Positions 1 to 64,000 of a stretch of DNA of 64,000 nt are shown here, piece by piece (the stretch's first letter is position 1; every line of letters starts with the position of its first letter). The position numbers and the translations under genes are program-made. The notes below the pieces were generated by a model. That model saw only the letters and a list, made by a program, of their open reading frames with translations, had not been told where the DNA came from and made no database searches. The DNA is from a virus: positions 29,700-93,699 of IMG/VR virus record IMGVR_UViG_3300042893_000474, one strand, 5' to 3'.

Positions 1-2343
1 CATCATCACTCAAATATTATAGATAACTCTAGATACGTAGCGTCAGAGCATAATAAATCTCTACCTACTGACATAGATGATAGTAGAACGACAAGAGCAT
101 ACTATGGTTCTGTAAAAGTCTATAGACCAAACCAATATGGTCCATTAACAAATTTACGCTACCTCTCTACTGGATACTCAGTAGACATAAACATCAATCC
201 TAATAACGGGTTAGGTCAAATGCAAGAAACATACTATCCTGCATTTGGAGGAGATACATTTATCAATGCCTTTGCTTTAAAACGTAAGCATGCATTTTTC
301 CGTCAAAACTTAGCAGGTAAGCCAGATGATATCCCATTTAACTATTACTTGTTTCCTAACTTAGGATACCCTAGTCACTTTTATGGATACAATGCTGCCG
401 CTCAAGACATAGAAGCAGTTCTAAAAGACCAGTTGGACGACTTTCTTATTTGGGCATTAGTAGCAGCTGGTCTTGCAGGAGCCGCAGCTATATTTGGAGA
501 TGGTATTGCTGTAGGAGAAATAGCATTTGCTGCTTTAACTACAGGGTTTAAGTTAGCTACTTTAAATGTAGTATCCGACTTATTGGCTTCTACTAAACCT
601 TATGTATTTTTAGATCAAGATGAAACATTTGCAAACACTTGGTTAAGTATTGGAGTAGGTGGAACATACTTCTATTATAAGGGTATGATTTATTTATTCT
701 CTTACGGTCTTCCTATTTTCTTTGTTGAGTCTGACGTAAACGTAGATTTCCGTCATGGAAGAAATGACAAAGAAGAAAATTTCTATGGGGCTAAAGAACT
801 TGGAGAAGTTCCTGACGCATGGTTGCAAGAAGTAAACGTACCTATCAAGTACGATAACTTCTATTTTTATAACTCTACTTACTCCGCTCAAAATGTAATT
901 AACCCTAATTTCCCTTACAATGAAAATTACCCAGAACTTTATTGCGAAACTGACCTATACAATAGAGTAGTGTATTCAGATGCAGCAGGTAGATATGGTA
1001 AAGGGGATCCTTGGTTAAACTTTAGAAGAGGTAACTTCTACGACTTTCCTAAAACTCATGGTAGGTTAATAGCTTTAAATGGAGTAGAGAATGGAAAAGT
1101 ATATGCTCGTTTTGAAAACAACACTAAAGTCTACAATGCTATAATCACACTAGACAGTAACAATCCAATTGCTATGGAGATTGGAGATGCTAGTATGTTT
1201 AAACAAAAGCCTATTGAGATGTCTACTGCAGACATTGGATATTTAGGTACACAGCATAAAGCTTTTATAAAGACAACGCATGGTGGATTCTGGGTAGACG
1301 CTCGTAGAGGACATGTGTACCAAGTAACTAGTGGGGGTATTGATGAGATTTCTTTAAAAGGTTCTATGCAGTGGTTTAAAGAACATCTTCCATTTAAGAT
1401 TCTTAAAGACTTCCCTGACTTTCCAGTAGATAACAACTACAAAGGAATTGGTATTACTATGGGTTGGGATGAACGTTTCCATAGAATGTTCTTAACTAAA
1501 CTTGATTATCGGGTAAAAGAACAATACAGAGGATTAGTTACCTATGAAAATAAAAGGTTCTTCTACAATGATACTGAAATTGAGTTTGCTGATTTAACTT
1601 ATTTTGAGAATCACTCATACACAATTTCTTATAGTGTGTTATTGAAATCTTGGATTTCTTTCCACTCTTTCTTACCTAACGCTTATGTCTCTTTTATTGA
1701 TCACTTTCAGACAGTAACACAGACAGGCACTTGGAATCATAACTTATCTCCTCTTACTTATCAGACTTACTATAATCGTTTTTACCCTTATGTTATTGAG
1801 TATGCTGTAAACAATGCTCCCAATACTCATATGGTAAACTCAGTTACTTATAATCAAGATATTCATAAGTACTATAATAGAAACGATTACTATTCACTAG
1901 GCTCTTACAATGATAAGAACACACCTAACTTTACTAAAGCTATAGTTTATAACAAAGAGCAGACTTCAGGATTAGTTAACTTAATTGCACAGATTCCGAA
2001 TGATGCTCGTCAACGTTTGTTATACCCAAGGGTAAGTAGATTTGGAACAGAAGTTCTTTTGACTAAAAAAGATCTTAAGAATAACTTTAATGGATTCTGG
2101 GATGCTACTAATAACAAAGAAAATTTCCAAACTTTATTCAGTACTAAATGGGAAGATTTAAGTGCAGACTACCCTATTGATAAAGTAGTAAATCCAAAAG
2201 CTGTTATAACTACAACTAGACTTTCAGGCAAACAAAAGATTCGTTCTACGTTCTGTAAGATTAGACTTATTCAAGATAAGTTTAATCGTTATAAGTTCAT
2301 TAACAACTTACAATTAACCCAAACCACAAACTCCATAACATGA
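1..2343 (+). CDS. Large virion structural protein, muzzle/tail-like (5' truncated)
   Basis: The reading frame is open from base 1, so the first ATG at 220 is internal and the gene starts before the window; 780 residues are visible. A strongly hydrophobic Ala/Gly-rich stretch lies at visible residues about 150-200. It is followed by a long aromatic-rich, beta-type region with Tyr/Asn/Phe clusters and the signature YLGTQHKAF, then GGFWVDARRGHVYQV. I associate this sequence style and its place just before the cargo and giant proteins with the large tail/muzzle protein of crAss-like virions. That assignment is from memory of the family and from position, not from a search. The stop TGA overlaps the next ATG (ATGA at 2340-2343), so the two genes are translationally coupled. 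It could instead be another large tail or stabilisation protein. Confidence 0.6.
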   Translation, partial: HHHSNIIDNSRYVASEHNKSLPTDIDDSRTTRAYYGSVKVYRPNQYGPLTNLRYLSTGYSVDININPNNGLGQMQETYYPAFGGDTFINAFALKRKHAFFRQNLAGKPDDIPFNYYLFPNLGYPSHFYGYNAAAQDIEAVLKDQLDDFLIWALVAAGLAGAAAIFGDGIAVGEIAFAALTTGFKLATLNVVSDLLASTKPYVFLDQDETFANTWLSIGVGGTYFYYKGMIYLFSYGLPIFFVESDVNVDFRHGRNDKEENFYGAKELGEVPDAWLQEVNVPIKYDNFYFYNSTYSAQNVINPNFPYNENYPELYCETDLYNRVVYSDAAGRYGKGDPWLNFRRGNFYDFPKTHGRLIALNGVENGKVYARFENNTKVYNAIITLDSNNPIAMEIGDASMFKQKPIEMSTADIGYLGTQHKAFIKTTHGGFWVDARRGHVYQVTSGGIDEISLKGSMQWFKEHLPFKILKDFPDFPVDNNYKGIGITMGWDERFHRMFLTKLDYRVKEQYRGLVTYENKRFFYNDTEIEFADLTYFENHSYTISYSVLLKSWISFHSFLPNAYVSFIDHFQTVTQTGTWNHNLSPLTYQTYYNRFYPYVIEYAVNNAPNTHMVNSVTYNQDIHKYYNRNDYYSLGSYNDKNTPNFTKAIVYNKEQTSGLVNLIAQIPNDARQRLLYPRVSRFGTEVLLTKKDLKNNFNGFWDATNNKENFQTLFSTKWEDLSADYPIDKVVNPKAVITTTRLSGKQKIRSTFCKIRLIQDKFNRYKFINNLQLTQTTNSIT

Positions 2344-2717
2344 CACCAGAAGTAATTAGCTCAGTAAAACCCGAAGTGGTTTTAGGGCAGATGTTCCAGT
2401 CTAGAGATATGATGCACATTGCACATTTTCAAACTACATCTTACGCACAGCACACTACCTTACAAAAGTATTACGAAGGAATTCTAGAACTTGCAGACGA
2501 GATAACAGAAGTATACTTTGGTTGTCTAGGAAAAAGGTTAAACTTTAAAATCCCTTCTGCTGATTATATGAATCCTGAGACACACTTAAAGCAGTTTAAG
2601 GAGTACATAAAAAAGCATAGAACTGTTTTTGGTTCTGATAGAACAGATGTACAAAATCTTATAGATGAGTTAATCGCTTTAATCAATAAGACATTATATT
2701 TGCTTAGCTTAACTTAA
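2340..2717 (+). CDS. Small Dps/ferritin-like alpha-helical phage protein
   Basis: This 125-residue, probably all-helical protein starts inside the stop codon of the upstream virion gene. Residues 25-70 contain a His-rich helix (MMHIAHFQTTSYAQH) followed by LQKYYEGILELADEITEVYFG. The pattern of a His helix, a Leu-Tyr-Tyr helix and an acidic helix resembles Dps/ferritin-like four-helix proteins and a small uncharacterised family I recall from crAss-like phages. I did not verify whether a complete metal-binding set is present. The virion operon context suggests a structural or DNA-compaction role, which is inference. Confidence 0.55.
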   Translation: MTPEVISSVKPEVVLGQMFQSRDMMHIAHFQTTSYAQHTTLQKYYEGILELADEITEVYFGCLGKRLNFKIPSADYMNPETHLKQFKEYIKKHRTVFGSDRTDVQNLIDELIALINKTLYLLSLT

Positions 2718-2728
2718 TTATTAGTATT

Positions 2729-2971
2729 ATGAATAACTCTAGTCTAAAAGATATGTACTATGCCAAAAAAGGTATGGTAATGAAAAAAGGCGGTAAGTGG
2801 ATACAAAAAGCTGTTTCTAAAAATCCAGGTTCTTTTACTGCACAAGCTAAACGTGCTGGTATGACTACAAGTGCATTCAGAGAAAAAGTATTATCTAATA
2901 AAGAAAAGTTTTCATCAACTACAGTAAAGAGAGCTAACCTAGCTAAAACTTTATCTAAAATGAAAAAGTAA
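2729..2971 (+). CDS. Small basic virion-operon protein (KKGGKWIQKA type)
   Basis: An 80-residue, Lys/Arg-rich protein. The N-terminus carries DMYYAKKGM, then KKGGKWIQKAVSKNPGSF, and the C-terminus reads VKRANLAKTLSKMKK. I recognise this WIQKA...NPGSF...RANLAKTL architecture as a small domain recurring in Bacteroidetes phages, but I know of no established function. The basic charge and position fit a DNA-associated or packaged virion protein (inference). The stop TAA overlaps the next ATG (TAATG). The DMYY.KKG word recurs in the 549-aa protein downstream. Confidence 0.6.
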   Translation: MNNSSLKDMYYAKKGMVMKKGGKWIQKAVSKNPGSFTAQAKRAGMTTSAFREKVLSNKEKFSSTTVKRANLAKTLSKMKK

Positions 2972-4206
2972 TGAAGTCATCTCTATTTGAACACTACAAA
3001 AAAAAGTATGCTATAGGAGGTAAAACTCCCGTACGTAAAACTGGTATGTGGTATCAGAATGGTGACGTAGTTGTTCCTTCTAGTGAGATTACCATGAAGG
3101 GTCCTAACGGAGAAAAGGATTATTTTGATTCTCCTATAATGGGTATTGGTATGCTTTCAGGAGACACTCAAGTAATGCAGCCTGGACAAGACTATTCATT
3201 CCCCAATGACAATGCAGTTTATGAAAAGAAAATGCAAATAGGAGCTAAAGTAAAGAATGAAAACATGACTCCTGAACAGCAAGCACGTTTTAATTCTTAC
3301 CTAAAAAGTTCAGATTCCAGAAATATAAAAACTCCTGAATGGTTAGAATTATCTTCAGGTGCTACTAACTATGCTCGTAGATTAAATCGGATGAGTCAAC
3401 AAGAACTCATAGGTATGCCTGGTGATATTTCTCAAAATGTAAATAATGCTTTTAGACAAGGTATTGATTACTCTCTTAATGTTCCCACAAGTGCAGGTCA
3501 ATTTAGTACCGAAGGTTCTTATAACCCATTTGGCGAGAACACAGTACAAGACATGTATAGTGGATTAACCTACACAAAAAACTTACCAAAAGGTTCTATT
3601 AGAATTAGTCCTGAAGAACAAAAGTTAACTTATAGAGGAAAAAAAGGAAACGTAAGTTATAAGAAAAAGATGTCTGACGAAGAACAAATATCTGAACTAG
3701 CTTTTAACTTAAATTTTTTACCAGAAAGTCTTAGCATTTATGGAGGAGGCAAAACATCTAACGGTCTTCTTTCTGCCACAGGTAAGGATCCTAAATTTCA
3801 AGTAAACGATAACTACAATATCAACGCAGGTGTTCGAGGCGATATAGGTCCTTTGTCTTATGATGTAAGTGGTAACTATAATCCTGAAACAGGTTATCGT
3901 TATAATGCAGATGCACAGTTATCTCTACTTAAAGATAGATTACAGTTATCAGGTAATGTCGAAGGAAGTCAAGAACTAGGGTTAGAGTCTATATCTGCAG
4001 AAGCAAGAGCTAAAATATTAAAGAACTTAAATGTAAAAGCTGGCTACAGACAAAGTGGCAATAACCCAAGTTCTTATAATATTGGTTTAAGTTACAACAA
4101 AGCTTTTGGACAAGGAGGTATGTCCATACCAGGAGTTAATGGAAGTGTTATAGCTTCTGCACCAATGACTTTACAGAAGCAGTATAAAAATAAAAATAAG
4201 AAATGA
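2971..4206 (+). CDS. Virion-operon protein with beta-barrel-like C-terminal repeats
   Basis: The 411-residue protein starts at an ATG overlapping the previous stop. The N-terminus is basic (SLFEHYKKKYAIGGK) and the middle is Asn/Gly-rich. Residues about 270-380 form a ladder of alternating hydrophobic/polar strands separated by short Gly/Asn turns, for example YNINAGVRGDIG, LSYDVSGNYN, YNADAQLSLL, LQLSGNVEG, LNVKAGYRQSG and YNIGLSYNKAF. This resembles the strand-turn-strand pattern of outer-membrane beta-barrels or amyloid-like beta solenoids. No signal peptide is visible. Position among cargo-type genes suggests a virion protein, perhaps ejected. The stop overlaps the next ATG (ATGA). No family was recognised. 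Confidence 0.55.
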   Translation: MKSSLFEHYKKKYAIGGKTPVRKTGMWYQNGDVVVPSSEITMKGPNGEKDYFDSPIMGIGMLSGDTQVMQPGQDYSFPNDNAVYEKKMQIGAKVKNENMTPEQQARFNSYLKSSDSRNIKTPEWLELSSGATNYARRLNRMSQQELIGMPGDISQNVNNAFRQGIDYSLNVPTSAGQFSTEGSYNPFGENTVQDMYSGLTYTKNLPKGSIRISPEEQKLTYRGKKGNVSYKKKMSDEEQISELAFNLNFLPESLSIYGGGKTSNGLLSATGKDPKFQVNDNYNINAGVRGDIGPLSYDVSGNYNPETGYRYNADAQLSLLKDRLQLSGNVEGSQELGLESISAEARAKILKNLNVKAGYRQSGNNPSSYNIGLSYNKAFGQGGMSIPGVNGSVIASAPMTLQKQYKNKNKK

Positions 4207-5852
4207 AAAAACAGATGATAAAACGGGCTGATGGTTCATATTCACAAAGAGGTCTTTGGGATAACATCCGTGCAAATCGTGGTAGTGGTAAGAAACCTAC
4301 TGCTCAGATGCTTAAACAAGAACGTAAGATTAAATCTAACATGGCTGAGGGAGGTGTAAACAATCCTGGATTCCAAGCATTGCCAGGATACGTTCAAGCT
4401 AAAATTAGAGCTAATATGCAAGAGGGAGGAATGACAGGTTCCCCTATTGTAGATATGATTAATAATCAATCTCAGATGCCTATGATGCAAATGGGAGGAA
4501 ATATGCCTCAAACTAGTGCAGGTCGTTCTGTACTTCAAGAAGCTATGGCAATGAGTACAATGCAGATGGGAGGTAAAATGCCTGCTGATATTGCACGTGC
4601 TCGTTTTATGGCTGCTGCTAATGGTGATGCCTCTAAAGCAAAAGAAACTGCTTCTAAGTATGGATACAAAATGCAAAATGGTGCTTTGAACTTAATGGGA
4701 GTTCCTAACATGAATGCAGGCACACCAGGGTTTGATTTTGCAAAAGCTTCTGCATATGCCACTGCACCTAAAGAAGAAGTTCCTACTGATATAGAGAGAA
4801 TGCAAGCTGTAGACATTAAAAAGAAACGTTCTTTTATGGATAGAGTAAAAGGCAATGTAAGAAGGGCAGGAAGAGCTGTTGGATTAGGTAGCCCTGTTCC
4901 TAAGACAGACTCTCAGCAAGTAATGGATGAAGTGATTGGTCAAGTTAGAGCAGACGAACAAGCACGTATAAAATCTAACGCACCTACTACTGCCGAGACA
5001 AGTAGAACTGCATTTAATAAAATTAAATCTGGCGATGTGTCAATGAAAAATATAGGTGACTATATGGAAGGTTTTGGTACTTATTTAAATGCAAGTAGCG
5101 ACAGAAATGTAGTAACTGATTTATTTGATATTACGGCAACAGGAGCAGCAGCAGTTGGTGCTGGTAATGCAGCAAATAATATTCTACAAACTAAACAAGC
5201 TGCACAACTAGCAATGCAATCTCCTGTTGGTAAAGCATTAGATTTAGTAAACCCACTTAGTATTGGAGCTAATTTAGTTTCAGGTACTGCAGATGCAATG
5301 GGAGAATTATCTGAAGGTAATTATGGAGAAGCTACTGGAGTTGCTGCTAAGACAGCAGCACTTGCTGCTTTAAAAGGTAAAGCAGGAAATGTATCTAAAA
5401 ATGCCCTAGGCAGAACAGCTAGTGCTATAAATAGAACTAAAGTAGGAAGTGCTGCAAGTAACGCTATTGGTTCTGCTACTAGACATGGAGTAGGACATCA
5501 ACTTGAGCATGCAGGACAACACATGTTACTCTCTCCTCTCCTAGCACATAAGAATGGAGGTACTATCCAAGATATGTACTATATGAAGAAGGGTGGACAG
5601 TTCCCAGACCGTTATAAGAAGATGGGATTTAGCGGAGTAGACAAACCTAAAAGAACTACAAGCGGAGGTAAGAGTCATGCAGTAGTTACTAAGGTTGATG
5701 GCAATTATAAATTAATTCGTTTTGGTCAAGCAGGTGTAACAGGAGATAGAACTAATACTAAGCGAGCAGCATCTTTTAAATCACGTCACGCAAAGAATAT
5801 AGCTAAAGGTAAATCTTCAGCTGCATACTGGGCTAATAAAGTAAAATGGTAA
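4203..5852 (+). CDS. Met/Gly-rich virion protein with conserved basic C-terminal domain
   Basis: 549 residues. Residues about 40-130 are low-complexity, with repeats such as MAEGG, MQEGG, MQMGGNMP and MQMGGKMP. Residues about 310-420 are Ala/Gly-rich with hydrophobic stretches compatible with membrane interaction. Near residue 455 it has IQDMYYMKKGGQ, matching the N-terminal word of the 80-aa protein upstream. The last about 85 residues form a compact basic domain (KSHAVVTKVDGNYKLIRFGQ ... SFKSRHAKNIAKGK ... YWANKVKW). I recall this domain as common in Bacteroidetes phages and without a known function. The sequence suggests a packaged, possibly membrane-active cargo protein, which is inference. 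Confidence 0.55.
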   Translation: MKKQMIKRADGSYSQRGLWDNIRANRGSGKKPTAQMLKQERKIKSNMAEGGVNNPGFQALPGYVQAKIRANMQEGGMTGSPIVDMINNQSQMPMMQMGGNMPQTSAGRSVLQEAMAMSTMQMGGKMPADIARARFMAAANGDASKAKETASKYGYKMQNGALNLMGVPNMNAGTPGFDFAKASAYATAPKEEVPTDIERMQAVDIKKKRSFMDRVKGNVRRAGRAVGLGSPVPKTDSQQVMDEVIGQVRADEQARIKSNAPTTAETSRTAFNKIKSGDVSMKNIGDYMEGFGTYLNASSDRNVVTDLFDITATGAAAVGAGNAANNILQTKQAAQLAMQSPVGKALDLVNPLSIGANLVSGTADAMGELSEGNYGEATGVAAKTAALAALKGKAGNVSKNALGRTASAINRTKVGSAASNAIGSATRHGVGHQLEHAGQHMLLSPLLAHKNGGTIQDMYYMKKGGQFPDRYKKMGFSGVDKPKRTTSGGKSHAVVTKVDGNYKLIRFGQAGVTGDRTNTKRAASFKSRHAKNIAKGKSSAAYWANKVKW

Positions 5853-5853
5853 T

Positions 5854-6006
5854 ATGGCAACTAAAAAAACAACCAAAGTAGTTTCTAACTCTGCTTCATT
5901 TAAAGAGAAGTCTAAAGTTAGTCGCCCTGGAGTTCATGCTAAAACTAAATCTTCTAAGTTAAAGCAGAGTAAGAACTATCAGAAAGCTTCGAGGGGTCAA
6001 GGTTAG
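5854..6006 (+). CDS. Very small basic conserved phage protein (50 aa)
   Basis: The short frame opens one base after the stop of the upstream gene and ends at TAG (6004-6006). The product is rich in Lys, Ser and Thr and carries SRPGVHAKTKSSKLKQSKNY followed by a Lys/Gly-rich tail. I recognise this word as a tiny protein found beside virion genes in many Bacteroidetes phages. The tight junction, the strong basic charge and the immediately following inverted repeat and promoter support it as the last gene of its transcription unit. Its function is unknown; DNA or capsid-interior binding is a guess. Confidence 0.7.
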   Translation: MATKKTTKVVSNSASFKEKSKVSRPGVHAKTKSSKLKQSKNYQKASRGQG

Positions 6007-6039
6007 TATACTCTTGATTTTTATTGTTAATAGAGTATA
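6007..6039. repeat. Inverted repeat overlapping promoter P1
   Basis: TATACTCT (6007-6014) is the exact reverse complement of AGAGTATA (6032-6039), with a 17-base spacer. It begins directly after the TAG of the 50-aa gene and overlaps both elements of promoter P1. It may be a weak terminator for the upstream operon, an operator, or both. The loop is long for a strong terminator. Confidence 0.5.
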
Positions 6040-6043
6040 TTTG
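6013..6043 (+). promoter_or_regulatory. Late promoter P1 (Bacteroidetes type)
   Basis: CTTG at 6013-6016, a 19-base spacer, and TATATTTG at 6036-6043 match the Bacteroidetes sigma-factor consensus (TTG near -33, TAnnTTTG near -7). The predicted start near 6047 leaves a leader of about 58 bases before the ATG at 6105. The same CTTG-N19-TAnnTTTG arrangement occurs at two other operon starts in the window, which raises confidence. Confidence 0.75.
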
Positions 6044-6104
6044 TATTTAAACTTTTTAAGTGCAAGTATATTTAACTTACAAAGTTAATTAATATTTAAA
6101 GTTA

Positions 6105-9098
6105 ATGAATACTGGAAAAAATAGAGTTAAAGGATTAAAGACTGAGCTTTTTAAGAAAAAGTATCAGACTAACCCTGTAGTAAATAACCCAACGAATCAG
6201 TTAGAGGGTAGGACTTTGTCAGACATGGTTACTGACAAAACTAAAGAATTTGAAGAAAAGTTAGCAACTCAACAAGCATACTTTAGTAGATACCCTTTAA
6301 AAATAAACAGTCCTAAGAAATATACTCCAGAAGAAATTAAGGCAATGCGTGAAGCATTTCCAATGTCTTCAGATGATTTTCAAACAGCTAATAGTTATGG
6401 GATTACAGGAATTCCTGATTTAATGCAAGGGCAAGATGTTAACGATATTCGTACTCAAGATCAGATATTAGGACAAACTGAACTCCTCACTTCTACTCCA
6501 AAGTCACTCCAAAATTTCCAAGACCCTAACTTCAATGAAAGAGTAAAGGCAGCCTCAGAAGAATCTCTTAACGCTAAACCTAGTTCTGATAGTAATTGGA
6601 AAGATATGTTTCGTGATACTGATTGGAGAAATGTAATTCGCACAGGTACAGGGCTTGTTTCTGCTACAAAAGGAATTTATGATGATGTCCAAACAAGAGG
6701 AGACATAAACCAACGTATTCAAAATTTAAATGACCGTCCTCGTTATATGCCTAACGAATATGAGTATATGGGAAGACCAGGAAGCCAGAGTGTAATTTAT
6801 GCTAAAGATGGTGCTATGATTCGTAGAGGCACAGAGTCAGGTGCAGAGGAAGCAGAGCTAGAACGTGGTGAAATGTTTATGTTGCCTAACATGGATAGTT
6901 ATGTAGTAGGAGGAAAGAAGCACTCACAAGGTGGAGAAGACTTTGTTTTGCCTGAAGGCACTATTGTATTCTCTGACCACTTAAAAGTTCCAGGATTAAA
7001 AAATACTTTTGCACAAGAAGCAAAAAAGTTTGATATAACTAAATACAAGGATACCCTTGAGAATCCCCATAGCAAGTCTGTAGATAGAACTACTGCTGAG
7101 GTTATGATGGATAGGAATATGAAAAAGCTCCAAGAGTTATTTCAGATTCAACAAGGTATTAATGGTGACTCTAATGGAGAGATGGAAGCTGAAGGTATTA
7201 AAAAAGGACAAAAAGGTTTAGTTAGTGTAGGATCCGTAGTTGCAGCAAACCAACCTCAAACTGCTTCTATGGCTCTCACTCCTGAGCAACAAAAAGAATA
7301 CTATCATAATCAAGGGATGTTTGATAACCCTAGCTATACATATGAAAATCGAGTAAAAAAAGCTTTTCCTGAAAAGTTTTCAAGTTGGAAAGAACAAGAC
7401 TTGAGTATTGTAGCAGATGAGGCTGATGCATTAACTAAACAGATACAAGATAGAGTTCAAGCTGCAGAAAATAATAGAGTAGCAGCACAAGCAAACCCTA
7501 ATCCCTCTGGTACTTTAGGAGCAAACCCAGTAACAGTAGCAAATAGTGCAACCGAACAAGTTAATAAAACGGCTGACCCTAGTGCTGCAGGAACTGTAAC
7601 CAATTCAAATGCAACAGATCCTTCTTCAATGCATTACAAAACTTTACCTAATGGTAAAAAAGTATTTGTAGAAGGTCAAGGAGAATTTAAAGGAAAAAGT
7701 TATAGAGACCAGTACGGAGGAGATGTATTTAACTTAGTTAGAAACAGATTAAATGAATACGGAGAAACTTTAAACCCTACTCTTTTATCTGCTTACCAAC
7801 TACAGATTAAGGATAAGAATTTAATGGTAAAAGACTCTAACCAACTTGTAGATATTATGGAATCAGGAAACCATTCTTTAGATTCTATGAGACAATTCTA
7901 CAAAGGTATTGGCATGGAGGATGCTTTGTTTAATCCTGAGTTAGACAGATCTAAAGATGGTAATGAAAGTCAAAAGAAAACAGCTCAATTATTTGCAGAC
8001 TATGTTAAAAGTCCTCAGTACCTAGCGGATGTTAAAGCAGGTAAAGCGTCTCCTTATATTCCTTGGTTAAAGACTCAACCAAAAGAAGTTAAAAATGCTA
8101 AAGGAGAAGTAACAGGATATACTTTAGACGCTCCTGAGATGAGTCAGGAGTTTACTCAAAAATATCAAGCAGCTTACAAAGCTTTTGGGGCAGTTAAACA
8201 AACACAGAAAGGAAAGTCCACAGACATGCTGAAAGGTTTTAGGATTGCTCCTGAAGGACTTTCGGATCACATGTGGATGGGACTTCCTATATCTCCTGTA
8301 GATGAATGGGGAGGTAATACAACAATTGGGCAGATTAGTGCTTTTGAAGATGAAGAACCTAAAAAACCTACAAAACCTCCAGGAACTCCAGTAAAAACTA
8401 CTGATAATGGAAATACTTATAATACTCAATTAGAAAATGCTACTATGGGTAAGTATACTCCTGAAGGATTTGATTATCCTCAGTTAGCTCCAGAGATTTA
8501 TGGAGCAGCGGCTAGTCAAATGTTTGCTTATGCTCCTATGGATTACAATGCTCCATATGTAATGCCTCAGACTTTGAATATTCAACCTCAACTTCAAGAT
8601 GTAGATAGTTCATATATGGCTGCACTTAATGCAGGGGCTGATCCTAACAGTGCATTGATTGCTACGTTAGGTGCTAAACAAAAACTATACTCAGAGAAAC
8701 AAAACTTTGACGGACAACAAAGAGCACAAGTTGATCAAATAAATGCAAGTGCTAGGTGGCAAGAGGATGTTCAGGATATGCAGTCTTTAGACAAAGTATA
8801 CAATACTTTGATTGCAGGTGCTGACGATGCTGTTACAGCACAACGCCAAGCCCTAGTAAAATCTGCATCTGATAAACGTGCAGTTTGGAAAATGGAAGAA
8901 GCTAGAAAACAATTCTGGTATAACAATTTTGTTAAGAGCTTTGACTATGACCCTAAGACACGTTCTATGACTGTTAAAAAAGATGCAAGTAAAGAATTTG
9001 TTAATCAACTTAGTGCAGCTTACGGCAATGATTTTTCAATTCCAGAAGTAGATGAAACCGCCACTGCTACTTCAAATACTACAACAATAAATAATTAA
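6105..9098 (+). CDS. Cargo-type internal virion protein
   Basis: A 997-residue, mostly hydrophilic protein that opens the P1 operon. Residues about 225-310 carry a module with AELERGEMF, then GGKKHSQGGEDFVLPEGTIVFSDHLK and a TFAQEAKKF segment. I recall this 'HSQGG...LP.G..VFSD' module from large packaged or cargo proteins of crAss-like phages. The rest is low-complexity linker and helix, including a Pro/Ala/Thr-rich linker around residues 460-510 and a Tyr/Pro-rich stretch near 790-830. No enzymatic motif was seen. The start follows the P1 leader with an A-rich upstream sequence and no Shine-Dalgarno. The next gene starts after 3 bases. Confidence 0.6.
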   Translation: MNTGKNRVKGLKTELFKKKYQTNPVVNNPTNQLEGRTLSDMVTDKTKEFEEKLATQQAYFSRYPLKINSPKKYTPEEIKAMREAFPMSSDDFQTANSYGITGIPDLMQGQDVNDIRTQDQILGQTELLTSTPKSLQNFQDPNFNERVKAASEESLNAKPSSDSNWKDMFRDTDWRNVIRTGTGLVSATKGIYDDVQTRGDINQRIQNLNDRPRYMPNEYEYMGRPGSQSVIYAKDGAMIRRGTESGAEEAELERGEMFMLPNMDSYVVGGKKHSQGGEDFVLPEGTIVFSDHLKVPGLKNTFAQEAKKFDITKYKDTLENPHSKSVDRTTAEVMMDRNMKKLQELFQIQQGINGDSNGEMEAEGIKKGQKGLVSVGSVVAANQPQTASMALTPEQQKEYYHNQGMFDNPSYTYENRVKKAFPEKFSSWKEQDLSIVADEADALTKQIQDRVQAAENNRVAAQANPNPSGTLGANPVTVANSATEQVNKTADPSAAGTVTNSNATDPSSMHYKTLPNGKKVFVEGQGEFKGKSYRDQYGGDVFNLVRNRLNEYGETLNPTLLSAYQLQIKDKNLMVKDSNQLVDIMESGNHSLDSMRQFYKGIGMEDALFNPELDRSKDGNESQKKTAQLFADYVKSPQYLADVKAGKASPYIPWLKTQPKEVKNAKGEVTGYTLDAPEMSQEFTQKYQAAYKAFGAVKQTQKGKSTDMLKGFRIAPEGLSDHMWMGLPISPVDEWGGNTTIGQISAFEDEEPKKPTKPPGTPVKTTDNGNTYNTQLENATMGKYTPEGFDYPQLAPEIYGAAASQMFAYAPMDYNAPYVMPQTLNIQPQLQDVDSSYMAALNAGADPNSALIATLGAKQKLYSEKQNFDGQQRAQVDQINASARWQEDVQDMQSLDKVYNTLIAGADDAVTAQRQALVKSASDKRAVWKMEEARKQFWYNNFVKSFDYDPKTRSMTVKKDASKEFVNQLSAAYGNDFSIPEVDETATATSNTTTINN

Positions 9099-9101
9099 AC
9101 T

Positions 9102-10814
9102 ATGGCTATTTCAGCACAACATACTCAATTTGTAACTAGCCCTTATATAAACGCACTTCCTGCTGAAGACCTTATCAAGGTTGCTTTAAAAAAGCAGGAG
9201 ATGTATGATGAAGGTAAAAAACAAATTAAACAGAATCTAGATAACTATGGTAAGTTACGTAGTAATATCATTAATGAAAATGAACGTAACTACTTTGACC
9301 AAGAGTTAAATAAAATGGTAAAGAACGTTCAGCAAAATGCTGGATTGGATTTTTCTAACATGTCAAATGTAGAAGCTGTAATTAACTTAGGTAAGCCTTT
9401 TGAAAACGACAACTACATTAAGACTGCTCTTGATAATGGAACAGAATATCAGCGTCGTCAAAAAGAATTAGCATCTGTACCTAAAGATAAAAGGAATGCA
9501 GACAATGATTTAATTTATATGTACGATATCCAAAAACACATTGAAGGGGGAGGACTTGGACAAAAGTTACAAAAAAATACAAGTTACACTCAGTATGTTG
9601 ATATCAAAAAGAAATTAGCGGATATCGAAAAAGACGTACAAGGTGAGATGTCTACTATATATCGTCAAGGTCCTGCAGGGTACATTGAGAAAGTAGACAT
9701 AGAAAGAAAAACTAGAGAGCAGATTGCTGCTCGTATTTCTCAAAGTCTTACACCAGATGAACAGGCGCAGATTCAAGTGCATGCACAAGCTCAAATGTAT
9801 CGTATGGGTAGTGATGTTGTTTACCAAACTTGGGTAGGAGCAAACAAAGAAGAAGCGTTAATGGCTGAACAAGAATCCAAAAAAGCAATGTATGCTTTAG
9901 GAGATTTGCGAAAGGTTAAGAATCCCACAGCTCAACAACTTTCAGATATTCGAAATGCTGAAAGAGTTATTAAAGAAGCTCAAGACATTAAAGCTGCTAC
10001 TAAAGCTAACATTGATATGGATCCTGATCAGTTTGATATGGGAGAGTATCTTCCTTTCTTTACCAATAGATTTATTTCTGGTATTGCAGGAAACCAAGTT
10101 AAAGAGGTAATTAAGACTGACTTAAAAGAAGATAAAGTTTATTTAAAGAACATGGAGCATCGTCAAACAATGTCAGAGATTTATGCAAGAGGTGCTGAGG
10201 ACAGAAAAAATGCTCAGTTTGAAAATGAACTTGAGTACACAACACAAAGTGGAGCATCTACTAATCTTCTTAAAGGTATTAGTAAAGTAGTAACTAATGT
10301 TACTGGTACTACTGGTTCTGATAGAGTAAATAGTATGATTGCCCAAATTAATGCTAACACTAAATTAGGTGTTACTGTTAAAGAAAGAATGACAAGTCAG
10401 TTAGAAACTTTAAAAAGAACTTACCAATACGCTGAGGCTAATAAAGATAAAGGATATGTGGTTAGCATTAATCGTAGTTTAGGCAATGGTTATGTAACTA
10501 GTGTAGAAGATTTCTTGTCATCTGATCCTGTTCAACTTATTGAAAGTGGAGTTGCTAGTTCTATTGAAGTACGTGCTAAAACAGGAGGTACTGGTAAGTC
10601 AGGCAACAAGACCCCTGAACAGATAGAAGCTGAAGAAGGTGCAAAGACAAGAGGAGAATTAAATGCAAAAGCTAAATTCTTTGAAACCAATCCAGAGTTA
10701 GGTAAAATGCTTTTTGGTAAAACTGGTACTGCTGGTGGAGGAGGTGAAAAAACACCGACTGCAGAAGATTTAAAGAAGACAGCTGAAGCAATCAAAAAGA
10801 AAACTGACAGCTAA
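9102..10814 (+). CDS. Coiled-coil virion/cargo protein
   Basis: 570 residues, predominantly helical and charged, with long Glu/Lys/Gln-rich segments (residues about 20-160 and 230-310) suggesting coiled coils. The C-terminus is a Gly/Thr/Lys-rich tail. There is no signal peptide, membrane segment or recognisable catalytic motif. It lies between a cargo-type protein and the first giant protein in one operon, and its last base overlaps the next ATG (TAATG at 10812-10816). This supports co-production with the packaged proteins. A role as an internal or ejection protein is inferred from context only. Confidence 0.55.
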   Translation: MAISAQHTQFVTSPYINALPAEDLIKVALKKQEMYDEGKKQIKQNLDNYGKLRSNIINENERNYFDQELNKMVKNVQQNAGLDFSNMSNVEAVINLGKPFENDNYIKTALDNGTEYQRRQKELASVPKDKRNADNDLIYMYDIQKHIEGGGLGQKLQKNTSYTQYVDIKKKLADIEKDVQGEMSTIYRQGPAGYIEKVDIERKTREQIAARISQSLTPDEQAQIQVHAQAQMYRMGSDVVYQTWVGANKEEALMAEQESKKAMYALGDLRKVKNPTAQQLSDIRNAERVIKEAQDIKAATKANIDMDPDQFDMGEYLPFFTNRFISGIAGNQVKEVIKTDLKEDKVYLKNMEHRQTMSEIYARGAEDRKNAQFENELEYTTQSGASTNLLKGISKVVTNVTGTTGSDRVNSMIAQINANTKLGVTVKERMTSQLETLKRTYQYAEANKDKGYVVSINRSLGNGYVTSVEDFLSSDPVQLIESGVASSIEVRAKTGGTGKSGNKTPEQIEAEEGAKTRGELNAKAKFFETNPELGKMLFGKTGTAGGGGEKTPTAEDLKKTAEAIKKKTDS

Positions 10815-13800
10815 TGATTTCTCCAGGAACTATACGAGCAGCATCCTTAGTTAGTAAGGGTGTTTCTCCCGAAGCGGCTTTAAGAACCGCTAATAATATT
10901 GATATCTATACTGAGAATAGAAGAAGTTTTTTGGCTTCTAATCCTACTACAAATCAAGTTACTCCTAATACAAGTATTAATGGTAGTAGCACTAGTGCAA
11001 TTCCAAGTACAGTAGTAAATACTCCAACACCTAGCCCAATGGCTAAAGGAGTATCTCTAGGTAACATAAACTCTTCTCTTAGTAACGTAGCAGTTAAAGC
11101 TAGTAAAGATTTTACAAAAGACGAATCAGATGCCATAAGTAAGTTAGCTGCTAGTGTAGAAAATCCTATTAAAAAGAAAGCAATTGTTTTTGGAGACCCT
11201 ACAGCTTTAATAGATGATCAAGCAACTTCTGAGGGGTTAGCTAAACTTAGTCCAAAACAATTAGGACAATTAGGAGCAAATCTTCAATCTACTTTACACC
11301 AAAACTATATTGATAATCTTCCTACTGCTTCAAGTAAACTTAATTTTGTTCCTGATCAATACAAGAATAAGAACTATGAGAAAGAATTAATCAAGAACTT
11401 AGATAAGTTATACATTGATTATAACAGTGGTTTGATGGATTCTCCTACAGTTGCAGGTTTGATGAAGGCAGAGCACACTAAAAGATTAAGTAGTTACCAA
11501 GGACTTGTTAAAGGATTTACAACTTCAAAAGATTTTAATGGGCTGTCAAAGAGCTATGAAGGTTTAATTAGTGAACTAGATCTTCAAGATAAAAATGCTA
11601 CTGATGAATTTGAGAATGCACAAAGACAATACAATCGAGGTAAGTCAGATATAAAACAAACTTCTTTAACTGTAGGGCAAGGTTCTCAAGATTACCAAAG
11701 AAACAAGAATAAATACAAAGCACTAAAAGAAGAACTATCTAGCGTATATAATAAAAGAGCTAATGCTATGTTAGCTAATGAAGTTTTAGACATAATTGAT
11801 ACTAGATATAAAGAAGCTTCAAAGGTTAATCCACAGTTATCTAAAGAAAAGTTTTTTGAGCAACAGCAAAAACAATATGGATTAGATAAGAGTGCATTTG
11901 GACTTGGTCAGATATTAGTAGAATCAGGAAGATTTGAAAGCTATCAAGACTATATTCGTTTCACTAATCCTACTAAATATTCCAAAAAGTCAACTACGGC
12001 AGGAAGAGAACAAGGCTTTACTTTAGAAGATCCTTTTGTAAAAAATAACACAGAAGCTTTAGACCTTAGTAGATCTTATGAAGGAATGTCTAACGTACAA
12101 GGGTACGACCAAACTAGAAATAGAGAAACAGGTAGCTATAAATATAACGATACTAAAGATGATCTTATTTTTACTGGTATCAAATTCGCTCAATCAATTT
12201 CAGAGGAATTAGATAATAGAACTATCAAGTCTATTAAAGAACGTGAGCAGTTAAAGTTACAGTACAATAAAAAAGAGATGCTTGGTACATCTACTAAAGA
12301 AGATAAACAACAATATGAAACTCGACTAGCAGAGTTAGATAGTCAAGTAGAGTATAGTGATTCTTTTAGCAAAACAATTCCAGAAGTATACAAGTACGAC
12401 AAAATAAAAAACAACGGTCTTATAAAAAGTTTTGCAGAGGATCGCAGACTGTTTTTAGATCAACAAAAGAATTGGAATGATCTAAAGAATGCCCCCGTAC
12501 AAACTGCTTGGTATCAAGATGTTGCTTTAAGTATGATGGTAGGCAATTTTGGTAAAACTCAAACAGGAGCTTACTGGAAAGAACTTGGAAATAGAGTGTG
12601 GGGAAAAGCATTAGGCATGGGTGCTGACATTGCAAAGTTTACTGACCAAACAATATTAAATGAAACCTTAGGAGTACCTAAGAGTGCTAGTTATAACGAT
12701 AGGAATCAATTCTACAATTACATGAGGCAACGTTTAGATGTTCCTGAAGTAATTGATGAGAGAGCAAGTTTAATGGCAGGAAAACCAATTACAAGTACAA
12801 CTATTTTTTGGACAGACCCAGCAGCAAGTTGGTACAATCCTACAGGTTGGAACTTTAGTTGGAAAGGTACTTTAATGACAGGTGCAGAAACTTTACCACA
12901 GTTGTATGCTTTTTCTGGAGCAGGTAGAATAGCTCAAAGTTTAGGGGGAGGTGTTTTAAAAGCAGGATTGGCTACTGGTGTTACTACTACACTACTAGGG
13001 CAAGCTAATGCTGCCAGGTTTGCGTTGACTTTACAAAAGACAGGTAGCACAGCCGCTGCTTGGGGGAACACATTTAGAAACAGTAACAATGTTTTCTTAA
13101 AAGAAGCATTGGCTGATCGTATTCCTTCTGCTTTAGGTATGGCTACAGTAATGTACCCAGAACAATACAACAGAACTTTAGAAAGATTAGAAATGCAAGG
13201 TGTGAAGAACGCACGTAGCATTGCTCATAACGTAGCTTTGCTAAGTACAGGTATTGAACTTATTGCTGAAAACTTTGTTCCTAACATCAGATATCTAGAT
13301 GACTTTGCTGAAAAAGGAACTGGCTTTAAAAGTCTTTTAGGAAAACTAGGAGCAAAAAGTTGGATAGGTGACTTTGACCAATACCGTGCATTATACTCTG
13401 GAGTACTTGGAGATAAGTTTTCGGAAAAATCAATTAATTATTTAGCTCGTAACTCTGCAGAACTTTTTGGTAAAGTAGGAGCAGCGGGTAGATTCTATGC
13501 ATCACGTGGTGCAGAGGAAGGTATAGAAGAAGTATTTTCAGAACTTGTTAATGGTGTAATTGACGCTAAGACTAGTTATGCTAATTACCGACAGGAAGCT
13601 CCCAATGAATTAAGTTTTGATAGTATTGTAAATGCTTTTGCTGGAGGATTCTTTGTTCCTTCTGCAGGTGCTAGTAATCAGATGAAAATATACACTGAGA
13701 ATAAAAAATATTCTGCAATGTATGACATGATGATTAACTCGGATTACTACAAGAACAAAATCAATACAGCATTCAAAGCAGGTGAGATTACTCAGGAACA

Positions 13801-16800
13801 GGCTACTAACATGTTAAGTAGGGTTCAAGATTTAGTTTCAGTTGCAGATGAGTTTGGTGTACAAAATTTAAAGAGACAGCCTGATGCTGCTAGATTTACT
13901 GCTGACTTAGTTAATGATGAGGATAAACAGTTTGATTACTTTAAACAAGTACTTAAAGCAAGAGGCATTGAAGAAAAGCTTGGTAAAGATAATGCTGTTA
14001 TAAAAGATGAGGAACGTACTGCATTACTTGCTGAATCTGAAGAAGCGACTAAAAGAATTGATAAGTATAAAAGACAAGTTTCAGTATTTGAGAGTATGTC
14101 TGATACTCAAAAGACTCAGATAGTTAATGATACTATTGCAGCTAAAGTTCAGACTGCTAAGTTTTCATCTAATAGTCAGATTTTATCTGAGTCTATTGAA
14201 AATGCAGATAATCAACTTGCACGTGCTATCCAACAGAAAGCACCAGAGACTCGTATAAGTGCTTTAAAAGAATACCGTAATGCTTTAATACAAGCTTCTG
14301 AGGATAGAGCATCTGCAAAACAAGTTGCTTTAGATAGAGGAACTTACAATCCAGTTATCCAAGCTGTTACTTCTACTGGAGAAGCATCTCCTTTAGATTT
14401 GTCAGAAATCAAAACAGGAGAAGACGCTATAGATGTAGTAGTGCAATCAATGTTAGATCCTGAAAATGGTATGGATATGTATTATCATATTACAGGTCAG
14501 ACACAACAAAGTTTAGAGCAAGTAAAACAAGATAAAGAAAACCTTGTTGACAATTTCTTAGATTACTTAGAGCAGACTGAAGCAGGCCCTACTGTCGATA
14601 ACACAAGAGAAAGTGCACCTACTACTGCTAACACCGCTACTGAAAGAGTTAAATATAAAACTATATCAGATTTGAATGATTCTCAAAAAGATATGTTTGA
14701 GGATTTAGCGGAAAGAATAGATGATGAACTGTTAGATCTACAAACAAAAGTAGAGAAGTATGATTCTGTTTTAACTCAAGTTTTACAGCACGGGGCTATT
14801 AATGCAAATATGTCACTAGAACAACAGGAGAAGTTTAGTGATTTTATATTTAAAAAGTTTGCAGCAGTTAAAAAAGTTGGCTTTAAAACTAATCAAGACA
14901 AAGGTTCAGAGTTATTTGACCTACAAGAGTTTGGTTTATACTTAGGAAGAAATCAAAAAGAAATTGAAAAAGAAATAAATGATATTGATGCGGCAATTAC
15001 GAAAGAAGAGAATGCTCAGAAAGTTGAACGAGAAGAAGTATCTTTAGATGGTTTAGAGAATGTAGATGCTACTGAAGAACTAAAAGTTCCAGAACTTACT
15101 CCAGAAGATATCACTGACTCTTTTACGAGTAACTTAAATCTACTAGAAAATATAGTAGAGCAGCAGCAAGTAGAAGTTGTAGATAACCAGATTACAGGAG
15201 AAGTAGATACTTTAGTTGATTTGCCTAGAGAACGTTCTAGGATCATTAGTGCTTTAATAACAGAGATAGCAATGAACCCTGATATCAAAGGAGCTCAAGC
15301 TATGATGGCTGCAGTAATGCAAGTCTTAGGTAAATCTAATCAAGAGATTGCAAAGACTTTGGCTCAAATGGGAGAGATAGCAGAAAACAAACCAGTCAAT
15401 GAATCTGATTATACGCACATGTTTAATCTGTACCAATTGGCTCGTATGACTGAGAATGTTCCTGCAAGTACAGAAGCAGTTGAAAATGCGGCTGAAGATT
15501 TAACTGAAGCAGAGCCTGTTGTTGTAGAACCGATTATAGAACCTGTAGTTGAAGTTATTCCAACACCTGTTATTACACCTCCTGCTACAGAGAATCAGAA
15601 AGATGAGTTAGCAGATAAGACACAAATATCTTCTACCACTCCTATGTTCAGACCCACTAGTAAAAAAGACTTGGTTAATCTTGTTCATTATGAGATACAA
15701 GAATCAATTATTTTTGGATTGAATAAAGAGATTAGAGACAAGAAGGATGTAAACACTGCTATAGTAGATTTATTTACTATGATAGATGAAGTTCTTGGAG
15801 AAGAAACTCTTGCAGGTTTAGAAAAAGTTTTTAATGAAGCTGCTAGTTTAGCTGTAGGAGAACAAAGGTTACAAGAGTTACGTGCAGAATTTATGTCTTT
15901 GTTTCCAAGTGGATTCTTAAGACAGACTGTACTGGATTATATGTTTGACCAAATTATTGTTAACAAAGTTGCTCAGTCGGATGTTACAGAAAAAGGAAAA
16001 GAAAAGTTAGATGCTAGTGATGAAGAATTAATTGCTCTTAATAAAAACAGAGAAGTATCAATTCAAATGGCAGATGGCCGCAAGTTTACTAAAGTTAAAG
16101 TAGTAAGTAAAGATGGAGTATTATTGTATGCAATAGAGAAAGGAAAAGAAGATGGCAAAACACTTTGGTTAAAAGTAGATAGAACTAAAGATAAAGTTAT
16201 TGGACTTAAGTATCCTATCTTAGGAACTCGACCTATTCAATTTAGTGATTTAAATGCTTTGTTGTTTACTGTACTTGATAATAACGGAAATATTCAGAAG
16301 TATGGAGAAGATGGTAATAGAAATGAATCAGGAGATAAATCTCTAGCATTTTATTTGCCCACCCCTAAGTATAAAGCAGAACCTACGGAAACGCAGAAAC
16401 AGTTCAATGGACTAAGACAAAAGATAGTCGCTGGAGACAGAGTAAAAGTAAATGCTCCTGTTAAAGGTATGTCTGTAAGTAAAGGAGTAGTTACTATTGG
16501 GCAACCTGATGGCTCTACTATAACTAAGAATACAGACTATGCACTTGAATTTAGTACGGAGAACTTATCTGTAAAAGAACAAACTCCAAGTGAGGCTACT
16601 CAATTTACTCAAGCCAAAGAAGCAAAAGTTATAAGTGAGAACATCTCACCAACACAGGCAACAACAATTGCTGCTGTTGAAAAAATGATTGCTGACTCTA
16701 AAAAGATTCCTGATCCAAGTAAAGAAGGTTACCTTATTAATGGGAAGCGTTATGAAAGACAATCTAATTTTGTTAAACGAGCATTAGGAGACAGTAATGT

Positions 16801-17749
16801 TGTTACAGAAGACTCTATCGTTAATATGGAGATGGGTGCAGCTGTAGGTAACTTACTTGATATTATAGGCCGTGACGTACTTGGTGGCAATAAAATAAAC
16901 TCTTTAGCTGATTACATTAAAGAAGCTGAACGTATGGGCAAATCTCTTAAAGGAGGTACTGGGTATAAGATTAACTTTACTCAAGAACAGTTTGACCAAC
17001 TATTAGCAGAACTTACAGAAGTTAAGGAGGAATTAAATTCACAAGGGTGGAAGTTGTTTACTGAAGGATTGATTGTACATCGTGAGTTTACTGAAAAAGA
17101 AAAACAAGAAACTGGCTATGAAGGTGTAGCTGGAGCAATGGATATCTTAGCAGTAGATCCTGAAGGTAAAGTACACATCATTGACTTTAAGAATAAGAAG
17201 TACAGAACTCAAAATAAGTTTACAAGTACTCTGTATAGTTCTAAACAAGGTTATCCTTCTAACGTAAGCAAGTGGTCTATTCAACAAACTACCTACGCTA
17301 TCTTAGGAGAAGACTTTGGATTACCTGTAGATTCAATTAGTATCTTAGCATTTGCATCCGAGTATGCAGAAGCTAATGGTACAGTTACTATTGGTGGATT
17401 AACTCTAGGTAGTAAGAAAGCAGAAGTACTTGACAAGCATAAGAGTCCTGTGTCAACTAGTCTGATTAAACTTGGATTTGATTCTAAGATTATCAAACAT
17501 ATTAAACTGCGTACTGAAAAGCCTTCTAGAGAAATAGCTGTTAAACCTACCGAGGCTACTACTATTGCTGCCGCAGACCAAACAAACTTAGATAAGCTAC
17601 AAGAGAATTTACCACAAATAGCTTCAGAAAATGCTGAAAACGTTTTTGATGTATTAAATTTGTTAGGTATAGAAATGGATACATTAGGAGTAATTCTTCC
17701 AACTGAAGGAAGTACTGACCCTGATGCCCTTAACCCACCCCCATGTTAG
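10814..17749 (+). CDS. Giant virion protein with C-terminal PD-(D/E)XK nuclease-like domain
   Basis: 2311 residues. The N-terminal third is helical and charged. Residues about 685-745 are hydrophobic (LPQLYAFSGAGRIAQSL ... LATGVTTTLL), as in membrane-penetrating or tape-measure-like segments. Around residue 902 is an EEGIEEVFSE helix seen in large polyvalent phage proteins. Residues about 1570-1595 form a Pro/Val/Glu linker. Residues about 1955-2245 resemble RecB-type PD-(D/E)XK nucleases: GAMDIL (D2110), IDFKNKK (D2124, K2126) and QQTTYA (Q2157/Q2158, Y2161). This block is bracketed by TQATTIAA and TEATTIAA. The stop TAG is followed at once by an in-frame TAA, and the RNA polymerase gene starts 6 bases later. 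A packaged protein acting on host or phage DNA after entry is plausible. Confidence 0.65.
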   Translation: MISPGTIRAASLVSKGVSPEAALRTANNIDIYTENRRSFLASNPTTNQVTPNTSINGSSTSAIPSTVVNTPTPSPMAKGVSLGNINSSLSNVAVKASKDFTKDESDAISKLAASVENPIKKKAIVFGDPTALIDDQATSEGLAKLSPKQLGQLGANLQSTLHQNYIDNLPTASSKLNFVPDQYKNKNYEKELIKNLDKLYIDYNSGLMDSPTVAGLMKAEHTKRLSSYQGLVKGFTTSKDFNGLSKSYEGLISELDLQDKNATDEFENAQRQYNRGKSDIKQTSLTVGQGSQDYQRNKNKYKALKEELSSVYNKRANAMLANEVLDIIDTRYKEASKVNPQLSKEKFFEQQQKQYGLDKSAFGLGQILVESGRFESYQDYIRFTNPTKYSKKSTTAGREQGFTLEDPFVKNNTEALDLSRSYEGMSNVQGYDQTRNRETGSYKYNDTKDDLIFTGIKFAQSISEELDNRTIKSIKEREQLKLQYNKKEMLGTSTKEDKQQYETRLAELDSQVEYSDSFSKTIPEVYKYDKIKNNGLIKSFAEDRRLFLDQQKNWNDLKNAPVQTAWYQDVALSMMVGNFGKTQTGAYWKELGNRVWGKALGMGADIAKFTDQTILNETLGVPKSASYNDRNQFYNYMRQRLDVPEVIDERASLMAGKPITSTTIFWTDPAASWYNPTGWNFSWKGTLMTGAETLPQLYAFSGAGRIAQSLGGGVLKAGLATGVTTTLLGQANAARFALTLQKTGSTAAAWGNTFRNSNNVFLKEALADRIPSALGMATVMYPEQYNRTLERLEMQGVKNARSIAHNVALLSTGIELIAENFVPNIRYLDDFAEKGTGFKSLLGKLGAKSWIGDFDQYRALYSGVLGDKFSEKSINYLARNSAELFGKVGAAGRFYASRGAEEGIEEVFSELVNGVIDAKTSYANYRQEAPNELSFDSIVNAFAGGFFVPSAGASNQMKIYTENKKYSAMYDMMINSDYYKNKINTAFKAGEITQEQATNMLSRVQDLVSVADEFGVQNLKRQPDAARFTADLVNDEDKQFDYFKQVLKARGIEEKLGKDNAVIKDEERTALLAESEEATKRIDKYKRQVSVFESMSDTQKTQIVNDTIAAKVQTAKFSSNSQILSESIENADNQLARAIQQKAPETRISALKEYRNALIQASEDRASAKQVALDRGTYNPVIQAVTSTGEASPLDLSEIKTGEDAIDVVVQSMLDPENGMDMYYHITGQTQQSLEQVKQDKENLVDNFLDYLEQTEAGPTVDNTRESAPTTANTATERVKYKTISDLNDSQKDMFEDLAERIDDELLDLQTKVEKYDSVLTQVLQHGAINANMSLEQQEKFSDFIFKKFAAVKKVGFKTNQDKGSELFDLQEFGLYLGRNQKEIEKEINDIDAAITKEENAQKVEREEVSLDGLENVDATEELKVPELTPEDITDSFTSNLNLLENIVEQQQVEVVDNQITGEVDTLVDLPRERSRIISALITEIAMNPDIKGAQAMMAAVMQVLGKSNQEIAKTLAQMGEIAENKPVNESDYTHMFNLYQLARMTENVPASTEAVENAAEDLTEAEPVVVEPIIEPVVEVIPTPVITPPATENQKDELADKTQISSTTPMFRPTSKKDLVNLVHYEIQESIIFGLNKEIRDKKDVNTAIVDLFTMIDEVLGEETLAGLEKVFNEAASLAVGEQRLQELRAEFMSLFPSGFLRQTVLDYMFDQIIVNKVAQSDVTEKGKEKLDASDEELIALNKNREVSIQMADGRKFTKVKVVSKDGVLLYAIEKGKEDGKTLWLKVDRTKDKVIGLKYPILGTRPIQFSDLNALLFTVLDNNGNIQKYGEDGNRNESGDKSLAFYLPTPKYKAEPTETQKQFNGLRQKIVAGDRVKVNAPVKGMSVSKGVVTIGQPDGSTITKNTDYALEFSTENLSVKEQTPSEATQFTQAKEAKVISENISPTQATTIAAVEKMIADSKKIPDPSKEGYLINGKRYERQSNFVKRALGDSNVVTEDSIVNMEMGAAVGNLLDIIGRDVLGGNKINSLADYIKEAERMGKSLKGGTGYKINFTQEQFDQLLAELTEVKEELNSQGWKLFTEGLIVHREFTEKEKQETGYEGVAGAMDILAVDPEGKVHIIDFKNKKYRTQNKFTSTLYSSKQGYPSNVSKWSIQQTTYAILGEDFGLPVDSISILAFASEYAEANGTVTIGGLTLGSKKAEVLDKHKSPVSTSLIKLGFDSKIIKHIKLRTEKPSREIAVKPTEATTIAAADQTNLDKLQENLPQIASENAENVFDVLNLLGIEMDTLGVILPTEGSTDPDALNPPPC
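16652..16675 (+). repeat. Linker repeat TQATTIAA, upstream copy
   Basis: This encodes TQATTIAA just before the PD-(D/E)XK-like block of the 2311-aa protein. The partner copy TEATTIAA lies at 17549-17572. The copies match better in protein than in DNA. Confidence 0.6.
17549..17572 (+). repeat. Linker repeat TEATTIAA, downstream copy
   Basis: Partner of the segment at 16652-16675. Together the pair brackets about 290 residues containing the nuclease-like motifs, in the same frame. Confidence 0.6.
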
Positions 17750-17755
17750 TAAAAG

Positions 17756-20700
17756 ATGAACGCCTGTAGTATAAAAGGAACTTCCTACGAAAAAGAGTAC
17801 AGACAGATTTTGTCTGAACCTGCTATGATATTTGTTTGGAATGCAAACAATGAACAACCTTTAGATAAAAAGAAAGTAGGAAATGAGGTAATAGAAAATC
17901 CTCTTTATACTGCTCTACTAAATCACCCAGTAACAAAAGGAGAAAGACAGAATGCACTTAAGTTAGTAGCACAAAGTTTTTTACCTGCATTCACTAGAGA
18001 GTATACTCCTAACGAAGAAGGAGACTACTCTTTAGAACAAGTGGTAAGTTATGTAGAGAAGAGACAGAAACAAGCACAAGATCAAAGAGAGCAGCTAAAG
18101 TCAAGTATTAACTTGCCAACTAGCATGGCAATTAATATTCCAGATGGTGTTATTAATGAAACTGCTCGCCAAATATTCTTTTCAGAAGAACAGGGACAAG
18201 ACATCTATGACACACTTCAGTATTTACTAGGAGTAAAAAAGTCATGGGATGGTGTGTACAGTGAGTTAGTAAATCAACGTAATACTATTTTAGGTAGAGT
18301 AAAAGCAGGACAACACTTTTCTGAAGACCCTGAGAGATTAGCATACAATGAAATCCTTGTACAAAACTTTGATAAGATTAAGTCTTGGTACGATTCTAAA
18401 GAAGGTTTAGTAGGAGAAGCAGAACTTGAGAGTCAGTTTGGAGATTCTGAAGATTGGAAGTCAAAAGATAAATCACAAGCTCAAAGGGCTTCTTCTATTA
18501 TATTAGGATTAGTTACTTCATTACCTGCATACCGTACTGCTATCCCAGGAGAAATAGATTTTGAAACAGGCGAAGAATATCAACAAGTTACACAAGTTCA
18601 AGTTCAATCAACTGTAACAGGACTACCTAAGTCAGGAGACTTCCAAAAGAACTGGAGTTTACTAGGAAGTACATTGTCAGGTATGACTAATTATTCGGAC
18701 ATGTATGAGGCTATTGAAGGTTTATCTAGTAGATATCCTCAGTTTGCTTACTTGTTGAGTAAGATACCGAATGCTAAAATCCCTGGAAGTTTTAAGGATG
18801 TTAGACAATTCTTATTGGCTAGTGAATTTAAAAGAGTATTTAGTGTACCTGAAGTTTCTTCTGTAGTAGTAGACGTTACATTAAAAGAAAACGGTAAGAT
18901 TGCTACAACACAGCAACTAAAAGGATTTCAACCTGTTAGAAATGCAGTAGCTCTTTATGATTCTCAGTACTTTAGTTATAATCAAAAATATTTAGTAAAG
19001 GGTTTAGAAGGAAACGAAGTAAATCTAGAAGGAATTATAGAAGACTTTCAAGGTTTATTTAACGACTTAGGAAGTGCTTTGACTAAGAAAGTTCCTATGC
19101 AGAACTTTTTATTCCCTGCTCGTCTAGATAAGTTTGTACAGTTTTTACAATCAGTTGGACTAGGGCTTAACAATCAAGAGTATCTTAAAAGTACCAACAT
19201 TAATGGGACTAAGGAATTTATCCAAGCAAACTTAGATAAGTTAAAAACTATTTACGAGAAGTTAAAGATTGTTAGCATTGCAAATGAGTATTTAACTGAT
19301 GATGCTAAAATAAAAGTAGATAGACCTCTTTCATTTCTTAGAGATACCATCCAAGAGATTTATGTATCTAAAGGTAAAGTAAGACCTGACGTAGAGGCAG
19401 CATTAGAACAAGCTTTTGCAGATAACAAGTTGCGTTATAAAGGAGGTGTTAAACAAGCTATTGGATACTTGGGAATTAAGAAAACTGAAATTAGTCCTTT
19501 TATTAACTTCTTTACTCAATACGATGCTGAGTTTAGGCCAAGTTCTTATATGAACGCAGCAGACAAGAAAAAGTTTGTAAGAGGCCCATGGTTTTATTTA
19601 ACTCAACAAACAAATGTAATTAACTCAGTAAGCAGTTACGATGAGTTAATCAACATACCAGGTTTTGAAAGATTTGATTATCGTAAGAATCCAGATATTC
19701 TTGGATCACTTTGGTTACAAAGAATGTTTGGGTTACCTAGAACTAAGAATGCTATAGAAGCAAACCCTCTAGGTACTTATGTACGGAAGAAAGATACGTT
19801 AGGTAATCCTATAGAACTTAACATAGCCAATTTTGATGGTATGGAGATTAAAAACTTTGGAGCTAAGTCAGGTAAAACAACTACTGACCAGCATCCAAAT
19901 GATAAAATCTTCCAAGACTTTGCTAGTTTTTTCCAATCTCTTGAGATGGAAAATATTCGTTTTGGTGACAAGACAGCTGCATTTACAGTTCGTGCTTCTA
20001 ATCCAATTCTTTCTGAAAAGATATACGTGGCTTTAAATGCTGCGGAACTTATTACTCCTACGGAAAGATTAGAATCAGAAAAAAGTTTAACCGAGTTATT
20101 CAATGGTTACTTAGCTTCAGAAGCAACAAGAATCATAAAGCTGATAGAAGAAAAAGGTAGAGGTACAACGTATGACAGATTGGGTAAGAATCTCTTTATC
20201 TTTAATGACATTCTTCCTGAAGATACATTAAATAAATTCAAAGACGCTAAAACTAGAGAAGAAGTAATTGCAGCCTACACAGAGGCTACATCAATGATGT
20301 CTACTGTTTTACAAGAGTACTTCTCACAAGAGTCTCAGAAGTTAGTAGACAAGCTAGTAGATACCTTTAGTACTTCTGTAAATATTACAACAGGACAAGA
20401 GGTAACTCAAGCCCAAAGATTAAAACAAACTGTAGAGAAGTTAAATAAACTTAATCTTATAAGTACACAGTTACTGCCTAGTGAGGTTAGAGATAATCCT
20501 CCAAAGATTACAGTAGAAAACTTGCCTTATTTAGCTGAAATCTATTTGAAGAACGGCTTTGTACATAACGTTGAGTTCTTAAAAATGTTTGTTGGGGATT
20601 TATCAAATTTTGATAAAACTAATTTAGACGCTCGTGAGATATTCAAACGTATTCCTTTTACTTCTTCTCCTGGTAATGTGTTCTTTTGGGATGAAGCAGC

Positions 20701-23700
20701 TCAAGAGTTCTTTGATAATGATACAAACCAAGATGCATTAAGTATTGCTTATACAGGAGTTGCTAATAAGTTTAGTCCAATTCTTAAAACAGTTGTCTAT
20801 AATGATGTAAATACTTTTAGTTCTGAGTCTTATCAGGAGTACAAAGAAGCTTATGATAGTGACGATAGTTGGGATGCTTTAACTGAGGACGAGAAGTCAG
20901 AATTTTCTGAATACGCTAATAAACCAAAAGAAGCAGATGCTCAAGGAGTAATTACCCTAGACTCTTACCGTAACTATCTACTAGGAATCAATCGCTGGAG
21001 TTCAGAACAAGAACAGGCATATAACAGACAAGTAAGACTAGTAAAAATTAATCAGGAGTTAAATAACAATCCAACAAATGCAGAAGAATTATACAAAGAG
21101 AAGAATGAGATTGTTGAGAATTTTGGTTCTGCCTTATTCCCTCCTCTTAAGTTAGGTCACTACGGAGCTATTGTAGAAGACCCTAAGTTAATAGCATTAC
21201 ATAAGTTCTCATTGATTCCTTTGATTCCTAGCGCAATAGAAGGTAAAGCTTTAGAAAAGCAACTTGAGTTAATGTATAGGAACAAAATCAATTACTATAC
21301 ATTCAAGTCAGGTTCTAAGATGGCTCAGTATGGAGAGTCTATTGATTTCTACAAAGAAGTAACTAACGAACAAGGAGAGAAAGTACTTGTAGTAAATGAC
21401 GCACTAGGAGAAAATAATGTTACATCTATCCACCTTCAGAACTTAAGAGAGCAGCAGTATCAAGCCCCTAAGTTTAAAACTCAAGCTACACTTGCTACTC
21501 AGATGATGAAGTTGGTGTTTGGGGACTTCTTTGAGAATGGAGAAATATCTTCTGACTTTAGTGAAGGTACACAAAGACAAATTGAATCCTTGTATGATTC
21601 ATTTAAAAACAATATTAACGACCTAATTACTTTTGAAACAATTAAACTAGAAAGAAAGTTAGGAATTAGACGTAATGCAGCTAAAGAAATTATAGAAGTA
21701 GATCAGTTGCAGATGGCAAGATTTTTTGCCGAGGAGTTAGAAAATAAAGAAGCTCCTGAAGCATTACGTAGATTCATTCAAGTAAACGAAGATGGTACAT
21801 TTAAGTATCCTCTAGATGCAATCAACAACAGAAATCAATTAGAAAGTCTTGTACTAAATGTAATCAACAATAAAGTTATTTCTCAGAAAATCAATGGGGA
21901 GAGTTACATTCAGGTAGCAGGTACAGGGTTTGAGACTAAGCGATATGTTAAACCAACAGCTGAACAGTTAAAAGAGTTTGGTGCTAACGATCTTCAATTC
22001 TATACAAGAGACCCTATTACGGGGGAAACTTTACCTATGGAAGTTAAAGTAGGATTCAATGTTAAAAAACATGGAGGCTTACTTAAGTTAGAGTATGGTA
22101 AAGGGAAAGTAGAAACTTTAAAACAGTTAAATAAAATCCTAGGATCTAAAGCTCCTTTAGATATTGCTTGGAAAAAGAAGCACATGGATAAGTTAACTAT
22201 GGTAGGAGTTCGTATTCCTGTGCAAGGTTTCTCTCAAATGGAATATGCAACCATTAAAGAGTTCTTACCAGAATCTGCTGGAGCAATCATGGTTCTTCCT
22301 GCGCAGATTGTAGTTAAGTCAGGAGGAGATTATGATATTGATAAGTTGACTTTCTTTGAAACATCGTACGATAATAAGGGTGAGGTTTATAAAAAATCAT
22401 TCAACTTAAAAGATTACGAAGCCAAGTTAGAAAAGCAAAAAGAGTTAAAGAAAACTAGACAAGAGCTTATAACTTTAAGTGAGTTACTTGAGAAAGAAAT
22501 TGCTGATAACGATATCTTTAGAGAAAGAGAATCTCTTAAGAAAGAAATCAATGAAATTAAAAAAGAGATATTAAATGCTAAAGCAGCAGTAGAAGATTTC
22601 TTAGATAGTGGATTTTTAACAAAAGAAGATGCTAGCTGGGCAAGAGAAGCTGCCTCTGATAAAGAAGATTTACAAAGAGCTTTTGCTGACTTAGATAGTT
22701 TTGATACTGCAAACGATGTTCGTGTATTACAGACTGTATCTTTAATTAAAAGTAAACTTAGAGAGATCAGCAAAGAAGTAGAAAGTATAGATGCCTACAA
22801 AAAGAGTTTAAGTAATAACTTAGTAGGCATTCTTAAGGGAGTATTGATGCAAGGAGAATTATACAATGCATTGATTACTCCAAATACAAACAGTGTTTTA
22901 ACTCAGTATACACCTCCAGGAGAGAAGATAAGCACTACAGCTGTGTTTAGTCCTTTAACTTCTTGGAGAATCTATATGGAGAACATTCTTTCTAAAGATG
23001 CATTAGGAATCGATGCTAAGATAAATACGCTTCAGAAAGAATTCCAAAGAGCAGGATTGAAGATTACAGGTAGTCTACTAAAGAAGTATTACTTTGAGTC
23101 TAACAAAGACAAACAAGGAAATATAATTTTAGGAGGCAAGAAAGATGCACGGGGGGAAAACCGTATTTCTAAAGTATTGAGTGAGTTCATTAACGGACAC
23201 GTAGACATTGCTAAAGAAGACTGGATTATTTTATTAGGATTAGACCAAGAAACTAGTCCATTGGCACACGCAATGATTCTTACAGGAACTCCTGTAGAAC
23301 AAGTGTTAGGTTTAATTAACTCTCCTATTATTAAAACAGTTCTTCAGTTAGGTAATAGACCAGAGATTCAAAAGAAACTAGATAATATTAGACCTAATAA
23401 AAAGAAAGCGATTCTTGGTTTAATTAAAAACAAACTTACTAAAGTTACAGACCCTGAGGTTAAAGCATTAATTGATGCTGCTCAGTTAGCTATTAGTGGG
23501 TTGAAAGTAAAGTCTACAAATGGTATTACGGATACTTTTGTAAACAACCTACTAGTAAATCCTATATTCAACAAACATATAAGCAACTTTAAACCTACAG
23601 AAAGTTTAAGTGAGGAAGAGTCTGCTATAAGAGATTTAGCATATTTGATGCAATTCTATGTAGTAGTAAGGCAGCAGGAAAGTTTGAGAGAGTTAACTTC

Positions 23701-25816
23701 TATGAGTGACTTTAACACTACTAGTTATAGAACTTCGTTCCAGTCTGAAGAATTATTAACAGCTGGTAGCAAACTAAAGAATAACTTTAATGAAGAAGCT
23801 ATCGACTTTATGTTTAAAGAGTCTGCTTTAGCTCAGTTTAATGTAGGTAGTCTTGTTCAAGAAACTATGAGACAGATTTATCCTCTATCAGATTCTAAAG
23901 AAGTCCATTCAGATATTTATACCTTTATGGAGAGAAAAGGATTGTTCAAAGAAGAGGAAAAAATGCAAGCCATTCAAGGGTACAAGAACAATCTACTAGT
24001 TCCCTATGTTCTACTAAACGCCCAAACGCCAGAGAAAGGAAACTTACTAGAGTACTACAGAGGCAAGAAAGGAATATTTGTAAGAACAACTGCTAATAAT
24101 ATGGAAGAAAGATTCCAAAGATTATTACAGAATCCAGAAATGAGGAACAACTTTGTCATGACTAACATCTATATAGACATAGAGAACTCAGGCAGAGAGA
24201 TTGAGTTTAAACTAAAGAACACTGATGTAGACGAGAACAGTAAGAGTTATAGACTTGCTTTCTTAGAAGGTTTAAATAGTCCTAATCCAGAAGTTAAAAG
24301 TTTCTTTGAAGACTTAGGTATGGGTTCGTACTTACAGTATGCAGGTTCATATGCATCTGGCCATGTATCTACTATTGTGCCTCATGAAGTTTATGTAAGC
24401 CATACTACAAATGCTTTCAACAAACTAACCGAACTTAAAGATACTGATAGTGCTAAGTTTGATGCTTACTTAAGTTTAGTTAGATTCTCTACTAAAATGG
24501 CTCTTGAGACTGCGGGACCTATTAAAGGGTTAAGTACATTCTTTGTAAGTAACTATGCTGAGATGGCTAAGACTATTACTGGATTAAGCCCAGAAGTACT
24601 TAAGCTATATAAGAACAGAGAAAACCTCACCTCAGGTAAAGTAGAGTCTCTTCAGCAATCTCCATCTACTAGTGTTGAAGTAATTCCTCTAAATGAATCA
24701 CAAAGATTTACTAGAGAATCAGCTGAAAAAGATACAGAGTATATGTATTTATTTACAGATAATGCTGGTAGAACATCAGGCTCAGGAGTTATTGATCCTA
24801 ACAGTTGGTATGCTAAAAAATATGGTGCAGATAAAAAATATGCAAGTAAAACACAAGCTGTAGCAAGAGGTCTTAAAAATGTTTATCCTATTACTACAAT
24901 GGTAGATGATAAGAGAACTCAATGGACAGATGACCAGTTTAATGAATACAAGAAAATTATTGATGATGAAATAGAAACTATTAAACAGGCATCTAAGAAG
25001 TATAATGGTATTAAGTTTGGTGCAGAAATGCCTTTTGGTAAAGGTGCTATTTCTAATATGAAAGACAGTGCTCCTAAAATATGGAATTATCTTAATACAA
25101 AACTTGCTGAAATAGGTATTGATAATACAGGAGATATACCTGTATCTACTCAACCATCTACTAGTGTTAATCTTTTAGTAGAAGCAGGAGTTAAGCCTAC
25201 TGATATGGCAGGTAATGCTGCTAAAGATATACAGATGGCTTCTGAGTCTACTCAGTTTATTGGATTCCAATCAGGAACTGCAACTGTGAGTTCTACCAAC
25301 AAATACAAAGAAGCTTGGGGAGATAAAGCAAACACAGGAAATTATACTGCGGACGATGTAGTAATGGTTTCAGGTAGTGGTTTATTTAGGGGAGTTACTG
25401 AAGCTCAGATAAAAGAAACTTTAACTAATAAATACAAACCTTTGTTAGAACAGGCTATTGCAGCTGGTGCTTCTTTTAGAGTGGGTAATCAATATGCTAA
25501 AGGAAATCTTTCTGATCAGTTAATTGCTCAGTATCTAAAAACTAAAGGATACCAAGAGGAGAAATTTAATGGGTATTCTAAATGGACTCCTAAAGTTACT
25601 GAAACAAGTCAAGAGATTCAAAAAGAAGTTATAGAAAACTTTGAAGAAGATTCTGATGTTACGGATACCAATGTGCCAAATACTCCGACACAGTTTCCTC
25701 CAACCAAAACAGATGATATTCAACTTACCTTAAAGTTAGACCCTGATCAGAAAGATGATGATAAAGGGAACTTAGATGACTTAGGGTTTGAAGAAGATAC
25801 CTGTGAGATAGTTTAA
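17756..25816 (+). CDS. Giant crAss-like virion RNA polymerase with C-terminal accessory domains
   Basis: 2686 residues. Around residues 1460-1530 lies QGFSQMEYATIKEFL, then ... VVKSGGDYDIDKLTFFE. D1525, D1527 and D1529 form the DxDxD metal-binding loop of double-psi beta-barrel RNA polymerases. The crAss-like enzyme of Cellulophaga phage phi14:2 (gp66) has DFDID at this point, in a single-chain enzyme related to eukaryotic RNA-dependent polymerases. The enzyme is expected to be packaged and to transcribe early genes after ejection. Residues about 1540-1700 are coiled coil. Residues about 2302-2466 hold a separate domain (YMYLFTDNAGRTSGSG ... TQAVARGLKN ... DDEIETI), flanked by an exact 15-bp DNA repeat. 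Residues about 2480-2620 hold a Rossmann-like domain (FIGFQSGTATVS ... AIAAGASFRVGNQYAKG). The tail is acidic. No other RNA polymerase subunit was recognised. Confidence 0.85.
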   Translation: MNACSIKGTSYEKEYRQILSEPAMIFVWNANNEQPLDKKKVGNEVIENPLYTALLNHPVTKGERQNALKLVAQSFLPAFTREYTPNEEGDYSLEQVVSYVEKRQKQAQDQREQLKSSINLPTSMAINIPDGVINETARQIFFSEEQGQDIYDTLQYLLGVKKSWDGVYSELVNQRNTILGRVKAGQHFSEDPERLAYNEILVQNFDKIKSWYDSKEGLVGEAELESQFGDSEDWKSKDKSQAQRASSIILGLVTSLPAYRTAIPGEIDFETGEEYQQVTQVQVQSTVTGLPKSGDFQKNWSLLGSTLSGMTNYSDMYEAIEGLSSRYPQFAYLLSKIPNAKIPGSFKDVRQFLLASEFKRVFSVPEVSSVVVDVTLKENGKIATTQQLKGFQPVRNAVALYDSQYFSYNQKYLVKGLEGNEVNLEGIIEDFQGLFNDLGSALTKKVPMQNFLFPARLDKFVQFLQSVGLGLNNQEYLKSTNINGTKEFIQANLDKLKTIYEKLKIVSIANEYLTDDAKIKVDRPLSFLRDTIQEIYVSKGKVRPDVEAALEQAFADNKLRYKGGVKQAIGYLGIKKTEISPFINFFTQYDAEFRPSSYMNAADKKKFVRGPWFYLTQQTNVINSVSSYDELINIPGFERFDYRKNPDILGSLWLQRMFGLPRTKNAIEANPLGTYVRKKDTLGNPIELNIANFDGMEIKNFGAKSGKTTTDQHPNDKIFQDFASFFQSLEMENIRFGDKTAAFTVRASNPILSEKIYVALNAAELITPTERLESEKSLTELFNGYLASEATRIIKLIEEKGRGTTYDRLGKNLFIFNDILPEDTLNKFKDAKTREEVIAAYTEATSMMSTVLQEYFSQESQKLVDKLVDTFSTSVNITTGQEVTQAQRLKQTVEKLNKLNLISTQLLPSEVRDNPPKITVENLPYLAEIYLKNGFVHNVEFLKMFVGDLSNFDKTNLDAREIFKRIPFTSSPGNVFFWDEAAQEFFDNDTNQDALSIAYTGVANKFSPILKTVVYNDVNTFSSESYQEYKEAYDSDDSWDALTEDEKSEFSEYANKPKEADAQGVITLDSYRNYLLGINRWSSEQEQAYNRQVRLVKINQELNNNPTNAEELYKEKNEIVENFGSALFPPLKLGHYGAIVEDPKLIALHKFSLIPLIPSAIEGKALEKQLELMYRNKINYYTFKSGSKMAQYGESIDFYKEVTNEQGEKVLVVNDALGENNVTSIHLQNLREQQYQAPKFKTQATLATQMMKLVFGDFFENGEISSDFSEGTQRQIESLYDSFKNNINDLITFETIKLERKLGIRRNAAKEIIEVDQLQMARFFAEELENKEAPEALRRFIQVNEDGTFKYPLDAINNRNQLESLVLNVINNKVISQKINGESYIQVAGTGFETKRYVKPTAEQLKEFGANDLQFYTRDPITGETLPMEVKVGFNVKKHGGLLKLEYGKGKVETLKQLNKILGSKAPLDIAWKKKHMDKLTMVGVRIPVQGFSQMEYATIKEFLPESAGAIMVLPAQIVVKSGGDYDIDKLTFFETSYDNKGEVYKKSFNLKDYEAKLEKQKELKKTRQELITLSELLEKEIADNDIFRERESLKKEINEIKKEILNAKAAVEDFLDSGFLTKEDASWAREAASDKEDLQRAFADLDSFDTANDVRVLQTVSLIKSKLREISKEVESIDAYKKSLSNNLVGILKGVLMQGELYNALITPNTNSVLTQYTPPGEKISTTAVFSPLTSWRIYMENILSKDALGIDAKINTLQKEFQRAGLKITGSLLKKYYFESNKDKQGNIILGGKKDARGENRISKVLSEFINGHVDIAKEDWIILLGLDQETSPLAHAMILTGTPVEQVLGLINSPIIKTVLQLGNRPEIQKKLDNIRPNKKKAILGLIKNKLTKVTDPEVKALIDAAQLAISGLKVKSTNGITDTFVNNLLVNPIFNKHISNFKPTESLSEEESAIRDLAYLMQFYVVVRQQESLRELTSMSDFNTTSYRTSFQSEELLTAGSKLKNNFNEEAIDFMFKESALAQFNVGSLVQETMRQIYPLSDSKEVHSDIYTFMERKGLFKEEEKMQAIQGYKNNLLVPYVLLNAQTPEKGNLLEYYRGKKGIFVRTTANNMEERFQRLLQNPEMRNNFVMTNIYIDIENSGREIEFKLKNTDVDENSKSYRLAFLEGLNSPNPEVKSFFEDLGMGSYLQYAGSYASGHVSTIVPHEVYVSHTTNAFNKLTELKDTDSAKFDAYLSLVRFSTKMALETAGPIKGLSTFFVSNYAEMAKTITGLSPEVLKLYKNRENLTSGKVESLQQSPSTSVEVIPLNESQRFTRESAEKDTEYMYLFTDNAGRTSGSGVIDPNSWYAKKYGADKKYASKTQAVARGLKNVYPITTMVDDKRTQWTDDQFNEYKKIIDDEIETIKQASKKYNGIKFGAEMPFGKGAISNMKDSAPKIWNYLNTKLAEIGIDNTGDIPVSTQPSTSVNLLVEAGVKPTDMAGNAAKDIQMASESTQFIGFQSGTATVSSTNKYKEAWGDKANTGNYTADDVVMVSGSGLFRGVTEAQIKETLTNKYKPLLEQAIAAGASFRVGNQYAKGNLSDQLIAQYLKTKGYQEEKFNGYSKWTPKVTETSQEIQKEVIENFEEDSDVTDTNVPNTPTQFPPTKTDDIQLTLKLDPDQKDDDKGNLDDLGFEEDTCEIV
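24662..24676 (+). repeat. 15-bp direct repeat, left copy
   Basis: CCATCTACTAGTGTT, encoding PSTSV, inside the RNA polymerase gene. An identical copy starts exactly 492 bp (164 codons) downstream, in the same frame. Confidence 0.85.
25154..25168 (+). repeat. 15-bp direct repeat, right copy
   Basis: Exact copy of 24662-24676 (CCATCTACTAGTGTT). The two copies bracket one C-terminal accessory domain of the RNA polymerase protein. Confidence 0.85.
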
Positions 25817-25833
25817 CTTACAAAGTGAAGGGG

Positions 25834-25851
25834 TGCAAGTCTTTACTTGCA
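25834..25851 (+). terminator. Hairpin after the RNA polymerase gene, overlapping P2
   Basis: TGCAAGT (25834-25840), loop CTTT, ACTTGCA (25845-25851) form a perfect 7-bp stem 17 bases after the stop codon. Only a weak T-rich run follows. The right arm contains the CTTG element of promoter P2. It may be a terminator, an operator, or a combined terminator-promoter junction. Confidence 0.5.
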
Positions 25852-25876
25852 TTCCTTGTTATTTCGATTAAATTTG
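25846..25876 (+). promoter_or_regulatory. Late promoter P2 (Bacteroidetes type)
   Basis: CTTG at 25846-25849, a 19-base spacer, and TAAATTTG at 25869-25876, the same geometry as P1 and P3. It sits 26 bases before the ATG of the 2145-aa gene. Confidence 0.75.
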
Positions 25877-25902
25877 TATAACTAATAATACAACATTCTA
25901 CA

Positions 25903-28900
25903 ATGTCTTGTTTTGCAAAAATAAAATCTCCACTCAACGGTAAAACTATAACTAGTCCTGCCTACTACCAATTAACATCATTTTTTCCACCTGCTGAAGG
26001 GAGAAGAATATATGAGGCTACTACCACTATTAGTTTTAAAACCGAAATTGGTTTTGATTGGACTAAACGTCAACAAGGATACAGCCCTAAGCTAAACTTT
26101 GCTGGGGAGCCTACTTTAGATCAAATCAATACACACCTTAGACTAAACTTAAATCCACGGGAGATTAGAGCAGGAGAACAAATGGATGAAGTAGCAAGTC
26201 TAGGTTACCTAAACAAAGGTTATGCTAATCCAAATGCTTTTAACCTAATCACCAACGAGATTAACTTAAACCCCAAATATAGTTTAATAGAGAGCGAGGT
26301 ACTAGCAAGAGACGGCAAGTACTATCTATCAGTTAAACCAGTACCAAATGGCAAGTCTGTAAAACCTGTAAGTAAAGATTACTTAAGAACAGTAAAGTTT
26401 CCTGATATGATTGTTAACAGTGTTGAGGATTTTTCCAATGCAGGGTTAATAGAGTTGATGGATAACTTACTTAAGAACAAAGAGTTACCTCCTTTCCAAC
26501 ACAAGATGTTAGAAAGATTGCGTAATTTAATGAAGATAAACCCAACACTTAAACTTGCAGTATTTGATGATGCTGAAGTAGACCAAGAGTTTCAAAGGTC
26601 ATTTTACGACCCCAAGAGTAACACCATATACATTGGTAAGACAATAACATCAGATTTTAATAAAGAATCATTTGCTCGTGAGTTAATTCACGAAGCAGTG
26701 CATGCTTATACTATCTCAGCTTTAACTAATCCAGTAACTGCCGAAGAGAATAGATTCAGACAGGAGATGGAAAGATACATCTCTGAGTATAAATCTAAGT
26801 TTCCTAGACTACAACAGCAGTATGGTTTTAAAAATGTAGAAGAATTTGTTTCGGAGTATCTCTCTAATCCCTACTTTAGAAATGATTTACAGGAAGCAGA
26901 GAGAACAAGTAAAGATAAAACATTTATAGGCCGTGTTACAGGCAACATAAAGAGATTCTTAAAGAACGTATTAGGTTTAGGAGATACTTTGTTTGACAGA
27001 GTTAACCAAACGATAGATGATTACTTTGACTATCTGGAGAATCTAGAAGACATGCCTGACCTTGCAGGTGAGCATGAACTAAGATTTAACCAACCTTATG
27101 CAGCACAGCCTGTAAACCCACTTAGTGTTAACTTGAGTCAGTTCCAACAGTATGTTGATAGTACTTTTAATAGTTCTAGTTGGAAGCAACTAAGTCAAGG
27201 GTTATCTGAGATTGATCCACGTTTTGCTTCTATTGAAAGAATTAGGGAGAAATTTGGAAACATCTCAAGTGCGTCATTAGGCAGCACTATTAAATCTTCT
27301 ATTGACTATCTAGTAGCAATAGAGCAACTAGTAGATAGAGTTGCTAAGGATGTTGATTTGCACAGAGACAACTTAGGCTATTATAGTTCAGAAGATGCTG
27401 TATCGGTATTTAATCATGCAATACATATAGCTGAGTTTGTTCAAGAGCAGATGGCTGCTTACAATCAATATTTGATGCCTCAGTTGAGGATGGAACAAAC
27501 AAAAACTGACTTAGATATAAACCCTGTAGGAGCTGCAGAATTTAGACAAGAGCGTAGAAGTCAAGTAGAGAATTTTGATATTGTATCTCAGGAGTTAATT
27601 GCCAAACTTAAAGGTATCTCTAACAAATCAAACAGTTTAAAGAGTGAAGCTAAGTCTTCTATTTTAGCTCCAGTAGCATCCCAGTTAAGTGAGCCTTTTA
27701 TATTAATTGCTGCTCAGTTAAAAGAGCCCAACAGTCAATTGAACCAAGAGATTGATGCTAAAGAAAAGTTGTATCAACAAGCTTTGGCAAGCAATCAGAA
27801 TAAGAAAGCAGCTGATATGTTAAAGGACTTGAATCAACTTAGAATGTTTAGAGATTGGGTTCCTACCCAACAAAACATTATTAAGTTGCTTCAGACTGGT
27901 ATGAATCCTGAGTACACAGGTGCTAACTTTTTTACTATTTACTTGGGAGTGGCTAACATGACAGGTAGCCCTTTGGTTCAAGTAGTTAAAGAATACTTAG
28001 ACGTACACTTGACTGAAGCAGGTAACAAGAGTCTTGAGTACACCAATAGAGCAAGTAAATTATTTGATAAAATTGAAGCTAGGAATAAAAAGCAAGGTAT
28101 TCGTTGGACACAAAGTATAGACAACTTTTACAAGAACTTAACTCGTGAGGTTGATATGGTTTACTATGACGCCAATGGTGTGCGTAGAGTAGTAAAACAA
28201 CTTGCTTATAATACAAAGTTTAAAGAAGCTGAGTTCAGAAATGATTTACAGGAGTTAAAAAGAAATGTAGATTCGGCTAAAAAGGGAGGAGTAGAGGCAG
28301 AAATAGTAGAAGCTCAAGAAAAATTACAAAAGTTCCTAGATGATTACGCAGTACGCCCTTACACAGATGAATACTATGAAGCAGAAGATTTATTAATTTC
28401 AGAAGCTAGAGATGCTAGAGCAGATTTATTAGACCAACTAGAAGAGCACCAGGCTGTGTTTGGAGATGCAGAGGCTAGTCAAGAAGAAAGAAAGCATAGA
28501 ACAGAGTTAAGAAGAGCTTATGAAAGACTAGGTTCTATTTATAATGAAGATGGTACTGAGAAACCTAAAGGAACTAAAGAAAGAAACATTGCAGATTCTA
28601 TTATTGCTTATAAAAATAAACGTAAGGCACTAGAAGCTATTGAATTTGTAATCCCAGATAAAGTTAAAGTACGTTTTGATATTGAGAAGAACTCACGTAA
28701 ACAAAAAGTAGCTGACTTAGAACGTAAGATTAGTATCTTAAATACTGATATTGCAGATGAGATTGCTCTTGGGCAGGATCCTACTACTAAACAAAATGAG
28801 TTAGTAGATATAACAGCACAGCTAGAAATAGCTAAAAATGATTTAACTAAATGGCTCAATGCTAACACTCGTACTGAGATTGACCCTGAGTTTTTTGAAT

Positions 28901-31900
28901 TGCAAAGAAGCATTGCAGATAAAATCAAAAACATCTTTCTTAAATATGGAGAAGATCCTTTATTAAGTGAGGCGTATGATGAGTTGTTTAATTCAGTTAA
29001 AGGGTACAGAGACCAGGATGGTATTATAGTAGGTAGCCAAATCCAGAGAGGATTAGGACAAACTATTAAAGACTTAGAGACAAAGATTGAAAAACTTAAA
29101 GAGGACGCAGAAGAAAATAGACAGATATCTGACCAAGATAAAGAAACTCTAAAAGTTCTATTCAAACAGATCAGCGATATTCAAACTAAAGAAACTACTG
29201 AATACTACGTAGAGCAATACAACAGCGTTGCTCGTGCCGCTAGAGTAGACTTATATGCAGATGCTCAACAAGTAATAGAGATTAAAGAACTTTCGGAAAA
29301 ATTAGCAGACCAGTATATTGAGAATGAAGGTTTAGTTGACGAAGATTTAGAGTTAGACGATAACTTACCTGTTCTAAACCATCCTTCTGAATTTGGTACA
29401 GATAAACATAGGAATGATTTGATATCTTCTTATGAGAATATGATTACTGAGATGCGTTTGCAACAAAGAATCAAAGAAAGCGATTGGTATAAAGGAAATC
29501 ATATTTCTATTAAGAAGAGTTACACAGATAAAAAGACAGGAAAGAAAGTAATTAAGATTTACGAAAGACCTATTTATATCTGGAACCGTACTATTCCTCG
29601 TAATGCTGCTTATATAAAACAAGAGAACCCAAACTTTGATTGGGCAGTACCTAGAGTTAGAGATGAGTACAAAAACAAAGATTATAATTTCTTAGGTTCT
29701 GCTAGACCTAGACAAACTACAGACAATAAATATACTAACGAAGTTTATACTAAATCACTACAAGACGATAAAGACATTGCTGATGAGATGGTAGGTCTTT
29801 ATGAGGACATACAAAGAAACTTGCCTGTATCACAACGTCTTGAAGGTTATGTTGTACCTAACAAGACTAGAGAGGCTAAAGAAAATATAACTGATATGTT
29901 TACTAATCCTTTGGCTAGATTCAAAGGTTGGGTAGATGGTTGGAAACTTATCTTTAAACCAGGTTTAGCGGGAGAAGATCAGTATGAAGATGAGATATCT
30001 AGTTTAATTAATGAAGAAGACAAACAAAAGATATCAAAATCAAAAAGAAAAGTACAATTAATTAAAACCAGATATAAAGAACCTTTAAACACAAATCAAG
30101 TATCCCGTGTATTAGTTCAATCACTTGCTGAGTATGGTGCATATGCTGCTGAATTTGGAGGATTAAAGAAAGCAATGCCTGCAGTATTTGCTGCTAGAGA
30201 AGCTGCTTTAGAGACAAACATACCTGATGGAGATGTTCAGATGCTGGATAATGAGATTCAAAGATTCTTTTATGGAGGGGAAGTAAGCAATACTAGTTTG
30301 GGAAATAATCCATACATGAAGGCTACTATGCGTGCTATGAGAAGAATGTTCAGGTTTAGTCAGAGTCGAGTCTTGTTGTTTAATTTTCTGCGTGTATTTA
30401 AAAACATCTTTAACAACTTCCTTAAGATTGTTTTAAGTAAGAATAAGTATGGATTAACTAGAAAAGAATTACTCAGAGCATGGTGGAAAGGTTTAAATAT
30501 GAGGCGAAGTCTGGTATCACTAGAGATAGGTTCTAAACAACATAGTGACTATGCATTAAAACTAGTTCATTTTAGAGCGTTACCTGCAGCAGACCCAACT
30601 AAACTAGCATCAAACGTACACCAAACAAGTATTTTTAAATACGCCAACGCTGAGAATTTCAGTGGTCAGATATTTGGATATATGGAGATGGCTTCTACCA
30701 TACCTATTTATGAAGCATTAATTGCTCGTTTGGATGTACCTATTGTAATTAACGGTCAACAAACTAGAATTAACTTAAGCGATGCTTACGAAGTAATTGA
30801 TGGTATTCTTGTTCCAAAAGAAGGAGTATTTGGATTAGAGTTAAACGCAATGCGTTCTTTAGTAGAAGATAGAAAGCAAATAATATCAACGTATTTAGCC
30901 CAAGAAGGAGTCTCTACTATAGAAAAATTAAGCAGTGCGCAAAAGACAAAGTTAAAAGGACTATTAACTTCAATAGACGTAAAGATTAATAGTTTAGAAA
31001 AAGTAAACTCAGTAAAGCAAGAAAAGTTAAAATTAATAGAACAACAGTTAAGAGACCAGATACACGAATTATACACTAGTACACAGGGTAACTACTACGG
31101 AAGATCTCGTTCTGCTTATGAGAAGAATCTTTTTGCAAGTATGGTAATGTCTATGAGACGCTGGTTAGCTCCTAATCTTCAGACAAACTTTGGACAGCGT
31201 AGACTTTCTTTGTACACAGGTAATCTAGAAGGAGGATTTTATGCAGAGGGTGGAAAATCTTTACTTAGAAAAATGCGATACTTAGTCGCTGGAGAGAGAA
31301 TGGATTTAGGAAGTACTGAGTTTGAGAAAGAAAAGCATCAAAGAATATTTAGAGATACTTTAAACGTAGTAGGACTACATGCTATCTCATTAGGATTAAC
31401 TTCACTTTTATTTATGGGATTAGGAGGTGGAGGAGATGATGACCCTTCTAAGTTGTTATCACTTCTAGCTATTATTTCTTTAGGTACATATGATGAAGCA
31501 ATTAGTTTACATCCATTACTAGCTCCTGCAAACTGGACTTATAAAACATTCTTTAGACAGCCTTTGGCAAGACCAGGAGATGAAGAAGGAGGTGCTAGTA
31601 GTGCAGTGAGACATGGACTCTATGCTTTATTTGGACCTCAGATGAGAAGTTTTGACCAAATTTTTGAAGCAATTTTTGACTCAAGAAATATTACAGACCC
31701 ATTTGAACCTTACTACGAACAAAGAAGAGACATGGGAGGTAATAGTATTGTTAATACCCCTGCTCCTACTAGAGGATTACCTAGAGTACTTGCAATGGCT
31801 ATGAAGTATTATGGAGTAGAGTCAGGTTTAAAACCATTCTATGCGCCTAGAAAAAGAGTTATGGATATGTTAAAACTTAATCCTATGTTAGGAATGCAAG

Positions 31901-32340
31901 ATCCTTTGGGAGATTACGTACAAATTCAACAAAAGATATCTGATTTACAAAAAGATATCCTAAAGAGAGACCCTCAAGATAATGTCTACTTTATGGAAGG
32001 CGAGTGGGATAAAATGTCTAAACCTGATGTAGAAGAAATGAAATCTAAAGTTGCTGAGTGGGGAGTTCTTAAAGTAGAAAAGATGATGATGGAGTCGTCA
32101 AACCCAGTTATTGAAGCTGCTAAAATGGAAAAAGACATTAGTGCTTATGAAGGTTCTCAAGATGTAAAACAGATAGAATTTATGTTGCAAGACTTTTATG
32201 ATGTTAAATTACCTAAAGCTCCTAAGAATGAACAGACTGAATTTTATAAATCAGTAGAGAAAGCATTTCAAAAGAATAGACGTAGCACTATCCAGAAAAG
32301 TTTTGAGCAACTACAACAAAGCCAGATGTCTCCAGAATAA
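25903..32340 (+). CDS. Giant virion protein with zincin-type metalloprotease motif
   Basis: 2145 residues. Residues 263-267 are HEAVH within ARELIHEAVHAYT, the HExxH motif of zincin metallopeptidases. About 45 residues later comes YGFKNVEEFVSEYLSNP, whose Glu (E314 or E318) is a candidate third zinc ligand. Zinc-protease domains are known in giant proteins of crAss-like and other phages. Residues about 800-1130 are long coiled coil. Around residues 1824-1845 there is a hydrophobic segment (LHAISLGLTSLLFMGLGGGG). The C-terminus is charged helix. The gene has its own promoter, P2, so it can be expressed apart from the RNA polymerase operon. Roles may include processing of virion proteins or action on host proteins after ejection. 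Only the motif is seen; activity is inferred. Confidence 0.7.
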   Translation: MSCFAKIKSPLNGKTITSPAYYQLTSFFPPAEGRRIYEATTTISFKTEIGFDWTKRQQGYSPKLNFAGEPTLDQINTHLRLNLNPREIRAGEQMDEVASLGYLNKGYANPNAFNLITNEINLNPKYSLIESEVLARDGKYYLSVKPVPNGKSVKPVSKDYLRTVKFPDMIVNSVEDFSNAGLIELMDNLLKNKELPPFQHKMLERLRNLMKINPTLKLAVFDDAEVDQEFQRSFYDPKSNTIYIGKTITSDFNKESFARELIHEAVHAYTISALTNPVTAEENRFRQEMERYISEYKSKFPRLQQQYGFKNVEEFVSEYLSNPYFRNDLQEAERTSKDKTFIGRVTGNIKRFLKNVLGLGDTLFDRVNQTIDDYFDYLENLEDMPDLAGEHELRFNQPYAAQPVNPLSVNLSQFQQYVDSTFNSSSWKQLSQGLSEIDPRFASIERIREKFGNISSASLGSTIKSSIDYLVAIEQLVDRVAKDVDLHRDNLGYYSSEDAVSVFNHAIHIAEFVQEQMAAYNQYLMPQLRMEQTKTDLDINPVGAAEFRQERRSQVENFDIVSQELIAKLKGISNKSNSLKSEAKSSILAPVASQLSEPFILIAAQLKEPNSQLNQEIDAKEKLYQQALASNQNKKAADMLKDLNQLRMFRDWVPTQQNIIKLLQTGMNPEYTGANFFTIYLGVANMTGSPLVQVVKEYLDVHLTEAGNKSLEYTNRASKLFDKIEARNKKQGIRWTQSIDNFYKNLTREVDMVYYDANGVRRVVKQLAYNTKFKEAEFRNDLQELKRNVDSAKKGGVEAEIVEAQEKLQKFLDDYAVRPYTDEYYEAEDLLISEARDARADLLDQLEEHQAVFGDAEASQEERKHRTELRRAYERLGSIYNEDGTEKPKGTKERNIADSIIAYKNKRKALEAIEFVIPDKVKVRFDIEKNSRKQKVADLERKISILNTDIADEIALGQDPTTKQNELVDITAQLEIAKNDLTKWLNANTRTEIDPEFFELQRSIADKIKNIFLKYGEDPLLSEAYDELFNSVKGYRDQDGIIVGSQIQRGLGQTIKDLETKIEKLKEDAEENRQISDQDKETLKVLFKQISDIQTKETTEYYVEQYNSVARAARVDLYADAQQVIEIKELSEKLADQYIENEGLVDEDLELDDNLPVLNHPSEFGTDKHRNDLISSYENMITEMRLQQRIKESDWYKGNHISIKKSYTDKKTGKKVIKIYERPIYIWNRTIPRNAAYIKQENPNFDWAVPRVRDEYKNKDYNFLGSARPRQTTDNKYTNEVYTKSLQDDKDIADEMVGLYEDIQRNLPVSQRLEGYVVPNKTREAKENITDMFTNPLARFKGWVDGWKLIFKPGLAGEDQYEDEISSLINEEDKQKISKSKRKVQLIKTRYKEPLNTNQVSRVLVQSLAEYGAYAAEFGGLKKAMPAVFAAREAALETNIPDGDVQMLDNEIQRFFYGGEVSNTSLGNNPYMKATMRAMRRMFRFSQSRVLLFNFLRVFKNIFNNFLKIVLSKNKYGLTRKELLRAWWKGLNMRRSLVSLEIGSKQHSDYALKLVHFRALPAADPTKLASNVHQTSIFKYANAENFSGQIFGYMEMASTIPIYEALIARLDVPIVINGQQTRINLSDAYEVIDGILVPKEGVFGLELNAMRSLVEDRKQIISTYLAQEGVSTIEKLSSAQKTKLKGLLTSIDVKINSLEKVNSVKQEKLKLIEQQLRDQIHELYTSTQGNYYGRSRSAYEKNLFASMVMSMRRWLAPNLQTNFGQRRLSLYTGNLEGGFYAEGGKSLLRKMRYLVAGERMDLGSTEFEKEKHQRIFRDTLNVVGLHAISLGLTSLLFMGLGGGGDDDPSKLLSLLAIISLGTYDEAISLHPLLAPANWTYKTFFRQPLARPGDEEGGASSAVRHGLYALFGPQMRSFDQIFEAIFDSRNITDPFEPYYEQRRDMGGNSIVNTPAPTRGLPRVLAMAMKYYGVESGLKPFYAPRKRVMDMLKLNPMLGMQDPLGDYVQIQQKISDLQKDILKRDPQDNVYFMEGEWDKMSKPDVEEMKSKVAEWGVLKVEKMMMESSNPVIEAAKMEKDISAYEGSQDVKQIEFMLQDFYDVKLPKAPKNEQTEFYKSVEKAFQKNRRSTIQKSFEQLQQSQMSPE

Positions 32341-32347
32341 GAAATAA

Positions 32348-32378
32348 CTTGACAAAATAACAATTAAAATTAACTTTG
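32348..32378 (+). promoter_or_regulatory. Late promoter P3 (Bacteroidetes type)
   Basis: CTTG at 32348-32351, a 19-base spacer, and TAACTTTG at 32371-32378. This is the third occurrence of the same geometry. It precedes the 970-aa fibre gene by 47 bases. Confidence 0.75.
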
Positions 32379-32382
32379 TATT

Positions 32383-32410
32383 GTCGGGCGAAAGCCGAGT
32401 GGCAACACTG
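32383..32410 (+). promoter_or_regulatory. Structured 5' leader with two small GNRA-loop hairpins
   Basis: Downstream of P3 the leader can form two adjacent hairpins. The first has a TCGG/CCGA stem with one bulged G and a C-G pair closing a GAAA loop (32384-32398). The second is AGTG-GCAA-CACT (32398-32409). Both loops fit GNRA, and the unstructured A-rich ATG region follows. Function is unknown; mRNA stability or translational control is possible. It does not match a riboswitch I know. Confidence 0.45.
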
Positions 32411-32425
32411 TAAAGATTAAATAAA

Positions 32426-35338
32426 ATGGACAATTCACAACTACTAAACGAACAAGCTAGGAAACTTAGGCAACTAGCTAACACCCTTGAGTCTGCTACA
32501 GCGTATCAGACCAATGGACAAAACAGATTAAGAGTATCAATCGAGGGCGGAGCTGCTGTTGTTAACACAACTCTTGCACCTGCAACTATGCGTCCCACTT
32601 TAGGTGGTGACTTGCAATTTGGTCTTCCGATTCGAGGCTCAGAAAACTTAACCGATCCCGTAGATCGTTTCCGTGTATCTCAGCCTCAGTCAATGTTTGA
32701 TACTGACTTTGAATATGGTACACAGCCTACAAAGTGGGAAACAATCAACTTGATTAACAATAGACCCTACGCTACTTATAACGTACAAACCCCTTTGGCT
32801 GTTAGTGCTATTTCTAGCGTTGCTGGTTCTCGTGTCGTAACTGTAACTACTGCTACTTCGGTAGCTGCTGGTTCTCCTGTATTTATCCAAGACGCTACTT
32901 CGGAGTTTGCTAATGGTTTATTTACTGCAAATACTACTGGTACAACATTTACTTACACTGCTCAATATCCAGCACCGACTACAGGTTCTATATTAAACTC
33001 AGGTGTAACTGCGGTATACCAAGGACAAATTTATACAGGAGCTGCAATCGGAACTGCTCCAACTTTTGGTTGGACTTCTGGCTTATTAATTCCTGTTACA
33101 ACTACCGTTCCTCACGGATTGGCTTTAGGTAATGAGATTGTTGTTACGGGTACTTCTCAAGCTAACGCAAACGGTGCGTGGACAGTTGTTCGTATTATAT
33201 CTGAAACTCAGTTTGCATATTATGCTACTACAGCCCCTGCTGCTAACCCTACAGGTGGATTAGTATTTAGCCGTCCTCAAGGTTCTGCTTTACATAGAGC
33301 GTTTGATGGAGGTGTTAAATTCTCATCTAACGCACAATCTGCAAACGAGCAGTTGATTCGTCAGACTCGTAAATACTTCCGTTATCAATCTGGTAAAGGT
33401 ATTATGATGTCTACGGGTTCTATTTTGAAGCCATCTTTTAACCCTGATTTGATTACATCTGTTGGAACTTTAGTTACTGTTAATACTAAAGAGGCTCACA
33501 GTCTTCAGTTTGGGGCTCAGATTGTAGTACTTGGTTGTGTAGAAACTGCATATAATGGTACATTCAACGTAACAGCAGTAATTAGCCCTACTCAGTTTCA
33601 ATATGTTGCTGGTTCAACTCCTAGTGCTGCTTCAGCCTCAGGGCAATACCAAATATATGTAAACGCTTGGGTAGGTTCTATTTGTCGTTTAGGTATGTAC
33701 GATGAACAGAACGGAATGTTTTTTGAATTTGACGGACAAACTTTGTACGCTGTTCGCAGGGCCTCTGTTTATCAAATTTCAGGTAGTATCACAGTAAATA
33801 ACGGGGCAAATCTTGTAACGGGCGTAGGTTCTGAGTTTTCAACTCAATTAATTGCTAACGATAAGGTTGTAATTAAAGGACAGTCTTATAAAGTTGTTAG
33901 AGTAATTAGTGATACTCAATTCACAATCAATCCTTCATATAGAGGACCCTCTATTACCGCACCTTCTTTTGCGTATGTAACTAAGACTGTAGACACAAAA
34001 ATTCCTCAGTCTCTTTGGAACATTGATAGAATGAATGGTGCTGGTGGAACTGCTAACCCATCAGGATTTAACTTGGATTTATCTAAGATGCAGATGTTCT
34101 ACATCGATTATTCTTGGTATGGTGCAGGACCGATTCGTTGGGGATTCCGTGGTGCAAATGGTCAAGTGACTTATTGCCACAAGTTATCTAACAACAACGT
34201 AAATCTTGAGGCATATATGAGATCGGGTAACTTACCTGCTCGTTATGAGACAAGTACAGTACCTCCTACAACTCGTATTATTTCAAATGTAGGTGCAAGT
34301 GATACCACTATTAGCGTATTGGATACTACCTTCTTCCCAACTAGTGGAATTATTGTAGTCAATACAGGCGGTGCAAGTGGAACCATTGAATACATAAACT
34401 ACACTGGCAAAACTGCAACTACATTTACGGGATTGACTCGTGCAAGGGCAGGTGAACCTTCAGGTGTTACTGTAACTATCGCAATAGGTTCTGTTACAGG
34501 TACTGTGGCAAGTGCTGCAAACCTACAAATTGGTCAGCGTGTAATCTCTACTGCTTTTCCTGATGGAACTTACATTGCAAACATTTCTGGAACCACAATT
34601 ACTTTCAGTAACTCTGCAAGTATTCTGAATCCAACAGGAGTTATCTTTTCACCTATGGGTGCTACTACAGGTCAAGCATATACTTTCAACGCTAATGCTC
34701 CTATCGGAGTTGAGTTTGGTGGACCTACTGCTGCACCAATCATTTCACACTGGGGATCTTCAGTAATTATGGATGGTCGTTTTGATGAAGATAAGCAGTT
34801 CTTATTTACAGCAGGTTCTACTACGGCTTTATCAGTAGCAACAGCAGGTTTGCGATATGCTTTGGCATCTATCAGACTTGCACCTTCTGTAAGTTCTGGT
34901 CTTGTTGGAGCGTTTGGTATTCGTGAAATTATTAACCGAATGCAGTTATCCTTAAACGAAATTGGTATTTACGCACAGGGTAACTACCTTGTAACCTTGG
35001 TTCTTAACGGAACCGTAAGTGCTGCCGATACTTGGACTAACGTAGGTGGATCTTCTTTGACTCAGGTGTGTTTCCACGGAGCAGCTCGTACTGTCGCAGG
35101 TGGTGAGGTTGTGGGTGGATTTTATGTAAACTCAGGGGGTGCAACTTTCGGTACTACTACTTATAACTTGACAAGGGTTCGAGATTTGTCTAACTCTATC
35201 TTAGGAGGCGGTGTAGCAGCTGTAAATACTCAGTTCTATCCTGACGGACCAGATATGTTGACTATTGTGGTACAGGCTTTGACCACAGGTACATCTAACG
35301 TATTCGGACGTATATCTTGGACTGAAGCACAAGCATAA
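32426..35338 (+). CDS. Tail fibre / adhesin-like structural protein
   Basis: 970 residues, rich in Gly, Ala, Thr and Ser, beta-structured and without a signal peptide. The N-terminus is helical (LLNEQARKLRQLANTLE). Residues about 75-110 carry VDRFRVSQPQSMFDTDFEYG followed by TKWETINLINNRP, a word I recall from virion structural proteins of other large phages. Three related beta modules end in IISETQFAYY, VISPTQFQYV and VISDTQFTIN, with matching HGLALGN/HSLQFGA openings. The C-terminal half is a separate Gly-rich beta region. Repeated modules and size fit a fibre or tail appendage. It has promoter P3, and the holin start overlaps its stop (TAATG). Confidence 0.65.
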   Translation: MDNSQLLNEQARKLRQLANTLESATAYQTNGQNRLRVSIEGGAAVVNTTLAPATMRPTLGGDLQFGLPIRGSENLTDPVDRFRVSQPQSMFDTDFEYGTQPTKWETINLINNRPYATYNVQTPLAVSAISSVAGSRVVTVTTATSVAAGSPVFIQDATSEFANGLFTANTTGTTFTYTAQYPAPTTGSILNSGVTAVYQGQIYTGAAIGTAPTFGWTSGLLIPVTTTVPHGLALGNEIVVTGTSQANANGAWTVVRIISETQFAYYATTAPAANPTGGLVFSRPQGSALHRAFDGGVKFSSNAQSANEQLIRQTRKYFRYQSGKGIMMSTGSILKPSFNPDLITSVGTLVTVNTKEAHSLQFGAQIVVLGCVETAYNGTFNVTAVISPTQFQYVAGSTPSAASASGQYQIYVNAWVGSICRLGMYDEQNGMFFEFDGQTLYAVRRASVYQISGSITVNNGANLVTGVGSEFSTQLIANDKVVIKGQSYKVVRVISDTQFTINPSYRGPSITAPSFAYVTKTVDTKIPQSLWNIDRMNGAGGTANPSGFNLDLSKMQMFYIDYSWYGAGPIRWGFRGANGQVTYCHKLSNNNVNLEAYMRSGNLPARYETSTVPPTTRIISNVGASDTTISVLDTTFFPTSGIIVVNTGGASGTIEYINYTGKTATTFTGLTRARAGEPSGVTVTIAIGSVTGTVASAANLQIGQRVISTAFPDGTYIANISGTTITFSNSASILNPTGVIFSPMGATTGQAYTFNANAPIGVEFGGPTAAPIISHWGSSVIMDGRFDEDKQFLFTAGSTTALSVATAGLRYALASIRLAPSVSSGLVGAFGIREIINRMQLSLNEIGIYAQGNYLVTLVLNGTVSAADTWTNVGGSSLTQVCFHGAARTVAGGEVVGGFYVNSGGATFGTTTYNLTRVRDLSNSILGGGVAAVNTQFYPDGPDMLTIVVQALTTGTSNVFGRISWTEAQA

Positions 35339-35757
35339 TGAAGAGCTCTTTGTTAGCCATAACTTTTACTACAGTTTGTGCATTTGTTGGCAGTTACTTC
35401 TTGAAGTTAACTGCTGACAATGCCGAACAATACTTAGCTGTTGTATCTGTAGTATTCATTGACGGATTTTTTGGTGTATGGGCTGGTACAAAAATGGAAG
35501 GCTTTAAGACCAAGAAAGCATTAAGTGTACTTAAGACCTTAATGGTTTGGGTATTTATGCTTACAGGAATCCTGATGATTGAGAGAGGCTTTCAAGGAAC
35601 ATTTTGGTTAAGCGAAACTATTTGTGCTCCTTTTATTCTCTTTCAGCTTATAAGTGCACTTAAGAACGCAGGTAGGGCAGGGTTAATTAAAAATGAGTTA
35701 CTGCAGTTAATCTTAGATAAAATCGACCAACATAAAGTAAATGAAAAACAAGATTGA
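35338..35757 (+). CDS. Holin-like membrane protein
   Basis: 139 residues with about four hydrophobic segments: SLLAITFTTVCAFVGSYFL near 3-21, YLAVVSVVFIDGFFGVWAG near 32-50, VLKTLMVWVFMLTGILMI near 64-81, and an amphipathic FWLSETICAPFILFQLIS near 89-106. A charged C-terminus follows. The central FIDGFFGVWAG and flanking layout resemble the phage holin family of Bacteroidetes and Firmicutes phages. Holins form holes in the inner membrane and time lysis. The next genes encode two small membrane/envelope proteins and a secreted nuclease, so this is the start of a lysis cassette. Its end overlaps the next gene by 17 bases. Confidence 0.65.
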   Translation: MKSSLLAITFTTVCAFVGSYFLKLTADNAEQYLAVVSVVFIDGFFGVWAGTKMEGFKTKKALSVLKTLMVWVFMLTGILMIERGFQGTFWLSETICAPFILFQLISALKNAGRAGLIKNELLQLILDKIDQHKVNEKQD

Positions 35758-36061
35758 AGCTATTATAATAGGGCTACTGTTAATTGCAGTAGCCTTTTTG
35801 TTATGGGAGAGAAAATCCTTAGATAGCGGAAACGAAGAAAAGTTTATGGCATACATGGATTCTATGCAGAAACGCAATGAAGTCATGTTTAGTAAAGTAG
35901 ACTCATTAAACACACTTAAACACGAACAATTCAGTTACTATGAAAAAATCAACCTCAAGTATGACACTATTCAGATTGCTCTTGACACTATGCCTGATAT
36001 TGACGGCACAAAGTTCTTACTCACAATCTCTAGACAGCTTACCGCTAAAGGAGTTGAATAA
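35741..36061 (+). CDS. Small membrane protein, inner-membrane spanin-like
   Basis: 106 residues: a short cytoplasmic Lys-rich start, one transmembrane segment (AIIIGLLLIAVAFLLW, about 7-22), then a charged helical periplasmic part. This is the topology of an i-spanin (Rz-like) protein. The gene lies right after the holin, and the following gene begins inside it in another frame, as Rz1 does within Rz. No sequence match to a spanin family was recognised, so the call rests on topology and context. Confidence 0.5.
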   Translation: MKNKIEAIIIGLLLIAVAFLLWERKSLDSGNEEKFMAYMDSMQKRNEVMFSKVDSLNTLKHEQFSYYEKINLKYDTIQIALDTMPDIDGTKFLLTISRQLTAKGVE

Positions 36062-36311
36062 CGAATTCCTCAGAGGTATCAAAGCCAGAGAGAGAGTAGT
36101 TATTCTTAAGAACGTAATTCATTTAGACAGTCAACAAATTAATTTGTACAGGGATTCTATTGTGCCTACTTATCAACAAATGGTAGAAACGTCTAAGATA
36201 GAAGTCACTCGTCTTAATCGTGTAATAGATCGAAAGAATCTAGAGATGAAGATGTATAAGTACGGTTTCTTAGGTATGTCTATTCTTGCTATCTTTAGCT
36301 TTATCTTGTAA
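35940..36311 (+). CDS. Exported helical protein with C-terminal membrane anchor, spanin partner candidate
   Basis: 123 residues. An N-terminal signal-like segment (MTLFRLLLTLCLILTAQSSYSQS) suggests cleavage after YSQ, as in Bacteroidetes exported proteins. A long charged helix follows, then a C-terminal hydrophobic segment (FLGMSILAIFSFIL). The only Cys in the signal region is not in a convincing lipobox, so it does not look like a classical o-spanin lipoprotein. A signal plus C-terminal anchor is nearer the u-spanin layout. The gene overlaps the previous one by 122 bases in another frame. The start may be the ATG at 35940 or the one at 35961, which would begin right at the signal peptide. 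Confidence 0.45.
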   Translation: MKKSTSSMTLFRLLLTLCLILTAQSSYSQSLDSLPLKELNNEFLRGIKARERVVILKNVIHLDSQQINLYRDSIVPTYQQMVETSKIEVTRLNRVIDRKNLEMKMYKYGFLGMSILAIFSFIL

Positions 36312-36313
36312 CC

Positions 36314-36892
36314 ATGAAAAGACTTATTATATTATTGTTATTTTTAGTTGCTGTAAACATCTATGCTCAGAGAGATAGTGTGTTTATCAAGACTCCTATT
36401 TATTCTTGTGTATACTCAGAAGTTCTTCAACAACCTAAGCATGTCTGGTACACAGTACAATGCCCAAATGGTTCTTATCCTCGTAAAGGAATGGACTTCT
36501 ATACTAACGATAGTGTAAAGACATCTGATGGGAAAGACTACGAAGCTAACGTATGGGACAAAGGACACTGTGCACCAGCAGCTGACTTTAACTGCACAAA
36601 AGAAACTCTGTGGCAGACTTTCTCTTACTTGAATTGTATTCTCCAGCATGAGAAACTAAACAGAGGTGCTTGGAGATTACTTGAAGTACGTGAGAGAGAA
36701 TTAGCTAAATTAGGTAAAGTAGAAGTAGAGATAAGAGTTATCTATGGACCTAAAGCTGTTAAGTTACCAACAGGTGCAACTATTCCAACAGCGTTCTACA
36801 AAACTATAAAGTTTGGAAATACAAAAGAAGTATATTACTTTGCAAACGAAGCACCCGTTACTACAGACTATACTAAGTATAAGGTGCAGTAA
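36314..36892 (+). CDS. Secreted DNA/RNA non-specific endonuclease (beta-beta-alpha metal)
   Basis: 192 residues with a clear signal peptide (MKRLIILLLFLVAVNIYAQ, cleavage after YAQ). The motif WDKGHCAPAADF places D82-K83-G84-H85 at the DRGH site of the NucA/EndA/Nuc1 family (PF01223), with H85 as expected general base. Downstream, FSYLNCILQHEKLNRGAWRL matches the family's metal-binding Asn region (N107/N116) and conserved Trp. The family cuts DNA and RNA using a metal ion. The exported form should act in the periplasm or outside the cell. It follows the holin and spanin-like genes by 2 bases, so it probably accumulates for, or is released at, lysis. Lys replaces the usual Arg in DRGH. Confidence 0.8.
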   Translation: MKRLIILLLFLVAVNIYAQRDSVFIKTPIYSCVYSEVLQQPKHVWYTVQCPNGSYPRKGMDFYTNDSVKTSDGKDYEANVWDKGHCAPAADFNCTKETLWQTFSYLNCILQHEKLNRGAWRLLEVRERELAKLGKVEVEIRVIYGPKAVKLPTGATIPTAFYKTIKFGNTKEVYYFANEAPVTTDYTKYKVQ

Positions 36893-36903
36893 AAAGCACT
36901 GTT

Positions 36904-37194
36904 ATGATTAAGACAATTAACGAAAAAATCCACGAGTATTTTTTAGAGTCGGAAAGAGACGGACTCAATAGTAATAAGACAAGGTCAAGAGGGGAATACC
37001 CAAATGCTCTACTTATTACCAAAGAGCAGTATAAAGAGACATTAAAGCAAATGTTTAAACTCCAAGATGACGTAGCTGATGAAGTCCTATTGGAGATTAA
37101 AGTAATGTCTATAGAAGGTCTCAAAGTAATTATTACAGATTACTTAGATGAGCCTAAGGTTATCCGACTGACAGAAATAAAAAACCCCTCATAA
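36904..37194 (+). CDS. Small hypothetical protein at the end of the lysis operon
   Basis: 96 residues, charged and helical (MIKTINEKIHEYFLESERDG), with a middle segment LLITKEQYKETLKQMF and no signal or membrane segment. The last codons and stop lie inside the left arm and loop of the terminator at 37183-37203. It is the last + strand gene before the convergent - strand block. I do not recognise a family. Confidence 0.55.
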   Translation: MIKTINEKIHEYFLESERDGLNSNKTRSRGEYPNALLITKEQYKETLKQMFKLQDDVADEVLLEIKVMSIEGLKVIITDYLDEPKVIRLTEIKNPS

Positions 37195-37203
37195 AGAGGG
37201 GTT
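37183..37203 (-). terminator. Terminator hairpin at the convergent junction
   Basis: AACCCCTC, loop ATAAA, GAGGGGTT form a perfect 8-bp stem. Read on the - strand, the hairpin is followed by TTTTTTATTT, so it terminates the leftward genes well. On the + strand it lacks a following T-run but still sits at the 3' end of the lysis operon, with the + gene's stop codon in the loop. Confidence 0.85.
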
Positions 37204-37236
37204 GATCAGTTGAGCCTAAAAGGTTAGAATAGTGTT

Positions 37237-37503
37237 TTAGGAAAAGCACTCAAGCATTTGTGCCTTAGAGAGAATAGTCAACTGATCGTGATCTTTGATG
37301 AAGTTTTTCAAAGTTTCTACATCAGAAGGATCTAATTCCAAAGATTCACCAGCATGTAGTTTCAATGCCCATGCCATGTATTTCAAAGCATCTCCTTTAC
37401 TTGAAGAAACAAGCATTTGAGCTACGATTTTACCAAGGTTAGAACCTTCAATTTCTTTACCGTCTAAATCTGTAACGGCTTTGTTTAAATCAATTTTTTT
37501 CAT
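37237..37503 (-). CDS. Small conserved phage protein near the adhesin genes
   Basis: 88 residues beginning MKKIDLNKAVTDLDGKEIEG, then a helical part KIVAQMLVSSSKGDALKYMAWAL and LELDPSDVETLKNFI. The layout (short DLDGK beta start, GxxLxxxxA helix, ..L..sD...lk..I) resembles a small family often found in phage tail or late regions, but I have no function for it. It is the last - strand gene before the convergent terminator. Its leader reads AAAAACCAACCTATATG in mRNA sense. Confidence 0.55.
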   Translation of the reverse strand: MKKIDLNKAVTDLDGKEIEGSNLGKIVAQMLVSSSKGDALKYMAWALKLHAGESLELDPSDVETLKNFIKDHDQLTILSKAQMLECFS

Positions 37504-37525
37504 ATAGGTTGGTTTTTAATTTTAA

Positions 37526-37837
37526 TTATTCTGCTGACTCTTCTTCGCTCAACTCAACAAATCCAAGTTTACTTAATGCCCAGTTAAGTACATAGGAATC
37601 ATCATTTCCCCAAGATGCATACTCTTCTGAAGTCATAAATAAGTTTCCATCAAGAATACTTTCTCCTGGAATTTCAGTCTGAACTTCATCAATTGCATAA
37701 GGAGCTCCTTTTTTAACTTCCCAATAGAAAGTAGGACTAGCTTCACTAGATTTTTTAATATCTAAATTCAAACATTTAATTGCAAAGTATTTGCCTGTGC
37801 CTTTACTTGGAACAATTACATCTTCAATTTTTATCAT
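37526..37837 (-). CDS. Small conserved fibre-associated phage protein
   Basis: 103 residues with YWEVKKGAP, ILDGNLFMTSEEYASWGNDD and VLNWALSKLGF. The segment DGNL.M..EEY..WG.DD..V..W has the style of small proteins found beside tail fibre genes in phages of several hosts. The role is unknown, possibly fibre assembly. A promoter lies directly upstream with a predicted start about 1-3 bases from the ATG, so the mRNA may be nearly leaderless. Confidence 0.6.
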   Translation of the reverse strand: MIKIEDVIVPSKGTGKYFAIKCLNLDIKKSSEASPTFYWEVKKGAPYAIDEVQTEIPGESILDGNLFMTSEEYASWGNDDSYVLNWALSKLGFVELSEEESAE

Positions 37838-37841
37838 AGTA

Positions 37842-37872
37842 CAAATATAATGTTTAAAGTGAAAAAGTCAAC
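37842..37872 (-). promoter_or_regulatory. Promoter for the 103-aa gene, near-leaderless
   Basis: On the - strand: GTTG (complement of 37869-37872), a 19-base spacer, and TATATTTG (complement of 37842-37849). The geometry matches P1-P3. The TATATTTG box ends 4 bases before the ATG at 37837, so little or no 5' leader is expected. Its -33 element abuts the stop codon of the upstream fibre gene. Confidence 0.65.
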
Positions 37873-38403
37873 TTACATAACATTCACAATAAGTCCATTT
37901 TGTATATCTAAAGTTTGTTGTCCTGGAGGATTTGTAGGTACTGTAAACATTCCCGTAAAACCACTTACACCCGAACCATTTGCTGCGGCAGTAATTCTAC
38001 CCTTACTGTCAATAGTTATATCTGCATTTGTATATGCCCCAGGGGTAACAGAAGTGTTTGCTAAAGTAACTGTAATTGCAGTAGACCCTGAACCAGTAGC
38101 ATCTCCTGATAGAGTAATAGTTTGGTTGCCACTAACGGGAGTGAAGCCTAGAGCAGTAGTGACATCACTACCACTCAAGGTTACTGCTCCGACTCTAGTG
38201 TTAAAACTAGTTACCAAATTGGCTGTACTGAGCCCCAAAGTAACATCACCCGTTCCCGAATCAACGCCTGTACTACTAATAGTCAAAGGCGAATTTACAA
38301 ATATTCTAGTGGCCAATGCTTGACCTGTAGTAACGGTGTTGATGTCTACTCTACGTATAGAGCCGTCTTCTATTAATGTAGTTGGTATCTGAGTCCTAGC
38401 CAT
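37873..38403 (-). CDS. Short modular fibre/adhesin protein
   Basis: 176 residues. The start ARTQIPTTLIEDGSIRRVD is followed by beta modules rich in Thr, Ser, Gly and Val. It contains SGNQTITLSGDATGSG, then TAITVTLA ... DSKGRITAA, a module also present in the 564-aa protein upstream (SGDASGSG, DAKGRVTSG). Such modules are typical of Bacteroidetes phage fibres and adhesins. The 2-base gap to the upstream gene indicates co-transcription. A fibre tip or accessory adhesin is likely. Confidence 0.6.
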   Translation of the reverse strand: MARTQIPTTLIEDGSIRRVDINTVTTGQALATRIFVNSPLTISSTGVDSGTGDVTLGLSTANLVTSFNTRVGAVTLSGSDVTTALGFTPVSGNQTITLSGDATGSGSTAITVTLANTSVTPGAYTNADITIDSKGRITAAANGSGVSGFTGMFTVPTNPPGQQTLDIQNGLIVNVM

Positions 38404-38405
38404 GA

Positions 38406-40100
38406 TTATTTCAAGTAATTAATTCTAATTTTATCTGTAGGTGTAGGCACGAACAAGAAGGTAATTGTCAAAGGAGATAAAGTACCTACAGTATAGTCAT
38501 TACCTACTCCTGGTTCCATCAATACACCATTTAAGTATACTCGCTCAGAACCTGAAATAGCGTTACCTGTGGAAGTGAATGTTGTAGCCACCCCGTTAGG
38601 AGCAGGACTTGGAGTTTCTCTTACTACAAAGTTAGAATTATTCATAGTTCCTGATGGCAAATCACCTGTTGACAAAGTAGTACCAGAAGTCACACGACCT
38701 TTTGCGTCAGTTGTTACTTTGGTGTAAGTTCCAGCAGTTCCTACAGAAGCAAGAGTCACGGTGATTGCTGTTGTTCCACTACCACTTGCATCACCACTCA
38801 ATGTAATTGATTGGTTACCTGTGATATAAGTAGAAGTATCCAAAGACCAAGTGTTAGCGGCAGTCTTTTTCAAGAATCCTGAAGTACCCGCCAAAGCGGC
38901 AATTGCGTCTAAGTCAGCATCCCAAGCCTGTACGTTTGTACCGATAACAACTCCCAAAGTAGTACGACCTGCAGCAGCATCAGCATCGTCAATCAAAGAA
39001 CGACCAAAAGTAGTCAAAGCAGACATTGCAAAAGTATCTACACCTGTAGCATAAATCAACTGATTAGCGGCTGTGGTCAAACCAGCAAGAGCGGTCAAAG
39101 TGGCATCTAATCCTTGCTTATTGTTCAACTGAGTTTGGATAGCAGAAGTTACGCCTGATACATAACTAAGTTCAGCAGAAGTCACAGTAGATACGGCAAC
39201 TTTACCAGAACCATCTGATACCAAAGCACGAGATGCGGTCAAGTTAGAAGTAACTATTGTAGAAGCACCTCCCGTGATAGCTGCTTGAGCACGAGCATTA
39301 GTAAAGAATAAGTTAGTAGAACCTTCTACTAAGTTATCAGTAGTTCCAGCAACCGCAGAAGTAACCCTACCATAAGCATCTACAGTAACTCTGTTGTATG
39401 TTCCTGCAGTAACTCCTGAAGTTGCTAAGTCAATGTTATCAGCGTTAACAACAATACGAGAAGAAGATACTGTTCCTACGTCAAAGGTAAGACCTGTCTT
39501 AGTAAGACCGTTACCTGCTTGGAAGTCAGCAGCTCCTGCAAATTGGTTAAATACAATTGCTGTTGAACCGATTGTTATAGGACCAGGAGTACTTTGAGTC
39601 CAACCAGTAGCTTGTAAGGTAGTTCCTGAAGTTACGAAGTAGAAAGCGTTTATTAATTCAGAACCTGCATCAGAATCTGTTGAACGTGCCCACGCACCTG
39701 CCGAAACATCGTATACACCATTTTGAGTAGTTGTAGTTTGGTTCTTTACAAGTACACGATCACCAGCAATCAAAGCAACACCATCAATGGTTTGTGTACC
39801 ACTCAATGTAATGTTGGCAGTTGTTGCAGCTCGTACAGCAGTCTTAACGCTCAAACCCTGAGCAACTGAGTCTACATATGCTTTGGTAGCAGCATCTGTT
39901 GTGTTAGTTGGAGTACCTAAACCTGTTGCTTTAAATCCTCCAAAGGATTGGTCAGCTGTAAAGGCTACTGAGCCATCTTTTTTAGTGAAGTTCGCACCAT
40001 CAGCCAACTTCGAACTGGCGATGGCAGCAGCGGCATCGATATCCGCATTCACAATCGTGAGGGCATCGAGTTGGGATTTTTTAATTTTAGTTATTGGCAT
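38406..40100 (-). CDS. Modular tail fibre / adhesin
   Basis: 564 residues. The N-terminus (MPITKIKKSQLDALTIVNAD) is followed by KATGLGTPTNTTDAATKAYVD, a common phage fibre word, then several Gly/Thr/Ala beta modules. Copies of the TAGTYxxVTxDAxGRVTS module occur at about residues 230-255 and 465-490. The C-terminus ends in RVYLNGVLMEPG ... DYTV ... TPTDKIRINYL, a module shared with the 1096-aa protein. The gene lies 5 bases after that gene and 2 bases before the 176-aa gene. Together the three look like a receptor-binding set. Base composition is richer in G and C than the surrounding genes, as is common for adhesins. Confidence 0.7.
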   Translation of the reverse strand: MPITKIKKSQLDALTIVNADIDAAAAIASSKLADGANFTKKDGSVAFTADQSFGGFKATGLGTPTNTTDAATKAYVDSVAQGLSVKTAVRAATTANITLSGTQTIDGVALIAGDRVLVKNQTTTTQNGVYDVSAGAWARSTDSDAGSELINAFYFVTSGTTLQATGWTQSTPGPITIGSTAIVFNQFAGAADFQAGNGLTKTGLTFDVGTVSSSRIVVNADNIDLATSGVTAGTYNRVTVDAYGRVTSAVAGTTDNLVEGSTNLFFTNARAQAAITGGASTIVTSNLTASRALVSDGSGKVAVSTVTSAELSYVSGVTSAIQTQLNNKQGLDATLTALAGLTTAANQLIYATGVDTFAMSALTTFGRSLIDDADAAAGRTTLGVVIGTNVQAWDADLDAIAALAGTSGFLKKTAANTWSLDTSTYITGNQSITLSGDASGSGTTAITVTLASVGTAGTYTKVTTDAKGRVTSGTTLSTGDLPSGTMNNSNFVVRETPSPAPNGVATTFTSTGNAISGSERVYLNGVLMEPGVGNDYTVGTLSPLTITFLFVPTPTDKIRINYLK

Positions 40101-40105
40101 GATGT

Positions 40106-43100
40106 TTAGATTTGATATTCGATTATGATAAGGTCAGTTGGGGCTGGTGGGTTTGTGAAAGTTATTTGGTTGGTTCCTGTTTCAATATAGTCGTATCCTG
40201 CACCACGAGTTAATCTCTGACCATTCAAGAAAACTCTAGTTGTAGTTACGATAAAGGTTGCGCTAGTTGTAAAGAGGACGTTAGCCCCATTCTTTGTTCC
40301 TGTTATATTGTAATCGTAATCTATTACAAACTGAGCACCTATAGGAGCAGTCGCATAGGTCATCAATCCTGTAGAAGAGTTATAATAGACTACGTTGGCA
40401 GTAGATACGTTGGCTAGGGTTGCAGTAAATGCTCCTTGTACTCTTGCAGTACCATTTACATCTAGTTTATACCCAGCATCAGTAGTGGTTCCGACAAGGA
40501 CGTTGCCTCCATTAAATACTATATTACCGCTCGTTGTTTCTATTGCTCTATGCGCAACGACACCTACAAGAGATACAACTGCTGGGTTATAGTATATTCC
40601 TCTAACTGTTACATTTGTTGCTGTGCCTGTTACGCTTATAGTGGGTACTATATGAATAGAATTTAATTGTATAGTATCAAATTGCTCTTGTGCAAAAAAT
40701 GGTTCTATTCTAAAAGCAGATGCTATTCCACTATTAGCTGCTCTTCTGTGCCTACCCTTAAAGAACCAAGCACCATCGTCACCATTTGCATTCGGGGCCG
40801 CTTCTCCGTCAAATGTATAAAACCTAGCTCCTCCATTGGGCATAAGTTGTATTAATCTACTTGTTGGAGCGGTTACTCTTCTAATAGCTACCCCTGAAGT
40901 AGAGGTTATTAAATCAAAAAGCGCACTACCGTCATCTAAAACACTAAATATATTAGCAGGTGTTGAATTTTGAACTAATAAGGCAGTTGTTGCTGATGTT
41001 GCTCCAGCTCCCTTTACTCTTGTACTACCATTTACATCTAGTTTGTATCCTGCGTCTGTGAAAGTACCTCCATTTTGTATTAATACATTTCCTGTAGAGT
41101 TAAATATTCTAAATTTTTGAATATCTGATAGACCATAGATGCCAAAGTCTCCACTAAAAGCCTGAATACTTGAATGTCCATATCTGTTAAACCATGTTTG
41201 TACGCTTCCAGTAATAATTACAAAAGGAGATCCTGCTGGTGCTTTAACACGCATAGCACCATCGCCAGTAATTGCAATTCCTGCTTGAGACCCATTGCTA
41301 TGTTGAAGTACAAAGTTTGAGTTTGATGCTGTTGTATCATATGGAGCATCGTAAATAGATAATATTCTACCATAAGCTCTAACAGCAATGTTATTCACCC
41401 CCGTAAACGCACCATTAGTAAAGGTAGGATTGATGTCTAGTCCTACTAATACGTCATTGTTTGCTGCTGCTACTAAAGTATTGTTAAAGTATACTCCTCT
41501 TGCAATAAGTGAGGCCGCAGTGATTGATGTGCTTGTCGTTAGGCTAGCTCCAGACAGTGCAGCTCCTTTACCGATTGCCAATTCACCGCTTCCTGCGAAG
41601 ATTGCTATATCAGTTCCTGCAATGTTAACTTTTACTTGCGATGTAGAATTTGTTACTCCATCGTTGTATTGGTTAAATATTGAAATCCTTGACCCTCCAC
41701 CGCCATAAGTTGCAGCTAACCCAAGAAATCCTCCTGAAGTTGTTTGTGTTAAAAGCAATGTTCCAGAACCGTTTCCACTAGCTCCTGTTAGCACATTGTA
41801 TCCTTGCAACCTCATCTGAGCAGCGGTGCTGTCTGTAAATGTTGATTGAGAATTTACTGTAAGCTTAGAAAATACAGAACTTCCAGCTACAATTGCATAG
41901 TTTTGAATTCCACTTCCTGTCCCCGAAAACCCTGCCTCGTTAACTAACAGCGTAGCAATGGTTGTCCCACTAAAAGTACCGTTTATGTTAGACGAAAAAG
42001 TATTTGCATAAGTAGTACCTGTTCCTGTTACCGCTACTGTTCCCGTTATGTTTAATGCCTTAGCTATAGTTGCCGTATCACTTACCCTCGCAGTCCCATT
42101 AACATCTAACTTATATCCTGCATCGCTAGTAGTGTTTATTCCTACGTTGCCAGTACCACTAAAAATACTTAGCGCTGTCAGTGCTATAGCGGTTCCTGTA
42201 TCATTTAGTTTTTGGATGGCAAAAATATTATTTAAACCTCCTGTACCTATATTTCCAAATCTCCAATATTGATTACCTGCGTTTGCTGCTCTTGCTATTA
42301 CATTAAACCACGCCTCTTGATATCCTTCTGCTGTAAAGTAAGCACCTGCTGCACTTGTTGCAGATAAATTTCCTTTTATTGTAATAAATGATCTACCAGA
42401 CGAATCATTTTCTACTTTTAATGATGTATTATTTGCACCATTTACCACAAACATATTACCTACTGCACTTGTAGTAGTTGTAATAAGTCCTGTGTTTATC
42501 GCATTGGTGGTGGTGTTCCCTGCTGTGGTTACTTGTGCTAGGGTAGGTACTGAGACCAGAGGCGTACCTCCAAAGATGGTAGATATGCTTTTGTTCTTCC
42601 AAAGAGCACTTGAAGTTTCGTAAACCACAAGATCGTTATTAGCTGGAGAACTTAAGAGAACTCCGTGCAACTCATCAAACTCATATCCGTTTTGAATATG
42701 AAGAACTATCCTACCTTGCGTAGGGTGAGAACGAGCAATGAAACCGATAAATACTGCGTGATTGGGTTCGGCAGGAACTGTACTTGTTATTCCTCCAGCC
42801 GTAGTAGCAGACAACCAAACAGCATCTCCAGCCGTAAAAGCCGAAGTATCTAAATCATGAAGGGTTCCGTTTGTTGCTACGTATCCATCAGAGTTATTCG
42901 CAATATTTGCTTCAACTATACCTATGGTCTTTGAAGAAGTAGCCTCAGTATGTGCTTGGGCTCTTACAGCATTAGGTCTGTTTCCTGTTGCTCCACTTAA
43001 ATAAACAATTGTACCTTTAGTTAGAGTAGAACCAGTAGAGTTCCTTACTATAATTTCAGTTCTTTCTGCTGAGTCCACAACTCCGTCATTATCTACGTCA

Positions 43101-43396
43101 TAGGTAGCTTTGTACATATCTCCACCACCACCTCCACCACTAACAGCTTTCCAAGTACCATCGTCAGCTAAATAAAGATTACCTGCTCCTGTAGATCCTG
43201 TTCCTAATCTATTTGGGTCAATAATACCTGTAGTAATGTAAGCAGCGTCAAATAATCTTAATGCGGGTGGCCCAGGATTTACTGGGTCGGTAGCAAGTAC
43301 ATACTTCGGTGGGAACTGCGGACTAGTGTAGCCTTGCTGTGCAGATGCTTGTATGAAGGTTAATAACTCCTGAGGAGTCAGAGGATTATTAGACAT
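40106..43396 (-). CDS. Large modular tail fibre / adhesin with repeated DAGYKLDVNG modules
   Basis: 1096 residues. The N-terminus (SNNPLTPQELLTFIQ) precedes a GGGGGDMYKATYDVD region. The repeated word DAGYKLDVNG(T/S)xRV occurs at about residues 423, 778 and 971. This word is frequent in Bacteroidetes phage fibres and surface proteins. Gly/Ser/Thr-rich beta segments lie between the repeats. The C-terminus RVFLNGQRLTRG ... DYIE ... TDLIIIEYQI matches the C-terminus of the neighbouring 564-aa protein. A weak TATATTTG promoter box lies at 43422-43429 and a terminator for the upstream gene just beyond it. No peptidase-type chaperone domain was recognised. A receptor-binding role is inferred. Confidence 0.7.
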   Translation of the reverse strand: MSNNPLTPQELLTFIQASAQQGYTSPQFPPKYVLATDPVNPGPPALRLFDAAYITTGIIDPNRLGTGSTGAGNLYLADDGTWKAVSGGGGGGDMYKATYDVDNDGVVDSAERTEIIVRNSTGSTLTKGTIVYLSGATGNRPNAVRAQAHTEATSSKTIGIVEANIANNSDGYVATNGTLHDLDTSAFTAGDAVWLSATTAGGITSTVPAEPNHAVFIGFIARSHPTQGRIVLHIQNGYEFDELHGVLLSSPANNDLVVYETSSALWKNKSISTIFGGTPLVSVPTLAQVTTAGNTTTNAINTGLITTTTSAVGNMFVVNGANNTSLKVENDSSGRSFITIKGNLSATSAAGAYFTAEGYQEAWFNVIARAANAGNQYWRFGNIGTGGLNNIFAIQKLNDTGTAIALTALSIFSGTGNVGINTTSDAGYKLDVNGTARVSDTATIAKALNITGTVAVTGTGTTYANTFSSNINGTFSGTTIATLLVNEAGFSGTGSGIQNYAIVAGSSVFSKLTVNSQSTFTDSTAAQMRLQGYNVLTGASGNGSGTLLLTQTTSGGFLGLAATYGGGGSRISIFNQYNDGVTNSTSQVKVNIAGTDIAIFAGSGELAIGKGAALSGASLTTSTSITAASLIARGVYFNNTLVAAANNDVLVGLDINPTFTNGAFTGVNNIAVRAYGRILSIYDAPYDTTASNSNFVLQHSNGSQAGIAITGDGAMRVKAPAGSPFVIITGSVQTWFNRYGHSSIQAFSGDFGIYGLSDIQKFRIFNSTGNVLIQNGGTFTDAGYKLDVNGSTRVKGAGATSATTALLVQNSTPANIFSVLDDGSALFDLITSTSGVAIRRVTAPTSRLIQLMPNGGARFYTFDGEAAPNANGDDGAWFFKGRHRRAANSGIASAFRIEPFFAQEQFDTIQLNSIHIVPTISVTGTATNVTVRGIYYNPAVVSLVGVVAHRAIETTSGNIVFNGGNVLVGTTTDAGYKLDVNGTARVQGAFTATLANVSTANVVYYNSSTGLMTYATAPIGAQFVIDYDYNITGTKNGANVLFTTSATFIVTTTRVFLNGQRLTRGAGYDYIETGTNQITFTNPPAPTDLIIIEYQI
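40449..40484 (-). repeat. DAGYKLDVNG module repeat, third copy
   Basis: Related DNA copies of this segment occur at about 41027-41062 and 42091-42126, all encoding DAGYKLDVNG followed by (T/S)xRV. They mark module boundaries in the 1096-aa adhesin. Confidence 0.6.
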
Positions 43397-43421
43397 ATAT
43401 GGACTACTATATAGTAATATA

Positions 43422-43429
43422 CAAATATA
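43422..43429 (-). promoter_or_regulatory. Possible promoter box for the large adhesin
   Basis: TATATTTG on the - strand, about 25 bases before the ATG at 43396. A clear TTG is missing at the 19-base distance (CTTT instead), so this is weaker than P1-P3. Confidence 0.4.
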
Positions 43430-43450
43430 AGCTAATATAGAAAAAAATAA

Positions 43451-43470
43451 AGGGGGATATAAATCCCCCT
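43451..43470 (-). terminator. Rho-independent terminator
   Basis: AGGGGGAT, loop ATAA, ATCCCCCT form a perfect 8-bp stem. On the - strand it is followed by TTATTTTTTTC. It ends the transcript of the 113-aa gene and separates it from the adhesin operon. Confidence 0.85.
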
Positions 43471-43508
43471 CTACTTAACTAAACTTATGGAAATGTTTAC
43501 ATATTCCC

Positions 43509-43850
43509 TTACTCTGAGATAACAGACAGACCTTCTGGTCCTCCTGTTAGGTGTAAGAAAGCATCAATCTCTCTTGGGTCTTTGATAACTACTACAATTG
43601 GCTCACTTGTTGTTTCAAATTTAGTAATCTTTACTGGCTCTTTTTGTTTAGTAGTAGGATTAATTTTATATTGATAATCGGTGGGATTTAATTTATCCGC
43701 ATTCCTATTTAATATAATTGCTAATCCTTCTTTCTCTGGATATGTCATTACAACTGAATCCAAGTCAAAAGAGTACCCGTTTTTACGAGTTGTTTGTGTA
43801 CCTTGCTCTGAAGATACAGTTTCGATGTCGGTATAATAAAATAGTTTCAT
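43509..43850 (-). CDS. Hypothetical protein (113 aa)
   Basis: 113 residues, mixed alpha/beta (MKLFYYTDIETVSSEQG ... FDLDSVVMTYPEKEGLAIIL). The C-terminal part reads IVVVIKDPREIDAFLHLTGG. There is no signal, membrane segment or known motif. It lies 16 bases downstream of the GroES-like gene and is followed by a strong terminator, so the two form a short operon. I do not recognise the family. Confidence 0.55.
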   Translation of the reverse strand: MKLFYYTDIETVSSEQGTQTTRKNGYSFDLDSVVMTYPEKEGLAIILNRNADKLNPTDYQYKINPTTKQKEPVKITKFETTSEPIVVVIKDPREIDAFLHLTGGPEGLSVISE

Positions 43851-43866
43851 ATCTTAAGTTAATAAC

Positions 43867-44151
43867 TTACCAGATGAATACAACATCCATCTCACGGATT
43901 AAGAATTTTTTACTTTCTTCTACGTCAACAAGATCAGCATGCATAATTGTGCTAGGAGTAATATAAACTTTGTCTCCTACTTTAATATCTGTTACAGCAT
44001 CACCGACAGCAAATACGTCTAAAGCTGTCATTTCTTCCAATTGTTTAATTAGAAGGTCTTTTTGGGCTTCTTCACTCAAGTGAAGTCCTAAGTCTTTACG
44101 AGGGGGGCAATTTAGCAATACCCTTGAACCTCTTAGTTTGATTATACTCAT
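43867..44151 (-). CDS. GroES-like co-chaperonin
   Basis: 94 residues, the usual length for GroES (about 95). It starts with IKLRGSRVLLNCPPRKD, matching the GroES opening (..P..DRVLV..). Later it has VFAVGDAVTDIKVGDKVYI, the 'vG.....vkvGD.V.' core, and ends with KKFLIREMDVVFIW, matching the typical (..)LIREMDI.. ending. Co-chaperonins cap GroEL; phage versions such as T4 gp31 help fold the capsid protein. No GroEL gene was seen in the window, so host GroEL is the expected partner. It lies at the divergent junction with the + strand gene at 44246. Confidence 0.75.
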   Translation of the reverse strand: MSIIKLRGSRVLLNCPPRKDLGLHLSEEAQKDLLIKQLEEMTALDVFAVGDAVTDIKVGDKVYITPSTIMHADLVDVEESKKFLIREMDVVFIW

Positions 44152-44194
44152 GTGGGTTTTATATTAGTTTTTTAATTTTAGGTTGATTTCTTAA

Positions 44195-44226
44195 TTTGCA
44201 AAGTTATAAGAAATATCTTATTTTTG
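44195..44226 (+). promoter_or_regulatory. Promoter for the lone + strand gene
   Basis: TTTG at 44195-44198, a 20-base spacer, and TATTTTTG at 44219-44226 fit the Bacteroidetes consensus. It lies 19 bases before the ATG at 44246. Confidence 0.6.
44199..44206 (-). promoter_or_regulatory. Possible divergent promoter box for the GroES-like gene
   Basis: TAACTTTG on the - strand (complement of CAAAGTTA), about 48 bases before the GroES ATG. No clear TTG lies at the expected -33 distance, so it is tentative. It overlaps the spacer of the + strand promoter, which would make the two mutually exclusive. Confidence 0.35.
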
Positions 44227-44245
44227 AATATAGAAAATTAATTTT

Positions 44246-44566
44246 ATGACAACAGAAACAAACCAACCAGAAGCACAGGAAAGTACAGTCTATTGGAAAC
44301 CTGATGAACAGATTACTATCAAAGGAACTGAACTTGCATCATTGTTGCATTTAGTAGATTTACAGACAGTTTCTATCTCTCAAGTACCTTTGAGTACACT
44401 TATGGAAATGTTCTCTACTGCAAATGCTGCCAAAAATGATATTATGGCTAGACTTGCTGCTGAGGGTAAACTAAGCAATAGTCCTATAGAATCTGTAGAA
44501 CCTGTAGAAACTATCGAACCAGTAACTTTGCAGAGTTTAGACGAAATCTCAGATGAGATTTTGTAA
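44246..44566 (+). CDS. Lone forward-strand hypothetical protein
   Basis: 106 residues, acidic, with WKPDEQITIKGTELASLLHL, a helical middle (LSTLMEMFSTANAAKNDIMARLAAEG) and a Glu/Val/Pro C-terminus (VEPVETIEPVTLQ). It is the only + strand gene among about 40 - strand genes on this side. It has its own TTTG-N20-TATTTTTG promoter and is closed by a perfect hairpin shared with the convergent neighbour. I do not recognise a family. Its start is an ATG behind an AT-rich leader with no Shine-Dalgarno. Confidence 0.6.
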   Translation: MTTETNQPEAQESTVYWKPDEQITIKGTELASLLHLVDLQTVSISQVPLSTLMEMFSTANAAKNDIMARLAAEGKLSNSPIESVEPVETIEPVTLQSLDEISDEIL

Positions 44567-44593
44567 TTAAAAGTAACTTTAGTGGTTAATAAA

Positions 44594-44618
44594 AAAGGAG
44601 GACTATATGTCCTCCTTT
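44594..44618. terminator. Bidirectional terminator hairpin
   Basis: AAAGGAGGAC, loop TATAT, GTCCTCCTTT form a perfect 10-bp stem between two convergent genes. On the - strand it is followed by TTTATTAACC after a T-run; on the + strand only TATTGTTTC follows. The stop codon of the - strand gene lies within the hairpin. Confidence 0.8.
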
Positions 44619-45079
44619 ATTGTTTCTAGATAGTGATAAAATCTGTAGATTTCCTGAGTTATATCTATTTGAAGTTTAGTAAAGTCAGCTTCAGGGTCAG
44701 CAATATTTAAAAATGACTTGGATAATTCATCTACACGACTATGTTTAAAGCTAAACAAGTCTCTGCGATAAACGTCATGTACTTTAAATACATACATCCT
44801 CATTGTATTATCAGGAGTAACTACATCATAGAAGTCGTAGAAAGATGTAAAGTCTGCAAGTTTAAACTGGAATTCATCAAAGTCTTTGTTATCCTTTAAA
44901 TGAAACAGAAAGAACAAGCAGTCTCTATACTTTTTGCTATGCCCGTAATCATCCAAGTAAACATTAACTAACCCATAAATTCTGAGTGTAGCTAATGCAT
45001 CCTTGTTGAAAATCATACAGGTTAAAAATCTAGCAGTATTAGTAGGAGGATTCACTAATACAAAATTAACAGAACTCAT
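44603..45079 (-). CDS. Hypothetical protein (158 aa)
   Basis: 158 residues, rich in Phe, Tyr and Asp (YRDCLFFLFHLKDNKDFDEFQF ... FYDFYDVVTPDN), with a C-terminal helix. No signal peptide, membrane segment or catalytic motif is evident. It lies 11 bases after the exonuclease gene and so is probably cotranscribed with it. Its stop codon is inside the terminator hairpin. I do not recognise a family. Confidence 0.55.
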   Translation of the reverse strand: MSSVNFVLVNPPTNTARFLTCMIFNKDALATLRIYGLVNVYLDDYGHSKKYRDCLFFLFHLKDNKDFDEFQFKLADFTSFYDFYDVVTPDNTMRMYVFKVHDVYRRDLFSFKHSRVDELSKSFLNIADPEADFTKLQIDITQEIYRFYHYLETIKEDI

Positions 45080-45090
45080 AGGTTTACCAA

Positions 45091-46062
45091 CTATTGTCCA
45101 ATAATACGTACACCCTTGTTCTGATAGTCATGCATAGGATATTTCCACAAATCATTTTCTACGTGCCACTCATATCTTTCAATAGCTTGATGGAATCCTT
45201 CATACTGACGACCATTATGCTCACCTCCGTATTGACCTATCTCTAAGATGTCTTCAGACATTTCATAAATGAGAGGACTTCCAGGGTAGTCTTGATTCTC
45301 TACAATAAACCTAAAGGGATGTAGCACTTTACCTCCTAGTTGTTTTACCAACCCAGAAGCAATTACTCCATAAGTATAGAAAGCAGCTTGTATGTCATAC
45401 CTAAACTTCCAAAACATACTCATCCAATAGTGTGTTGGACTTGAGGTTGTCTTTAAGTCTATTGGGTATACAACTCCTGTTGCTTTGTCGACCACTACTA
45501 AGTCTAGTAGACCCTTACATTTATGCCCATTGTACTCAAATTCTACCACTACTTGTTTATGGACTTCGTATATTTCTGACCCATTAATCCATTCTGAGGT
45601 AAAGTCATTGTACTTAAGGCTTTCTACAATAGCGTCAATCTTTGCTTTTTGGCTAGTTGTAATTACACTTTTACCATTTGACTCTAGCAAAGCCTCATAG
45701 TAATACTTGCCTTCTTTCTCAAATCGCTCAAGTACTTTGTCTACTTTAATCTTAAAGCCTGACCTTTCATAAGCAATCTGTACTGCTTCACTACTATCTC
45801 TATTGATAAATAAGTTCCATACAAATACACCCATCATAGCTCCAGGCTTCTCTACGTCAGTTACGTAGAAAGCATCATAGAAAGCATCATGACTTTGTGT
45901 TAGAATAAGATCTACTCCGTCTCCAATAACGGTAGTTTCTTTTGGTTCGTCTGTGTCATCCTCATTGTTGTAGTTAATAAAGAGCTGCGGATGCGCTAAT
46001 AGCTTCTTTAATTTGCTCTGACTAAGAGCTGTACTACTTAAGTATTCTTCGTTTATTATCAT
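45091..46062 (-). CDS. RecB-like PD-(D/E)XK exonuclease
   Basis: About 323 residues from the ATG at 46062. The frame runs on to an upstream ATG at 46143, but that extension crosses a perfect inverted repeat and looks non-coding, so the shorter start (MIINEEYLSSTALSQSKLKKLL) is preferred. The nuclease core reads KGLLDLVVVDKATGVVYPIDLKTT, giving the Asp of GLLDL and the D-x-K of IDLKTT. DIQAAFYTYGV follows, the Q..xxY motif of RecB/AddB-type nucleases. PD-(D/E)XK exonucleases of this kind work in phage recombination and end processing and are part of the crAss-like replication gene set. Confidence 0.75.
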   Translation of the reverse strand: MIINEEYLSSTALSQSKLKKLLAHPQLFINYNNEDDTDEPKETTVIGDGVDLILTQSHDAFYDAFYVTDVEKPGAMMGVFVWNLFINRDSSEAVQIAYERSGFKIKVDKVLERFEKEGKYYYEALLESNGKSVITTSQKAKIDAIVESLKYNDFTSEWINGSEIYEVHKQVVVEFEYNGHKCKGLLDLVVVDKATGVVYPIDLKTTSSPTHYWMSMFWKFRYDIQAAFYTYGVIASGLVKQLGGKVLHPFRFIVENQDYPGSPLIYEMSEDILEIGQYGGEHNGRQYEGFHQAIERYEWHVENDLWKYPMHDYQNKGVRIIGQ

Positions 46063-46110
46063 ATCGTAGGTAAGTAATCTTAATGTTCCAGAAAAACCAT
46101 CCAATGTATA

Positions 46111-46133
46111 AAGTAAACAACTCCTGTTTACTT
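46111..46133. repeat. Perfect 9-bp inverted repeat upstream of the exonuclease gene
   Basis: AAGTAAACA (46111-46119), spacer ACTCC, TGTTTACTT (46125-46133). It lies between the terminator at 46166-46197 and the exonuclease ATG, with no T-run after it. An operator or a structured leader is more likely than a terminator. Confidence 0.6.
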
Positions 46134-46165
46134 GTTCTTGCAATAGTTAACATGGGAAGAAGATA

Positions 46166-46197
46166 GAAAAAAAGAAAGGGTGCATCTCTCTGCCCCC
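46166..46197 (-). terminator. Rho-independent terminator after the diphosphohydrolase gene
   Basis: On the - strand: GGGGGCA, loop GAGAGA, TGCACCC (6 of 7 pairs, one G-A mismatch), followed by TTTCTTTTTTTC. It lies 39 bases beyond the stop of the 123-aa gene and ends the replication operon. Confidence 0.7.
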
Positions 46198-46235
46198 ATT
46201 TACGTTTGTAGAAATTATTTGCCTCTAGTTGTAGT

Positions 46236-46607
46236 TTACCTATCATCATAATCTGGTTTCTCCCGTAAAATATACTCTAAAAACATTACGTTACACATAA
46301 CATGGCTAATATGTCGGCAGCCTGACTCAGCGTCTATATCCTCACCTTTAGCAAAGGCAAACAAATGCCTCATTAAACTCTCGGTAACTTTAGTTACTGG
46401 CATACCTTTCTTCCAGTTGTTTGGTGCATACTTAGCTGCGCCATACTCTAAAACTTTAACCATACCTTCTAGTGAGTCAAAGTCTACTAACGACCACTGC
46501 AACTTGTCTTGGTTGTATCTTAATGCTTGTTTGTCTCTATCTAGTAGAGCTCTCTCAAAATCGTCAACCTCGTTGGCAATTTCTTCTCTAATTGTTTTAT
46601 TTTCCAT
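46236..46607 (-). CDS. dATP/dGTP diphosphohydrolase-like protein (MazG-like helical)
   Basis: 123 residues. LRYNQDKLQWSLVDFDSLEG, then VLEYGAAKYAPNNWKKGM, LMRHLFAFAKGEDIDAESGCRHI and HVMCNVMFLEYIL match the phage family DUF5664, annotated as dATP/dGTP diphosphohydrolase. The R.....K...D, E.G..KY and H.......D..SG..H pattern provides the usual metal/nucleotide-binding Glu, Asp and His residues. Such enzymes would reshape the dNTP pool during phage DNA synthesis. It is the last gene of the - strand replication block before the terminator and follows the 145-aa gene by 5 bases. Confidence 0.7.
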   Translation of the reverse strand: MENKTIREEIANEVDDFERALLDRDKQALRYNQDKLQWSLVDFDSLEGMVKVLEYGAAKYAPNNWKKGMPVTKVTESLMRHLFAFAKGEDIDAESGCRHISHVMCNVMFLEYILREKPDYDDR

Positions 46608-46612
46608 ATTGG

Positions 46613-47050
46613 TTAAGGTTCTGGTATACGTGTACCTAGTACTTGATTTGCGAACTGAAGTACTTTACTAATAAATTTAGTCACATCTTCTTTAGTTGAC
46701 TTAGAAAACGACATAGGAAGTTTCACAAACTGCCCTGCCATTGCTACTTCTTCATAGAAGAATTTGTCTTTAAGGAACATTACAACTTCTTCCTTAGTTA
46801 GTTCTTCTCCTTGTAATTCTTCGAGTGAGTTTTTAATTACAGGTAATACTACTCCGTAAAAATATCTCAGCTGCTGAAGACTCTTCTTACCTTCTACCCT
46901 GACAAGATTTAACTCTACTTCTACTTCAGGTTGCCCGTTCATAATTTCAGTTAAGTATTGTTGTAGTATAGTAGGATCATCAGGTTTAAAATACCTATTG
47001 CCATCTAGTTTAATGGCTAATTTTCCTGGTATGTAAATTTTATTTATCAT
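46613..47050 (-). CDS. Hypothetical protein, possibly NinB-like
   Basis: 145 residues. The core GKKSLQQLRYFYGVVLPVIKNSL, then EELTKEEVVMFLKDKFFYEE and a basic C-terminus resemble phage proteins of the NinB/recombination-accessory style, in which a K(S/T)..Q.RY/W motif precedes helical segments. The similarity is weak and from memory. The gene overlaps the upstream 91-aa gene by 11 bases and sits among replication genes, so an accessory role in DNA metabolism is reasonable but unproven. Confidence 0.5.
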   Translation of the reverse strand: MINKIYIPGKLAIKLDGNRYFKPDDPTILQQYLTEIMNGQPEVEVELNLVRVEGKKSLQQLRYFYGVVLPVIKNSLEELQGEELTKEEVVMFLKDKFFYEEVAMAGQFVKLPMSFSKSTKEDVTKFISKVLQFANQVLGTRIPEP

Positions 47051-47315
47051 CGTCTTTCTTTTCTAGCTCTTCTAATAGTCTAAATGCTAACTCTTCCTCT
47101 GCTTCCAACTGATCTTTTAATTTATGTTTACCAAAAGCTAGGTCAATCTGTTTCATAAAATAAGAATTAGTACCCTTAGCATTACTTATTGCTTTGTACA
47201 AATCAGGATTGACATACTCCCTGATAAACTGATATTGGATATTAAGGGCCCGTGCTAACACATAGGCCCTTCTTATATCCTTTAAGATTTGTTGTTCAGA
47301 TGGTTTCTTGGTCAT
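47040..47315 (-). CDS. Small helical hypothetical protein
   Basis: 91 residues, helical and charged (ILKDIRRAYVLARALNIQYQFIREYV), ending in an acidic/Lys tail (LLEELEKKDDDK). The start overlaps the upstream gene's end by 20 bases and its end overlaps the downstream gene by 11 bases, consistent with a tightly packed operon. No family was recognised. Confidence 0.5.
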   Translation of the reverse strand: MTKKPSEQQILKDIRRAYVLARALNIQYQFIREYVNPDLYKAISNAKGTNSYFMKQIDLAFGKHKLKDQLEAEEELAFRLLEELEKKDDDK

Positions 47316-47979
47316 TACCAGTCTCTTCTACAGAGTCTTTATAGTCGTTGAAGTAAATTTTAAGTTCTTCCTTTTCTTCTTTAGTTAGTTTCCAATACTT
47401 ATTGCTAAACAGTTCAAGTACATCTTCAAACGTATTGTAGTAACCTTCTTGCACTTCATTAACTACTGAGTCCCAGTAACTCTCAGGGTTGTTCTTTTGT
47501 TCAAACTCCCGATAAGTCATGTGCTCTTCTCCTATGTTACCATCTTCGTCAATTACAAACTCTCCTGCAAAATCCATCCCTGACTCTTCGTAGTTACCTT
47601 CACAAGTTAACTTATATTTCTTACAGAGTTTAGCAAAGAAAGGTAACACAGGGCTCCAAGCGCTGTCACCTGAGATTATTATACCTGCTTGATCTCCAGT
47701 ATGACCTTCCTGTAACTCAAAGTAAGCCTCAAACCATTTAGAGCCATACTTATCATACACATCAAAATTAGTAGGAAATGAACCATCTGCACTTTGTTCA
47801 GGTTTGTTCATTAGAACTCTACTAAAGTTACCTGCCCATAGAGTAAATTCAGCACTATTATCACCACGACGGTAATTAGTCTCTGTCTCTAGGTCAATCT
47901 TTTTAACCTGTGCAAACAACTTCTTAATCTCATCTGGCTTACCTATAAAGTAACCGTAGTTGTAACAATGATTTGCCAT
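47296..47979 (-). CDS. YubB/DUF1281-like protein
   Basis: 227 residues. The start MANHCYNYGYFIGKPDEIKKL is followed by GSKWFEAYFELQ, GIIISGDSAWSPVLPFFAKLCKKYKL and YEESGMDFAGEFVIDEDG. This order (start of a Cys/Asn motif, GxKW, SAWSP...KLC.KY.L, Y.E.G.DFAG) is that of the YubB ferredoxin-like/DUF1281 family found on plasmids and in phages. Its function is not established. A one-base overlap (TAATG type) couples it to the 46-aa gene. Confidence 0.6.
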   Translation of the reverse strand: MANHCYNYGYFIGKPDEIKKLFAQVKKIDLETETNYRRGDNSAEFTLWAGNFSRVLMNKPEQSADGSFPTNFDVYDKYGSKWFEAYFELQEGHTGDQAGIIISGDSAWSPVLPFFAKLCKKYKLTCEGNYEESGMDFAGEFVIDEDGNIGEEHMTYREFEQKNNPESYWDSVVNEVQEGYYNTFEDVLELFSNKYWKLTKEEKEELKIYFNDYKDSVEETGNDQETI

Positions 47980-48119
47980 TATCTACCTGCCTCCCTTTCT
48001 TCAGCAATGAAGTTTCTTTCTTCGTCTCTCAGATGGTCAAATGCTGGGTCATCATTGTAGTCTACTTTTTGGGAAGAGTCGTCATCAAACTCGTCTTCCC
48101 AATCTTCAGGATCTCTCAT
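47979..48119 (-). CDS. Very small acidic protein (46 aa)
   Basis: The preferred start is the ATG at 48119 (MRDPEDWEDEFDDDSS), which overlaps the stop of the 185-aa gene as TAATG. A longer start at 48161 would overlap that gene by 43 bases. The product is very acidic, then Asn/Asp/Arg-rich (FDHLRDEERNFIAEEREAGR). There is no known family. Small acidic phage proteins sometimes mimic DNA or bind host enzymes, but nothing here shows that. Confidence 0.5.
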   Translation of the reverse strand: MRDPEDWEDEFDDDSSQKVDYNDDPAFDHLRDEERNFIAEEREAGR

Positions 48120-48676
48120 TATTCTGCTGCTAGTGCTATAAAGTGATAGAAACCAGGACATTCTTTGTCTGCTTTCTTATAAGTAATCTCAGAGACTAGT
48201 GTTTTACTACCTACTAACTGCTTAGAAATATGCACAGACGTAGCTTCTTTGGTTCTCTCAGTGTACTCACGAGCTTTCTTAATAGCATCAATCTGAAACT
48301 CGCTACTAGCAATAACATCTCCGTTGTATACTTTTACTTGGTAGACTGTCTTCCAGGTACGAGTTCCCTTTTGAGGTGTAGTAGCAACTTGAGTTTTAAT
48401 CTTGTTGGTATTAACTATTGGCTCACTGACACAAATACCTAGTGCAGGTCCCCACTTTTGTAACTTATTATTTTCGTAAAGATAATCTACATATTCATCC
48501 ATACTTTTACCTGATGCTCTAAACTCTTTAGTTACATCTACAATTCCGTTACTAGTGTTAATAGTTCCATTATACGGATCATTTCCGTGTTCGTAAGTGG
48601 CATCTTCTACTACATTGTTGTATGCCTCACGCATTGAGGCTCCTCTGCCTCTTACTTCAATTAAACTTGCTCCCAT
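48119..48676 (-). CDS. Conserved-style hypothetical protein (185 aa)
   Basis: 185 residues: MGASLIEVRGRGASMREAYN, DATYEHGNDPYNGTINTSNG, a helical middle and a basic beta C-terminus (WKTVYQVKVYNGDVIASSEF). The EHGxDPYNGTI segment is a feature I have seen in uncharacterised phage proteins. The leader in mRNA sense is AAAACTAACTAAAACAAAG before the ATG, one of the recurrent leader words. Its place right after the DNA polymerase gene suggests a replication-period role, but no function is supported. Confidence 0.5.
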   Translation of the reverse strand: MGASLIEVRGRGASMREAYNNVVEDATYEHGNDPYNGTINTSNGIVDVTKEFRASGKSMDEYVDYLYENNKLQKWGPALGICVSEPIVNTNKIKTQVATTPQKGTRTWKTVYQVKVYNGDVIASSEFQIDAIKKAREYTERTKEATSVHISKQLVGSKTLVSEITYKKADKECPGFYHFIALAAE

Positions 48677-48700
48677 AATTTTTCTTTGTTTTAGTTAGTT

Positions 48701-50707
48701 TTATTTTTTCCAATAAGGTGCTATGCAAGGGTCAGCTTTTAAAGGTACAGTTTTACAAAACTTAGTACCCGCTTTCTCCATAGCTATTTGTAGTGCTTTT
48801 GCACAATCTTCTGCCAATGACAGCGGACATTCAATTAAGTTCTCGTCGTGAATTGTGTTTACAAATTTCACTGTAAACAATAAGTTATTTGGAACCAGAT
48901 ACTCACTCCAGAACATCACACAAGATAACTTGGTAATTTCTGAGGATTCTCCTTGGATTGGATAGTTCAATGACATACGTTCAATCTCACCTTTTTTCAT
49001 TGAATAAGCTTGTACTACTTTCTTAAGCTCTCTAAAGGTAGGTGTATTGCTTGCCTTATGTTTCTTGTAACTCTTCCAAAAGGCATCGTTATCAATCTTA
49101 TCCTTTTGTTCCATGTACCATTCATAATTATCCACGTAGGACTTTTTACCTGTGACTTCTGAAATCAATACAAAGCCGTTCTTTAGTCCGAATTGTTTGG
49201 CTTTTTCAAAGTATGATTTTAATCCAGGAAAGGCTCTGAAGTAGGAATCATAGATATGCTGACCTTGAGTTAGACTTAACCCTAGTTGATCTGCAATACC
49301 TTTCCCACTACCGCCATAGTTGATAGCAAATCCTGCTACCTTAGCTGCTTGACGTTTATCTTTGTGCTCTTCCTTGATTGTATCAAGTGGCACATCGTCT
49401 AGCTCAGGGTACATCTTAGAGGCTACAAATGAATGCATATCTCCAAGATTCTTCCTGTAGAACAATAATAAGTTTTCGTCAAGACACTTGTTTACTAGAA
49501 CAATTTGTTCTTGACCAGTGTAATCACAACCTATTAATGTATTTCCTTCTTCTGCTACAAAACAACCTCTAGTTTCTTTATCACTAGGAATGTTTTGAAA
49601 GTTAGGATAAGATTCTCCCGTAGCTTTGTTTCTTCCACCACTAGATAAGCGTCCTGTGTTCATCAACTGCTTATAACTTGTGTGTACTCTACCACTTACA
49701 GGATTAATTAATCTCAACCAGTTCTCACCATACGTACCGATATTCTTTTGACATTCTTTGTATCGGATGTATGTTTTTAAGATAGGAAATTGTTCTATTT
49801 GTTTAGAAAGGTGTCCTGCTTCTGTTGTCTTTTTAGCTACACCTTTTTCTATTATTTCAACATCTACACCCATCATTTCAAACAATTGAATGACTTGAGT
49901 TGCGCTGTTCCAGTTGATAGAAGTATGTAATCCAGGACTGAACAAATCACCTTGTCTGTCTATGAACTTATCATAGCCGTTTTCTATTAAGTAGGAATCT
50001 AATTCTCTTCTTAATTCTTCTGCCTCATTCTTTATTTTCCTTAAGCGGTCGAGCCATTTATTCACATCTAGCTTCATACCGCAGTACTCTATATAAGAAA
50101 GCACAATTACAAAACGATTATCTAGTTCTATAGATAACTCACAGTTCTTTTCTTTAATTAACTGCTCTTGGTTACTCTTAACAACATGTAGATGCTCTAC
50201 GTCCTTACCACTGTACTTAATGAATTCAGGAGTAAATTTACCTGTAATATTAAGTCGCTGAGTTTTGTCCATATACACCCCACAATATCTATCCACACAA
50301 TCTGCTAAAGAACACTTATGCTTATCTACTCCAAGGTAGATAGTCTTCTCTGCAATGAATGTATCGAATATTTTCTTAGGTACAATTCTGTTATGTATTA
50401 AGAATCTAATGTCAAACTTTAAGTTGTGACCAATTAGTTCTTTGTTTTCCAGAATCTCTTTAAATACTTGAATGTCTACTGTATTTGTATCAATTACAAA
50501 CTGATTCTCAGCATTACCCAATTGAATACATACAATACGATCTCTGTATGGGTCAAAACCCAAAGTTTCGATGTCAAATCCAAGTACTTCTTGAGTATTT
50601 AAATACTTAAGACATGTGTCTATACTACATGCTCTAATGCCTTCATAAGAAGATTCTTGCATCTCCTTTTGAAGTTCTGTGTCTGCTGATACAAAATACA
50701 ATCCCAT
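48701..50707 (-). CDS. Family A DNA polymerase with 3'-5' exonuclease domain
   Basis: 668 residues from the ATG at 50707; the frame also opens at a TTG at 50719, but the ATG lies 2 bases after the upstream stop and is preferred. The exonuclease motif GFDIETLGFDP (D45, E47) and IGHNLKFDIRFLI are in the first 110 residues. The polymerase core has motif A LIGCDYTGQEQIVLV near residue 390, motif B RQAAKVAGFAINYGGSGKGI near 440, and motif C TIHDENLIE near 620. It should be the replicative polymerase. Motif A reads DYTGQE rather than the common DYSQIE. About 670 residues is a normal length for phage family A enzymes with proofreading. Confidence 0.9.
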   Translation of the reverse strand: MGLYFVSADTELQKEMQESSYEGIRACSIDTCLKYLNTQEVLGFDIETLGFDPYRDRIVCIQLGNAENQFVIDTNTVDIQVFKEILENKELIGHNLKFDIRFLIHNRIVPKKIFDTFIAEKTIYLGVDKHKCSLADCVDRYCGVYMDKTQRLNITGKFTPEFIKYSGKDVEHLHVVKSNQEQLIKEKNCELSIELDNRFVIVLSYIEYCGMKLDVNKWLDRLRKIKNEAEELRRELDSYLIENGYDKFIDRQGDLFSPGLHTSINWNSATQVIQLFEMMGVDVEIIEKGVAKKTTEAGHLSKQIEQFPILKTYIRYKECQKNIGTYGENWLRLINPVSGRVHTSYKQLMNTGRLSSGGRNKATGESYPNFQNIPSDKETRGCFVAEEGNTLIGCDYTGQEQIVLVNKCLDENLLLFYRKNLGDMHSFVASKMYPELDDVPLDTIKEEHKDKRQAAKVAGFAINYGGSGKGIADQLGLSLTQGQHIYDSYFRAFPGLKSYFEKAKQFGLKNGFVLISEVTGKKSYVDNYEWYMEQKDKIDNDAFWKSYKKHKASNTPTFRELKKVVQAYSMKKGEIERMSLNYPIQGESSEITKLSCVMFWSEYLVPNNLLFTVKFVNTIHDENLIECPLSLAEDCAKALQIAMEKAGTKFCKTVPLKADPCIAPYWKK

Positions 50708-50709
50708 TA

Positions 50710-51327
50710 CTAGTCCCAAACGTTAAGTGTCTTCCTCAATTCGCTTACTAAATCTTCATAAACAGTAATCAAATTCATCATCTCTTCACTAGTAAACTTT
50801 TTAACCTCTCGTGATGTACGTACCATTAATTCAGCTGTACCCTCACCATGTAGTTTATCTAAGTTTACTCCAAAAATGTATTGATTACCACTTAAGCCGA
50901 TGTTACATCCGTAGCATTGGGGCTTGCAATTTAATACATGAAATCGAGTTGAATAGAATCTTCTCGACTGAAAATGTCCACATTGTATCTCTCGCCAGTG
51001 TAAAACTTTCTCACAAGTAAAACATTTCGCACTGTGCTCATGTTTAATACCTGATAATCTGACATATACACTAAATATTCTGTCTAGTTTCTTGGTCAGT
51101 ACCCCGATAGACTCAGCTTTCTTTTTACGTGCTTTATCCTTACGCTCCTTAACTTTAACTATTTGTGATTTTTTCACACAAACGGCACATAACTTCTTCG
51201 TTTTGTTACTATATGGACGTTTTTTGCCACATTCTGTGCAAATTGTCTCAATAACAGCTTTGTCTTTATTTACAGGTTCTCCCTTAACTGGAATCTTTTT
51301 AGCCTGTGTTGGTTTTCTTGATAACAT
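50710..51327 (-). CDS. NinG/Rap-like recombination nuclease
   Basis: 205 residues. An N-terminal zinc ribbon (CTECGKKRPYSNKTKKLCAVC) and a second Cys pair (CFTCEKVLHWREIQCGHFQS) are followed by RRFYSTRFHVLNCKPQCYGCN. Together this is the NinG/Rap layout: CxxC, H...Q.GHF.SR, NC.PQC..CN. NinG proteins resolve branched recombination intermediates in lambdoid phages. The gene lies immediately upstream of the DNA polymerase, in the same operon, and downstream of the terminator at 51340-51388. Confidence 0.8.
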   Translation of the reverse strand: MLSRKPTQAKKIPVKGEPVNKDKAVIETICTECGKKRPYSNKTKKLCAVCVKKSQIVKVKERKDKARKKKAESIGVLTKKLDRIFSVYVRLSGIKHEHSAKCFTCEKVLHWREIQCGHFQSRRFYSTRFHVLNCKPQCYGCNIGLSGNQYIFGVNLDKLHGEGTAELMVRTSREVKKFTSEEMMNLITVYEDLVSELRKTLNVWD

Positions 51328-51339
51328 AATACAATATAC

Positions 51340-51388
51340 AAAGGAAAAGAATAACCCAAGCTTTCCTTAGGCTATTCTGTTTTCCTTT
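51340..51388 (-). terminator. Long terminator hairpin after the DUF932 gene
   Basis: The arms AAAGGAAAA (51340-51348) and TTTTCCTTT (51380-51388) match exactly; the inner pairs GAATA/TATTC, CC/GG and AAG/CTT extend the stem. It begins 12 bases after the stop of the DUF932 gene and separates it from the NinG gene. A T-rich segment follows on the - strand. Confidence 0.7.
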
Positions 51389-51399
51389 GTTATTAGACA

Positions 51400-52248
51400 T
51401 TAGATGTAAATCTCTACTGGTCTGCTGGTAACAAACTTGTTCTCAATCAAGTCAAAAGCACGCTGATTAATACGAGCACCTGAACCAAACATCAATGCCT
51501 TACGTTTAGCATCAATGTCTTTGTAAGTAGTCATGTGATTAGTGAAACGTGTAACTGCATTAAACAATCCGTAAGCTGACTCACCGTGTGCTGCATACTC
51601 TGTAGACATTGCTGCTTTTAAATCATTCAGACGATTAGTACTACGAGTAGACTCCAAGTGACCTCCGATAATCTCAAACAAGAAATCATCATCAATCTTT
51701 GCAGGTACTACTGTATTGCTCATCTGAATCATACGTTCAATTGTCTGCTCTTCTGCATTCATAGATTCACGCAAAGAGTTGATAATACCCCCTAACCTTT
51801 CTTTGTGGTTAGGTGTGTGTTTAACTGCTTCGCAATCTTTAAATGCTTGGAAGAATGTGTTCTGGCAAATAACAACTACATTAGTTGCACCAAAGCCAAT
51901 TTTAGTCAAGCCGTCATGTGCCGTAAGACCTGTCAAGTAACGCATGTTTTTAGAGCCACCGATAGTTACTTCAGGTAATTGAAACTGATAGTAAATCCTT
52001 TCGCCCATTCCTAGAGCACCGCCACGTACCGCAGGGATGTTTACAGCTCCCGCAGCATCCATTAGCATGTCCAGAACCTCGTGATTCTGGGTGATAGTGT
52101 ACTTGCCTCCAACTAGACCTAAACAACGGTCGTTGTCTGCTCTGAAAATTCCGTAGCCATTGGTTGTTTCTCCGTTAGGGCCAAACAAAGCTCTCTTTTC
52201 GACTGTCCAATCAGTTTTTGATGTGGTTAATAATTCTTGTGCATTCAT
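51400..52248 (-). CDS. DUF932-type phage/plasmid protein
   Basis: 282 residues. MNAQELLTTSKTDWTVEKRAL, then YGIFRADNDRCLGLVGGKYTITQNHEVLDMLMDAAG, GALGMGERIYYQFQLP and AHDGLTKIGFGATNVVVICQNTF match the DUF932 / phage-plasmid-like (TIGR03299) family. The family recurs on mobile elements and phages and has no established molecular function. It is followed by its own terminator, suggesting independent expression level from the NinG-polymerase genes. Confidence 0.8.
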   Translation of the reverse strand: MNAQELLTTSKTDWTVEKRALFGPNGETTNGYGIFRADNDRCLGLVGGKYTITQNHEVLDMLMDAAGAVNIPAVRGGALGMGERIYYQFQLPEVTIGGSKNMRYLTGLTAHDGLTKIGFGATNVVVICQNTFFQAFKDCEAVKHTPNHKERLGGIINSLRESMNAEEQTIERMIQMSNTVVPAKIDDDFLFEIIGGHLESTRSTNRLNDLKAAMSTEYAAHGESAYGLFNAVTRFTNHMTTYKDIDAKRKALMFGSGARINQRAFDLIENKFVTSRPVEIYI

Positions 52249-52251
52249 GTT

Positions 52252-52491
52252 TTAGTGTTTTAAGTTTCTTAGTGTTTTTAGTAATTCTTTGAGTTCATTT
52301 ACTCTTCCTGTAATCTCGCAATAATCGTACTCTGTTTTCTGGTCAGCATCTTGCAACTCATCTATACGATGAATAACAAAATCAATGATGTAGTTGCTTA
52401 CTTCTTTAGCAACTCTATCTTCTACCATGTTTACTAGTTGATCTAGTGTTTGTTGAAAATCTTCGGATGCGGTTAATTTCTTGTCTGTCAT
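52252..52491 (-). CDS. Small helical hypothetical protein
   Basis: 79 residues, helical (FQQTLDQLVNMVEDRVAKEVSNYIIDF, then VNELKELLKTLRNLKH). There is no motif beyond a likely coiled coil. It starts 4 bases into the end of the UDG gene (overlap) and is followed 3 bases later by the DUF932 gene, so it is part of that transcript. Confidence 0.5.
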   Translation of the reverse strand: MTDKKLTASEDFQQTLDQLVNMVEDRVAKEVSNYIIDFVIHRIDELQDADQKTEYDYCEITGRVNELKELLKTLRNLKH

Positions 52492-53186
52492 GTTTTAATC
52501 CAATTAATTGTGTTTAAGTTAGCTTTTTCTAGATGTTTGTTTACTTCAATAAAGTGGTTACAATTCCAAGGTCTGCCCTGATAGTTTGCCGCTACTGGAT
52601 GTTCTGACTCTAAGATAACATGATGATCAGCAATTTGTGTTTTAAAAGCTTGTGCATCTTTACCCCATAAACAGAAGATAATGTCAGTAGTGTGCTCATT
52701 AAGGGCTTTAATTACCTCTTTGGTCCACAGTTCCCATACTTTCATATGGCTTCCAGGTTTACCCTGCTCAACGGTTAACGCTGCGTTGAGCATAAGTATA
52801 CCCTGTTTTGCCCAATACTCAATATCTAAATCAACAGCAAAGGTTAGTTCGCTGTCGTAAAAGTCCTCTTTAATTCTGTCATAAATCTTTCTAAGACTTG
52901 GAGGAACATATTCTCGGTCACGAGGTGCAAATGATAGCCCACATGCCACAGGTTTGTTTTTGTAGAGTGTAGGATATGGATCCATACCTATCACTACTAC
53001 ACATACTTTACTTAAAGGAGTTAGTTGGAATGCCCTAAATATCTCTTTACTAGGGGGAAATACCTCTACTTCTTCTCGTTTAGTTTTAATGTGATTTGCT
53101 ACTTTACTAAAATGCTCAGATTCTATGTAGCTTCTTAGTCGCTTATACCAATCATCTGGTATATTTATTCGTTTAGTTAATTGCAT
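52488..53186 (-). CDS. ung: Uracil-DNA glycosylase (family 1-like, divergent)
   Basis: 232 residues. Motif 1 VVVIGMDPYPT contains the catalytic Asp (D69) at the place of GQDPYH, but Gln and His are replaced by Met and Pro. Motif 2 LNAALTVEQGKPGSHMKVWELW fits the LLLN..LTV..G...SH...W element. The third motif SEHPVAANYQG replaces the usual HPSPLS. UDG removes uracil from DNA. A UDG gene is a standard part of crAss-like replication regions. The altered motifs leave the exact specificity open. It overlaps the DnaA-like gene by 14 bases. Confidence 0.8.
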   Translation of the reverse strand: MQLTKRINIPDDWYKRLRSYIESEHFSKVANHIKTKREEVEVFPPSKEIFRAFQLTPLSKVCVVVIGMDPYPTLYKNKPVACGLSFAPRDREYVPPSLRKIYDRIKEDFYDSELTFAVDLDIEYWAKQGILMLNAALTVEQGKPGSHMKVWELWTKEVIKALNEHTTDIIFCLWGKDAQAFKTQIADHHVILESEHPVAANYQGRPWNCNHFIEVNKHLEKANLNTINWIKT

Positions 53187-53760
53187 TTTTTATTCTTTTG
53201 GCTTTTCTGTCTGCTTTGATTTTGGCATATTCGGATGATTGGTTCTCTAGTACATCTTTATTGATAAACAAATGAGGCATTTCTTCTTTAAGTTTGACAA
53301 TTGTGTTAAAATACTTTATAACATACAAAGGGTCGCTTTCTAGTAAATCTTCATGAGTACCTGTATTGTGAATAATAGTACTGTGGTCTCTACCAAACAT
53401 ATTGCCCAAATCAGAATAAGTGTATGATCTATAGTAGTACAAGAAGCAAATAAGAATCATTCGAATCTCAACTACACCTCTTACTCTACTACTAGATAAA
53501 ACCAAATTGAAGTCAGAATGGTTAAAATCACAGACTATTTGAACAATCTTTAATTCCTCTTTAGTCATTGGTCTGTATCCTTTAATCTTAAAAGGTTTTT
53601 TCTTTACAATACTACCATAGGTTTTATTCTTGTATGGTTTGATTGAGTCTAAAGCCAAAATCCTTGCAATAGTTTTTTCTAAATACCAAGCATCTACATT
53701 AGGCACATCCTTTGAGCATTCTTTAACTACAATTTCTACAATATTTCGTATTGTTTGCAT
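53173..53760 (-). CDS. DnaA domain IV-like DNA-binding protein
   Basis: 195 residues. The C-terminal part (about 90-150) reads RGVVEIRMILICFLYYYRSY, then SDLGNMFGRDHSTIIHNTGTH. The GRDHSTIIH helix-turn-helix matches DnaA domain IV, which binds DnaA boxes. No Walker motif is present, so the AAA+ part of DnaA is absent. The N-terminal 85 residues are helical and unassigned. The gene overlaps the primase gene by 25 bases and precedes UDG. The context suggests origin recognition or control of initiation, by inference. Confidence 0.75.
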   Translation of the reverse strand: MQTIRNIVEIVVKECSKDVPNVDAWYLEKTIARILALDSIKPYKNKTYGSIVKKKPFKIKGYRPMTKEELKIVQIVCDFNHSDFNLVLSSSRVRGVVEIRMILICFLYYYRSYTYSDLGNMFGRDHSTIIHNTGTHEDLLESDPLYVIKYFNTIVKLKEEMPHLFINKDVLENQSSEYAKIKADRKAKRIKNAIN

Positions 53761-54692
53761 AATTCTATTAGTTTTTTGATTCCATGATTTTTGACAATGT
53801 CGCTAGTGTCTTTACCTAACATATTATTGTGACTAATTCTGATAAGTCTTCTATCTCTGCTACATAGATTAGTAGATAGTTGTTCTCCAGGTTCATCAGA
53901 ATCATACCATACATATACTTTCTTAAATCTAGTGCATAAGTCATCTAAAGTTTCTTGAGTAAGTCTACTAGCTTCCGTTGTTGGACAAACAGCATTAATT
54001 CCTAAAGTAGAGAAGACCATTACGTCTTTTGTTGCTTTACTTATAATGAGTTTATTTCCTCTTTCTGGTAGCATAGAAGTACACTCTAACTGAAGACTGT
54101 AGTTATTGCGAAACTTAACTTTCTTGTTAAAAGGACGATAGAGTTTAATCTTATCAACTTCTAAGTATCTGTAACAAGGATCTTTGTCTGAGTATAAATA
54201 TCTAAGTTCACCATTAATCCACGCTTTTCTTACTTTACGCACATTAAACCTTTTAAGAGTCTCCAAAGTAATGTTAAACTGCTCCCAATACACTAAATCT
54301 TTCTTATCATAAGGCATCACCTCTACTTTAATTGTAGTGGCTGACTCAGTATCGTCTGGATCATACTTGATAGTAGGTTTAGGAACATCTAGCACATGAA
54401 GATTAGACATTTGGTTGTAAATCTGTTGAGCTGTCAATTTCTCTCCACATCGTAGGTTAGCAATAGTAAAGCAGTTATATTGTTTACCTGCACTAAAGTC
54501 ATTGAAGACTAGTTGCCCCATCTTTGTGTAGAAGAAATAACACTTTGGAAAATTGTCTTTCCGAAACGGATTTAAGTACGGATGCTTTAACTTAATGGGT
54601 TCCCCGAAGTAAAACTCCATAATTTGTTCCTCACTAAAAGCTTGTAAGAGTTTAGGAGTATCTATAACTGTTCTAAAATTGTCTAGGTTCAT
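53736..54692 (-). CDS. DnaG-type primase, Toprim_2-like
   Basis: 318 residues. After an N-terminal region (MEFYFGEPIKLKHPYLNPFRKDNFPKCYFF ... NCFTIAN), the Toprim part is LIISKATKDVMVFSTLGINAV, then KKVYVWYDSDEPG. The YDSDEPG acidic pair and the ..KATKD element at the usual Glu position match the Toprim_2 variant common in phage primases, where Lys stands in for the Glu of classical DnaG. It would make RNA primers for the family A polymerase. The start MNLDNF is similar to MNLDNL of the SSB-like gene upstream. Confidence 0.8.
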   Translation of the reverse strand: MNLDNFRTVIDTPKLLQAFSEEQIMEFYFGEPIKLKHPYLNPFRKDNFPKCYFFYTKMGQLVFNDFSAGKQYNCFTIANLRCGEKLTAQQIYNQMSNLHVLDVPKPTIKYDPDDTESATTIKVEVMPYDKKDLVYWEQFNITLETLKRFNVRKVRKAWINGELRYLYSDKDPCYRYLEVDKIKLYRPFNKKVKFRNNYSLQLECTSMLPERGNKLIISKATKDVMVFSTLGINAVCPTTEASRLTQETLDDLCTRFKKVYVWYDSDEPGEQLSTNLCSRDRRLIRISHNNMLGKDTSDIVKNHGIKKLIELCKQYEIL

Positions 54693-54706
54693 GTTTTTTA
54701 TATAAT

Positions 54707-54740
54707 AAACTAAAGGGGTACTATAAGCACCCCTTAGTTT
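54707..54740 (-). terminator. Hairpin between SSB-like and primase genes
   Basis: AAACTAAAGGGGT (54707-54719) and ACCCCTTAGTTT (54729-54740) pair with one bulged A. On the - strand it follows the SSB-like gene and is trailed by a T/A-rich TTATTATAT. It looks like a moderate terminator or attenuator lowering primase expression relative to SSB. Confidence 0.6.
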
Positions 54741-54765
54741 ACTAACTAATGGTACTTAGATTTAA

Positions 54766-55626
54766 TTATCCAAACAAATCATCCTCAAAAGGACTTTCTG
54801 ATTTGGCAGGGGTTGCACTAGGCACATCTCCGAATGGATCATCGTCTGTTGTCCAAGAATCATTACCAGTTTCTACAGTATTTGGTTCTGCATCTGCAAT
54901 GTATTCTTTGAACTGAAGATTATCTCCATAGTGGTGTTTGTAACCATAGTTAGAATCAGTGATTTTGTTCTTTGTATAGTCGCTAATCTTAGCAGTCAAA
55001 GTTAAGAACAAACTGTTCCAAACATCTTGATACTGACCGTCTTTAACGCCCATAAGCACTCTAACACCTCCATCTTTCTTATTGAAGTAGTCAAAGAAAT
55101 CACGCAATTCTTTCACATTACCTTTGATGACATTCTTAATATCATCTAACATAAGAGCAGAATTGTTGGTATCAATGTTACCATAAGAACGTAGTAAGGT
55201 GTACAAATCTTCTTCTCCACGCAAAGCCTCACGTACGTTGTCTAACTTCAATTTATTGTAGTCAGCCAATTTGCTGTTACGCTCAGATAAATCTCCAAGA
55301 CTATCTGCCCACGTTACTTTGCTATGGTTGTCAATATACTGTGTCTTTCCAGACTGGCTAACACGAGTTTGAGCACTGATAAATAACGCAAACTTACCCA
55401 AGAATGGAGTAGTAAGGCTTTCATGATTCTTGTAGAAGAAGTCAATACGTGTACTATCTTCTGTAAAATAGTTTGGTTCTTTTACTTTCTCTACATCTAC
55501 CTCATAAAGAGCTGCAATTTGCTCACGAGTTGGATTAACTGCTACGATTTTGATTGGTGCAATACCTGTAAACAACTTCTTGTTGCTTGTACCGCTTGTT
55601 CTGGTTTCTAAATTGTCTAAATTCAT
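54766..55626 (-). CDS. Single-stranded DNA-binding protein-like (acidic tail)
   Basis: 286 residues. The body has FYKNHESLTTPFLGKFALFISAQT and a helical region around 120-190. The C-terminus is very acidic with Phe: DDDPFGD near residue 265 and SPFEDDLFG at the end, the pattern of SSB C-terminal tails that recruit partner proteins. Position between the AAA ATPase and primase genes supports an SSB role. I did not see a clean OB-fold signature, so the call is moderate. The leader is ACTAACAAAAGTAAAAAG in mRNA sense. Confidence 0.6.
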   Translation of the reverse strand: MNLDNLETRTSGTSNKKLFTGIAPIKIVAVNPTREQIAALYEVDVEKVKEPNYFTEDSTRIDFFYKNHESLTTPFLGKFALFISAQTRVSQSGKTQYIDNHSKVTWADSLGDLSERNSKLADYNKLKLDNVREALRGEEDLYTLLRSYGNIDTNNSALMLDDIKNVIKGNVKELRDFFDYFNKKDGGVRVLMGVKDGQYQDVWNSLFLTLTAKISDYTKNKITDSNYGYKHHYGDNLQFKEYIADAEPNTVETGNDSWTTDDDPFGDVPSATPAKSESPFEDDLFG

Positions 55627-55658
55627 AATTTTGCTTTTAACTTTTTACTTTTGTTAGT

Positions 55659-56330
55659 TTAAGAATAATACTCATCAATGTGCTCACACACTTGTTTTAA
55701 GTCATTAGGAATACGGGTTTCAGGAAACATTCCATCAGGTGATTTAGCTGGATACTTCTTCCATCTGTTAGTTACAAATTCATAAGTTGCGTTACCCTGA
55801 TTATCTTCTGACACATGGGTATACAAAGCAACTGTGAATAGACCTTCTAACACAATCTGATTATCCAACAACTTCCCAGCTGTTTTCATTTTGTAAGAAA
55901 CGATTGATCCATCGTCCATAATTTCCTCGGGATGGGAAAAGTAGAAAATTTTCAAGTCGTCTCTTAGTTTGCGGGCCTCCGTTAATAACGTGACCATGTC
56001 CTTAGCCATTACCGAAAATTTAGTAAAGCCTGTTTCTGTGGCTTTTCTGACCATGTTAAATCCCATGATGTAATTAGAGTCTTCTAAAATTACATTCTTG
56101 ATGTGTGGAGCTTTCTCATTAATACTTTGAAGATACTTAACAACTTGCAGGGCTTCATCTATTTCTGCATAGTTCTTGTTTTCTAAATTGTACATTTTGT
56201 TAGAGCCTTTGAATGGAAGTTCTTTACGAGCTACATTGATAATGTAAGTTTCTTTTGGATCTAGATTTTTAACTGATGTTGATTTCCCACTACCTGTGGG
56301 TCCTACGACTGCGATTAATTTGCTTGACAT
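55659..56330 (-). CDS. P-loop ATPase, AAA_24 / Sak4-like
   Basis: 223 residues. Walker A is VVGPTGSGKSTSVKN at residues 8-22; a Walker B-like ILEDSNYI follows near residue 80. IFYFSHPEEI and MFPETRIPNDL near the end fit the phage nucleotide-binding family (PF13479, AAA_24), whose members include Sak4-type RecA-like recombinases. It may load or assist strand annealing with the neighbouring SSB-like protein. The exact activity is not shown. It is 5 bases after the 116-aa gene. Confidence 0.75.
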   Translation of the reverse strand: MSSKLIAVVGPTGSGKSTSVKNLDPKETYIINVARKELPFKGSNKMYNLENKNYAEIDEALQVVKYLQSINEKAPHIKNVILEDSNYIMGFNMVRKATETGFTKFSVMAKDMVTLLTEARKLRDDLKIFYFSHPEEIMDDGSIVSYKMKTAGKLLDNQIVLEGLFTVALYTHVSEDNQGNATYEFVTNRWKKYPAKSPDGMFPETRIPNDLKQVCEHIDEYYS

Positions 56331-56335
56331 TTTTT

Positions 56336-56686
56336 TTAGTTTTTAGTTTTCTTTGGTTTATGTTCTTTTATATTTTCCAAGTCAGCGTCTTCTTTCAATG
56401 CCCAGCCATAAAACAATGTGAACTCTTTTACTAATGTCATCAGTTCGGTTGTGGTAAATGGTTCATTTGGTCGATAGGTAGATATCTCAGTTAGAGCGTC
56501 GTTATTGGTCACTAAATATTTATAAAGCCAATCTTGGAATTTCTTCTCTTCCTCAACTGACCACTCATATGCTTCATGCCATTCGTCTTGTAATATATCT
56601 ATTTTAGTTATGTCTGTACCTACTTGGTTAGCCATTTCACTAAAAATGATGTTTAAATGATGTCCTAATTTAATTTTCTTTAACAT
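56336..56686 (-). CDS. Helical hypothetical protein in the replication operon
   Basis: 116 residues, helical, Trp/Phe-rich (WHEAYEWSVEEEKKFQDWLYKYL), with a Lys-rich tail. It lies 2 bases after the helicase gene and 5 bases before the ATPase gene, in one operon. There is no recognised family. The place beside helicase and ATPase suggests an accessory replication factor, by context only. Confidence 0.5.
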   Translation of the reverse strand: MLKKIKLGHHLNIIFSEMANQVGTDITKIDILQDEWHEAYEWSVEEEKKFQDWLYKYLVTNNDALTEISTYRPNEPFTTTELMTLVKEFTLFYGWALKEDADLENIKEHKPKKTKN

Positions 56687-56688
56687 GT

Positions 56689-57807
56689 TTACTTTTTCTC
56701 TCTAAATTGTTCGTAATAGGCTCCAGTACTCATCGTTTCAGCACGAGGAAGTTCTTGAAAAAACCCACTTGCTCCTTCAAAATGTAACCCTAAACTAGCA
56801 TTTTCTAGTCCATAGTGTCTGTCTTTAAGGAATTTAAGACAACGATAGTTTCTTCCCAAGATAGATATGTCATATCCATTGTGAGTTTCTATATCGTAAC
56901 GTGATGGGTTGAACAATCCCAACACAATCTCGTAATCTTGGTGTACGCCTTTGTTAATGTGTAACTCTTCTAAAGAAGGTTCTATCTTCTCTTCAATAAG
57001 ATGTCCTTTGTTTGTGTATACAGCTTTCTCTGATGAAGGAGTTTGCTGATGTACAACAACATTGACCATCTTAAATCTTTTGGAAAAGACATCCAACATA
57101 TAGTCTTTAACCATTAAATCAAAAGTTTGATAAGGAGTGTACTTCATCTTACTATCAGGTATAGTTTCATTGTAAAGCAAACTAATATGGTCTACTATAC
57201 AAAATACCCACAGATTATCTGATTTATAGTTATACCCAGTAAGTATTTTTCTACCGTCAGGCATTTCTTTATACACATATTCTCCTATCTCAGGGTTCTC
57301 AAAGTATGATTTTACATACTTAAGAATACCCGTAGGATTTCTGATGTAATCTATACACTCTACCGTATCCTGTAAGACATTAATGTATCTCTCTGCTTCT
57401 TTGATTTTACTCATCAAATCAGAACTCACATTAAAGTTGCCTATTGATTTTAGTTGTGCTATACTTATGTTCAACTTATGTTGTTGGTATAGATAGCTTG
57501 AAATAAATGATAACCAAAAATCTGTTTGGCTTTCTTCTAATGCAAAATAAAATATCTTGACTTTGATATTGGTCTTATGTGTTTTTCGCAACACATTGTG
57601 TACTGTCAAGTATTTTACAAACTTTGTTTTACCTACACCTGAAGATGCGGTAATGGCTGTTAATGAGCCTTTAGTAAATCCCCCGTAGTGCTGTGATAGC
57701 CTATCAAAAGGACCTAAGATAGAAGTAATTCCTCCCTCTTCTTTGATTCTTTTGTTGGTCTCTATTACATTTACTAATTGTTGAAAATTAACTAACTGGT
57801 GTGACAT
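56689..57807 (-). CDS. DnaB-like replicative helicase (RecA core)
   Basis: 372 residues. Walker A TASSGVGKTKFVKYL is near residues 53-66; the Walker B-type segment is CIVDHISLLYNE near 205-217; a third motif NVVVHQQTPSSEKAV lies near 250. This is the order of DnaB-family hexameric helicases, with a glycine-rich loop opening LTAITASSGVGKT. The N-terminal primase-interaction domain of full DnaB is absent. It would unwind DNA ahead of the polymerase and work with the Toprim primase in the same region. Confidence 0.8.
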   Translation of the reverse strand: MSHQLVNFQQLVNVIETNKRIKEEGGITSILGPFDRLSQHYGGFTKGSLTAITASSGVGKTKFVKYLTVHNVLRKTHKTNIKVKIFYFALEESQTDFWLSFISSYLYQQHKLNISIAQLKSIGNFNVSSDLMSKIKEAERYINVLQDTVECIDYIRNPTGILKYVKSYFENPEIGEYVYKEMPDGRKILTGYNYKSDNLWVFCIVDHISLLYNETIPDSKMKYTPYQTFDLMVKDYMLDVFSKRFKMVNVVVHQQTPSSEKAVYTNKGHLIEEKIEPSLEELHINKGVHQDYEIVLGLFNPSRYDIETHNGYDISILGRNYRCLKFLKDRHYGLENASLGLHFEGASGFFQELPRAETMSTGAYYEQFREKK

Positions 57808-57850
57808 AACTTTTCATAGGGGTTGCTTGTTCAAGAGGGAAAAGAAAAAA

Positions 57851-58399
57851 TTAAAGTATTGTGTGGCTAGTATATCGTTTATTGTTACCATTTCTAACCT
57901 CATCACACCACTTTGCCAAATTACTTATCTGAACTCCATTATGTAGTTTGTTAATAAAGTAGTGAGCTTCTTGTACAAAAGCCATACTGTTAGTTCTTTT
58001 AAGATTGTCTAGATATAAGTCTACACCTGCTAAAATCTCTTCTTTGGTATAGTCGTATTCTGCTAGAAATAGATGCATCTTTTTAACGATTGCTTTCATG
58101 TTTCCACCTTTTCCTGCTATTCCAATATTTTTAGCACTAAACTTATTAGTAAACTCTTCTACCCAATCAAGCAATCCAACTACTACTGATGAAGTTACTT
58201 TTCTGGCTGTCTTTTTAGGCTCTTGGTCACTTAGATTAACACCTCCAATAGACGCCTCAAGCTCTAGGATTTCTAGAGCTTTTGGTGTCCAAAATGTAGT
58301 ATTTTTCTTAGTAACTAAAAGACCTTCATCAAACCATTTTTGTAGGATTCCCTGTTTCTCCAACAGGCTCCACATTGTCTCGTAAAATGTCTTTTTCAT
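57851..58399 (-). CDS. Helicase-adjacent hypothetical protein
   Basis: 182 residues, mostly helical. The second half (FSAKNIGIAGKGGNMKAIVKKMHLFLAEYDYTKEEIL) followed by LDNLKRTNSMAFVQEAHYFI resembles small phage proteins placed beside DnaB helicases. A loader role is possible but unproven. It lies just upstream of the helicase gene in transcription order, with a 43-base gap. Its first part overlaps the 102-aa gene by 71 bases in another frame. The leader is ACAACTAACTAACA before the ATG. Confidence 0.5.
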   Translation of the reverse strand: MKKTFYETMWSLLEKQGILQKWFDEGLLVTKKNTTFWTPKALEILELEASIGGVNLSDQEPKKTARKVTSSVVVGLLDWVEEFTNKFSAKNIGIAGKGGNMKAIVKKMHLFLAEYDYTKEEILAGVDLYLDNLKRTNSMAFVQEAHYFINKLHNGVQISNLAKWCDEVRNGNNKRYTSHTIL

Positions 58400-58637
58400 T
58401 GTTAGTTAGTTGTTTTAGATGAAGCTTTTTCTTTAGCGGGGTATCAAAATTAGGGATGTGTTCTGAAATTTGCAAGTCATTTTTTGCATTATTATCCCCC
58501 TCATTCCAATCTACTAAAGATTCTTCATAGGCTCTTTTTGCCAAGAGAAAATCTGGACTTGTATCCAGACTCTCTCCATAGCAATTAAACGATAAATTAT
58601 TCACAGCCTTCATTAGGTATGTTCCAAGTGCTTTCAC
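58329..58637 (-). CDS. Small hypothetical protein overlapping two genes
   Basis: 102 residues, acidic/Asn-rich, with a helical middle (LLAKRAYEESLVDWNEGDNNAK) and LKQLTNNEKDILRDNVEP near the end. It overlaps the peptidase gene by up to 41 bases at its start (a second ATG at 58613 is possible) and the 182-aa gene by 71 bases at its end. Overlaps of this length are unusual here, so part of this frame may not be translated. No family was recognised. Confidence 0.4.
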   Translation of the reverse strand: MKALGTYLMKAVNNLSFNCYGESLDTSPDFLLAKRAYEESLVDWNEGDNNAKNDLQISEHIPNFDTPLKKKLHLKQLTNNEKDILRDNVEPVGETGNPTKMV

Positions 58638-59976
58638 AACAGTCGCAAGTAACGTATAGCAATAAACTATTATCCACCTCTACAGGTCCCCAACAATTAG
58701 GGCAAAGTAAATCTGTTAAAGCTTCGTCAATATCACTCTGTACGGATGGTTCGTTGTCTACGTAAGATGGATAACCAATCGTATGAGTTAGATACTTGTC
58801 TCTGAGCTCTAACAAGTGCAAATCAGGATACATTTCATTGAAATAGTCGTCTTGGTCCTTACAATCTAGAGGAAGTTTAATGGCTCCTGCAGGTGTGTTT
58901 GCTATGTAAGAGTTTACTTTAACTTTCTCATCCTCTAAGTCATCAAACAAGTCAAAGCTTTTGTCAGCTTTTGCACCCCAGCTATACCCAGTACCATAAG
59001 TACCATAGCTTCCATAACCGCTGTAACGAGTGTTCTCATACACAGGAATTTCTGCTTTGTGTTGCCAAACTTTGTCTACGCCCATCTTCAGTAATTCATA
59101 ACCAAAGTTAATTGCATTTTCAAAGTGAGGTATAGAAATCATCTCGTTGTCACCATGCTCATTGATGTAACCACAAGATACGTTCATTGCTACACAATTT
59201 ACCGTATCGTACTTCTTTAGACCACCGATGTCTGTACAACTGCCGTTGTTTTTCTTGTACATATACTTATCCATGATAGAGCCAGCAGCTGTTACAAACT
59301 CATCACTACATACGGTAAGACCATTTGTGTAAGTAATTAAGTCATTCTTGTAAGAGTTCCTGTCTAGTTGGACAAGCATACTGCAATCTGTAAAGAAGTG
59401 TTTGTCTGCTTTGTAAGTACCTATAAGACCTACCTCCTCGTCTTTGGGGAAGAATAGTTTTATATTGTCAAATAAATCAAACATGTGTACTGCAAAGTAG
59501 ACACCGACTTTATCGTCTGCACCCATACCGCACTGTTCTGCTTCTTCTGTGTCAAAGCCAAACATCCAAGGATATGCAGTCATAATTTTAACATTATGTC
59601 TTACCTCTTGGTTGATGTCTGTATGTGCTACTACACAAGGATAGAATTCAGCATTACCTTTAGTTACGTATAAGTTTCCATAGGCATCTTTGGTAGTAGT
59701 TGCACCTAAAGTAGAGAAATGAGTTTGTAGTTTCTCAATGAACTTATCTTGAGCTGGTCCCTTAGAATAGGTTCTCATGTCAAGTAGCATTGTCAATTTC
59801 TCATAGTCAGGCTTTATTTCTAGATGCATATTAGGTATAGCCGTTAGAGACTCTACTTTAATTACATCTCTTGGTGGAGTTTTAGTTACTTGTAACTTAA
59901 CTTTATTTCTGTTTTGTCTTGTTGCGTTTTTCAAATTTTCTATTTTTCTAATTGTGTTGTTAACCCAGTTGTTCAT
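58597..59976 (-). CDS. M20/M42-like metallopeptidase with C-terminal zinc ribbon
   Basis: 459 residues. The two-metal peptidase ligands are all visible: VVAHTDIN (H118, D120), GMGADDKVGVYFAVH (D154/D155), PKDEEVGLIGT (E180/E181), LVQLDRNS (D205) and ISIPHFENAI (H284) after INEHGD. This is the ligand order of M20/M28/M42 aminopeptidases or dipeptidases. At the end, CPNCW (C425, C428) and CDCC (C444, C447) form a zinc ribbon that these peptidases usually lack. The middle has a Gly/Tyr-rich linker (YSGYGSYGTYGTGYSWG). The substrate is unknown; a role in processing host proteins or peptides is inference. The mRNA leader is TTAAACTTAATTTAAAGCC. Confidence 0.75.
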   Translation of the reverse strand: MNNWVNNTIRKIENLKNATRQNRNKVKLQVTKTPPRDVIKVESLTAIPNMHLEIKPDYEKLTMLLDMRTYSKGPAQDKFIEKLQTHFSTLGATTTKDAYGNLYVTKGNAEFYPCVVAHTDINQEVRHNVKIMTAYPWMFGFDTEEAEQCGMGADDKVGVYFAVHMFDLFDNIKLFFPKDEEVGLIGTYKADKHFFTDCSMLVQLDRNSYKNDLITYTNGLTVCSDEFVTAAGSIMDKYMYKKNNGSCTDIGGLKKYDTVNCVAMNVSCGYINEHGDNEMISIPHFENAINFGYELLKMGVDKVWQHKAEIPVYENTRYSGYGSYGTYGTGYSWGAKADKSFDLFDDLEDEKVKVNSYIANTPAGAIKLPLDCKDQDDYFNEMYPDLHLLELRDKYLTHTIGYPSYVDNEPSVQSDIDEALTDLLCPNCWGPVEVDNSLLLYVTCDCCESTWNIPNEGCE

Positions 59977-59980
59977 GGCT

Positions 59981-61555
59981 TTAAATTAAGTTTAAGTTTA
60001 AGTAAGCGTCAAGATCTGGTTTATACCATATCTCTCCTTCGTGTTCTTGAGTAACCTTTATTGGATAATAATTACCGTTGGTAGCCTGTAAACATTCTTC
60101 GGGCTTGTAATAGGAATCGTTCCACTCAATAGCCTCAAAGTTGGTATTACTCATTAGGAAATAACCTCCACTAGCGTATTCATACATGTCTTCATCATCG
60201 TGGTGAGCATAAGAACCATCCACTAACTCTACTGCATCTTCAGCTAAGATATAGTTATTGTCCCAGTCTCTAATTACTTCTGAACTTAGTACCCAATCAC
60301 TAATGCTTTCTATATAAGTAGCATTATCACGAGTTATGTAAGTGCTATGATGATCTGAGTACACACTGCAACGAGAACAAATATTTTCGTTATAGTTGTC
60401 GTCAGTACGTAAATCTACATAACAAGTGTCATCTTCATCCATCTCCCTACCACAAGCATGACACTCTGCTGAATTATCGCTACCTACTTCTTCATAGCTA
60501 CCTGCAGTATCATTTAGGAGTAGGTACTCAGACGAGCTATCCATGTTAGATACTTCGTTACTAAGAATGTTATAATCTGAAGTCAAGAACTTTAAGCTAT
60601 CCATGTAAGGGTAGTGACGATGATTTAGAAGTACTCTTTTGTTGATGTCAAGATTTGTAGTGTCTTGCTTTATTACAACTTCTTCATGGGGGAAATATCC
60701 AGGATAACAAGTTTTAATACCTTGAACTAAGAAGAAAGCTTTCATTCTATCTTGTATAAGATCTGAAGTAGCATAAATCCTGTCGTAGTAATCAGTAGTT
60801 CCAACTGTCCACACTAAAGCTCTACCTTGTACTTTACCTTCTTGGTTTAGTAATACGGCCATCTTGCAGATGTTTAGGTTCTTTGTGTAGATGTCTAGAT
60901 ACCCATTGGTTCTATCATAGCGCATACAAGAGTTACCTAAGTTACCTGAAATAGAAGCATAGTTCTTTTCGTGATACAGTTCTGCAATCCAATGACCCTT
61001 TACATAGATTACTTCACCAGAATCTCCCTGCCTAAATCCTTCGATACGGAATCGATTGTTGAATTGGTCAAAGTCTGTTTCGGTAAATAGTTCTGCAAGG
61101 TTGATAATAGAAACTTCTTCAAGGGACATCCCTTTAAACTCAAGTTCTTCTCTTACAAAACCCTCTAAGCAAGTCAGATGAGGAATTGAAGAAAGTAACT
61201 TCTTAACTACTTTACCTGCACCGCTGTGATAACGGTAGTCTTTGTCTTCCCAAATCCTATGTCCTTGTCCACTGTCGTAAGCTCTAGAAACCCTGTCATA
61301 CGTCATATAAGACAGTTTAGTAGGGTCATCTATACTTATTCCAAGATAGTTTAAGTTAGTAGGTATTTTGGGGATAGATGCTCCAAAACCATGAGTAAGC
61401 TTTAGGATAGCGGCAGCAATTCGATTGTCATTGATAGCCGTAAGTCGTATACTTAGATCCTGAGATATGTTCAGGTAATCATAAGTAATAACTGGCTGAG
61501 GAACTTCTACAGCAATTCCTTCTGTTAAATTTGGTTCATTTTCAAAATCTGGCAT
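59981..61555 (-). CDS. Conserved-style phage protein with Cys4 zinc-binding segment
   Basis: 524 residues. The core around 200-275 reads SGNLGNSCMRYDRTNGYLDIYTKN, then MAVLLNQEGKVQGRALVW and DRIYATSDLIQDRMKAFF. This is a pattern I recall from uncharacterised proteins of large phages ('NSCMR ... GRALLW ... DRIY'). Near residues 365-400, CHACGREMDEDDTCYVDL and NICSRCS supply CxxC...CxxC ligands for zinc. The C-terminal 120 residues are Asp/Tyr/Glu-rich repeats (DWVLSSEVIRDWDNNYILAEDAV). No catalytic role can be stated. The leader is AAAACTAACCTAAAACAAAAAAAG before the ATG. Confidence 0.55.
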   Translation of the reverse strand: MPDFENEPNLTEGIAVEVPQPVITYDYLNISQDLSIRLTAINDNRIAAAILKLTHGFGASIPKIPTNLNYLGISIDDPTKLSYMTYDRVSRAYDSGQGHRIWEDKDYRYHSGAGKVVKKLLSSIPHLTCLEGFVREELEFKGMSLEEVSIINLAELFTETDFDQFNNRFRIEGFRQGDSGEVIYVKGHWIAELYHEKNYASISGNLGNSCMRYDRTNGYLDIYTKNLNICKMAVLLNQEGKVQGRALVWTVGTTDYYDRIYATSDLIQDRMKAFFLVQGIKTCYPGYFPHEEVVIKQDTTNLDINKRVLLNHRHYPYMDSLKFLTSDYNILSNEVSNMDSSSEYLLLNDTAGSYEEVGSDNSAECHACGREMDEDDTCYVDLRTDDNYNENICSRCSVYSDHHSTYITRDNATYIESISDWVLSSEVIRDWDNNYILAEDAVELVDGSYAHHDDEDMYEYASGGYFLMSNTNFEAIEWNDSYYKPEECLQATNGNYYPIKVTQEHEGEIWYKPDLDAYLNLNLI

Positions 61556-61610
61556 AATAACTTTTTTTGTTTTAGGTTAGTTTTTCTTATTGTTTAGTTA
61601 TATCGAGATA

Positions 61611-61645
61611 AAAAAGAAAAAGAGGACCCTTTTGGAGCCCTCTTT
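61611..61645 (-). terminator. Rho-independent terminator
   Basis: AAAGAGG (61619-61625) pairs with CCTCTTT (61639-61645); inner pairs close a TTTT loop with one mismatch and one bulge. On the - strand a T-rich run (TTTTTCTTTTTTATC) follows. It ends the small-gene cluster upstream and separates it from the replication block. Confidence 0.75.
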
Positions 61646-61670
61646 GTAGATGGTTGAGAGTAATCTGTGT

Positions 61671-61982
61671 TTATTTACTTTGTAGGTAGGCTTCCACGCC
61701 TTTCCAAAATTCAAAAACCATTCCTAGTCTTTCTAGAGCTGCTCCATTCAATCCCTCGAGCTTTTCCTTAGGTAAACTTTCAAAAGGACTTTTAAACGGC
61801 CTAATGTGAGCTAAAGCACATGCTTTTGCAATCTCTTTACCTAGAGTAGGAGATAATTGTGTTACAGCATCTGTGATTTGTGGGTTTACTACTTCAAAAA
61901 ACATATCAAAGATTTCGTTTCCTTTTTTTTCTACTGCCTGATTCATTTGTTCAGGAGTAAATTCTGGCATTACATTTTCCAT
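61671..61982 (-). CDS. Small helical hypothetical protein
   Basis: 103 residues, helical (MNQAVEKKGNEIFDMFFEVV), then LGKEIAKACALAHIRPFKSPF and a C-terminal MVFEFWKGVEAYLQSK. There is no motif or membrane segment. It is the last gene of the small-gene cluster before the terminator at 61611-61645 and follows the 85-aa gene by 10 bases. No family was recognised. Confidence 0.5.
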   Translation of the reverse strand: MENVMPEFTPEQMNQAVEKKGNEIFDMFFEVVNPQITDAVTQLSPTLGKEIAKACALAHIRPFKSPFESLPKEKLEGLNGAALERLGMVFEFWKGVEAYLQSK

Positions 61983-61992
61983 ATTATTTTAA

Positions 61993-62250
61993 TTATTTTT
62001 TTGGTATTTCAAAACTTCCTGTGATGTATGCAAATCGTTCTGTTACTATAATTTGACCATAGCCTATGTTTTCGTTATGTAGGTTGTAATGGTCGTTTTT
62101 AATAAATTTATTTACTAACATATCTTCAATTATTGGATCTTTTAATAAACCCCAATTCTCGCCATCTTTTTGTAAGATACTAATTAACTCACTCTTACCT
62201 TTGCCTGAGGAATATTGTATTTTGTACATTTCTGAACCTGTTAACATCAT
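61993..62250 (-). CDS. Small hypothetical protein (85 aa)
   Basis: 85 residues: MMLTGSEMYKIQYSSGKGKSE, then a mixed alpha/beta remainder (GYGQIIVTERFAYITGSFEI). The ATG overlaps the previous stop (ATGA), which supports this start over the later internal Met. No family was recognised. Confidence 0.5.
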   Translation of the reverse strand: MMLTGSEMYKIQYSSGKGKSELISILQKDGENWGLLKDPIIEDMLVNKFIKNDHYNLHNENIGYGQIIVTERFAYITGSFEIPKK

Positions 62251-62450
62251 TTTTCGTGTTTTCTTTTATAGGTGTCATTTTTCAATTGCTTGCCGTCTTT
62301 TCTCCTTTGCCAAATTAAGTGCAATTGCCAACGATACCAATCCCGCAAATTTATGTTATTTAAGTTACAATAATCTACAAACTCAGCTGTTATTTTGCCT
62401 TGTAATGATTGTAATTTACGCATAGTTGGTGTGTCTACTTTATTAGTCAT
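62247..62450 (-). CDS. Small basic hypothetical protein (67 aa)
   Basis: 67 residues, Trp/Arg-rich in the middle (LRDWYRWQLHLIWQRRKDGKQ) and Lys-rich at the end. It begins in an ATG that overlaps the upstream stop and ends in ATGA with the next gene. There is no family. Confidence 0.5.
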   Translation of the reverse strand: MTNKVDTPTMRKLQSLQGKITAEFVDYCNLNNINLRDWYRWQLHLIWQRRKDGKQLKNDTYKRKHEK

Positions 62451-62644
62451 TAAATGTGATTTTTGTTACGATTCTCTTCCTTTTTTTCGTAATACTCTAA
62501 TGGGTGTATTGGACAAGCAAAGCAAATAGGCCTTTGTTGACTTAAAGGCCTATCGCATACAGGACAAGCAAATCCAAAATACCTACGTTCTTCTTTTTCG
62601 TAAGTTGTCTCACGATACTTGTTAGTAGGTTTCTTGTCAAACAT
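62450..62644 (-). CDS. Small zinc-ribbon protein (64 aa)
   Basis: 64 residues: FACPVCDRPLSQQRPICFACP gives two CxxC pairs, the core of a zinc ribbon, followed by a charged tail. TAATG overlaps couple it to both neighbours. Such small zinc ribbons often bind nucleic acid or a protein partner, but no specific function is supported. Confidence 0.55.
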   Translation of the reverse strand: MFDKKPTNKYRETTYEKEERRYFGFACPVCDRPLSQQRPICFACPIHPLEYYEKKEENRNKNHI

Positions 62645-63087
62645 TACTTCTTTCTTTTGTTCTTGTTACCACTTCTAAGTGGGGCTTGAGTAGAACTTAC
62701 AGAAATAGTTGTAGGGGCACTTAAAGTAGCAGCAGGAGTGATAGTTTCTTCGACTACCTCACTAGTAACTTCTTTAGTTGCTTTTGTTGCTTCTAATTCT
62801 GCAGTAAGAGCTGTTGCTCTGTCGTTAATTACTTTAATTCCTGCTTTTAGTGATGCAACTTCTTCTTGTAATTTGCTTTTGTCTTCTTTTAAGCCCAATA
62901 GTTTCATACGAAGTTGAGAGATTTCCTCAAAACGATTTAAACTTTCTTTACAATAAAAAGTAGCAGAAGTAGTCTTTTGTTCTAAAGAATCTTCTAGTTC
63001 TTTGACTCTTCTGATTAAAGCAATGATAGCTCCAGTTCCGATAAGGAATAAAACTGCTAGTCCGATAATGATGTTGATTTGATCCAT
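62644..63087 (-). CDS. Membrane-anchored coiled-coil protein
   Basis: 147 residues. An N-terminal transmembrane segment (IIIGLAVLFLIGTGAIIALI) is followed by a long coiled coil (residues about 27-105, VKELEDSLEQ ... LKEDKSKLQEEVASLKAG) and a Thr/Ser/Pro/Ala tail ending in Lys/Arg. It may be a membrane-tethered protein acting in the cytoplasm or periplasm. In mRNA sense its leader is AAACCTAAAAACTAAAAACACACC. No family was recognised. Confidence 0.55.
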   Translation of the reverse strand: MDQINIIIGLAVLFLIGTGAIIALIRRVKELEDSLEQKTTSATFYCKESLNRFEEISQLRMKLLGLKEDKSKLQEEVASLKAGIKVINDRATALTAELEATKATKEVTSEVVEETITPAATLSAPTTISVSSTQAPLRSGNKNKRKK

Positions 63088-63155
63088 AGGTGTGTTTTTA
63101 GTTTTTAGGTTTATAATGTTGCAAGTTAATATCTTCTGTTATATAATGCAAATAG

Positions 63156-63326
63156 TTAATTGTTAAGTTTACGTTTTGCCCTTCTGTATGCATTTGAAGC
63201 AGCATTTCTACTTATACCTAACTTATCACCTGATTTAGTAAAAGTGTACTCTAGCTCATCCCGAAGAATGAGCATACAGTACTGTTTAAGTGTAAATCCC
63301 TGTAAGTCAAATTTTATCTCGTCCAT
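63156..63326 (-). CDS. Small HTH protein, sigma-region-4-like
   Basis: 56 residues. The C-terminal half SGDKLGISRNAASNAYRRAKRKL fits a helix-turn-helix like sigma-70 region 4 (LGISR..A..AYRRAKRKL). The ATG overlaps the stop of the 112-aa gene (ATGA), which supports translation. At 56 residues it lacks the rest of a sigma factor, so it is more likely a small regulator. It could influence host or phage transcription. Confidence 0.6.
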   Translation of the reverse strand: MDEIKFDLQGFTLKQYCMLILRDELEYTFTKSGDKLGISRNAASNAYRRAKRKLNN

Positions 63327-63664
63327 CAGATAGAGTTTCTAAACTGATCCACTTTTCTTAAGTCAGACTTAACTTCAGCTTGTTTGTGGTGTCTTTCTTT
63401 CCACTTGGTTCCTCGTAGTTCAGGATTGTGTTCCTGTAATTTTCTACGAGTCCTAGTGATAAGGTCAGAAGATACTAATTTTGATTCAGCAAATTTCTTA
63501 AGAAAGTCCATAGCACTTAGTTTTACTAGATTCGGATAGTAAGTGTAGTAGTACGTTGCTACAAGTAACATATCATCATCCTTAGTTCTACTATACTTAG
63601 TGAGAAGTCTTGTGACGTTTTCTGTTACGTCGTGGTCAAAAAATTCTAACTCATCGTTGCTCAT
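63326..63664 (-). CDS. Small charged hypothetical protein (112 aa)
   Basis: 112 residues, helical and charged: SNDELEFFDHDVTENVTRLL, AMDFLKKFAESKLVSSDLITRTRRKLQEHNPELRG and a basic end (RHHKQAEVKSDLRKVDQ). It starts 4 bases before the end of the 83-aa gene and ends in an ATGA overlap with the HTH gene. The order of a charged protein followed by an HTH protein suggests a regulatory pair, but no family is recognised. Confidence 0.5.
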   Translation of the reverse strand: MSNDELEFFDHDVTENVTRLLTKYSRTKDDDMLLVATYYYTYYPNLVKLSAMDFLKKFAESKLVSSDLITRTRRKLQEHNPELRGTKWKERHHKQAEVKSDLRKVDQFRNSI

Positions 63665-63912
63665 TTGTTACCTCCGTATGTTTCGTTGTAGTATTGTTCA
63701 CCAGTTATTGGTAATGTACTTTCAGGATAATCAATTCCATGAACTGTTCCTTTGTTGTATGCAGTTTCAATTCTTTCCTTCTCCATTTCTTTGGCTTCTC
63801 TGATTTCCTCTTGATGGTCTATGTAAAAAGTAATTGCTTGTGGTATGCCTAACTTCATTGCTAACTTTCCACATAGAATGTCCACTGCCGTTTGGTGTTT
63901 ATTGTTTGTCAT
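63661..63912 (-). CDS. Small hypothetical protein (83 aa)
   Basis: 83 residues: MTNNKHQTAVDILCGKLAMKLG, then a Glu/Lys-rich helix (QEEIREAKEMEKERIETAYN) and a Tyr/Pro end. Overlapping start and stop codons join it to both neighbours. No family was recognised. The helical HxE segment shows no metal motif. Confidence 0.5.
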   Translation of the reverse strand: MTNNKHQTAVDILCGKLAMKLGIPQAITFYIDHQEEIREAKEMEKERIETAYNKGTVHGIDYPESTLPITGEQYYNETYGGNK

Positions 63913-64000
63913 AGTTGTTTTTTAATTTCTTCTTGCCAAGCAGTGGGTAAATCTGTACATGAAATAACAATTTCATTACCTCGACAGTCTGAATCTGCTT
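63909..64000 (-). CDS. 3' end of a hypothetical protein, 5' truncated
   Basis: The frame is open from the window edge: 29 residues ending EIVISCTDLPTAWQEEIKKQL, then a TGA that overlaps the next ATG as ATGA. The overlap fits the tightly coupled gene cluster. Only the C-terminus is visible, so nothing can be said about function. Confidence 0.5.
   Translation of the reverse strand, partial: ADSDCRGNEIVISCTDLPTAWQEEIKKQL

Follow-up and report, generated by a model that had tools for sequence, protein, structure and literature searches.

In the Bacteroidetes, 5′-UTRs are unfolded and show a drop in G+C, and binding of ribosomal protein bS1 to them has been proposed (PMC3155529). In Flavobacterium johnsoniae, translation is promoted by adenines at positions -3, -6, -12 and -13 (PMC6847099), and in the Flavobacteriales a strong Shine-Dalgarno (SD) sequence is reportedly typical of rpsU alone and favours ribosomes lacking bS21 (PMC9976891). 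The primary-sigma promoter of the Bacteroidota consists of the elements TTTG and TANNTTTG (PMC6847099). For the crAss-like phages phi14:2 and crAss001, a review describes transcription by a virion RNA polymerase, which serves the early and middle genes (PMC10136315). Here we compare with these systems a class of AACTAA-type words found in front of genes of a crAss-like phage, for which either a promoter for the virion polymerase or a role in starting translation had been proposed.

The replication block of the phage

The window analyzed is a 64-kb stretch, bases 29700-93699, forming the right part of a 93,699-base virus record that is a crAss-like phage contig. Its replication block lies on the - strand at 38-64 kb of the window and includes genes for DNA polymerase A (48701-50719), a DUF932 protein, an AAA ATPase and a DnaB-like fragment. 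The best matches of the DNA polymerase include crAss-like phages (38% to cr108_1 and 35% to crAss001), and we infer that the host belongs to the phylum Bacteroidota.

BLASTP aligned the giant 2686-aa protein encoded at 17756-25816 (+) with the virion RNA polymerase of phi14:2 (E 8e-21, 22% identity, 975 aligned positions). The protein has DYDID at the position of phi14:2 DFDID and is a candidate virion RNA polymerase. It is also a distant homologue of crAss001 gp50. Searches of solved structures with two giant proteins returned no match, and PHROGs gave none for 17756-25816 and a single weak, unnamed one for 25903-32340.

Some small features of the block were also seen. A conserved 102-aa ORF with a GTG start, 58329-58637 (-), overlaps the starts or ends of both of its neighbours and is 75-96% identical in close relatives. 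Another ORF of 56 aa, 63156-63326 (-), overlaps the stop codon of gene 63326-63664, and its second half resembles a helix-turn-helix by eye. A symmetric terminator-like hairpin is present on both strands at 44594-44618, where the genes 44246-44566 (+) and 44603-45079 (-) converge; it overlaps the end of the latter gene.

AACTAA-type words in gene leaders

The original prediction quoted seven related words of ACTAAC type in the leaders of right-side - strand genes, and all seven were found at the genes named and on that strand. They were said to lie 5-35 bases before the ATG, which is nearly right; the actual distances range from 0 (gene 58399) to about 33. The recurrence is real, but the words do not form a single motif: they are a loose class of A-rich words and short tandem units.

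Three of the words stand in short gaps or ordinary leaders. AAAACTAACCTAAAAC (61569-61584) is in the leader of gene 59981-61555 after a terminator-like hairpin (61619-61645), AAAACTAACTAAAAC (48688-48702) is in a 24-nt gap before gene 48119-48676 directly after the stop of the DNA polymerase, and AACCTAAAAACTAAAAAC (63094-63111) is in the leader of gene 62644-63087. A fourth, AACCTAAAATTAAAAAACTAA (44164-44184), belongs to the leader of gene 43867-44151 and lies downstream of the box TAACTTTG (44199-44206), a host-type -7 promoter box that matches the published consensus TANNTTTG; all of these, like the remaining words, are on the - strand. The seven are unequal, however. AAACTAACAAAAG (55648-55660), in the leader of gene 54766-55626, begins at the stop codon of the upstream gene, and AAAACTAAAAACTAAAA (56334-56350), before gene 55659-56330, is mostly made up of the 3′ coding end of the upstream gene 56336-56686 together with its stop codon. 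AACAACTAACTAACA (58400-58414), immediately before gene 57851-58399, lies within the conserved overlapping ORF 58329-58637, where it encodes ...QLTN, and relatives retain Q-L/P-T-N at this place of the ORF.

Counted over the whole window, neither ACTAAC (44 vs 57.4 expected) nor AAACTAAC (5 vs 6.4 expected) is enriched; the signal, being limited to leaders, escapes such counts. When we counted in the 40 nt before the right-block - strand ATGs, against shuffled controls that preserve the dinucleotides of each leader, the words were modestly enriched: AACTAA occurred 11 times vs 5.2 (p 0.008) and ACTAAC 5 times vs 1.8 (p 0.024), and counted by leaders AACTAA occurred in 8 vs 4.6 (p 0.04). Since the word was picked after the data were seen, the fair test is that of the relatives, 43 loci related at the DNA polymerase locus, whose genes were called by a simple ORF caller, so that single starts may be wrong and short genes missed. 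Their 240 de-duplicated leaders held 43 copies of AACTAA compared with 19.7 in shuffles (sd 4.2). Being above shuffles both in the window and in the relatives, the signal is real but modest, and because AACTAA exceeds what the dinucleotides predict, the exact word is not accounted for by A-richness on its own. Within leaders it is strand-specific (77 copies vs 4 of its reverse complement TTAGTT) and peaks 7-30 nt before the ATG, on the replication and structural strands alike. We also considered that the word is merely the upstream stop codon and rejected this, the enrichment persisting past the stop.

Outside the family, the strongest excess was found in the leaders of the Cellulophaga siphovirus phi10:1 (21 vs 6.3). 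In a Prevotella replicon the excess was weak (5 vs 2.7), and phages FCL-2, 11b and phi12:3 showed no clear excess of AACTAA.

The words had been described as a feature of right-side genes. They are indeed present there, but they are not confined to the right block. For large parts of seven family genomes and phi14:2, we assigned genes on the DNA polymerase strand to a replication class and those on the opposite strand to a structural class, a proxy for early/middle vs late timing. AACTAA was present in 55 of 300 leaders on the replication strand and in 45 of 303 on the structural strand (p 0.27), and in 20 of 75 gaps of 5-45 nt on either strand. Gap length then served as a proxy for the head of a transcription unit vs the interior of an operon. 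On the replication strand, 15 of 44 operon-internal gaps (15-45 nt) held the word, compared with 5 of 44 head-like gaps (45-100 nt); among gaps >100 nt, in which true heads are mixed with missed genes, it was in 16 of 68 on the replication strand and 8 of 57 on the structural strand.

Translation leaders or a recognised element

The best explanation, to which we give a probability of roughly 0.8, is that the words belong to the translation initiation regions of the phage mRNAs. This second half of the original prediction is supported by their position relative to the ATG, their strandedness, the low folding of the leaders and the Bacteroidota literature, from all of which the function is inferred. 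In family leaders, positions -1 to -30 have A at 0.42-0.44 and G at 0.12-0.13, compared with 0.35 and 0.17-0.19 at -31 to -60, and A peaks before the ATG at -3 to -6 and -11 to -13. The mean MFE is -0.5 kcal/mol for the named leaders, -2.4 for all right-block starts and -8.7 for gene interiors. Leaders with AACTAA are less folded than those without it in both strand classes, which partly follows from their composition.

Orthologous leaders exchange their units freely, among them AACTAAC-TAAAAC, AAAACTAAAACTAAAACTAA, repeated CATTAAAA and repeated TAAAA, and the leader of gene 48676 shows such turnover among orthologues; the A-rich, G-poor composition is kept while the repeat unit changes. We suggest that the ribosomes of the probable Bacteroidota host, which would not rely on SD pairing, use an A-rich, G-poor, unfolded stretch directly before the start codon in which adenines at about -3, -6 and -12/-13 are preferred. 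This stretch would probably be bound by ribosomal protein bS1 and would raise translation, and the phage may fill its intergenic gaps with short, readily duplicated units of A, C and T, of which (A)nCTAA is the commonest. The word class is genuine and fits the loose, A-rich, unfolded stretch by which ribosomes of Bacteroidota-type hosts find starts.

Three results count against a leader that is A-rich in general and nothing more: the excess of the exact word, a skew in copy number toward the replication strand, and the lack of excess in FCL-2, 11b and phi12:3. One way to account for the first is that, beyond general A-richness, a translation factor or a phage protein binds AACTAA as a specific RNA element. 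The excess over the dinucleotide expectation speaks for it, as does TTAAAACTAAAGAA, which occurs exactly three times in phi14:2 near gene starts. However, the spacing to the ATG is not fixed, the flanks are not conserved, units are exchanged between orthologues, and the word is weak or absent in several Bacteroidota phages, so that we regard such an element as improbable. Each of the three phi14:2 copies (L062:1967-1980, 3558-3571 and 3573-3586) just precedes an annotated gene in the left, RNA-gene-like region of this genome, and near-matches of TTAAAACTAAAGAA in this locus number 18 vs 5.6 expected.

The skew bears on a narrower proposal, that tandem words of AACTAA type are recognised specifically in the genes or transcripts of the replication block, atop the general A-rich leader, by the virion polymerase or a translation factor. 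In the non-coding part of leaders, copies of AACTAA number 45 vs 15.8 on the replication strand and 20 vs 15.9 on the structural strand, and in phi14:2 AACTAAA is likewise skewed, with 10 copies vs 2.5 on the former strand and 2 vs 2.0 on the latter. If true, this proposal would explain the skew both in this family and in phi14:2; we consider it equally improbable. Tandem repeats account for part of the skew, and tandem runs of 8 or more are above shuffles in both classes (10 vs 4.3 for the replication strand and 8 vs 2.7 for the structural strand).

SD-like words are rare, being found before 25 of 639 family genes, and the exceptions are grouped toward the block's upstream end. There, gene 63326-63664 (-) is preceded by GGAGGTAACAA, with the SD-like site at 63662-63675. 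Close relatives have two to three consecutive small genes with AAGGAGGTGAGCA or GGAGGTAACAA before the ATG, inside ATGA overlaps (L055:3864; L056:3327 and 3890; L057:2378 and 2611; L059:126 and 530; L075:321, 844 and 1134), and these sites are preceded by conserved tails, for example ...YNETYGGNK and ...YGGGEQ. In replication-strand leaders, AGGAGG was counted 8 times vs 0.9 expected. Such strong sites are unexpected in a phage of SD-free hosts. They are possibly aimed at ribosomes lacking bS21; no bS21 gene was found in the phage's own record or in 12 relatives. These starts may merit more attention than the AACTAA words.

Promoter signals and comparison with described systems

The other half of the original prediction was a promoter for the virion RNA polymerase. 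On this view the packaged polymerase would start transcription of early genes at the word, which would form its promoter or contribute to it. Several observations agree with it. The region had been said to mostly lack TAnnTTTG boxes, and this holds: the sole - strand box found in a non-coding leader at 44.1-64 kb is that at 44199-44206. Early and middle genes are reportedly transcribed by the virion polymerase in crAss-like phages (PMC10136315), a candidate for this polymerase is encoded at 17756-25816, the excess in copy number is larger on the replication strand, and in front of gene 61555 the word lies between a terminator-like hairpin and the gene with no host box.

The promoter is nevertheless unsupported and, in our judgement, slightly less probable still than a recognised RNA element. 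The share of leaders with the word is the same on the structural strand, which argues against specificity for the replication block, and the word is more frequent inside operons than in head-like gaps, which argues against concentration at the heads of transcription units. AACTAA occurs at 9.8/kb downstream of TAnnTTTG boxes vs 1.5/kb upstream of them and is therefore probably in the transcribed leader. Orthologues share no fixed core, and of the three - strand genes that follow terminator-like hairpins, 61555 alone has the word. It is also strongest in phi10:1, which we take to have no virion polymerase because this phage is not crAss-like and the annotation of the 30 kb listed includes no such polymerase; absence of the word from such phages would be expected of a promoter. 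As for the words having no function at all, with composition bias, short tandem repeats made by slippage and stop codons in small gaps as their source, tandem runs above shuffles on both strands and the upstream stop codon included in some words agree with this, but the A peaks at ATG-tied positions, the weakly folded starts, the composition kept constant despite changing units and the enrichment remaining once the upstream stop is removed make it the least probable explanation of all.

Three terminator-like hairpins on the - strand, 61619-61645, 54713-54735 and 51348-51378, shortly precede genes 61555, 54692 and 51327, and no host box separates them from the gene starts. These gaps are candidate sites of virion polymerase promoters or of readthrough, and if virion polymerase promoters are in this block, they are the place to look. 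Sigma-70-type promoters were also searched for and rejected, 58 being found vs 66.6 in shuffles. Some TAHHTTTG boxes end only 3-9 nt before the ATG, at 37842-37849 (-) and in orthologues of gene 50710-51327 in four relatives (L021, L025, L033 and L041). Since the published start is 4-5 nt after the box, the mRNAs would be leaderless or nearly so.

Because the words behave as translation leaders and not as a polymerase switch, the finding is largely ordinary. The papers available to us do not state how start sites are chosen by the virion polymerase of crAss-like phages, so closing a false promoter lead is worthwhile. The case also calls for caution: in hosts without SD pairing, A-rich leader words mimic motifs, and leaders of the other gene class as well as unrelated phages are needed as controls.

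Like phi14:2 and crAss001 (PMC10136315), this phage has in its block replication genes of the kind described as early/middle, and its genome encodes a polymerase distantly homologous to that of phi14:2. The word does not behave like a promoter of that polymerase, for which no start-site motif was found in the papers available to us. Boxes like that of the Bacteroidota primary-sigma promoter (PMC6847099) are present upstream of some family genes, including 44151 here, whereas the word has no sequence in common with that promoter and sits downstream, in the predicted transcript. The closest likeness is to the SD-free starts of the Bacteroidota (PMC3155529, PMC6847099), with which the phage leaders share an A-rich, G-poor and unfolded stretch of 30 nt before the ATG, adenines at about -3, -6 and -11 to -13, and few SD sequences. 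They differ from those starts in the AACTAA and short tandem units, which we saw in this phage family and in phi10:1 and which are not described in the literature examined.
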